Assembly (NCBI GenBank): GCA_030445695.1
Contig: JASUTF010000008.1
Location: 1-31,092, forward strand
DNA: 31,092 nucleotides
Reading direction: 5' to 3'
Source: Candidatus Iainarchaeum sp.
GTDB lineage: Archaea; Iainarchaeota; Iainarchaeia; JAADDC01
The notes beneath the pieces are model-generated. The model did no database searches and had not been told where the DNA came from. It was given only the letters and a program-made list of their open reading frames with translations. Both the position numbers and the translations under genes were made by a program. Each line of letters begins with the position of its first letter. The stretch's first letter is position 1. Shown here one piece after another: positions 1 through 31,092 of the stretch.

Positions 1-1
1 A

Positions 2-199
2 CCTGCCCCCTCTGGCCGGATCCGTCCGAGTCAGGCATACGAGCTGGCCCTTGCCGCGTCCGGCGGTGGGAAGGACGTCACGCTGTTTGACCTCTCGCTC
101 AAGAGGTACATGGAGGCGGCGGGGTTCCCCATACACTACGGCGTCGCCTACAACCGGATAAGGCCCCCGAAGCGCATAAAGGGCGTCAAGACGAAATGA
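2..199 (+). CDS. C-terminal part of an unidentified protein, cut by the window edge
   Basis: An open frame runs in from the left edge and stops at TGA 197-199, giving the last 65 residues of a longer protein. Readable pieces are SQAYELALAASGGGKDVTLF, then LKRYMEAAGFPIHYGVAYN, then a basic tail ending IKGVKTK. Codon use is like that of the neighbouring genes (G/C at third positions, ATA for some Ile). I do not recognise the family from this fragment and give it no function. The stop codon lies inside a 28-bp direct repeat that recurs downstream at the 3' end of the tRNA-Pro gene, so the end of this gene may have been altered by that duplication. Confidence 0.6.
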   Translation, partial: PAPSGRIRPSQAYELALAASGGGKDVTLFDLSLKRYMEAAGFPIHYGVAYNRIRPPKRIKGVKTK

Positions 200-371
200 A
201 ATGGTTTAGTAGTGGGGCCGCGAGAATTCGAAGGCTCGCCGCACCGAGCCGCATCGCAAGCTCTGCTTGCGTGCACACGACAACGTCGTGATGGGGTGAG
301 TATTAGGGGGTCGGAGACCCCCTAGATACGAATTCGCGTAAACAATGAAATGGTTTAGTAGTGGGGCCGCG
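195..371. repeat. 28-bp direct repeats enclosing a 121-bp insert at the 3' end of tRNA-Pro
   Basis: Positions 195-222 and 344-371 are identical. The inner copy covers the last 10 nt of the tRNA-Pro gene (minus strand) plus 18 nt of 3' flank. Beyond the exact repeat the likeness continues into the T-loop: the outer copy reads TTCGAAT on the minus strand where the real tRNA reads TTCAAAT. The 223-343 insert is rich in inverted repeats: GGGGGTC-gga-GACCCCC at 306-322, CACGAC-aac-GTCGTG, CGCAAGC-tct-GCTTGCG, and CGAATTCG near both ends. The arrangement is what an insertion at a tRNA 3' end would leave, but the insert is too small to code for an integrase and I see no gene in it. Confidence 0.75.
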
Positions 372-437
372 GGGATTTGAACCCCGGATCTCAGGCTCCC
401 GAAGCCTGAATGCTAGGCCAGGCTACACCACGGCCCC
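362..437 (-). tRNA. tRNA-Pro (CGG)
   Basis: The 76-nt minus-strand sequence folds as a cloverleaf. The acceptor is GGGGCCG with CGGCCCC, U8 is present, the T-arm loop is TTCAAAT and the discriminator is A. The anticodon stem CAGGC/GCCTG closes the loop TTCGGGA, so the anticodon is CGG (reads CCG, proline). No CCA is encoded. Its first 17 nt are repeated 132 bp upstream, and its last 10 nt plus flank are repeated 149 bp downstream, so repeats border it on both sides. The TATA-like promoter at 601-609 stands about 31 bp before the outer 5' copy rather than before the gene itself. Confidence 0.95.
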
Positions 438-570
438 AGGTCAGATTCTCTGCCCTGACGACGGACGGTCTTCGCTCCCGCTCGACCGCCCACAACGGGT
501 GTGCGTGGGATCGAAGATCCCACCCGCGGGCGTTCCACCGAAGCACTCGGTGGGCTACACCACGGCCCCA
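438..570 (-). repeat. tRNA-associated repeat element, long form, before tRNA-Pro
   Basis: Read on the minus strand, 569-553 repeats tRNA-Pro nucleotides 1-17 exactly (one more T matches just before them). A 115-bp insert (552-438) follows, and then the complete tRNA. The insert starts with a hairpin built on CCACCGA/TCGGTGG, then has GTGGGATC-ttc-GATCCCAC (523-505), a GGGCGGTC/GACCGTCC stem, and a CAGA-gaa-TCTG hairpin directly before the tRNA. About 90 nt of it match the insert before tRNA-Ile with roughly seven differences counted by eye. The flanking fragment is specific to Pro, which argues for duplication of the target. Confidence 0.85.
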
Positions 571-600
571 ACCGCACCGATGGTGAGAATGGGGGGAAGG

Positions 601-609
601 TTTTATATT
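601..609 (-). promoter_or_regulatory. TATA box for the tRNA-Pro precursor
   Basis: The minus strand reads AATATAAAA here, about 31 bp upstream of the outer tRNA 5' fragment at 569, a normal archaeal distance for a start just before it. It overlaps the TAA stop of the small HTH gene. Transcription from here would include the whole repeat element in the tRNA-Pro precursor. Confidence 0.6.
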
Positions 610-767
610 TTGCCAAGTCGCTTCAGCTTGGCGACCTTGTGCTTTATCTGGCGGTGGGTGAGCCCGAGCGCTTTCCTTATCTTTCTCTCCGGGTCTCCCC
701 TCCTGAGCATTTCTATGAGTTCGCGGTCCTTCTCGCTGAGCCGCCAGTACTCGCCGAGGGACTTCAT
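603..767 (-). CDS. Small helix-turn-helix protein, 54 aa
   Basis: The minus-strand frame encodes MKSLGEYWRLSEKDRELIEM, then a segment ending KALGLTHRQIKHKVAKLKRL and GKI-stop. The arrangement LSEKDRELIEML...ERKIRKALGLTHRQIKHKVAKL looks like a sigma-70 region 4/LuxR-type helix-turn-helix filling the whole protein. The start at 767 is chosen because GGTGAT (777-772) lies four nucleotides before it, the spacing used by many genes here. The ATG at 773 overlaps that signal and is less likely. It diverges from the membrane-protein gene at 840 across about 70 bp. A DNA-binding role, perhaps controlling the divergent gene, is inference. Its stop codon overlaps the tRNA-Pro TATA box. Confidence 0.7.
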   Translation of the reverse strand: MKSLGEYWRLSEKDRELIEMLRRGDPERKIRKALGLTHRQIKHKVAKLKRLGKI

Positions 768-801
768 GGGCATCACCCTATAATTTCTGGGCTGGGAAAA
801 G

Positions 802-810
802 CTTTATATA
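802..810. promoter_or_regulatory. Shared divergent TATA box
   Basis: CTTTATATA on the plus strand reads TATATAAAG on the minus strand. Its centre is about 34 bp from the ATG at 840 and about 39 bp from the ATG at 767. No better TATA box is visible for the minus-strand gene, so one box may serve both directions. A possible second plus-strand box, CTTATTTT, follows at about 818-825. Confidence 0.45.
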
Positions 811-839
811 CCCGGAACCTTATTTTCTCGGTGGTATTC

Positions 840-1343
840 ATGAAGGAAATGCTCACCGTGAGGGTGAAGGGCCGCTACCTTGTCGTCCCCAAGCTCGTGG
901 GTGCGTTCTTCGTGGTTGTGGCGGCTCTAATGCTTGTTTACGCCTCCCTTGATGCTGTCACGGCGTGGGACCGGGTGCAGGACGTCCGTTCCTGTGCCTC
1001 GGGGATATACTCGGACGAGGAGAAGATCGTTGACACCTACCAGCTCTGCGTGCTGAAGGGAATGGCTGCCGGTGTCTACGTCTACCCGCCCCAGCGTTTC
1101 GACGGCGGGAAGTCCGCGGTGCCCGACGAGGAGCTCTGGGCAGTTATGATGCCGAAGCTCGCGGCGTGGCTCTTCTGGGTGCTGGTGCTGATCCTTGCAG
1201 TGCTGCTCTACCAGTGGGGCAAGTTAGTGATACCCGTGGAGGAGCAGGTTCAGGAGGTCGCAGATGTCCCGAAGCCCGCCGAGACGGAGAAGAAGCCCAG
1301 AAGAAGGACTGCAAGGAAGAAGGCATCTACTACGAAGAAGTAG
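840..1343 (+). CDS. Two-helix membrane protein with a basic tail, function unknown
   Basis: The protein has 167 residues if it begins at ATG 840, which follows GGTGGT with a 4-nt spacer. The in-frame extension upstream runs over the divergent HTH gene and is not credible. A short cytoplasmic-looking start (MKEMLTVRVKGRYLVVPK) leads into a first membrane helix at about residues 18-38. A loop of roughly 60 residues with two cysteines (RSCASG, QLCVLKG) follows, then a second helix at about 108-125, then an acidic linker and a Lys/Arg-rich tail (KKPRRRTARKKASTTKK). The two cysteines could form a disulphide outside the cell. The basic tail could bind nucleic acid or acidic lipids. I recognise no family. 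The last 14 bp overlap the convergent ASCH gene. Confidence 0.7.
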   Translation: MKEMLTVRVKGRYLVVPKLVGAFFVVVAALMLVYASLDAVTAWDRVQDVRSCASGIYSDEEKIVDTYQLCVLKGMAAGVYVYPPQRFDGGKSAVPDEELWAVMMPKLAAWLFWVLVLILAVLLYQWGKLVIPVEEQVQEVADVPKPAETEKKPRRRTARKKASTTKK

Positions 1344-1875
1344 CGTCCAGAAACCCCCTGTACTTCCTTAATATCTTTCTTATGATCTTCCTTCTGTCCA
1401 GTCCACCCATCTCGAAGGCCACTTCCCGTATGCTTTTCCCTTGCGCTATCTTTTCCAGTATCGCCCTTTCCTCCGGGTTTTTCACGATGCCCCTGTTCAG
1501 CGCCTCCTCTGCGATCTCCCTCGGTGTAAGGCCCCTGTAGTGCATCTCCTCCGGGTCCAGCGGTGGATCGAACACGTCTGTGAGTTTAAACTCCACCACC
1601 GTGAGCATCTGCTCCGGGTTCTTGCCGTAGGTCTCTTCTAGCATTCTCTTTAACCTTTCGAGGGGGATCCCCTCTTTTCTGGCCTCCTCCTCTCCGATTT
1701 CTCCCATCCGCTTCTTATACACGCTCAGGATTCTCGCCTTCCCCACGATCTTTCCGCCAGAGTGGATGAAGACCTCTTCGCCGGGCTGGAACCGTGCAAA
1801 CCGCCTTATGGTTATCCTCTTCTTCCCCGACCGGACGAGCGGCCAGAACTCCTGCTTGAGCATGATGTAACGCAC
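1330..1875 (-). CDS. ASCH-domain protein with C-terminal helical extension
   Basis: This 181-aa protein begins like ASCH (PUA-fold) proteins: MLKQEFWPLVRSGKKRITIR, with the GKK..T.R signature, followed by FQPGEEVFIHSGGKIVGKA as the beta core to about residue 100. ASCH domains bind RNA or modified nucleosides. A few are hydrolases of N4-acetylcytidine, but I cannot assign an activity. The last 70 residues (ERAILEKIAQGKSIREVAFE, then DRRKIIRKILRKY) look like a helix-turn-helix. The GTG at 1875 keeps the family-like MRYIML start and puts the TATA box CATAAAAAC (1901-1893) about 22 bp upstream, as expected for a leaderless gene. ATG 1863 is the alternative. It diverges from AMP phosphorylase. Confidence 0.75.
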   Translation of the reverse strand: MRYIMLKQEFWPLVRSGKKRITIRRFARFQPGEEVFIHSGGKIVGKARILSVYKKRMGEIGEEEARKEGIPLERLKRMLEETYGKNPEQMLTVVEFKLTDVFDPPLDPEEMHYRGLTPREIAEEALNRGIVKNPEERAILEKIAQGKSIREVAFEMGGLDRRKIIRKILRKYRGFLDATSS

Positions 1876-1892
1876 GATCTACAAAATCCATA

Positions 1893-1901
1893 CATGTTTT
1901 T
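1893..1901. promoter_or_regulatory. Divergent promoter between the ASCH gene and AMP phosphorylase
   Basis: GTTTTTATG on plus and CATAAAAAC on minus lie about 22-28 bp from both the GTG at 1875 and the ATG at 1926. No Shine-Dalgarno sequence precedes either start. Both genes therefore look leaderless and may share this A/T-rich box. Confidence 0.5.
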
Positions 1902-1925
1902 ATGCGTGTTCTCCGTTATACTCGC

Positions 1926-3398
1926 ATGCGACTGCGGGTGAAGCGTCTGGACATAGAGGCGGACAAGCCCATTGTGGTGATGCACGAGGAAGATGCCCGC
2001 CGCGTGGGCACATACCCCGGTGGCAGGGTGGAGCTGCGTCACGGGGACAGGACGGTTGTTGCCATAGTCAACGTGACCAAGAGGGCAGTCAATCCCGGTG
2101 AGATCGGGCTGTATGCGGACACGTGTGAAGAGCTGGACGGAGGGCTTGATTACGTTGATGTGCAGCCCACGTCCGAGCCCAAGAGCGTTATGTATATACG
2201 TAAGAAGCTGGACGGCAAGCACCTCTCCCCGGGCGAGATATACGAGATCATAATGGACGTGGTGGAGGAGCGTCTGACGTCCGCGGAGGCAGCAGCGTTC
2301 GTGGCCGCCTCTTACATCCACGGGTTCAACATGGACGAGACGGTTGCCCTGACGGAGGCCATAGTGGCTTCTGGCGATATCATAGAGATCTCCAAGGGCC
2401 CCGTTGTGGACAAGCACTGCATAGGCGGCGTCCCTAACAACCGAACAACCATGCTCTTCGTCCCCATCATGGCATCCCTTGGTTTTTACGTGCCCAAGAC
2501 GTCCTCCCGAGCCATCACTTCCCCCGCCGGCACGGCGGACACCATGGAGGTCCTTGCCCGCGTCGATCTCTCTGCGGACGAGATAAAGGAGATCACGGAG
2601 TCCGTGGGCGGCGTCATGGCGTGGGGAGGGGGGACAAGGATCGCCGCAGCGGACGACAAGCTCATTGCCATCCGCCGGCCCCTTGCCCTCGATCCGCGTG
2701 GCATGCTCCTCGCGTCCATCATGGCGAAGAAGCGTGCTGTCTCCTCCGACTACGTCCTGATAGATATCCCCGTGGGTCCCGAGGCGAAGCTCTCCTCCGT
2801 CCGCAAGGCAGATGAACTTGCCGAGCAGTTCGTCATTCTGGGTCACCGCCTCGGTATGAAGGTTCGTGCGGTGCTCACGGACGGCTCCGCCCCCGTTGGC
2901 CGCGGTGTCGGCCCCGTTCTCGAGGCAAAGGACGTGCTGGAGATACTCCACGGCGGGGGCCCGGAGGACCTGAAGAAGAAGGCGGTGGAACTGGTGGCCC
3001 ATATGCTGGAGTTCGTGCGTGGCGTGCCGTTCGACGAGGGTTTGAAGATTGCGGAGGGGCAGATACGCTCAGGGGAGGCGCTCAGAAAGATGAAGGAGAT
3101 CATAGAGGCGCAGGACGGCGATCCTGACGTGCGTCCGGAGGATCTGAAGCCCGGGAAGTATTCGGAGACCATATATGCTGAGAAGGACGGTGTGGTCCGC
3201 TACATATCCAACAGGGGCATCGCTTCCCTTGCGAGGACCGCGGGGGCCCCCTTCGCGAAGGGAGCCGGCGTATACATCCACGTTTCCCGCGGGCAGCGTG
3301 TGAGGAAGGGGGACCCGCTCATCACGGTGTACGCTGAGTCGGAGAAGCTGCTCAGGGATGCCCTCGCCCTGAACGTCTCGCCTGTACGCATAGAGTGA
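1926..3398 (+). CDS. deoA: AMP phosphorylase (thymidine phosphorylase family)
   Basis: This 490-aa protein matches the archaeal AMP phosphorylase family in length and layout. A roughly 80-residue N-terminal domain (MRLRVKRLDIEADKP...MHEEDARRVGTYPG) precedes the pyrimidine-phosphorylase core with KKLDGKHLSPGEIYEIIMDV, GPVVDKHCIGGVPNNRT and SSRAITSPAGTADTMEVL, the phosphate- and base-binding segments. A C-terminal alpha/beta domain ends the protein. The known reaction is AMP plus phosphate to ribose-1,5-bisphosphate plus adenine, feeding the archaeal nucleoside/RuBisCO III pathway. No isomerase or RuBisCO lies in this window. ATG 1926 is preferred over ATG 1902, which would place the coding start on the TATA box. 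The gene symbol follows common annotation use; a plain thymidine phosphorylase activity is less likely given the N-terminal domain. Confidence 0.9.
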   Translation: MRLRVKRLDIEADKPIVVMHEEDARRVGTYPGGRVELRHGDRTVVAIVNVTKRAVNPGEIGLYADTCEELDGGLDYVDVQPTSEPKSVMYIRKKLDGKHLSPGEIYEIIMDVVEERLTSAEAAAFVAASYIHGFNMDETVALTEAIVASGDIIEISKGPVVDKHCIGGVPNNRTTMLFVPIMASLGFYVPKTSSRAITSPAGTADTMEVLARVDLSADEIKEITESVGGVMAWGGGTRIAAADDKLIAIRRPLALDPRGMLLASIMAKKRAVSSDYVLIDIPVGPEAKLSSVRKADELAEQFVILGHRLGMKVRAVLTDGSAPVGRGVGPVLEAKDVLEILHGGGPEDLKKKAVELVAHMLEFVRGVPFDEGLKIAEGQIRSGEALRKMKEIIEAQDGDPDVRPEDLKPGKYSETIYAEKDGVVRYISNRGIASLARTAGAPFAKGAGVYIHVSRGQRVRKGDPLITVYAESEKLLRDALALNVSPVRIE

Positions 3399-3428
3399 TT
3401 TTTATATTACCTCCCACTTTTTTCTGCG

Positions 3429-4040
3429 ATGCTCATCTCCTCATGGGATGACGTGGTGAAGCACTACCCCGACGTTGCGAGCCGCGCTGACCAGCCGGAA
3501 GTGGACGCCATAAGGGAGTACCTGAAGTCCGGGGGGATAATAAAGACGGACGACTCGGCCAAGGAGTTCCGGATCGTTTACCCCACGAAGAAGATGGTGG
3601 AGGACAGGATAGCTGCGCTCCGCCGCCAGAGGACCTACTTTCTGAAGGAGATCAACAAGCTCCGTTCCCTTGAGCGGGACTTCACACCCATCCGGCTGGC
3701 CTTTGACCCGCTTTACATTGCTCACAATGTGCGTATGCTTGCTGACCGAAAGTACCGGGAGGAGTTTCGGCGTCTCGGCTTCTCTTGGGAGCACTTCCTG
3801 GATCCGAAGACAAGGAAGATCATAAAGCAGTTCATGGACGATCCGGACTACCGTTCCCGCGTTCTCCAGGCACTGGACGAGTCCCCCGTCTACCGAACCC
3901 GGAAGTTCGGGACCATATCCGAGGCGGCGAGGACGACCCGCCGTGAGTTGATAAACAAGAAGCTGGAAGTCCTCCAGAAGCGTGTGCGGGACCTCGAAAA
4001 GCAGATAACCGTTTTGAACCTTCTTAAAAGGTGGATGTAG
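3429..4040 (+). CDS. Conserved-looking protein with C-terminal coiled coil, function unknown
   Basis: This is a 203-aa soluble, highly charged protein. Residues about 60-82 (VEDRIAALRRQRTYFLKEIN) and 165-197 (RRELINKKLEVLQKRVRDLE) show heptad patterns typical of coiled coils, with a helical middle containing GFSWEHFLDPKTRKIIKQFM. There are no cysteines, membrane helices or catalytic motifs that I recognise. A TATA-like TTTTTATATTA at 3399-3409 sits about 25 bp from the ATG and no Shine-Dalgarno is present, so the gene is probably leaderless. Its TAG stop overlaps the GTG start of the Hel308 gene by one base, so the two are co-transcribed. A role linked to the helicase is inference from that coupling only. 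Confidence 0.75.
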   Translation: MLISSWDDVVKHYPDVASRADQPEVDAIREYLKSGGIIKTDDSAKEFRIVYPTKKMVEDRIAALRRQRTYFLKEINKLRSLERDFTPIRLAFDPLYIAHNVRMLADRKYREEFRRLGFSWEHFLDPKTRKIIKQFMDDPDYRSRVLQALDESPVYRTRKFGTISEAARTTRRELINKKLEVLQKRVRDLEKQITVLNLLKRWM

Positions 4041-6193
4041 TGGACATTGTTTCCGAGGTCCTCCGCCGCCATAACTTCGAGTCATTAAACCCCGTGCAGG
4101 AGGCGGCGGCCCCCCACGTTCTTTCAGGGAGGAACGTCGTCGTTTCCTCTCCCACCGCATCCGGGAAGACGCTAATAGCCGAGATGGCCATTCTCCGTGC
4201 TGTTAGTTCCGGCAAGAAGGCAGTGTACACGTGCCCGCTCCGCGCCCTTGCCTCCGAGCACTACAAGGAGTTCAAGTCCCTCTACCCGGAGTATAAGGTG
4301 GCGCTCTCCGTGGGCGACTTCGACTCCGCGGATCCCTGGGCGAAGGACTACGACGTCATATTCACGACGTATGAGAAGCTGGACTCCCTCGTGCGGCACG
4401 GGGCGCCCTGGCTCTCTGACGTGGGCGTCCTTGTGGTGGACGAGGTGCACGAGATCGACTCTAGCAGGGGACCCACCATAGAGGTTCTCCTCACCCGTTT
4501 TCTCCTGAGGAAGGCAGTTCAGGTGGTCGCACTCTCCGCGACAATCCCCAACGCCTCTGAGATAGCGGAGTGGATAGGTGCGGAGCCTGTTCTTTACGAT
4601 TGGCGTCCCGTGGCACTGCGGGAGGGTGTCCTCTACCAGAAGGCCATCCTGTTCTCCGACGGATCAGCCCACGAGGTGAGGAGCGACGCCACGGACGACC
4701 TGATAGCCCTTGTGGAGGAGACGCTCTCCATGGGGAAACAGATCCTCATATTTACCATGACGCGGAAGAACGCAGAGGCGATTGCCAGGAAGCTCCGCCC
4801 AGTTGTCCGCCGCTTTGCCCGATCCAGGTCTTTGCTGCGGAAGCTGTCCGACAGGATCCTCCACGCCCTTGAAAGCCCCACCTCCCAGTGCAGGGAGCTG
4901 GCGGAGGACGTGCTCAACGGGGTTGCCTTCCACCACGCGGGCCTCGTTTCGAAGCAGAGGGAGGCAATCGAGGATGCCTTCAGGAAGGGCCACATACTGG
5001 CCGTCGTGGCGACGCCAACGCTGGCAGCCGGCGTCAACCTGCCCGCCTTCCGGGTCCTGCTCCATTCCGTGAAGCGTTACGGGGGGACTGGGTACGAGAT
5101 GATCCCCGTCAGGGAGTATAAGCAGATGGCAGGCCGCGCGGGGAGGCCCAAATACGATGATCATGGCGAGGCGGTCATACTGGCCCGTGATGACGGACAG
5201 GTCCAGGAGTTTCTGGAGCACTACATACTGGGCGAGCCGGAGAACGTTTACTCCCGTCTTGGGGCGGAGACGGCCCTGCGCTTCCACACGCTGGCACTCA
5301 TTGCCACTGCTCCGTCCACAGACAGGGACCACCTCTTCCACTTCTTCTCCAACACGTTCTACGCCCTGCAGTACGGGGAAGTGGACGCGGTGCTTGAACG
5401 CGTCGAGGGGATCCTCCAGTGGCTTGAGAAGAACGGGTTCGTCCGCATCGGCGACCGCATCGTGGCGACGGATCTCGGTAAGAGGACTGCGCAGCTCTAC
5501 ATCGACCCGGTCACCGCCAAGTCCTTTGTCGACTTCATAAGGAAGCCACGCTTCGGCGAGATCCCCTTCCTATACACGGTTGTGGACACGTCCGAGATGC
5601 GGCCTTACCCGCCCGTCTCAAGGAAGGAGGAGGACGACCTATGGGCCCTTGCAGAGGAGTACAGGGACGAGATACCCGTGGACTTCCACTCCTGGGAGTT
5701 CGACGACTACTACTTCCTGAACAAGTGGAAGCTCGTCCTGATCCTCCACGGCTGGATCAACGAGATGCACGAGGACGATATACTGATGAGGTATGACGTC
5801 TCCCCGGGTATACTCAGGGCCTACGTGACGAATGCAGAGTGGCTGGCATACTCCATGGGCGAACTGTCCAAACTGCTCGACGAGAAGAGGGTGTGGCGTT
5901 ACTCCGACCTGATGTCCAAGCGCATACGTTTCGGCGTCAAGGAGGAGCTGCTGGAGCTCGTTCAGCTGAGGGGAATTGGAAGGGTTCGTGCAAGGAAGCT
6001 TTATAATGCTGGGATACGTAATGTTCATGATCTGGCGAAGGCGGATCCTGCGAGGGTGGCCGAGATCATCGGTCCGAAGGTGGCCAAGGACGTGCTCCGC
6101 CAGATAGGGCGGAAGCTCTCCGAGCAGGAAGAAAGAACCATGAAGTCGGCTGCCCTGCGCGACCAGACGACGCTGGACATGTTCACGGAGTGA
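4040..6193 (+). CDS. hel308: Hel308-type ATP-dependent DNA helicase
   Basis: This 717-aa superfamily 2 helicase has the Hel308/Ski2-like layout. It has a Q-motif region (LNPVQEAA, about 16-23), Walker A SPTASGKT (37-44), the DEVH box (134-137), SATIPN (motif III), TPTLAAGVNLPAF (motifs IV-V) and QMAGRAGRP (motif VI). A winged-helix/ratchet region and a C-terminal helix-hairpin-helix (LVQLRGIGRVRARKLYNAG) follow. Hel308 unwinds forked DNA 3' to 5' at stalled replication forks. The extreme C-terminus, QTTLDMFTE, fits a PCNA-binding motif (QxxLxxF). The GTG at 4040 follows GGTGGAT and overlaps the previous stop codon; GTG 4031 in the same frame is the alternative. The HerA-type ATPase gene follows after 5 bp. 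Confidence 0.93.
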   Translation: MDIVSEVLRRHNFESLNPVQEAAAPHVLSGRNVVVSSPTASGKTLIAEMAILRAVSSGKKAVYTCPLRALASEHYKEFKSLYPEYKVALSVGDFDSADPWAKDYDVIFTTYEKLDSLVRHGAPWLSDVGVLVVDEVHEIDSSRGPTIEVLLTRFLLRKAVQVVALSATIPNASEIAEWIGAEPVLYDWRPVALREGVLYQKAILFSDGSAHEVRSDATDDLIALVEETLSMGKQILIFTMTRKNAEAIARKLRPVVRRFARSRSLLRKLSDRILHALESPTSQCRELAEDVLNGVAFHHAGLVSKQREAIEDAFRKGHILAVVATPTLAAGVNLPAFRVLLHSVKRYGGTGYEMIPVREYKQMAGRAGRPKYDDHGEAVILARDDGQVQEFLEHYILGEPENVYSRLGAETALRFHTLALIATAPSTDRDHLFHFFSNTFYALQYGEVDAVLERVEGILQWLEKNGFVRIGDRIVATDLGKRTAQLYIDPVTAKSFVDFIRKPRFGEIPFLYTVVDTSEMRPYPPVSRKEEDDLWALAEEYRDEIPVDFHSWEFDDYYFLNKWKLVLILHGWINEMHEDDILMRYDVSPGILRAYVTNAEWLAYSMGELSKLLDEKRVWRYSDLMSKRIRFGVKEELLELVQLRGIGRVRARKLYNAGIRNVHDLAKADPARVAEIIGPKVAKDVLRQIGRKLSEQEERTMKSAALRDQTTLDMFTE

Positions 6194-6198
6194 TGGTC

Positions 6199-8385
6199 AT
6201 GGAGGAACTTCAGGTATTGCGGGACGATGAGACGAGGCGTGTTATCATTGGGAGAAAGGCGTCTCTCTTCTCGCGTGAGGGGTTCAGGGGGGCACTGCAC
6301 GTAGGCAGGGTCGAGGAGGAGGGGCCCCTGAAGGGATACGACGTTTACGTCGATGCACTCTACCCCCACGTCATATTCGTCGCCGGTGCCCGCGGTTCTG
6401 GAAAGTCCTATACGCTGGGGGTCTTCGTTGAGGAGCTGGCGGAGAAGAACCCATACGTGGGCGTTGTCGTCATCGATCCCGTGGGCATCTACTGGTCCAT
6501 GAAGCTGCCCAACCGACAGAGCGAGGAGATACGGGCGCTGACGTCCTGGGGACTCACCCCGAAGGGCTACGACAACGTGAAGATCTTCATACCAGTTGGT
6601 GCGGCGGGCTCCGTGCCTGAAAACACGTATGACGCCCTCTTTGCCCTGAAACCGTCCATGCTGACGGTGGACGACTGGGCACTGACCTTTGGCATCGACC
6701 GTTTCTCTCCATCGGGCATGCTTTTGGAAAAGGTGCTCGAGTCCGTCAGGAAGGAGTACGGGGACGACTACTCCCTCGAGGACATCATAGCGAAGCTCGA
6801 GAAGTGGGAGGAGTTGAGGGACAAGGAGAAGGGGTTCAAGCCGGAGACGATACGTGCTCTTTTGTCCCGTTTCTACGCTGCACGATCCTGGGGCGTTTTC
6901 TCAGACGAGGGAACGCCGCTCACGGAGATATCGAAGCCGGGCATCGTCTCTGTCATAGACGTTTCCTTCCTGGAGGAGAACGTGGGCGCCCTTGTAATAG
7001 GCGTCCTTGCCAGAAGGATCCTGCACGCCAGGAAGATAGCCACGAGAAAGGAAGCAGCGAAGATACTGAACGTCCACGGGGGCGGCAGGGGGGAGACGGA
7101 CATACCGCCCACGTGGCTGGTAATCGACGAGGCACACATACTCATCCCCGCGGGCAACAGGAAGACCCCCGCAACGGACGCGCTCATCGAATACGTGAAG
7201 CAGGGGAGGAGGCCGGGCTGTTCCCTCCTCTTCGCCACCCAGCAGCCGGCGGCCATTGACTCCCGCGTTCTTTCGCAGTTAGACCTGCTCTTCGTTCACA
7301 AGCTCGTGTTCTCCGACGACGTGAAGGCGGTGGAGAAGCGTATGCCCACCGTTCTACCCAAGGAGTATGCGGGCGTGTTCCTGAAGCGTCTGCCCATCGG
7401 TGTGGCACTTGTGGGGGACAGGGCGGACACCACTTCCCGTGCTTTCCTTGTGCGTATCCGTCCACGCCGCAGCCAGCACGAGGGCAGAGAGATAGCGGTG
7501 GACATGACGGTGGCCGCATCTCCCCCGCCCGAGCAATCCGAAGGGGGTAAAAAGGAGAGGGGCACAGATAATAACATGGCGATCATTTCCAGGGAAAGGG
7601 AAGAGGGGCCCATCCGCGCCCGTGCCGTCATATCCCGTATCATGGAGGACAAGGCACGTTCCATGTTCAAGTCCTACGGCAAGGGCATCATAGGCAGGAT
7701 ATTCGGCGGTGGAAACGAGATCGTGTCCCTCGAGGTAAAGTTCATCCCCGTCTGGGAGGTGACGTATTCCGTCTTCGCCGAGCCGCGGCGCGTGGAGACA
7801 GGCGTGACGTATATCGATGGTTACCACGGCGAGTTCATACACGTGAACAACAAGGGGAAGATCTTCTTCTCCCGCGGGCTCAAGCACATATACAAGCTCC
7901 CAAGGAACCAGACGAAGATTATTGCCTTCCTCTACCACCGTGGGAAGGAGGGTGCAACGCTCTCGGAGATCATAGCCAGGGGGCACGTTCCGGCTGACCT
8001 TGCGGAGCGGGACGTGGAACTCCTGAAGGGATCCCAGTTCATACGCGAGGAGAACGGCAGATACTTCATAAACATGGATCTCATGCTTCCTTTGGATCCG
8101 ACAATGGGTGTCCTCGCATCCTTCGGGCGTCTCCTTACAGCAGAGACGCAGATAAACCCTGATGAGGTTCTTCCCGCGAACTTCGGAAAAGAGCGCGTGA
8201 AGGAACTTCTGCCGGCCCTTTGGGGAGGCGTCATAGTGAAGAACGTCTCCGTCATCTACCGCCCCGTCTGGCTGGGCATCATAAAGCGTGGTGGAAGGCA
8301 GTATAAGGTCATGCTTGACGCGGTAACGGGGGTCTTTGAGAAGGAGCTCCCCGTTCTGGAGGGAAAGAAGAATGAACGCCGTTGA
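6199..8385 (+). CDS. HerA/VirB4-like (DUF87-type) ATPase with extra C-terminal domain
   Basis: This 728-aa protein has a hexameric-translocase ATPase core: Walker A GARGSGKS at about 63-70, Walker B WLVIDEAH at 306-313, and the sensor-like QGRRPGCSLLFATQQPAAID. HerA proteins pump DNA and in archaea usually pair with the NurA nuclease, but no NurA is visible here. After about residue 455 a second region begins after a low-complexity linker. It contains FIPVWEVTYSV...TYIDGYHGEFI and a second segment IYRPVWLGII...YKVMLDAVTGVFE, resembling the repeats in the membrane protein at 10935. The start ATG 6199 follows GGAGTGAT with 4-nt spacing, and the TGA stop of hel308 lies inside that signal. It overlaps the next gene by 14 bp. 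Calling it canonical herA would be too firm. Confidence 0.85.
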   Translation: MEELQVLRDDETRRVIIGRKASLFSREGFRGALHVGRVEEEGPLKGYDVYVDALYPHVIFVAGARGSGKSYTLGVFVEELAEKNPYVGVVVIDPVGIYWSMKLPNRQSEEIRALTSWGLTPKGYDNVKIFIPVGAAGSVPENTYDALFALKPSMLTVDDWALTFGIDRFSPSGMLLEKVLESVRKEYGDDYSLEDIIAKLEKWEELRDKEKGFKPETIRALLSRFYAARSWGVFSDEGTPLTEISKPGIVSVIDVSFLEENVGALVIGVLARRILHARKIATRKEAAKILNVHGGGRGETDIPPTWLVIDEAHILIPAGNRKTPATDALIEYVKQGRRPGCSLLFATQQPAAIDSRVLSQLDLLFVHKLVFSDDVKAVEKRMPTVLPKEYAGVFLKRLPIGVALVGDRADTTSRAFLVRIRPRRSQHEGREIAVDMTVAASPPPEQSEGGKKERGTDNNMAIISREREEGPIRARAVISRIMEDKARSMFKSYGKGIIGRIFGGGNEIVSLEVKFIPVWEVTYSVFAEPRRVETGVTYIDGYHGEFIHVNNKGKIFFSRGLKHIYKLPRNQTKIIAFLYHRGKEGATLSEIIARGHVPADLAERDVELLKGSQFIREENGRYFINMDLMLPLDPTMGVLASFGRLLTAETQINPDEVLPANFGKERVKELLPALWGGVIVKNVSVIYRPVWLGIIKRGGRQYKVMLDAVTGVFEKELPVLEGKKNERR

Positions 8386-8935
8386 ATTTGCCGAACTGCT
8401 CCCGAAGAGGGGGACCATAGCGGTATCCGGAGGCAGGTATGAGGACGAGATCATAAGCGCCGTCGCCTACGTGAACAGCGAGGGAGGTGATCTGAAACTC
8501 ATACCGCTCTCCCCCATGCAGATACAGCGGGCCCTTGAGCTGGGCATACCCACGGTCCGCGGATACCCCACGTATTTTATCCTTCAGGCGGAGTACAAGG
8601 GGCCTGACTACCTGCTGCAGTCGCAGACGGCGTCCGTATTCGCCGACCGCATCATGTCCAAGATGGCGGAGCACGTCTGGGCCTTCGTCACGAGGAACGT
8701 CAAGAAGACCCTCGTGGAGGCGGTTCCTCAGTTTCTGGACTACACGCTGGACGAGTTATCACTATACGGAGAGGTGGAGGAGCACTTCAAGAACTACATG
8801 GGCCACGTCCTCATCCGGCTGAAGCCCTTCGAGGAGGACTTTTTCCACCTGGCACACACGCTACGCGACATTCCGGGCGTCATAGACGTTGGTATATACT
8901 TGGAACCACCAGAAAAAGTGCTTGTGTTTAAATAA
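8372..8935 (+). CDS. Unknown protein encoded downstream of the HerA-like ATPase
   Basis: This is a 187-aa soluble protein starting MNAVEFAELLPKRGTIAVSG. The start follows GGAGGG and overlaps the ATPase gene by 14 bp, which implies translational coupling. It has a beta-rich first half (GDLKLIPLSPMQIQRALELG, GPDYLLQSQTASVFAD) and a helical second half (KKTLVEAVPQFLDYTLDELS), ending in PPEKVLVFK. There are no cysteines, membrane segments or recognisable catalytic motifs. Its position could suit an accessory subunit of the ATPase, but it does not look like the NurA nuclease (no acidic RNase H-like motif visible). Function unknown. It converges on L44e with only 6 bp between stop codons. Confidence 0.75.
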   Translation: MNAVEFAELLPKRGTIAVSGGRYEDEIISAVAYVNSEGGDLKLIPLSPMQIQRALELGIPTVRGYPTYFILQAEYKGPDYLLQSQTASVFADRIMSKMAEHVWAFVTRNVKKTLVEAVPQFLDYTLDELSLYGEVEEHFKNYMGHVLIRLKPFEEDFFHLAHTLRDIPGVIDVGIYLEPPEKVLVFK

Positions 8936-8941
8936 AGGGCC

Positions 8942-9244
8942 TCAGTGGCCCGTCACAGAAACGATCTCCGGCTTCTTCATGCGCTTCGGTATGACGAAGT
9001 GGTGCTCAAGCCCGCACTCCTTGCACTTCGCAATGAACGTGGGCCTCTTGTTCTGCTTGTAGACCTGTGTCACCTTGTGTGCCTTGATCTTGTTGGCACC
9101 GTATCCCTTGACCTTTTGGGCCTTCTTGTGGCGCTCACCCCACGAGAGACCGCGGGGCTGCTTCTTCTTGAACTCGCGGATCGTGTGCTCGGTGTGCTTG
9201 CCGCACCTCGGGCAGTAAAGCTTGATGATCTTTGGTATCTTCAT
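8942..9244 (-). CDS. rpl44e: 50S ribosomal protein L44e
   Basis: This 100-aa basic protein begins MKIPKIIKLYCPRCGKHTEH and ends with AKCKECGLEHHFVIPKR. C11, C14, C74 and C77 form the two CxxC pairs of the family's zinc site. L44e (eL42) sits near the E site of the large subunit in archaea and eukaryotes. The start at 9244 is set by GGTGAT-GATC-ATG. A TATA-like AATAAAAAG stands about 50 bp upstream next to the cdc6 stop codon, so it can be transcribed alone. In many archaea rps27e follows this gene. Here it does not; the convergent unknown gene follows instead. Confidence 0.95.
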   Translation of the reverse strand: MKIPKIIKLYCPRCGKHTEHTIREFKKKQPRGLSWGERHKKAQKVKGYGANKIKAHKVTQVYKQNKRPTFIAKCKECGLEHHFVIPKRMKKPEIVSVTGH

Positions 9245-9296
9245 GATCATCACCACGCAGAACTACGTAGGATTTGGCGAAATAACCTTTTTATTA

Positions 9297-10508
9297 CTAC
9301 GCCATGAGCGTCTTTTCGAGGACCGAGACGATCTTTCCGGGGCTGAAGAGCAGGCGTATTATCCTCGTGTTCCCCCTGAAACCCTTCCCCGCCTGAACAA
9401 CGTTCAGCAGGCCGTACATGGAGAGTTCAGATATGTACTCGCGGAACCATCGGTCAGAAACTGGCTCCCTCCCCAGCTCCTTTGCCAGGCGTGCGTACGC
9501 CTCGTAGACCTCCCCCGACGTCAGGACCACGTCGTCTGACCCGAAGGTCGTCTGCCCCTTCCTCGTCAGGGTGAGTTTCGCCACGGCCAGCAGGAGGATC
9601 TGCTCCTGTTCCGGTAACGCTTCGATCATTTCGAGTATTATGTCCTCCTCCACCCGCTCCTTTGCCTTCTCGACGTGCTCCTCCGTGACGACGGATGCGC
9701 TCTCCTCGTCTGCCACGTCTCCTGCCCGCAGCAGGAGCTGGAGCGCATACCTCGCGTCCCCCGACTGCCTTGCCGCGTAGGCAGCGGTCAGCGCAATGGC
9801 ACCTGGGCTTATGGCCCCCTCCCTGAACCCCTCCTTCGCGCGGTCCTCCAGAATCCTCCTGAGCCCCTCCGCGTTATAGGGCGGGAATATCATCTCGTGC
9901 TGGCAGAGCGTGCTCTTCGTTCTGGGGTCTAACGAGTCCTTCAGGGTGAGGACGTTGGATATGCCTATGAGGGAGATGGAGCCCCTTTCGAGCTCGTCGT
10001 TTGCTCTGTTGAGGGCGTAGACCGTCTCCGAAATGCCTTTCAGTTTGTCTATCTCGTCCAGGACTATTATGAGGCGCAGGTCCCTTTCCCTTATTACCGA
10101 GAGGATCCTCTCGTAGATGTATGCGGTGCTCAGGCCCTGGAAGTTCTCCCCCGGCATGAGTTCCGTCCCTATCTTTATGAAGACGCGGGACCGCGTGTTG
10201 TGTATCCTGCAGTTGATGTAGACGGTCCTGACGGGTATGCCCTTCCTCTCGGCGAACTCCCTCAACTTCCGGAGGACATACTTCGTCACCACGGTCTTCC
10301 CGGTCCCCGTTTTCCCGTATATGAAGACGTTTTCCGGCTTTCTGCCAGATAGTATGGGTGCCACGGTCTTTGAGAGCTCCTGAACCTGCTCTTCACGGTA
10401 TGGGAGGTTCTCAGGGACGTAGTGCGGGGACAGGGCGTCACGGTTTTTGAACACTGTGTTCTTGCTGAGGTGTTCGGCGAAAATTTCCTCAACGTCTTCC
10501 TCTGCCAT
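9297..10508 (-). CDS. cdc6: Orc1/Cdc6 replication initiator
   Basis: This 403-aa AAA+ ATPase has Walker A YGKTGTGKT (about 64-72), Walker B IIVLDEIDKL (147-156), a lid region with the family's GDARYAL (sensor 2-like), and a C-terminal winged helix with EVYEAYARLAKELGREPVSD for origin binding. Length is normal for archaeal Orc1/Cdc6. The start ATG 10508 follows GGTGGGGGAC on the minus strand; a GTG nine bases earlier is possible. Archaeal origins often lie next to cdc6, but only about 70 bp separate it from sepF and I see no pair of origin-recognition-box inverted repeats there, so no origin is claimed. Confidence 0.93.
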   Translation of the reverse strand: MAEEDVEEIFAEHLSKNTVFKNRDALSPHYVPENLPYREEQVQELSKTVAPILSGRKPENVFIYGKTGTGKTVVTKYVLRKLREFAERKGIPVRTVYINCRIHNTRSRVFIKIGTELMPGENFQGLSTAYIYERILSVIRERDLRLIIVLDEIDKLKGISETVYALNRANDELERGSISLIGISNVLTLKDSLDPRTKSTLCQHEMIFPPYNAEGLRRILEDRAKEGFREGAISPGAIALTAAYAARQSGDARYALQLLLRAGDVADEESASVVTEEHVEKAKERVEEDIILEMIEALPEQEQILLLAVAKLTLTRKGQTTFGSDDVVLTSGEVYEAYARLAKELGREPVSDRWFREYISELSMYGLLNVVQAGKGFRGNTRIIRLLFSPGKIVSVLEKTLMA

Positions 10509-10578
10509 GTCCCCCACCTAAACCGTTATTAATCTCTTTGTGCGAATGTTCTTTATAGCAATGGTGAGGTGATGATCG

Positions 10579-10938
10579 ATGGGTTTCCTTGACAGCATAT
10601 TTGGTGGCAAGAGAGAGGAACCGGACATCGAGGAGTTCCTGAACTCCCTTGGTGAGGAAGAGGAGGTCGAGGAGGAAGAGGCAGAGCGCTACGTCAAGCC
10701 GATACAGCTCAACTCCGTTCAGGACTACGACAAGATCATGGCTGAGGTGAACAGGGGTAACATCATACTGCTCAACATCCGCCCGCTCGCGACCAAGAAC
10801 GCGGTGGGCCTCAAGGAGGTCGTTTCCCGCATCAAGGAGTCAGTTCTCGAAATGGGCGGTGACATAGCGAGGATAACCGAGTTCTACGTCCTCGTTACGC
10901 CTCCGGGCATAAAGATCGTCAAGCGTAGATCGCGATGA
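10579..10938 (+). CDS. sepF: SepF cell-division protein
   Basis: This 119-aa protein has the archaeal SepF layout. An amphipathic N-terminal helix MGFLDSIFGG can bind the membrane. A Glu-rich linker (about 15-38) follows, then the SepF core with VKPIQLNSVQDYDKIMAEVN, RGNIILLNIRPL and a final strand FYVLVTPPGIKIV. In archaea SepF anchors FtsZ2/FtsZ1 at the division site. No ftsZ lies in this window. The start follows GAGGTGAT with a 5-nt spacer, and TTCTTTATAG (10550-10559) is a suitable TATA box. The next gene starts at the overlapping ATGA, so this is the first gene of a three-gene unit. Confidence 0.93.
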   Translation: MGFLDSIFGGKREEPDIEEFLNSLGEEEEVEEEEAERYVKPIQLNSVQDYDKIMAEVNRGNIILLNIRPLATKNAVGLKEVVSRIKESVLEMGGDIARITEFYVLVTPPGIKIVKRRSR

Positions 10939-11636
10939 AACTCCAGTACCCCGCCCCCGTCCTTTCCTTTCCCCTCGAGTCCGTTTCTAAGGTAGTTGCG
11001 GATACCCTGAAGAAGAAGCACTGGCACCGCTTCACCGCGGGCACCATGAAGCTCGTCTACGTGCCCGTATACATCTTCACCTACGAGGCGTTCTACGAGC
11101 AGAACGGCGTGGTGGTCAACGAGACGTCGGGCAAGATCGCCATAGACGCGACCAATGGCAACGTCTGGGAGTCCGTTCCCTACGTCCTGGACGAGATGCC
11201 CGTGGAACTGGTGAGAGAGACACGTCACGAGTACAAGATGGACGTCCTGAACCCCTCCCTCTCCAAGGATGAGGCGAAGGACCTCGCAACCGTTAAGCTG
11301 TCTGCCATGCTCGGCGTGCCCCGCCAGAACATAAAGATCGTGGGTGGCGAAATCATCCTCTGGCCCCTCTGGCGTGTCTGGGTGGACGTGCGTTCCGGCA
11401 CGTATAGGATTGACGTGGACGGCGTTTCTGGCATGGTGTTTGGTGCGGAGAGGGTCCCCGTCAGGGAACGCGGCTGGTACGAGATCACGGAAGAGGTGCT
11501 CAGTGAGTTAAAGCAGCCCTCCGCGTGGGTTCGCTACGTGAACCTCCTCGCCGACACCCTGCACGTCCCCCGCTGGGCCGTCTGGCTCGTCATCGTTCTC
11601 CTCATACTCCTCGTCGTTAAGTGGGTGATACCGTGA
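10935..11636 (+). CDS. Membrane-anchored protein with repeated beta domain, partner of SepF by operon
   Basis: This 233-aa protein is mostly beta-rich and soluble with one C-terminal helix (about 214-231, WAVWLVIVLLILLVVKW) that would anchor it with the bulk in the cytoplasm, as no signal peptide is present. Two related segments can be read: LVYVPVYIFTYEAFY...IAIDATNGNVWE and LWPLWRVWVDV...YRIDVDGVSGMVFG. The pattern hydrophobic-P-V/L-W/Y...V-D-G/A-x-x-G-x-V resembles PepSY-like or similar sheet domains. It also occurs twice in the C-terminal half of the HerA-like protein at 6199. The gene overlaps sepF by ATGA and the KaiC-like gene by GTGA. A role in division or membrane tethering is inference from this context. 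Confidence 0.75.
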   Translation: MKLQYPAPVLSFPLESVSKVVADTLKKKHWHRFTAGTMKLVYVPVYIFTYEAFYEQNGVVVNETSGKIAIDATNGNVWESVPYVLDEMPVELVRETRHEYKMDVLNPSLSKDEAKDLATVKLSAMLGVPRQNIKIVGGEIILWPLWRVWVDVRSGTYRIDVDGVSGMVFGAERVPVRERGWYEITEEVLSELKQPSAWVRYVNLLADTLHVPRWAVWLVIVLLILLVVKWVIP

Positions 11637-12340
11637 GGAGGATACCCACGTATATCCCCGGGCTGGACTCCCAGATCGCGGGGGGCCCGCCTGAGGGGTC
11701 GATGATACTCGTGCGCGGTGAGCCCGGGACGGGCAAGACGATCCTCGTTCTCCAGTCCATTTACAGCGCCGCCCTGCAGGGGGAGCCGGGCATATACTTC
11801 ACCTTCGACGAGACGCCCCAGAACCTCGCCTGGTACTCCGCCACCTTCGGCTGGAACATAGGGGCCCTGCAGCAGGAGAAACGCTTCTACATATACTACC
11901 TTTCCGAGTCGGAGTACGAACGTTTCCGCCCGGAGCGCGTGGACACGCTCAAGCAGCGCCTCGAATACATCATCAAGTCAACAGGCGCGAAGCGTGTCGC
12001 CATCGACTCCATGACCACGATCTCCCACTACCTCGTTAACGCCCTCGGACTTTCTACGGAGCTCCAACTCCGATCCGCGATTCTCCCTGTGGTGAAGGCC
12101 CTTAACGACCTTGCTAAGTCCCTCAACATCCTCCTCTACCTGGTCATTCACCCCTCCGACCCAGGAGCGCCCGTCTACGAGGCCCTGTCCGACGGGGTCT
12201 TTGACCTCGTCTACTACAAGGACATCGGCGGGATAACGCAACGAGGCCTCCGCATAACGAAGCTCCGTTCAACGAAGCACCCCCTGGACATTATCGGCGT
12301 CTGGGTGGGCAAAGAGGGCCTGGAACTCGAGACGTTGTGA
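11633..12340 (+). CDS. KaiC-like (RecA-superfamily) ATPase, single domain
   Basis: This 235-aa protein opens IPTYIPGLDSQIAGGPPEGS with Walker A GEPGTGKT at 29-36, the canonical KaiC/RadA/ArlH-type N-terminus. FTFDETPQN carries the catalytic glutamate region. KRVAIDSMTTIS is the Walker B strand, and GLRITKLRSTKHPLDI is the family's C-terminal strand. Single-domain members in archaea act as ATP-dependent switches, and ArlH of the archaellum is one of them. Here no archaellum motor genes (arlI, arlJ) are visible, so ArlH is not assigned. The start GTG 11633 follows GGTGAT and overlaps the previous stop by GTGA; GTG 11621 is an alternative. Confidence 0.85.
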   Translation: MRRIPTYIPGLDSQIAGGPPEGSMILVRGEPGTGKTILVLQSIYSAALQGEPGIYFTFDETPQNLAWYSATFGWNIGALQQEKRFYIYYLSESEYERFRPERVDTLKQRLEYIIKSTGAKRVAIDSMTTISHYLVNALGLSTELQLRSAILPVVKALNDLAKSLNILLYLVIHPSDPGAPVYEALSDGVFDLVYYKDIGGITQRGLRITKLRSTKHPLDIIGVWVGKEGLELETL

Positions 12341-12393
12341 TATCTTCTTAACCTTTACCGGCAGTATTTTCATCTGGCCAAGGAATTTGGCCC

Positions 12394-12479
12394 GGGCCCG
12401 CAGCTCAGGGGCCGACGCGGCCCGCGGGTCCGCGGGTGGGGTCTGCGACCCCACGCACATCTGTCAGAGAATCTGGTGT
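12394..12479 (+). repeat. tRNA-associated repeat element, short form, before tRNA-Ala
   Basis: Positions 12394-12408 copy nucleotides 1-15 of tRNA-Ala with one change: C instead of the near-universal U at position 8. A 71-bp insert follows. It has hairpin GGGCC-gacgc-GGCCC (12409-12423), an 8-bp tandem CCGCGGGT, hairpin GTGGGGTC-tgc-GACCCCAC (12436-12454), and CAGA-gaa-TCTG just before the real tRNA. The first 30 or so bases match the inserts at 29914 and 31006. An inverted repeat GGCCAA-ggaat-TTGGCC (12376-12392) stands immediately upstream. The changed U8 shows the outer copy is not the functional 5' end. Confidence 0.85.
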
Positions 12480-12553
12480 GGGCCCGTAGCTCAGTCCGGC
12501 AGAGCGCCCGCCTCGCACGCGGGAGGCCCCGGGTTCAAATCCCGGCGGGTCCA
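12480..12553 (+). tRNA. tRNA-Ala (CGC)
   Basis: The 74-nt cloverleaf has acceptor GGGCCCG with CGGGTCC (one G-U pair at 3-70), anticodon stem CCCGC/GCGGG with loop CTCGCAC (anticodon CGC, reads GCG), T-loop TTCAAAT and discriminator A. No CCA is encoded. The G3-U70 pair is the alanine identity element, which supports the call. The gene is intact behind the duplicated 5' fragment and insert, so correct maturation needs RNase P to cut at the second, inner copy. Confidence 0.95.
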
Positions 12554-12600
12554 CTCACCATTCTTCGTCCTTGCTCGGTGGTAACACCCTTTATTCATGG

Positions 12601-12610
12601 TATAAAAACC
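12601..12610 (+). promoter_or_regulatory. TATA box of the ArlD/E-like gene
   Basis: TATAAAAACC lies 25-30 bp before ATG 12631 and no Shine-Dalgarno sequence precedes the ATG. The arrangement indicates a leaderless transcript covering the ArlD/E-like and MinD-like genes. Confidence 0.65.
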
Positions 12611-12630
12611 CGCGTGCACCGTTTTTTACG

Positions 12631-13122
12631 ATGGGCTTCCCTAAATTCTCGTTCACACCTGCTCAGCCGCTCCCCAACGACCAGCTTAAACGGATACTGG
12701 AGAAGCTCGAGTCCATAGAGAGGGAGCTCCTTCTCCTCAAACGCCGCGTTGCGGAGCTGGAGGGCAAACCCGTTCAGCCAAGGCCTCTTCGCGTTCCCGA
12801 GCCGCAGACACCCATATCGAAACCCGTCCCAGCCAAGGACGTCGGAATGGTCCTCCTCCCCCACGTGGACGTGGGTAACGTCCGGGTGATCGAGACACTG
12901 CTGGACTGGGTCCAGTTCATGCTATCAAAAGTGGGGCACGAGGGGTTTGACGATCTGGTGAACTACTACGTGGAGATCGGCTGGATATCCGACGAGGTTG
13001 CCGAGATCCTCCGAAGGTATGCCAAGGGCATGAACGTGGAAGGAACGCAGGCGTATATGCTCCCGGAGGACCATACGAAGTCCCTTGACTATATTACTCG
13101 CATTCAGGAGGCGATGAGATGA
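12631..13122 (+). CDS. ArlD/E (FlaD/E)-domain protein
   Basis: This 163-aa protein has a short coiled coil at about residues 17-45 (DQLKRILEKLESIERELLLL) and a Pro-rich linker (46-70). An archaellum accessory D/E-type domain spans about 75-132, with ETLLDWVQFMLSKVGHEGFD and YYVEIGWISDEVAEILRRYA. That W..F....G...L..YY..IGWIS pattern is the family's hallmark. ArlD/E proteins link the archaellum motor to the chemotaxis apparatus. No archaellin or motor gene is visible here. The start at 12631 is preferred because the TATA box sits directly upstream; the longer frame from 12571 would read through it. The gene overlaps the MinD-like gene by ATGA. Confidence 0.8.
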   Translation: MGFPKFSFTPAQPLPNDQLKRILEKLESIERELLLLKRRVAELEGKPVQPRPLRVPEPQTPISKPVPAKDVGMVLLPHVDVGNVRVIETLLDWVQFMLSKVGHEGFDDLVNYYVEIGWISDEVAEILRRYAKGMNVEGTQAYMLPEDHTKSLDYITRIQEAMR

Positions 13123-13889
13123 TACTATCTGTTGTTTCCGGAAAGGGCGGTGTGGGGAAGACGTTCACGTCCCTGAACCTCGCAGCAATCCTCTCAGAGA
13201 TGGGACAGCGTGTGCTCGTCGTGGACACGAACTTCACGTCTCCCACGGTCGCCACACACTTCGGAGTGACGCCGGATACTCACACCATTGACGAGGCGCT
13301 CCAGAAGGGCACTTACAACCCAATGGACCTCATATGGATCCATCCCGCCGGATTCCACTTCGTCACGCCGTCCTTCAACATGGTGGCCCTCGACGACCAG
13401 GCGCTTCACACGATCTTCGAGATACTACGGCCGCTCTATGCCAATTACGATACTGTCATCCTCGACGGCCCCGCAGGCGTTGGCAGGGACGTCTACTACA
13501 CGATCATGAACTCCGATGCAGCCCTGATCATAGCAAACCCCAACTACCCCTCTCTCTTCAACGCCCTGAAGACGCACTACTTCGCAAAGCAGCTGGGCAA
13601 GATGGTGCCCGGTGCCGTGCTGAACATGTACAAGAAGGGCACTATATCCCCTTCCGAGGCGTCCCAGATACTCGAACTCCCCATCCTCGCCGTCGTCCCC
13701 GAGGACCCTGCCGTGAAGGAGGCGCTCCAGAAGGGTCAGCTCCTTGTCCAGTACAAGCCGTCCTCACCGGCCGCGAGAGCACTCTACGATCTGGCGGAGG
13801 CACTCACCGGGAGGAAAGTTCAGAAGAGGAAGAAATCAGGGGGCCTGGGCGAGATACTGAGCAAGATCAAGGACTGGCTCCTTTCCTGA
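13119..13889 (+). CDS. MinD/ParA-family ATPase with C-terminal amphipathic helix
   Basis: This 256-aa protein begins MILSVVSGKGGVGKTFTSLN with the deviant Walker A KGGVGKT (9-15). It has the switch-like VDTNFTSPTVATHFG (the usual Asp is present), LDGPAGVGRDVYY as Walker B/switch 2, and a nucleotide-base strand PGAVLNMYKKGT. The last 16 residues (GGLGEILSKIKDWLLS) form an amphipathic helix like the MinD membrane-targeting sequence. Archaeal MinD paralogues position motility and chemosensory arrays rather than the division ring. The overlap with an ArlD/E-domain gene fits that kind of role, which remains inference. It ends before the RNA polymerase promoter region. Confidence 0.88.
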   Translation: MILSVVSGKGGVGKTFTSLNLAAILSEMGQRVLVVDTNFTSPTVATHFGVTPDTHTIDEALQKGTYNPMDLIWIHPAGFHFVTPSFNMVALDDQALHTIFEILRPLYANYDTVILDGPAGVGRDVYYTIMNSDAALIIANPNYPSLFNALKTHYFAKQLGKMVPGAVLNMYKKGTISPSEASQILELPILAVVPEDPAVKEALQKGQLLVQYKPSSPAARALYDLAEALTGRKVQKRKKSGGLGEILSKIKDWLLS

Positions 13890-13923
13890 AAGTTTTTAAT
13901 TCTTTCTCTCCCTCCCCTCGATA

Positions 13924-13976
13924 GTTTTAAATGGGTTATCTGGCAGATGGTATTCAGGCCAGGCCTATACTTTTTG
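13924..13976 (+). promoter_or_regulatory. Promoter region of the RNA polymerase operon
   Basis: Two TATA-like boxes precede rpoH: AGTTTTAAAT at about 13923-13932 and CTATACTTTTT at about 13967-13977. The first would give a leader of about 35 nt containing GGTGAATTTGCATG, a good ribosome-binding site; the second lies too close to the ATG for that. The upstream T-rich stretch TTTTTAATTCTTTCTC (13893-13908) is probably the terminator of the MinD-like gene. Confidence 0.5.
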
Positions 13977-13986
13977 GTGAATTTGC

Positions 13987-14223
13987 ATGGCGGGGAAGCG
14001 ATCCATTCTGGACCATGTCTTGGTGCCCAAGTGCCGTATTCTCAAGGAAGACGAAGTGGAGGAGCTTTTGAAGAAGTATGGCGTTTCCAAGGATTCGCTC
14101 CCGAAGATACTGGCGGACGACCCTGTTGTGAAGGAGCTGGGCGCCAAGAAGGGAGATGTTATTGAGTTTGTCCGGAATTCACCCATTTCCGGCAAGGCGC
14201 TCTATTACCGAGTGGTGGTTTGA
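13987..14223 (+). CDS. rpoH: DNA-directed RNA polymerase subunit H (Rpo5)
   Basis: This 78-aa protein corresponds to the C-terminal domain of eukaryotic RPB5. It reads [20 protein letters not shown] and ends with [20 protein letters not shown]. Subunit H sits at the jaw of the enzyme near downstream DNA. Length is normal for archaea. The start follows GGTGAA with a 5-nt spacer. It is the first gene of the polymerase operon, 9 bp before rpoB''. Confidence 0.96.
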
Positions 14224-14232
14224 GGGGATAAT

Positions 14233-15705
14233 ATGGACAGGTGGGCAGTCATAGACGCGTATTTCCGAGACGAGACGCTGGTTTCCCAGCAGATAGAGTC
14301 GTATAACCAGTTCGTTAACGAGACGATCCCGGAGATCATAGAGGAGAATCAGGTCATAGACCCAGAGGTCGGCGATTTTCAGATAGAACTCAAAGGCGTT
14401 CACATAGAGAAGCCCATGGCCACGGAAATAGATGGTTCTGTTCGCCGTCTCTACCCCATGGAGGCGCGCATCCGCGACAGGAACTACATGGCCTCTATTT
14501 ACCTGGATATGGTCGCCATCCGCCGCGGCGTGGAACTCCAGCGGGCACGCATGCGCATCGGTGAGCTTCCCGTTATGGTTAAATCCGATCTTTGCTGGCT
14601 CAAGGGCCTTTCCCCCAAGGAACTCATCGACCTCGGAGAAGACCCCCTGGACTTCGGGGGCTACTTCATCATCAACGGAAAGGAGAAGATCCTTGTGGCC
14701 CTGGACGAGGCCGCGCCCAACAAGGTCTTCGTTTCCAAGGAGAACAGGTCTAACATATCGGCGGTTGCCACCATATACTCCACACGCGGCATGTATAAGG
14801 GAAGGACGAGGGTGGAACGCAGGAATGATGGTATATGGATCGCCCACTTCCCCCTCGCGCCCAGGAACCTGAAGTGGATCGTTCTTCTCCGCGCACTGGG
14901 CTTCACGGATGATCAGGAGATCCTTGACGCGTTCCTGGGAGAGAAGGAGGTGCTCAACGACGCTTTGCTAAATTTGGAGGCCTCCGAGATAAAGACGGAG
15001 GAGGAGGCCATCGACTACATCGGTAAATACGTCGCGCCCGGCCAGATAAAGGACTACCGCCTCCGCAGGGCACAGGAGGTCATTGATAACTATCTCCTCC
15101 CGCACATCGGCACGTCCCCGGAGGACAGGAAGGCGAAGGGATACTTCCTCATCCGCATGGCTGAGAGGACGTCCGAGGCGGCCTACGGTCTCCGTCCCTT
15201 CGACGACAAGGACCACCTGGCCAACAAGCGTGTCGAGCTATCCGGAAAGCTGATGGAGACACTCTTCCGCTTCGCTTTCCGCGCACTTGTCAAGGATATC
15301 CGTTTCCAGGTGGAGCGTGCCCTTGCACGCCGCAAGAAGCTCCGTCTCAACACGGTGGTCCGCCCCAACGCGTTCACGGAGGCCATCATGTACGGCATGA
15401 GCACGGGGACCTGGCCGAACCGCCGCACGGGTGTTGCCCAGAACATGAACCGCCTGAACTTCATCGCACCCATATACATGGCCCGTCGTGTTAACTCTCC
15501 ACTTTCCAAGCGCAGGAAGAACTTCGAGGCCCGTGAGGTCCATGGTACCCACTTCGGTCGTTTCTGCCCCATTCAGACGCCGGAGGGTGTTTCCGCCGGT
15601 CTTATCAAGTATCTTGCCCTCACGGCGAAGGTTACCACCGCTTCGGATGCAGGCAAGATGGACCGTCTCCTGAAGAAGCTTGGAGTTAAACCGGTGATTG
15701 GATGA
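14233..15705 (+). CDS. rpoB2: RNA polymerase subunit B'' (N-terminal half of B)
   Basis: This 490-aa subunit carries the N-terminal half of the beta-like subunit: protrusion, lobe and fork. Signature pieces are YFIINGKEKILVALDEAAPN, SGKLMETLFR and RRTGVAQNMNRLN, and the fork-region HGTHFGRFCPIQTPEGVSAG near the C-terminus. The split from B' by an ATGA overlap is the natural arrangement of many euryarchaea, not a frameshift. ATG 14233 follows GAGGGGATAAT. Confidence 0.96.
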   Translation: MDRWAVIDAYFRDETLVSQQIESYNQFVNETIPEIIEENQVIDPEVGDFQIELKGVHIEKPMATEIDGSVRRLYPMEARIRDRNYMASIYLDMVAIRRGVELQRARMRIGELPVMVKSDLCWLKGLSPKELIDLGEDPLDFGGYFIINGKEKILVALDEAAPNKVFVSKENRSNISAVATIYSTRGMYKGRTRVERRNDGIWIAHFPLAPRNLKWIVLLRALGFTDDQEILDAFLGEKEVLNDALLNLEASEIKTEEEAIDYIGKYVAPGQIKDYRLRRAQEVIDNYLLPHIGTSPEDRKAKGYFLIRMAERTSEAAYGLRPFDDKDHLANKRVELSGKLMETLFRFAFRALVKDIRFQVERALARRKKLRLNTVVRPNAFTEAIMYGMSTGTWPNRRTGVAQNMNRLNFIAPIYMARRVNSPLSKRRKNFEAREVHGTHFGRFCPIQTPEGVSAGLIKYLALTAKVTTASDAGKMDRLLKKLGVKPVIG

Positions 15706-17510
15706 GCGAGGCAAAGGTATATATTAACGGTCGTCTGGTGGGCTTCCACAAGGAGCCCAAGAAGCTCGTGGAGGCCATTCGTGCCAAGCGCCGCAACGGT
15801 CAGATTCCTTACACGGTTTCCGTCACGTATTACGAGACGACGAACGAGGTCTACGTTTATACTGACGCGGGCCGTGTTGCGCGCCCCGTTATCGTTGTGA
15901 AGGATGGAAAGCCGCTCCTCACGGAGGAGCACATAAAGGCGCTTGAAGAGGGAAGGATCACCTGGAGGGACCTTGTCCGCCAGGGCATCGTCGAGTATCT
16001 CGACGCGGAGGAGGAAGAGAACGCTTACATCGCCCCTGACTACGACTCCGTCACGAAGGAGCATACGCACGTGGAGATTCACCCCATCATTATCCTCGGT
16101 TTTGGCGTTTCCATGCTCCCCTGGGCGGAACGCAACCTTTCTTCCCGTAACCTGCACGGTGCAAAGATGCTTGACCAGGGCCTGGGCCTCTACGCGGCTA
16201 ACTTCCGCCTGAGAACGGACACCATGAGCTACGTTCTTTACTATCCGCAGAAGCCCATTGTCAAGTCCCGCGTTTCCGACTACATCAACTACGACCGCCG
16301 CCCCTCCGGGCAGAACATCGTCGTTGCACTCACACCGGATCTATACGCCATGGACGACGCCCTTGTCATGAACTTGGACTCCGTGCAGCGCGGTCTTTTC
16401 CGCGCCGTCTTCTTCAGGACGTATGTGGGCGTCGAGCGGCGTTATCCGGGTGGTCAGCGCGACCGCTTCGAGCTCCCCACCCCCGAAGTGTCCGGTTACC
16501 TGGGGGAGGAGTATTACCATGCCATCGGCGAGGACGGTCTCCCCATTCCCGAAACGTATGTGAAGGGCGGTGACGTTCTCATCGGCAGGACTTCTCCGCC
16601 GCGCTTCCTCGAGGAGGTCACCCAGTTCGGCATCATAGAGGAGCACCGCAACGAGTCCTCCATAACCGTCCGCATGGACGAGGAGGGCTACGTGGACACG
16701 GTACTCATAACGGACGACCCCAACGGTTCCAGGATGGTGAAGGTGAAACTCCGCCAGGAGAAGATCCCGGAGCTCGGCGACAAGTTCGCTGCCCGCGGTG
16801 GTCAGAAGGGTGTCATCGGCATGCTCGTCCCCCACGAGGACATGCCATACACGGAGAACGGTATCGTCCCGGACCTGATCTTCAACACACACTCCTTCCT
16901 CTCCCGTATGACCGTTTCTTACCTGCTTGAAATCCTCGGTGCCAAGGCGGGGGCCCTCAAGGGCGAGCACATCGACGCGACGCCGTGGCACGAGCAGCCC
17001 GTTGAGTACTTCGAGAAGGTGCTCCGTGAGCACGGTTTCAGGCCCACGGGCAAGGAGATCCTCTACGACGGTGTTACGGGCGAGGAGATGAAGGCAAGGA
17101 TATACATGGGCCCCATGTATTACCAGCGGTTGAAGCACCTGGCATCCCAGAAGATACAGGCACGTGCCCGCGGTCCCGTTCAGATCCTCACGCGCCAGCC
17201 CACAGAGGGTAAGGCCCGCGAGGGTGGTATCCGTTTCGGTGAGATGGAGAGGGACACGCTCATCGGGCACGGTGCGGCCATGACGCTCTACGAGCGTCTC
17301 GTCGAGGAATCCGACAAGACGACGATCCTCATATGTGAGCAGTGTGGCAACGTGGCGGTGGACGACGCAATCCGCAAGGAGCGCTACTGTCCGGTCTGTG
17401 GATCGAGAAGGGTGCATGAGGTCGAGGTCTCTTATGCCTTCAAGCTCCTGCTGGATGAGCTGAAGGCACTGGGCATATATCCGAAGATCGTACTCCGTGA
17501 CAAGGCGTGA
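15702..17510 (+). CDS. rpoB1: RNA polymerase subunit B' (C-terminal half of B)
   Basis: This 602-aa subunit continues the B subunit. It starts MSEAKVYINGRLVGFHKEPK and includes KLRQEKIPELGDKFAARGGQ KG (switch 3/hybrid-binding region with the conserved GDKFA.R.GQKG) and GEMERDTLIGHGAA. It also carries a CxxC...CxxC zinc site (CEQCGNVAVDDAIRKERYCP followed by VCGS). It completes the catalytic core together with A'. It overlaps rpoB'' by 4 bp (ATGA), and rpoA' begins at its stop codon. Confidence 0.96.
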   Translation: MSEAKVYINGRLVGFHKEPKKLVEAIRAKRRNGQIPYTVSVTYYETTNEVYVYTDAGRVARPVIVVKDGKPLLTEEHIKALEEGRITWRDLVRQGIVEYLDAEEEENAYIAPDYDSVTKEHTHVEIHPIIILGFGVSMLPWAERNLSSRNLHGAKMLDQGLGLYAANFRLRTDTMSYVLYYPQKPIVKSRVSDYINYDRRPSGQNIVVALTPDLYAMDDALVMNLDSVQRGLFRAVFFRTYVGVERRYPGGQRDRFELPTPEVSGYLGEEYYHAIGEDGLPIPETYVKGGDVLIGRTSPPRFLEEVTQFGIIEEHRNESSITVRMDEEGYVDTVLITDDPNGSRMVKVKLRQEKIPELGDKFAARGGQKGVIGMLVPHEDMPYTENGIVPDLIFNTHSFLSRMTVSYLLEILGAKAGALKGEHIDATPWHEQPVEYFEKVLREHGFRPTGKEILYDGVTGEEMKARIYMGPMYYQRLKHLASQKIQARARGPVQILTRQPTEGKAREGGIRFGEMERDTLIGHGAAMTLYERLVEESDKTTILICEQCGNVAVDDAIRKERYCPVCGSRRVHEVEVSYAFKLLLDELKALGIYPKIVLRDKA

Positions 17511-17515
17511 TGGGC

Positions 17516-20134
17516 ATGGTGGCGAGAAAGACAATCGGCATGATCAAGTTTGGCATCCTCTCCCCCGAGATGATAAGAAAGATGAGCACGGTGGAGGTAA
17601 AGGTTGCCGAGACGTATGATGAGGACGGTTTCCCCATCGAAGGGGGGCTCATGGACCCCCACATGGGCGTTGCAGACCCCGGGCTCCGCTGCAAGACCTG
17701 TGGCCAGAAGATGAACAGGTGTCCCGGCCACTTCGGCAGAATCGAACTCGTCCGCCCTGTGGTGCACTCGGAGTATGCCCGCTACATCGAGTACTTCCTC
17801 AACGCTTTCTGCCCCAAGTGCGGGCGACCTCTTGTTTCTGACCAGGAGTTCACGGAGATCGTCTCTTCCCACCCCAAGAAGAAACGCCTCAAGGCACTGG
17901 CGAAGAAGGGTGCCTCCGTCAAGAAGTGCCCCCACTGTGGCTTTGAGAGAACTCCTGTCCGTCTTGACAAGCCCACGAACTTCTTCGAGGGCGATCGCCG
18001 CGTCTGGCCCACGGAGATCCGCGAGCGTCTCGAGAAGATACCCGACGCGGACCTCGAGCGTCTGGGCTTTGACCCCAAGAACTTCCGCCCGGAATGGCTG
18101 GTGCTCACCGTTCTCCCCGTTCCCCCCGTTACCGTCCGTCCATCCATCGTTCTTGAGACGGGCGAGCGTGCGGAGGATGACTTAACGCATAAACTCGCGG
18201 ACATCGTTCGCATCAACCAGCGTCTGAAGGAGAACATAGACGCGGGAGCACCCCAGCTTATCATAGAGGACCTATGGGACCTCCTGCAGTACCACGTGAC
18301 CACATACTTCAACAACGAGACGCCCGGAGCACCGCCCGCACGCCACCGCTCCGGCAGGATACTGAAGACGGTGATCCAGCGTCTCAAGGGCAAGGAGGGC
18401 CGTTTCCGCTACAACCTCTCTGGCAAGCGTGTAAACTTCGCCGGCCGTGCTGTCATCTCCCCTGACCCCATGCTGGACATAGACGAGGTGGGTGTGCCCG
18501 AGTGGATGGCGCGCATCGTTACCGTCCCCCTCCACGTGACGGAGTGGAACATGGACGAGGCGAGGAAGTATCTCGAGGCGAAGGACTATCCAAGAGCACT
18601 CTACGTGGTGCGTCCCGACGGTACGAGGAAGCGTGTGACAGATACGAACCGCGAGGAGCTCCTCGAAGAACTCGCGCCGGGCTACGTTATAGAGCGTCAG
18701 GTCATTGACGGTGATATCGTTCTGTTCAACCGCCAGCCCTCCCTGCACAGGATGTCCATGATGGCCCTGAAGGTCCGAGTTCTCCCCGGCAGGACGCTGA
18801 GGATCCAGCCCGCCGTCTGCCCGCCCTACAACGCGGACTTCGACGGAGACGAGATGAACATCCACTTCCTGCAGACCAAGGAGGCACAGGTTGAAGCAAG
18901 AGAGCTTATGCTCACAACGAAGCACGTCATATCGCCCCGCTACGGTGGGCCCATCATCGGCCTGACCAAGGACTACATCACGGCCCTCTTCCTCCTGACA
19001 CTACCGTGGACCAAGTTCACAAAGGAGCAGGCCATGGATCTCCTCTACGCCGCAGGCATCACAGAACTGCCGGAACCGGACGAGGACGGTATGATTTCCG
19101 GAAGGGCGATCTTCTCCATGCTGCTTCCAGACGACCTGAACATGAAGTTCCCGTCCACACTCGGCAAGCACCTTGTGGCCGTCGGTCTCGCGGACAAGAA
19201 GGGCAACGGTCCCATCAGCCCGATCACCGTTATCGAGAACGGTAAACTTATCCGCGGCGTCATAGACAAGGCAGCCGTCGGTACGGGCAAGGGTCGCCTG
19301 CTGGACTACATGTACCGCCGCTACGGAGAGGAGTTCACGAAGGAGTTCACCACTCGCGTCTCCCGCATGGCAAACCGCCTGCTCTACATGTTCGGATTCA
19401 CGAACTCTTACCACTCGCTCAAGACGCCGGAGGAGATTGACCGCAAGATCGATGAGATCGTTGACAGGGCGTTGAAGAAGGTCTACGAATACGTGGATCA
19501 GTATAACAAGGGCAAGCTCGAGCCCATTCCGGGCCGTGACGTGGAGGAGTCATTGGAGATTTACATCATGGTTACCCTCAGTCAGGCCGAGAAGGAGGTT
19601 CAGACGCTGCTCCAGAGGCACCTGCTGGAAACGAAGCTGGACCCAGTGCACATCCTGGACAACTTTGCCCAGATATTCTCCGGTGCACGCGGATCCTTCG
19701 CCAACATAAAGAACCTCATGGGTGTTCAGGGCCAGGCGGCTGTCCGCGAGAAGCGCCCGCACCGTGGTCTATACCAGCGTGTCATTTCCCACTTCAAGCG
19801 TGGCGATTTGGGTCCATTTGCCCGTGGATTTGCCCGCAGGAACCTCAGGGATGGCCTTACCATGGACGAGCTGTTCTTCTGGGGCATGGGTGGCCGTATG
19901 GGCGAGGTGGACAAGGGTGTGTCCACCCAGATCACCGGATACTACTACCGCCGTCTCTCCAACGCCATGATGGATCTCCTCGCCTTCCCGGACGGAACCG
20001 TCAGGGAGGTCACGAGGGACACCATCGTCCAGTTCACCTTCGGAGACGACGGCCTGAACCCGCAGAAGCTGCGTCACGGCGAGGTGCCGCTGGACGTCCT
20101 TTACGACGAAATTAAGGCAGGTGAGAAGAAATGA
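17516..20134 (+). CDS. rpoA1: RNA polymerase subunit A'
   Basis: This 873-aa clamp and catalytic subunit starts MVARKTIGMIKFGILSPEMI. It has the zinc ribbons CKTCGQKMNRCPGHFG and CPKCG...CPHCG in the clamp. The active-site loop YNADFDGDEMNIHF contains the three Mg-binding aspartates. A bridge-helix region precedes the end of the protein, with GRMGEVDKGVSTQITGYYYR near the break to A''. ATG 17516 is chosen because GTGAT precedes it with a GGGC spacer, the regular signal here. ATG 17510 and GTG 17507 in the same frame are alternatives that overlap the rpoB' stop. Confidence 0.96.
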   Translation: MVARKTIGMIKFGILSPEMIRKMSTVEVKVAETYDEDGFPIEGGLMDPHMGVADPGLRCKTCGQKMNRCPGHFGRIELVRPVVHSEYARYIEYFLNAFCPKCGRPLVSDQEFTEIVSSHPKKKRLKALAKKGASVKKCPHCGFERTPVRLDKPTNFFEGDRRVWPTEIRERLEKIPDADLERLGFDPKNFRPEWLVLTVLPVPPVTVRPSIVLETGERAEDDLTHKLADIVRINQRLKENIDAGAPQLIIEDLWDLLQYHVTTYFNNETPGAPPARHRSGRILKTVIQRLKGKEGRFRYNLSGKRVNFAGRAVISPDPMLDIDEVGVPEWMARIVTVPLHVTEWNMDEARKYLEAKDYPRALYVVRPDGTRKRVTDTNREELLEELAPGYVIERQVIDGDIVLFNRQPSLHRMSMMALKVRVLPGRTLRIQPAVCPPYNADFDGDEMNIHFLQTKEAQVEARELMLTTKHVISPRYGGPIIGLTKDYITALFLLTLPWTKFTKEQAMDLLYAAGITELPEPDEDGMISGRAIFSMLLPDDLNMKFPSTLGKHLVAVGLADKKGNGPISPITVIENGKLIRGVIDKAAVGTGKGRLLDYMYRRYGEEFTKEFTTRVSRMANRLLYMFGFTNSYHSLKTPEEIDRKIDEIVDRALKKVYEYVDQYNKGKLEPIPGRDVEESLEIYIMVTLSQAEKEVQTLLQRHLLETKLDPVHILDNFAQIFSGARGSFANIKNLMGVQGQAAVREKRPHRGLYQRVISHFKRGDLGPFARGFARRNLRDGLTMDELFFWGMGGRMGEVDKGVSTQITGYYYRRLSNAMMDLLAFPDGTVREVTRDTIVQFTFGDDGLNPQKLRHGEVPLDVLYDEIKAGEKK

Positions 20135-21231
20135 CACTCCCCGATCACATACTCGCTCAGGTGGAGGAGTTCGCCACCAAGCATAAGCTCTCTGCCACCG
20201 AGAAGAAGAAGCTCATCAAGAAGGTAGAGGAGTGGCTGGAGAGCGCTCGTACGGAATACTGGGAGGCAGTGGGGCTCGTGGCCGCAGAGTCCATGGGTGA
20301 GCCAGCAACACAGGCAACCCTGAAGACGTTCCACTTCGCCGGTGCCGCCGAGGTTTCCGTTACATCCGGTGTTGACCGTATGCTGGAAATTGCGGACGCC
20401 CTCCGCAAGATAAAGACGCCGTCCATGCGCATATACCTTAAAGACCCGTGGAACAAGGATGAGGCAAAGGCAAGGGAGTTCGCCATATCCCTGCAGGAGA
20501 CCACGCTGACGGACGTGGCCAAGATATCCGAGGACTATTTTGCGAAAGAGATATACATTGAGTTCAACGAGAAGGAGCTGAAGAACCGTAACCTCGATAT
20601 GGACGACATCATAAAGAAGATCGATGCCAAGACGAAGAAGAAGGGGAAGAAGAGTGGCAACGTTTACGTCATATCCTGGAAGGGGCAGGACATCCCACTG
20701 GCAAAGCTCAGGAAGATACGGATGCAGCTGGAGCGTCTTCACCTCTCCGGCGTAAAGGGCATCCGCTTTGCAGTTGTTGGCAAGGAGGGTGACGAGTTCG
20801 TCGTCAACACCTCCGGAACGAACCTCAAGGCAGTGCTCAAGCTAAAGCAGGTGGACCACACGAGGACATACTCCAACGATATCCACGAGGTGGCCTCCGT
20901 TCTGGGCATAGAGGCGGCCCGATACATGATCATAGAGGAGTTGAAGAAGGCATACGGGGACATGGAGGTGGACCTCCGCCACTTCTCCCTGCTGGCGGAC
21001 CTCCTCACATATGAGGGATACTACGAGGCCGTTGGCCGCACGGGTATTGCAGGCAAGAAAGGATCTGTGTTCGCCCGTGCCGCCTTCGAGGAGACGGGCA
21101 AGCATCTGACGGAGGCGGCACTCTGGGAAGAGGAAGAGCATTTAAAGGGTGTGGTGGAAAATCTCATAGTTGGGCTGCCAGTGAAGGTAGGAACTGGCAG
21201 GGTCAAGCTGCTTATGAAGCTGGGTGATTGA
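20131..21231 (+). CDS. rpoA2: RNA polymerase subunit A''
   Basis: This 366-aa subunit supplies the trigger loop and jaw. Early on it has GLVAAESMGEPATQATLKTF HFAGA, the trigger-loop region universal to A''/beta' C-termini. Near the end it has the family's AAFEETGKHLTEAALWEEEE. It overlaps rpoA' by ATGA. The A'/A'' split is common to archaea. The protein is slightly shorter than many homologues but complete at both ends. Confidence 0.96.
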   Translation: MTLPDHILAQVEEFATKHKLSATEKKKLIKKVEEWLESARTEYWEAVGLVAAESMGEPATQATLKTFHFAGAAEVSVTSGVDRMLEIADALRKIKTPSMRIYLKDPWNKDEAKAREFAISLQETTLTDVAKISEDYFAKEIYIEFNEKELKNRNLDMDDIIKKIDAKTKKKGKKSGNVYVISWKGQDIPLAKLRKIRMQLERLHLSGVKGIRFAVVGKEGDEFVVNTSGTNLKAVLKLKQVDHTRTYSNDIHEVASVLGIEAARYMIIEELKKAYGDMEVDLRHFSLLADLLTYEGYYEAVGRTGIAGKKGSVFARAAFEETGKHLTEAALWEEEEHLKGVVENLIVGLPVKVGTGRVKLLMKLGD

Positions 21232-21233
21232 CC

Positions 21234-21536
21234 ATGGATCTACGATTCCAGATAAGGCGAGCAATGGAGACAGGCAAGGTGCTGCTCGGTTACAGGGAGT
21301 CGGAAAAATCCCTGATGAACGGGCGCGCAAAGCTCATCATACTCGCCTCCAACGCTCCCAGGGAGGAGGCGTACAGGATACAATACCTTGCGAAGGTAGG
21401 ATCTGTCCCCCTCTACCGCTTCCCCGGAACAACAATAGAACTCGGCCAGGTCTGTGGAAAGCCCTTCGCCGTGTCTGTACTCGCCGTTGAAGATGCGGGA
21501 GATTCCAGCATCCTTGACCTAGCGAAGGAGGAGTGA
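21234..21536 (+). CDS. rpl30e: 50S ribosomal protein L30e
   Basis: This 100-aa member of the L7Ae/L30e fold family starts MDLRFQIRRAMETGKVLLGY, with the conserved KLIILASNAPREE and a C-terminal FAVSVLAVEDAGDSSIL. The start ATG 21234 matches the family's MD...IETGK start; the TTG at 21228 would overlap the rpoA'' stop codon. The polymerase-L30e-NusA order is standard in euryarchaea. Confidence 0.94.
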   Translation: MDLRFQIRRAMETGKVLLGYRESEKSLMNGRAKLIILASNAPREEAYRIQYLAKVGSVPLYRFPGTTIELGQVCGKPFAVSVLAVEDAGDSSILDLAKEE

Positions 21537-21539
21537 GCC

Positions 21540-21956
21540 GTGCGACTGACGACAACGGAGTTCCAATATCTCTCGATCTTCAGCCAGGTAACAGGCGCGT
21601 TCGCAAAGGATTGCATCGTGGGGAAGAACACCATAACCTTCGTGGTGGGCGAGGGAGAGATGGGCCTCGCCATAGGGAAGAAGGGTGCGAACGTCAAGAA
21701 GCTCGAGCAGACGCTCGGCAAGCGTGTGGAGCTCATAGAGTTCTCCCCTGACCCTGCCCAGTTCATACGCAATGTCTTTTCCCCTGCCAACGTTCAGAAG
21801 GTGAACGTGGTTGAGAGGAACGGGAAGAAGGTGGCATACGTCATACTCGACGCTAAGGATCGCAGGGCCCTTGGCCGCCGCGTTGATGCCAAGGCCCGCC
21901 TTGCCAGGATGCTGGCATCCCGTCATTTCGGAATAGAAAATGTGGTGGTGGCGTAA
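21540..21956 (+). CDS. nusA: NusA-like transcription factor (KH domains)
   Basis: This 138-aa protein carries two KH domains and lacks the S1 and acidic regions of bacterial NusA, as usual in archaea. The GxxG loop GKKGANVKK stands at about residue 45, and a second KH-like half with VAYVILDAKDRRALGRRVDA follows. It is presumed to bind nascent RNA during elongation. The start is GTG 21540 behind GGAGGAG and 3 bp after the L30e stop. The S12 ATG follows its TAA with no gap. Confidence 0.92.
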   Translation: MRLTTTEFQYLSIFSQVTGAFAKDCIVGKNTITFVVGEGEMGLAIGKKGANVKKLEQTLGKRVELIEFSPDPAQFIRNVFSPANVQKVNVVERNGKKVAYVILDAKDRRALGRRVDAKARLARMLASRHFGIENVVVA

Positions 21957-22388
21957 ATGGCAAACGGAGAATTTGCTGCTCGCAAGCTCATAAGGGATCG
22001 CAAGAAGTGGAGATGGAAGGACCGTTACTACAAGAAGAGGATATTCAGGAAGCAGCACGGTCCGCAGGACCCGCTTGAGGGCGCTCCAATGGCCCGTGGC
22101 ATCGTCCTTGAGAAGCGTGAGGTGGAGCAGAAGCAGCCGCACTCCGGTCTCATCAAGGCGGTTCGTGTCCAGCTCGTTAAGAACGGAAAGCAGGTTACCG
22201 CCCACGTGCCACGCAACGGTGCCATCAAGTTCGTGGACGAGCACGACGAGGTCATCATAGAGGGTATCGGTGGTTCTCAGGGCGGCCCTGTCGGATCCCA
22301 GTGGGGTATGCGCTACAAGGTAATCATGGTCAACGGCATCTCCCTTGAGATGCTCAGGACCGGAAGAAAGGAGAAGGCGAGGAGATGA
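21957..22388 (+). CDS. rps12: 30S ribosomal protein S12
   Basis: This 143-aa protein of normal archaeal length contains [20 protein letters not shown], the decoding-site loop with its Lys/Gln-Pro-Asn/His-Ser-Gly-like core, and [21 protein letters not shown]12 contacts the A-site codon-anticodon helix. It begins immediately after the nusA stop codon without a separate promoter. Its TGA overlaps the ribosome-binding region of S7. Confidence 0.96.
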
Positions 22389-22390
22389 TC

Positions 22391-23023
22391 ATGGCGAGCA
22401 AGAAGAAGACAACAACGGGCAAAATACTCCTCTTCGGCCGCTGGGACACGTCCGAGGTCGTGGTCAAGGACGTTTCCCTCAAGGACTACATCTCTCTCCG
22501 GCCCGTCATTGTTCCCCACACCCACGGCCGCCACGCCAAGAAACACATGGCGAAGAAGGACGTCCCCATCGTGGAGCGTCTTATCAACAAGCTCATGCGC
22601 TCCGGCCAGGGCTCCAGGAAGCTCGGCGGTCGATACATAAGGGGCCGTGGTGGCTGTGGTAAGAAACTGCAGGCCATGAAGATCGTTGAGGAGGCATTCG
22701 AGATCGTTGAGCAGAGAACCGGCCAGAACCCCGTTCAGGTGCTCGTGGACGCCATAATCAACGCGGCACCCCGCGAGGACGTTGTCCGTGTCCAGATGGG
22801 TGGTGTGTTCGTTCCCGTCGCGGTGGACGTTTCCCCGCTGAGGGCCCTCGACGTGGCCCTGAGGAACATTGCCCTTGCCGCGTTCTCAAAATCCTTTAAC
22901 AACAAGGTGTCCGCGGCTGAGGCCCTTGCCGAGGAGCTCATAGCCGCTGCTCAGAACGATCCGAAGTCCTTCGCGGTAACACGCCGCGAGGAGATCGAGA
23001 GAATCGCAAGGCAGTCCAGGTGA
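22391..23023 (+). CDS. rps7: 30S ribosomal protein S7
   Basis: This 210-aa protein has YISLRPVIVPHTHGRHAKKH, VERLINKLMRSGQGSRKLGG and NPVQVLVDAIINAAPREDVV, the S7/uS7 landmarks. It nucleates assembly of the 30S head. The start ATG 22391 is chosen because GGAGAT-GATC precedes it. The ATG at 22385 overlaps the S12 stop and is the alternative. Confidence 0.96.
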   Translation: MASKKKTTTGKILLFGRWDTSEVVVKDVSLKDYISLRPVIVPHTHGRHAKKHMAKKDVPIVERLINKLMRSGQGSRKLGGRYIRGRGGCGKKLQAMKIVEEAFEIVEQRTGQNPVQVLVDAIINAAPREDVVRVQMGGVFVPVAVDVSPLRALDVALRNIALAAFSKSFNNKVSAAEALAEELIAAAQNDPKSFAVTRREEIERIARQSR

Positions 23024-23028
23024 TGATC

Positions 23029-25218
23029 ATGGGTAAGATAGAGGAGATAATCAAGAGAATGAAGGACGTCATGTACGTTACAGACCAGATAAGGAACATA
23101 GGTATCGTCGCCCACATTGATCACGGTAAGACGACGCTGACAGACAACCTTGTGGCCGCTTCCGGCCTACTGTCCGAGGATCTGGCAGGGAAACAGCTGG
23201 TCATGGACTTCTACGAGATGGAGCGTGAGCGTGGTATCACCATCTTCTCAGCGAACATATCCATCCTCTACGACTGGAAGGACAAGGACTACATCATCAA
23301 CATCATCGACACGCCGGGACACGTGGACTTCGCGGACGAGGTCATTCGTGCCATGCGTGCCGTGGACGGTGTCATCCTCGTCGTCGACGCCGTCGAGGGT
23401 GTGATGCCGCAGACGGAGACGGTTCTCCGCATGGCTCTTTCCGAGCGTGTCAAGCCCGTCCTCTTCATCAACAAGGTGGACCGTCTCATCAACGAGCTCC
23501 AGGTAACGCCGCAGCAGATGCAGGAGCGTTTCATGGAGATCATCCGCGAGGTGAACGACCTTATACGCAAGTTCGCCCCGGAGGAGTTTAAGAACAAGTG
23601 GCAGGTCTCGGTGAATGACGGTTCCGTCGCATTCGGTTCTGCCTACCACAACTGGGCTCTCTCCGTCCCGTACTCTCAGGAGACGGGCGTTACGTTCAAG
23701 GACGTCTATGAATACCTGCAGCGGGATCGGCAGAAAGAACTGGCCAAGAAGATCAAGCTCTACGACGTTGTCCTCCGCATGGTGATTCAGCACCTGCCGT
23801 CCCCCGTGGAGGCGCAGAAGTACCGCATCCCCTACCTCTGGAAGGGGGACATTAACAGCGAGGTCGGGCAGCAGATGCTCAACGTGGACAAGAACGGGAA
23901 GCTCGTCATGGTGATCACGGACGTTTCCGTCGATCCCCACGCCGGAGACGTTTCTACGGGCCGTATCTACTCCGGTACGCTCCGCCGTGGCATGGACGTC
24001 AAGCTGATCAACGCGAAGCGCGACGCCAGGATACAGCAGATCTCCCTCTACATGGGTCCGCACCGTGTCGTCGTCGATGAGGTCCCAGCTGGCAACATCG
24101 CCGCTGTCGTCGGTATAAAGGACGTATACGCCGGTGAGACCATAGCAGAGGAGGAGATCCCGCCCTTCGAGTCCTTCGCCACGAAGCTCGAGCCCGTTGT
24201 GACCGTGGCCATCGAGGCGAAGAACCCCAAGGACATCACGAAGCTATCAGAGGTTCTCCGCAGGATTGCAAAGGAGACGCCCTCTGTGCGTGTCGAAATC
24301 AACAAGGAGACGGGAGAGCACCTGGTCTCCGGTATGGGCGAGCTTCAGTTAGAGGTCATTGTCCACCGCGTGGAGCACGACAACAAGATCCCCGTGAACG
24401 TTTCACCGCCCACCGTCGTCTACCGTGAGTCCGTGAAGAAGGTCTCACCCATCGTGGAGGGCAAGTCGCCGAACCACCACAACAAGTTCTACATACACGT
24501 TGAACCATTGGAGCCGAGCGTTCTCGAGGCGCTCATGGAGGGCAAGATCCCGGAGGGCAAGTACAAGCCACGCCAGTATGAAAAGGAATACGTGGAGGCG
24601 GGTATGAACCCCGACGACGCCAAGAACGTCTGGGCAGCATACAATCACAACGTCTTCGTCGACCGCACGAAGGGTGTCCAGTACCTGAACGAGGCAAAGG
24701 AACTCATTATCCAGGCGTTCCAGGAGGCCATGGACGACGGTCCACTCGCCCGCGAGAAGGTGATGGGTGTCAAGGTCGTGCTCGACGACGCGGTGCTCCA
24801 CGAGGACGCCGTGCATCGCGGTCCTGCACAGGTGATCCCTGCCGTCAAGCGAGCGATATACGCGGCCATGCTGCAGGCAGAGCCCTTCCTCTACGAGCCC
24901 AAACAGTATGTCTTCATATACGCGCCGCAGGACTACATGGGCGCCATCAACAAGGAGCTCCAGAGCCGCCGCGCTCAGATACTTGACATCCAGAGCGAGG
25001 GGGAACGCCTCGTCATAAAGGCGAAGGCGCCCGTCAAGGAGATGATCGGTTTCGCGGCAGCGATTCGTTCAGCGACACAGGGACGTGCCTTCTGGACATA
25101 CGAACCGGCAGGGTTTGAGCCGCTCCCCAAGGATCTCCAGGATGAAGTGGTCCGCCAGATCAGAACGAGAAAGGGCGAGTCCCCCGAGCCGCCCAAGCCG
25201 GAGGACTTCCTGGAGTGA
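23029..25218 (+). CDS. fusA: Translation elongation factor 2 (EF-2)
   Basis: This 729-aa GTPase drives ribosomal translocation. It has G1 AHIDHGKTTLTDNL, G2 region RGITIFSANIS, G3 DTPGHVDFADE and G4 NKVDRL. The domain IV tip DAVHRGPAQVIPAVKRAI contains the histidine normally converted to diphthamide. The C-terminal PLPKDLQDEVVRQIRTRKG is typical of archaeal/eukaryotic EF-2. The start 23029 follows GGTGAT-GATC; the upstream GTG/ATG codons in frame overlap that signal and the S7 stop. Confidence 0.97.
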   Translation: MGKIEEIIKRMKDVMYVTDQIRNIGIVAHIDHGKTTLTDNLVAASGLLSEDLAGKQLVMDFYEMERERGITIFSANISILYDWKDKDYIINIIDTPGHVDFADEVIRAMRAVDGVILVVDAVEGVMPQTETVLRMALSERVKPVLFINKVDRLINELQVTPQQMQERFMEIIREVNDLIRKFAPEEFKNKWQVSVNDGSVAFGSAYHNWALSVPYSQETGVTFKDVYEYLQRDRQKELAKKIKLYDVVLRMVIQHLPSPVEAQKYRIPYLWKGDINSEVGQQMLNVDKNGKLVMVITDVSVDPHAGDVSTGRIYSGTLRRGMDVKLINAKRDARIQQISLYMGPHRVVVDEVPAGNIAAVVGIKDVYAGETIAEEEIPPFESFATKLEPVVTVAIEAKNPKDITKLSEVLRRIAKETPSVRVEINKETGEHLVSGMGELQLEVIVHRVEHDNKIPVNVSPPTVVYRESVKKVSPIVEGKSPNHHNKFYIHVEPLEPSVLEALMEGKIPEGKYKPRQYEKEYVEAGMNPDDAKNVWAAYNHNVFVDRTKGVQYLNEAKELIIQAFQEAMDDGPLAREKVMGVKVVLDDAVLHEDAVHRGPAQVIPAVKRAIYAAMLQAEPFLYEPKQYVFIYAPQDYMGAINKELQSRRAQILDIQSEGERLVIKAKAPVKEMIGFAAAIRSATQGRAFWTYEPAGFEPLPKDLQDEVVRQIRTRKGESPEPPKPEDFLE

Positions 25219-25227
25219 TACCATTTC

Positions 25228-25241
25228 CCTTATAATTTTAC
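25228..25241 (+). promoter_or_regulatory. Possible internal promoter for EF-1A
   Basis: CTTATAATTTTACC lies in the 63-bp gap between fusA and the EF-1A gene, about 45 bp before ATG 25282. The gene has its own strong AGGAGGTG ribosome-binding site in the resulting leader. This would let EF-1A be made at higher levels than the rest of the operon. Confidence 0.5.
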
Positions 25242-25281
25242 CCTATCCAAAATGGTAGAGATGAACAAGGAGGTGTGAAAT

Positions 25282-26553
25282 ATGCCCAAGGAGAAGCCCC
25301 ACCTGAACCTGGTGTTTATTGGTCACGTCGACCACGGAAAGTCCACAACGATCGGCCGTCTCTTCTATGACCTCGGGCTTATCGACCAGCGTAAGCTCGA
25401 GGAGCTCCGTAAGGAGGCGGAAGAGAAGGGTAAGGCAGGATTCGAGTTCGCATACGTTATGGACAAGCTCAAGGAAGAGCGTGAGCGAGGAATAACTATA
25501 GACGTCGCATACCGTGACTTCGAGACGCCCAAGTACTACTTCACGATTATCGACGCACCCGGCCACATGGACTTCGTCAAGAACATGATCACGGGTGCAG
25601 CGCAGGCAGACGCGGCAGTGCTCGTCGTCGCAGCATCCGAGGGTGTCCAGCCGCAGACACGCGAGCACTCCATCCTCGCAAAGACGCTCGGTATCAACCA
25701 GATGATCGTGGCTATCAACAAGATGGACATGGTCAACTACGACCAGAAGAAGTACGAGGAGGTCAAGGCAGAGGTCGAGAAGCTCCTCAAGGGCTTCGGC
25801 TACGACATGAACAAGGTGCAGTTCATCCCGATCTCCGCTCTCAAGGGCGACAACGTCGTCAAGAAGTCCGAGAACATGCCGTGGTACAATGGGCCCACGC
25901 TCTACGAGGCCTTCGACAAGCTCGAGGAGCCACCCAGGCCCATTGACAAGCCGCTGCGCATCCCGATCCAGGACGTCTACTCCATCAAGGGTGTCGGTAC
26001 GGTGCCTGTTGGCCGCGTCGAGTCCGGTGTGCTCCGCGTTGGTGACAAGGTCCTCTTCATGCCGGTGAACAAGACGGCAGAGGTCAAGTCCATCGAGATG
26101 CACCACGAGCCGCTCCAGGAGGCAAAGCCCGGTGACAACATCGGTTTCAACGTCAAGGGTGTCAGCAAGGACGAGATCAAGCGCGGTGACGTTGTGAGCC
26201 ACCCAGACAACCCGGCAACCGTTGCAGCACGCTTCAAGGCACGCATCGTCGTGCTCCAGCACCCCACAGCGATCACGGTGGGTTACACACCTGTGTTCCA
26301 CATCCACACGGCACAGGTGGCCTGCCGCTTCGAGCAGCTGCTCCAGAAGATTGACCCCAGGACCGGCCAGGTGGTCGAGGAGAACCCACAGTTCCTCAAG
26401 ACCGGTGACGCAGCGCTTGTCGAGATCGTGCCCACCAAGCCCGTTGTGGTGGAGCGCTTCCAGGACTTCCCGGCACTCGGCCGCTTCGCCATCCGTGACA
26501 TGAGCCGCACGGTGGCGGTCGGTGTCGTTACAGAGGTCACGCCCAGGCAGTGA
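25282..26553 (+). CDS. tuf: Translation elongation factor 1-alpha
   Basis: This 423-aa GTPase delivers aminoacyl-tRNA to the ribosome. It has G1 [15 protein letters not shown]2 [15 protein letters not shown]3 [14 protein letters not shown]4 NKMDMV and G5 SALKGDN. Domains 2-3 are complete to [16 protein letters not shown] near the C-terminus. It is preceded by AGGAGGTG, the best Shine-Dalgarno sequence in the window. Codon use is even more biased to G/C-ending codons than neighbouring genes, as expected for a very highly expressed protein. It may be named tef1A. Confidence 0.97.
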
Positions 26554-26580
26554 CCTCCCCTTTCCTTTTAGTTATTTCCA
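26554..26580 (+). terminator. Pyrimidine-rich stretch after EF-1A
   Basis: CCTCCCCTTTCCTTTTAGTT and TTTCC follow the EF-1A stop. T-rich tracts such as this can terminate archaeal transcription, although S10 follows in the same direction with its own GGTGAT signal, so read-through is likely. Confidence 0.4.
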
Positions 26581-26595
26581 TTTACGGTGATAATC

Positions 26596-26904
26596 ATGAT
26601 CGCACGTATAAAGCTCGCAGGGACGGACCACAGGGTCCTCGATGACATTGCACAGAAGATCATATCCATCGCAAAGCAGGCGGGCGTTAAGGTAGCCGGT
26701 CCCATTCCTCTGCCCACCAAGAAGCTCCGCGTTGCTGTTCGTTACTCCCCGGACGGGCAGGGTTCTGAGACGTATGAGCACTGGGAGATGCGCATCCACA
26801 AGAGGATAGTCCAAGTGGCCGCTGATGACCGCGTTATGAAGATGATTCTCCGCATTCCCATACCGGAGAACGTCAAGATCGAGATCAAACTCCTGGCGGA
26901 GTGA
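26596..26904 (+). CDS. rps10: 30S ribosomal protein S10
   Basis: This 102-aa protein with ARIKLAGTDHRVLDDIAQKI, GPIPLPTKKLRVAVRYSPDG and YEHWEMRIHKRIVQVAADDR is a clear uS10. It binds in the 30S head. The start 26596 follows GGTGAT-AATC; the ATG at 26587-26592 region in frame would overlap that signal. It closes the polymerase/str cluster, which is convergent with the kinase-like gene 50 bp away. Confidence 0.95.
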   Translation: MIARIKLAGTDHRVLDDIAQKIISIAKQAGVKVAGPIPLPTKKLRVAVRYSPDGQGSETYEHWEMRIHKRIVQVAADDRVMKMILRIPIPENVKIEIKLLAE

Positions 26905-26934
26905 TTCCGCCACCAACATACTACTTCTGCCGCA

Positions 26935-26963
26935 AAAAGAAGAATTTGAGGGGATCAGTCCCC
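26935..26963 (-). terminator. Hairpin and T-run at the end of the adenosine-kinase-like gene
   Basis: On the minus strand GGGGA-ctga-TCCCC (26963-26950) is followed by a T-rich run ending CTTCTTTTT. The stop codon TGA lies in the loop. This has the form of an intrinsic terminator. Confidence 0.5.
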
Positions 26964-27446
26964 AAAGTAGCCGAACTTCCTGACCAGTTCCTTCCTTTCT
27001 CTTCTCTCTTCCTCGCTCTCCACGTGGTCCGCGGGCGTTCCATCCACCACGCCGATGACTGCTCTCCCCAGATCCGTCTCCGCCACAATCACCTGGAACG
27101 GGTTGCTCGTTGCCAAGTAAATGTTAGCAACGGTGGGCAACTGTTTGATCGCGTTCATCACATGGATGGGGAACGCGCCACGCATTACGATGACGAATAC
27201 GTGTCCCGCACCGATTTTCAGTGCTATGTCCGCCGCTATCTTCTTGAGTTCCTCATCCGTGCCCGTAACTCTAACAACCTTCGGTTTTGCCTCGTTCATG
27301 GCCGCACCGAACTTCGCACCGGGCACCGAAGAGTAAACGGCGTCGTAGAGATCCTCGATGGTCTTAATCGTGAAGTTCCCCTGGCCTATGATTATCTCGT
27401 AGTCAGGCGTTCCGAAATCCAGAACCTCGATCTTTACCCCCACCAT
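26955..27446 (-). CDS. Adenosine-specific kinase-like protein (COG1839 type)
   Basis: This 163-aa protein contains EIIIGQGNFTIKTIEDLYDA, SSVPGAKFGAAMNEAKPKVV, IGAGHVFVIVMRGAFPIHVM and PFQVIVAETDLGRAVIGVVD. These segments run along the family known as adenosine-specific kinase (Pfam PF04008 from memory). Members of this fold have been crystallised with nucleotides, but the physiological role is poorly known. Length is normal. The start at 27446 stands about 25 bp from GTTATAAGC (27476-27468), so the gene is probably leaderless. It diverges from the GalT-type gene with only 30 bp between start codons. Confidence 0.85.
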   Translation of the reverse strand: MVGVKIEVLDFGTPDYEIIIGQGNFTIKTIEDLYDAVYSSVPGAKFGAAMNEAKPKVVRVTGTDEELKKIAADIALKIGAGHVFVIVMRGAFPIHVMNAIKQLPTVANIYLATSNPFQVIVAETDLGRAVIGVVDGTPADHVESEEERRERKELVRKFGYFGD

Positions 27447-27476
27447 GTTTATATTATGGGAAGAGGTGCTTATAAC
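27447..27476. promoter_or_regulatory. Interlocked divergent leaderless promoters
   Basis: The plus-strand TATA box TTTATATTA (27448-27456) touches the minus-strand start codon, and the minus-strand TATA box GTTATAAGC (27476-27468) touches the plus-strand start codon. Each box is about 25 bp from the gene it should serve, in only 30 bp of non-coding DNA. The two transcription complexes cannot fit side by side. Confidence 0.6.
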
Positions 27477-28349
27477 ATGTTCAACTACGTGCGCCTCGAC
27501 GGCGAGTTCCCGATCATCGTTTCCGAGAAGCGTGCTGCCCGCCCCCACCTTCATAAACAGAAGAAGACAAAGGCCTGCCCCTTCTGTCCGGGCAACGAGG
27601 ACATGACTCCTCCTTCCGTTCTCGAACGAAAGCGCTCTGACGGTTCGTGGTATATCCGTGTTTTTGAAAACGCATTCCCCTTTGTCCGGCCGGACAACGT
27701 GGAGGCATATGGCTATCATGAGGTGGTCGTCGAGACGGATGAGCACGATAGGCCGTTCCATTCCTTGCCCGCGGGTCATATAGCCGAGGTCATTCAGGTG
27801 TGGGGCGAGCGGGAATATTACATGTATCAAGACGAGAAGATACAGTATGTGGCCATCTTCAAGAACCACGGTGCGGACGCGGGTGCCTCCATACCACATT
27901 CACACTCTCAGATCGCGGGAATTACGTTCATTCCTCCGCGCGTTGAGTATCGGTTACGTAAGTATCCACCATCTCCCTCTATCCACATATTCTCCGGCGA
28001 GTTCTGGTCCGTCGTTGCACCTTTAACACCAAGGTTCGCATATGAGGTCCGCATCCAGCCAAGAATCCCCGTCTACCATGTTTATGAACTGAACTACGAT
28101 CAACGCTTCGAGCTTGCCAGAATACTCAAGGCACTCCTCCAGAGGGTGAGCACTGTTGTGGATGCCTATAATATCGCTGTTTTTACTTCCCCCCGCAAAG
28201 GTATGATCCCCCTGCACCTCGAGATCTACTCCAGAAAAAACAAGCACGCTGGGTTCGAGTTAGAGACGGGTGCATACGTTGTTCCCGTCTCCCCTGAAAC
28301 GACCGCGAAGTTCTACTCCGCGGAGGATGTATTCAAGAACGTTCTTTAA
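27477..28349 (+). CDS. galT: GalT-type nucleotidyltransferase (HIT superfamily)
   Basis: This 290-aa protein has the zinc-type CPFCPGNEDMTPP at about 34-46, EVVVETDEHDRPFHSL, KNHGADAGASIPHSHSQIAG with the HxHxQ catalytic motif (His143 in the nucleophile position), and a second half with VHR-less tail ending SAEDVFKNVL. GalT enzymes swap UMP between UDP-glucose and galactose-1-phosphate. Related archaeal proteins may act on other sugar phosphates or as ADP-glucose/adenylylsulphate phosphorylases, so the substrate is open. The HIT motif has Ser where GalT usually has Pro (HSHSQ, not HPHxQ). The start at 27477 follows a TATA box; upstream in-frame extension overlaps the divergent gene. Confidence 0.82.
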   Translation: MFNYVRLDGEFPIIVSEKRAARPHLHKQKKTKACPFCPGNEDMTPPSVLERKRSDGSWYIRVFENAFPFVRPDNVEAYGYHEVVVETDEHDRPFHSLPAGHIAEVIQVWGEREYYMYQDEKIQYVAIFKNHGADAGASIPHSHSQIAGITFIPPRVEYRLRKYPPSPSIHIFSGEFWSVVAPLTPRFAYEVRIQPRIPVYHVYELNYDQRFELARILKALLQRVSTVVDAYNIAVFTSPRKGMIPLHLEIYSRKNKHAGFELETGAYVVPVSPETTAKFYSAEDVFKNVL

Positions 28350-28372
28350 TTCTTCCCATCAATCGTTTACGG

Positions 28373-28446
28373 GGGCCCGTAGCTCAGCCTGGCAGAGCAT
28401 CCGGCTTTTAACCGGAGTGTCGCGGGTTCGAATCCCGCCGGGCCCG
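28373..28446 (+). tRNA. tRNA-Lys (TTT)
   Basis: The 74-nt cloverleaf has acceptor GGGCCCG/CGGGCCC, anticodon stem CCGG with loop CTTTTAA (anticodon TTT), T-loop TTCGAAT and discriminator G. TTTAATT at 28344-28350 is a suitable TATA box about 25 bp upstream and overlaps the galT stop codon. This tRNA starts with the same 15 nt as tRNA-Ala but has no 5' duplicate or insert, making it the natural uninterrupted comparison. Confidence 0.95.
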
Positions 28447-28493
28447 CATACTCAACCCTTTTATTCTCTCTGCACAGAATTTCTTCTGCCGGT

Positions 28494-28511
28494 CGGATCC
28501 CGTGGGATCCG
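28494..28511. repeat. Perfect inverted repeat between tRNA-Lys and tRNA-Gly
   Basis: CGGATCCC-gt-GGGATCCG is an 8-bp perfect stem with a 2-nt loop, in the 105-bp gap between tRNA-Lys and the tRNA-Gly element. The T-rich CCCTTTTATTCTCTC (28457-28471) before it probably ends the tRNA-Lys transcript. A TATA-like GATTTAGGGG (28531-28540) after it is weak. No gene fits here. Confidence 0.55.
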
Positions 28512-28551
28512 GGTGCTGAGGGCAACCGATGATTTAGGGGCCGAGTGCCAT

Positions 28552-28636
28552 GCGCCGGTAGTCTAGGGCCAGGTGCTCTGGCCGCGCGCACGCGGGTCCG
28601 GTCTGCGACCGGACGCACAACCAGGCAGACCTCGAA
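28552..28636 (+). repeat. tRNA-associated repeat element, short form, before tRNA-Gly
   Basis: Positions 28552-28566 copy nucleotides 1-15 of tRNA-Gly exactly. The 70-bp insert opens with hairpin GGCCAG-gtgct-CTGGCC (28567-28583). It has GTCCGGTC-tgc-GACCGGAC at 28596-28614, followed by the family's GCACA. The stem keeps its pairing although several base pairs differ from the other loci. The 3' part (CCAGGCAGACCTCGAA) is the most diverged and lacks CAGA-gaa-TCTG. Confidence 0.8.
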
Positions 28637-28709
28637 GCGCCGGTAGTCTAGCCTGGTAGGACGTCGGCCCCCCAAGCCGACGACCCGGGTTCAAATCCCG
28701 GCCGGCGCA
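28637..28709 (+). tRNA. tRNA-Gly (CCC) with C at position 33
   Basis: The 73-nt cloverleaf has acceptor GCGCCGG/CCGGCGC, D-stem GTCT/GGAC, anticodon stem TCGGC/GCCGA, T-loop TTCAAAT and discriminator A. The anticodon loop reads CCCCCAA, giving anticodon CCC and C instead of the almost universal U at position 33. A sequencing or homopolymer error in the run of six Cs is possible. Confidence 0.9.
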
Positions 28710-28767
28710 CTTTTATTTTCCCGGTGCTTTGTCATCTTCTTTAACCTTTTCTGCACTTCTTTCTTTG

Positions 28768-29871
28768 ATGGATTTGGCGTCACTACTGCTTCTCGCCGTT
28801 GTCCCCGTTTCCATAGAGTTCATTGTAGCACTACTGTATCTCCTGGTTCCGAGCAGGCCGCCCAATTCTCCAAAGCACTTCAACAGGCACAGAATCGTGC
28901 AGATCACCACTCGCGACGCTCCTCCCGAGCTTCTACGGAGGACGATATCCGAGATCCGCAAGTACGATCAGGACGTCCTTATTTTCGTTGTGACGGACAA
29001 TCAGAACCCCGTCCGGGTGGAGGGAAAAAACATAAAGTACCTTATTGTCCCTCCTGACTACAAAAACGGGAAGGCAAAGGCGCGGGCGTTGAACTACGCG
29101 CTGGAGTGGAAGATGCAGCACTTCCCACTGGACAGAACGTATACCCTCTTCATAGACGAGGAGAACCTCGTTTCTGAACGGTTAATGGAGTATTTGAAGC
29201 ATTTCCACGGGCTTATCAGTGTTGGTCCCTCCCTTTTCCACCGGAGTGGTAGTGTTCTTGCCTGGCTGATGGACGGTTCCCGCAACGCTTCGGACGCTGT
29301 TTTCCGCCTGCTTGCCAGCCACGGCCTGCCCGCGTGGCACGGCGAGAATGTGATCATGCGGTTGGATGTGGAGGCGGCTGTGGGCTGGCGTTCCGGACTG
29401 GCAGAGGACCTTTTAACGCATCTGGCGATATTCGAGCGTTTTGGCAGGATATACTCGTGGCACGATTACCCTGTTTACTCTTTCTCCCCCATGGACCTGA
29501 AGGACCTGTTCAGGCAGCGCCGGCGCTGGCATCTCGGACTTTTTGAGGCGCTCTTCAAGTCAAAGCATCCGTTACGATTCTACTTCGGGTATAAGGTGCT
29601 TGTCTGGCTTTTAGTATCCCTCGTTATACTTATCGGGCTGCTGCACCCAGGCCTGACGATCCCCGCATGGGCAAAGGTTCTTGCACTCGTTGGTGTTGCC
29701 ATGTACGTTTATGGCTGGGTCAGGAACGGTGTCCCCGCCCCCCTTGTGTTTGTGGGGGCGATTGTGCAGCCGATTCTCTTTGTGGTGGAGACCCTCACCC
29801 TCTACTATGCTATTGTCGCACCCACCAAGCAGTTTGAGATAATAAAGAAGCCCGGCTACGCCAAGATTTAA
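28768..29871 (+). CDS. Membrane glycosyltransferase, family 2 type
   Basis: This 367-aa protein is a processive-looking inverting glycosyltransferase. It has an N-terminal membrane helix (about 5-27), NGKAKARALNYALEW (nucleotide-sugar region), DEEN in place of DxD (130-133), AEDLLTHLAIFERFG with the ED motif (about 213), QRRRWHLG (Q/RxxRW, 250-257), and three or four C-terminal helices. It probably builds a cell-surface glycan using an NDP-sugar at the inner membrane face. ATG 28768 is preferred: the TATA-like CTTTAACCTTTT lies about 25 bp upstream and no Shine-Dalgarno exists. A TTG at 28729 opens the longer frame but lies before the TATA box. Sugar specificity is unknown. Confidence 0.82.
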   Translation: MDLASLLLLAVVPVSIEFIVALLYLLVPSRPPNSPKHFNRHRIVQITTRDAPPELLRRTISEIRKYDQDVLIFVVTDNQNPVRVEGKNIKYLIVPPDYKNGKAKARALNYALEWKMQHFPLDRTYTLFIDEENLVSERLMEYLKHFHGLISVGPSLFHRSGSVLAWLMDGSRNASDAVFRLLASHGLPAWHGENVIMRLDVEAAVGWRSGLAEDLLTHLAIFERFGRIYSWHDYPVYSFSPMDLKDLFRQRRRWHLGLFEALFKSKHPLRFYFGYKVLVWLLVSLVILIGLLHPGLTIPAWAKVLALVGVAMYVYGWVRNGVPAPLVFVGAIVQPILFVVETLTLYYAIVAPTKQFEIIKKPGYAKI

Positions 29872-29898
29872 AATGATCATCTTTCATTTTTGTGAGCT

Positions 29899-30026
29899 GG
29901 GACCGTAGCTCAGGGGCCGACGCGGCCCGCGGGTCCGCGGGTGGGATCTCCGATCCCACGCACATTCGCTGTGGGCGGTCGAGCAGAAGCGAAGACCGTC
30001 CGTCGCCAGGGCAGAGAATCTGACCT
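29899..30026 (+). repeat. tRNA-associated repeat element, long form, before tRNA-Ile
   Basis: Positions 29899-29913 copy nucleotides 1-15 of tRNA-Ile exactly, 128 bp before the real gene. The 113-bp insert has GGGCC-gacgc-GGCCC, tandem CCGCGGGT and GTGGGATC-tcc-GATCCCAC (29941-29959). It also has a GGGCGGTC/GACCGTCC stem and CCAGG-g-CAGA-gaa-TCTG-a-CCTGG next to the tRNA. Its last 90 bases nearly match the tRNA-Pro element. The TATA-like TTTAAAA (29867-29873) is placed about 29 bp before the outer copy. Confidence 0.88.
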
Positions 30027-30101
30027 GGGACCGTAGCTCAGCCTGGTTAGAGCGTCCGCCTGATAAGCGGGAGGTCGCCGGTTCAAATCCGGCCGGTCCC
30101 A
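30027..30101 (+). tRNA. tRNA-Ile (GAT)
   Basis: The 75-nt cloverleaf has acceptor GGGACCG/CGGTCCC, U8, anticodon stem TCCGC/GCGGG (first pair U-G) with loop CTGATAA (anticodon GAT), T-loop TTCAAAT and discriminator A. No CCA is encoded. T-rich CTATTTTATTTAAA follows and also contains the TATA box of the next gene. Confidence 0.95.
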
Positions 30102-30138
30102 CCTATTTTATTTAAACGCTTGAAACGCTATTTCTTCG

Positions 30139-30951
30139 ATGCGCAAGTATGATATTGAGTGGCGATCCTTCGAGGCGAACGACGGTGCAAGGATCGCGTA
30201 CCGTGTTCTTGGCGATCCGGAAAAGCCGCACGTTATGCTTATTCACGGCTGGGCTGTGAGCGGCGAGTACTGGAGGCCCCAGTTCCCCCTTTCCACCGGT
30301 CTTTATCTCATCGTCCCGGATCTGCGCGGTTACGGCGAGAGCGAGGTGAAGGGACCCTTTACCATAAGCAGGATGGTTGTGGATCTTCTGGACCTTGCCA
30401 GGCGCGAGGACGTGCGTTTCATCGTCGGTCACTCCATGGGCGGGGCCATTGCCCAGCAGCTCGCAGCAAACTTTCCTGACATGTTCGACGGTGTGGTTCT
30501 CGCCTCCACCTTTGCCCGATTCGGCTCGCCGTTCTCCGCGAAGTTCTTCGAGAAGGCAGTCCCACTCCTTAACAAGATAGATCTCCGTTCTTTTGCCCGT
30601 TTTGCCACAAACTTTTCTTACAACGTGGACAAGAGGACAAAACTCTTCTTCTACAGGCAGTATCTTAAGTGCAACAAGGAGGTTGTTCTCGAAAACGCCA
30701 AGGAAATCCTCAGTTATGACGGCACGTGGAACCTGCCCGCCATCGACTCCCCTGTTCTGATCATACACGGCGACCACGACCCCGTTGTCCCCCCTAACCA
30801 CGCCGACTATATAGCGGATCATATCGTGGACGCCCACGTCGTCATCGTCCGTGATGCGGGCCATGAGGTGAACTACAACGATCCCGATCTCTTCAACACG
30901 CTCGTTTACGGTTTCGTGCAGTCGGCAGTGGATGGTGTGCTCAAGCAATAA
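30139..30951 (+). CDS. Alpha/beta-fold hydrolase
   Basis: This 270-aa protein has the full catalytic set of the family. The oxyanion loop is LIHGWAVSGEYW (34-45), the nucleophile elbow GHSMGG has Ser99, the acid is Asp214 in HGDHDPVVP, and the base is His242 in DAGHEV. DLRGYGESE is the usual post-strand-4 loop. A helical cap lies at about 130-195. The fold covers esterases, haloperoxidases, dehalogenases and others, so the substrate cannot be read. TTATTTAAACG (30109-30119) is about 25 bp from the ATG and no Shine-Dalgarno is seen, so it is probably leaderless. It is transcribed away from tRNA-Ile as an independent unit. Confidence 0.88.
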   Translation: MRKYDIEWRSFEANDGARIAYRVLGDPEKPHVMLIHGWAVSGEYWRPQFPLSTGLYLIVPDLRGYGESEVKGPFTISRMVVDLLDLARREDVRFIVGHSMGGAIAQQLAANFPDMFDGVVLASTFARFGSPFSAKFFEKAVPLLNKIDLRSFARFATNFSYNVDKRTKLFFYRQYLKCNKEVVLENAKEILSYDGTWNLPAIDSPVLIIHGDHDPVVPPNHADYIADHIVDAHVVIVRDAGHEVNYNDPDLFNTLVYGFVQSAVDGVLKQ

Positions 30952-30990
30952 AAACATTCCCACTCTTTCATTCTTCTGCTGATCCGACCT

Positions 30991-31077
30991 GGGCCCGTAG
31001 CTCAGGGGCCGACGCGGCCCGCGGGTCCGCGGGTGGGGTCTGCGACCCCACGCACGTCCGGTCAGAGAATCTGGTGT
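30991..31077 (+). repeat. tRNA-associated repeat element, short form, at the right window edge
   Basis: Positions 30991-31005 equal 31078-31092 exactly (GGGCCCGTAGCTCAG). The 72-bp insert is almost the same as the tRNA-Ala one, with GTGGGGTC-tgc-GACCCCAC at 31033-31051 and CAGA-gaa-TCTG before the second copy. AATAAAAAC (30948-30956) upstream of the outer copy is a possible TATA box, about 38 bp away. Confidence 0.85.
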
Positions 31078-31092
31078 GGGCCCGTAGCTCAG
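31078..31092 (+). tRNA. 5' end of a tRNA cut by the window edge
   Basis: Fifteen nucleotides identical to the start of tRNA-Ala and tRNA-Lys (acceptor GGGCCCG, U8, D-stem GCTC, A14, G15) are the last bases of the window. By analogy with the four complete loci the rest of the gene should follow. The amino acid cannot be told from what is visible. Confidence 0.65.

What the first reader, a model, noticed from the sequence alone, without database searches (positions are those of the whole stretch)
12394..31092. Dispersed small elements inserted at tRNA 5' ends with a tRNA-specific 15-17 bp duplication
Seen: before tRNA-Pro (553-569), Ala (12394), Gly (28552), Ile (29899) and the cut tRNA (30991) stands a second copy of that tRNA's own nucleotides 1-15 (17 in Pro). 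A 70-115 bp insert follows, then the intact gene. The inserts are related, while the flanking copies follow the host tRNA. So the copies come from duplication of the target and not from sequence carried by the element. The tRNA-Lys gene with the same 15-nt start has no insert. Inference: a non-autonomous mobile element family that inserts in the D-loop after nucleotide 15 and leaves the tRNA functional. I know of no described archaeal element with this target and duplication length.
Basis: partly seen in the sequence, partly recalled or inferred. Interest (0 to 1): 0.92.

Follow-up and report, generated by a model that had tools for sequence, protein, structure and literature searches.

The report
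Hairpin elements duplicating small-RNA gene ends
In one small family of DPANN archaea, short hairpin-rich DNA elements have repeatedly inserted at the very ends of tRNA genes (and at least twice at the end of a C/D-box RNA gene), each time duplicating the last 12-25 bases of that gene so that an intact copy is left; no enzyme that could move them was found.

Summary
In the window, tRNA-Pro(cgg), Ala(cgc), Gly(ccc), Ile(gat) and a cut tRNA-Ala(tgc) are each preceded by a copy of their own first 15-17 nt, a 70-115 bp hairpin-rich insert, then the intact gene. Genome-wide, 14 tRNA genes carry such a 5' insert. Own-end copies are absent from 7,600 shuffled controls. The inserts share a covarying two-hairpin core found in 6 of 10 genomes of the family and in none of 77 other genomes of the class. 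Relatives have the same promoters running straight into the tRNA (empty sites; for Ile, Asn and Thr of this genome among others). Two elements in relatives sit at the 3' end of C/D-box RNA genes with 25- and 17-nt direct repeats. So these are non-autonomous insertions with target duplication, aimed at ends of small-RNA genes. The mobilising enzyme is unknown: no Cas1, reverse transcriptase, tyrosine recombinase or Y1 transposase was found in this (incomplete) genome, and terminal inverted repeats are clear only in a few copies. The result resembles casposon integration but fails casposon membership.

The parts
195..232 (-). outer direct repeat of the 3'-end insertion of tRNA-Pro(cgg): copy of the tRNA 3' end (from 213) plus 18 nt of flank
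   Evidence: 38-nt direct repeat with 344-381, 3 mismatches (sequence)
233..343 (-). 3'-end element of tRNA-Pro(cgg), hairpin-rich
   Evidence: lies between the two direct repeats; related 3' element at Pro(ggg) C3
344..437 (-). inner direct repeat (344-381) and intact tRNA-Pro(cgg) 362-437
   Evidence: Rfam/ARAGORN tRNA
438..552 (-). 5'-end element of tRNA-Pro(cgg)
   Evidence: R1 covariance-model match 496-553; 89% identical to the Arg(tcg) element
553..569 (-). copy of tRNA-Pro nt 1-17
   Evidence: 17/17 identical
12394..12408 (+). copy of tRNA-Ala(cgc) nt 1-15, one mismatch
12409..12479 (+). 5'-end element of tRNA-Ala(cgc)
   Evidence: R1 match 12409-12463
12480..12554 (+). intact tRNA-Ala(cgc)
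28373..28447 (+). tRNA-Lys(ttt) with the same first 15 nt as tRNA-Ala and no insert
28552..28566 (+). copy of tRNA-Gly(ccc) nt 1-15
   Evidence: 15/15
28567..28636 (+). 5'-end element of tRNA-Gly(ccc); related species G003 has the same element at Gly(ccc) with a rebuilt hairpin 2 stem
   Evidence: R1 match 28566-28623, 72.7 bits
28637..28710 (+). intact tRNA-Gly(ccc)
29899..29913 (+). copy of tRNA-Ile(gat) nt 1-15
   Evidence: 15/15
29914..30026 (+). 5'-end element of tRNA-Ile(gat): left half like the Ala elements, right half like the Arg/Pro elements
   Evidence: R1 match 29914-29968; empty site in G002
30027..30103 (+). intact tRNA-Ile(gat)
30991..31005 (+). copy of tRNA-Ala(tgc) nt 1-15
31006..31077 (+). 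5'-end element of the cut tRNA-Ala(tgc)
   Evidence: R1 match 31006-31060
31078..31092 (+). first 15 nt of tRNA-Ala(tgc), cut by the contig end (remainder at the start of contig C27)

Best explanation
A non-autonomous mobile element family. SHOWN: hairpin-rich inserts of about 65-200 bp sit at termini of small-RNA genes (5' and 3' ends of tRNA genes, 3' ends of C/D-box RNA genes), each between a partial copy of the gene's terminal 12-25 nt and the intact gene; related genomes have empty sites; insert sequence is shared between sites while the duplicated sequence follows the host gene; the core forms two hairpins whose stems covary. INFERRED: an integrase acting in trans makes a staggered cut with one nick at the gene's terminus and the other about 15-25 bp inside it, joins the element between them, and gap repair creates the duplication, so the gene stays functional with a longer leader or trailer. 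The covariation suggests that the hairpins are recognised as folded single strands (DNA or RNA), or must fold so as not to disturb the neighbouring RNA. The copy then decays.
For: Own-end copies against shuffles: 12/39 vs 0/7,600 and 10/39 vs 0/7,800. Shared inserts with host-specific copies. Empty sites: the flank before the copy aligns with the flank directly before the tRNA in relatives, at the shuffle floor (p = 1/201) for G000 Asn, Ile, Thr; G002 Ala(ggc), Thr; G003 Glu(ctc), Val(cac), Pro(ggg); G009 Gly(gcc). Non-tRNA targets: 25-nt repeat at a C/D-box RNA in G001 (L208; Rfam sR28 E=6.9e-7) and 17-nt repeat with one mismatch at one in G002 (L246). Decayed copies in G001-G003. Family restriction. 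Covariation 0.518 vs 0.196+/-0.024 shuffled, 0/500 shuffles; hairpin 2 paired in 93.6% of cells with double changes in 6 of 7 pairs.
Against: No Cas1, RT, tyrosine recombinase or Y1 transposase in G000, G001 or G003, though all are incomplete MAGs and other transposase families were not searched. Left and right ends are not significantly inverted-repeated in most copies. Duplication length varies (12-25 nt, exceptionally 30-67), unlike a typical DDE transposase. Hairpin 1 mostly stands beside the copy, but not in all 3' cases (G008 Pro, G002 Gly). Hairpin 1 is not perfectly aligned in A2 (72% of cells paired).
Confidence: 0.66

Rival explanations
1. Replication or repair template switching: synthesis stalls in the highly structured small-RNA gene, copies a hairpin stretch from another leader or trailer, and re-enters a little upstream, giving an insert plus a duplication of variable length. 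No dedicated enzyme is needed.
For: Variable duplication length, one of 67 nt in G008 Leu(caa) that also repeats an older element's right part; mosaic elements (Ile = Ala-like left half + Arg/Pro-like right half); no mobility enzyme found; few inverted repeats.
Against: The outer junction falls at the gene terminus (within 0-6 nt) in nearly all cases and the inner junction clusters at 15-17 nt (5') or 16-24 nt (3'); restriction to one family of the class; covarying hairpins.
Confidence: 0.2
2. A conserved leader/trailer RNA domain with a function in tRNA maturation or regulation, the terminal copy being part of its fold, spread by recombination between tRNA genes.
For: Strong covariation; in several copies RNAfold pairs the copy with the linker; Gly(ccc) in G000 and G003 keeps a perfect copy although the insert tail has diverged.
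Against: Presence differs between species at the same tRNA; copies decay; swapping copies between elements does not weaken the predicted pairing significantly (27% of shuffles as good); insertion at C/D-box RNA genes.
Confidence: 0.11
3. Remnants of tyrosine-recombinase (att-site) integration in tRNA genes, each element carrying its own tRNA end.
For: tRNA genes are the usual att sites and integrated elements leave partial tRNA copies (described for Thermococcaceae, PMC9897764).
Against: Some 20 different tRNA ends and two C/D-box RNA ends with related inserts would each need their own att; PF00589 is absent from G000, G001, G003; inserts are only about 65-200 bp.
Confidence: 0.03

Closest known systems
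Casposons / casposase (Cas1-type integrase)
   Same: Integrates at tRNA gene ends, leaves the gene intact, duplicates 14-15 bp of target (PMC6614799, PMC6977970).
   Different: [quoted passage not shown] mazei only its last 4 bp lie in tRNA-Leu). Here the duplication varies in length, reaches 12-25 nt into the gene, occurs at both ends and at C/D-box RNA genes, and no casposase was found.
Archaeal and bacterial MITEs
   Same: Short, non-coding, multicopy, flanked by direct repeats, presumably moved in trans.
   Different: Sequence TIRs mostly absent; hairpin structure conserved rather than sequence; restricted to ends of small-RNA genes (the word tRNA does not occur in the prokaryotic MITE review PMC10969869).
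REP/REPIN hairpins moved by Y1 (RAYT) transposases
   Same: Small dispersed hairpins.
   Different: No Y1 transposase in the family; REP movement is not known to make a target duplication (own knowledge).
Partial tRNA copies left by integrated elements
   Same: Partial tRNA copy beside an intact tRNA.
   Different: Those come from integration of horizontally transferred elements at a few tRNAs (PMC9897764); here inserts are about 65-200 bp and occupy more than 20 tRNA genes in one genome.

Membership tests
Casposon | cas1-solo (casposase) gene, usually with polB | tested here: not met
   No Cas1 in G000, G001, G003; the two Cas1 genes in the family (G002, G005) lie among CRISPR-Cas genes, judged by reading the neighbouring proteins
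Casposon | 14-15 bp target duplication | tested here: not met
   5' sites mostly 12-21 nt (commonest 15), 3' sites mostly 15-25, C/D-box RNA sites 17 and 25, outliers to 67
Casposon | terminal inverted repeats | tested here: inconclusive
   clear in G000 Val(tac)/Val(gac) 3' elements (0 of 100 shuffles as high), not significant in most
MITE | short, no coding capacity, multicopy, related copies | tested here: met
MITE | direct repeats of target at the ends, and empty sites | tested here: met
MITE | TIRs shared with an autonomous transposon | tested here: not met
   TIRs mostly absent; no autonomous partner found, but the search covered four enzyme families in incomplete MAGs
REP/REPIN with RAYT | Y1 transposase in the genome | tested here: not met
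   PF01797 absent from all 10 family genomes
Retroelement (target-primed reverse transcription) | reverse transcriptase available | tested here: not met
   PF00078 only in G002, not in G000, G001 or G003
Split, permuted or intron-bearing archaeal tRNA | tRNA gene interrupted so that no intact gene exists at the site | tested here: not met
   an intact tRNA gene stands beside the inserts; one fragment without tRNA is L192
Known Rfam RNA family | match at the gathering score | tested here: not met
   only tRNAs reach it; the C/D-box matches (below gathering score) in L208 and L246 are the targets, not the element

The most novel reading that the evidence does not exclude
A new kind of mobile element that is recognised by its folded single strand (DNA or RNA) rather than by sequence, and is integrated at the termini of small non-coding RNA genes in general, tRNA or C/D-box, by an undescribed enzyme or host process that duplicates the RNA gene's terminal 12-25 nt.
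Probability: 0.3. Interest if true: 0.9.

Novelty: new variant of a known kind. Interest (0 to 1): 0.74.

Why it matters
It would be a set of mobile elements that use the ends of essential small-RNA genes as a safe harbour in a 0.66 Mb archaeal genome, with about 22 of some 40 tRNA genes hit. It also points to an integration activity, so far unidentified, that senses the ends of small-RNA genes.

Tried and rejected
Casposase: Cas1 hits in the family are CRISPR-Cas. Reverse transcriptase, tyrosine recombinase, Y1 transposase: absent from G000. Viral, phage or plasmid carriers: four motif scans of viral contigs gave nothing; a fifth, short pattern hit 15 contigs that I take as chance and did not examine further; no phage or plasmid match. 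tRNA-specific pairing between copy and linker: not significant. Sequence TIRs: mostly not significant. RNase P loss as a reason for odd leaders: RNase P RNA found in 8 of 10 family genomes, though not in G000. EF-2 of relatives looked interrupted by an intein: the extra match is a separate neighbouring gene. Known Rfam families: none. Literature: seven searches, nothing describing this.
Full report
CHECK. The window is the whole of contig C11 of a 664 kb, 29-contig, 88.6%-complete archaeal genome. ARAGORN and Rfam find tRNA-Pro, Ala, Lys, Gly and Ile. Reading the sequence confirms the five copy-insert-gene arrangements. The last tRNA is cut by the contig end; its remainder is at the start of contig C27 and is Ala(tgc). 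Searching the genome with the insert gives 23 matches, and several contigs begin or end in it, so the repeats break the assembly.

GENOME-WIDE. Of about 40 tRNA genes, 12 have a complete 5' arrangement; Ala(tgc) and Ala(ggc), split over contig ends, make 14. The 3' ends show the mirror image at 10 genes: Pro(ggg), Pro(cgg), Pro(tgg), Cys, Glu(ttc), Glu(ctc), Val(tac), Val(gac), Ser(gga), Leu(gag). Copies of a gene's own end occur far beyond chance: 12/39 against 0/7,600 shuffles at 5' ends, 10/39 against 0/7,800 at 3' ends, where one of the ten counted (Trp) is only the neighbouring tRNA-Arg gene. The duplicated stretch reaches 12-20 nt inside the gene at 5' ends (most often 15) and 15-24 nt at 3' ends, usually with 0-6 nt outside it; a few are longer, such as 38 nt at the Pro(cgg) 3' end in this window and 67 nt in G008 Leu(caa).

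THE INSERT. Sites share insert sequence while the copy follows the host: the Arg(ccg), Pro(ggg) and Pro(cgg) stretches are 89-93% identical to Arg(tcg), yet carry their own tRNA starts. The Ile element is a mosaic. The common core is hairpin 1, a linker ending GCGGGT or GCGAGG, hairpin 2, and CACA. A 20-sequence alignment gives a covariation score of 0.518 against 0.196+/-0.024 for shuffles (0/500), falling to at most 0.19 when partners are slid; hairpin 2 is paired in 93.6% of cells and six of its seven pairs show changes on both sides. A covariance model of this core finds 6-32 matches in each of 6 of 10 genomes of the family and none in 77 other genomes of the class. In G000 the matches lie beside a tRNA gene or at a contig end that belongs to one.

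EMPTY SITES. For filled sites I compared the flank before the copy with the flank directly before the same tRNA in relatives. The clearest case is Glu(ctc): filled in G003, empty in G000 and G002, with promoter 'CGCCTACTTTTAAAACCATTTCT..GCTCCCATTCTACTGCT' in all three. G000's own Ile, Asn and Thr(ggt) elements have empty counterparts in G002 or G003 at the floor of the shuffle test (p = 1/201; 78 comparisons were made, and many other pairs were not alignable). The promoter thus precedes the copy, as expected if the element split the original gene start from the rest.

NON-tRNA TARGETS. Most matches in relatives that seemed away from tRNAs proved to lie beside tRNAs once fetched. Two lie at C/D-box RNA genes: L208 (G001) and L246 (G002). 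In L208 a C/D-box RNA (Rfam sR28, E=6.9e-7, just under the gathering score) is followed by an element and then a copy of its last 25 nt with two mismatches. In L246 a C/D-box-like RNA (E=0.001-0.006 to several families) has the same arrangement with 17 nt and one mismatch. This shows that the duplication is not a peculiarity of tRNA sequence. L192 is a tRNA-Thr 3' fragment plus element without an intact tRNA in view, and L251 is an orphan module.

MECHANISM. Insertion with target duplication is well supported. The enzyme is not. Cas1 occurs only in G002 and G005, in CRISPR-Cas loci; reverse transcriptase only in G002; tyrosine recombinases only in G002, G005, G007; Y1 transposase nowhere. All these are incomplete MAGs. 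Inverted repeats between the two ends of one element are significant in few copies, best in Val(tac) and Val(gac), although many elements have a hairpin at each end in inverted orientation. The duplication length varies more than a single DDE transposase would give. I therefore commit to staggered-cut integration by an unidentified activity in trans, and keep template switching as the main rival.

IS THE COPY FUNCTIONAL? In G000 5' copies are nearly perfect; in relatives many are worn (Ala in G002, Val(cac) in G003, Val(cac) in G001). RNAfold often pairs the copy with the linker, but exchanging copies among elements did not worsen it significantly. Gly(ccc) keeps a perfect copy in both G000 and G003 despite divergence of the insert tail. 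This remains open.

COMPARISON. Casposase duplicates 14-15 bp and prefers tRNA 3' ends (PMC6614799, PMC6977970): the present elements work like that, but membership fails on enzyme and on duplication length. The MITE definition is met for size and direct repeats but not for TIRs or partner (review PMC10969869). Elements that integrate in tRNA genes leave partial tRNA copies (PMC9897764). The literature searches found no description of this arrangement; the library holds open-licence papers only, so novelty is provisional.

TAXON. I did not settle the classification.

Noticed in passing
window 31078-31092 and G000 contigs C4 start, C8 start, C27 start: Assembly breaks at the repeated Ala elements; the contigs could probably be joined (C11 to C27, C4 to C8).
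   Followed up: partly
window 28480-28551: CGATGATTTAGGGGCC stretch upstream of the Gly(ccc) copy, conserved in G003; perhaps another small RNA or a promoter element.
   Followed up: no
L196, L206, L207 (G003, G001): Long serial arrays of hairpin modules upstream of Leu tRNA genes, apparently from repeated insertions.
   Followed up: partly
L251 (G003:C98:3608): Element-like module with no tRNA or Rfam RNA nearby (an orphan).
   Followed up: no
L210 (G002:C80): Type III-like CRISPR-Cas locus in a 1 Mb MAG that is larger than its relatives; could be binning contamination.
   Followed up: no
G000, whole genome: RNase P RNA not found although present in 8 of 10 family genomes; probably in a missing part of the genome.
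   Followed up: no
L254 955-1010 and L252 911-965: Further C/D-box RNA candidates near tRNA genes with elements.
   Followed up: no
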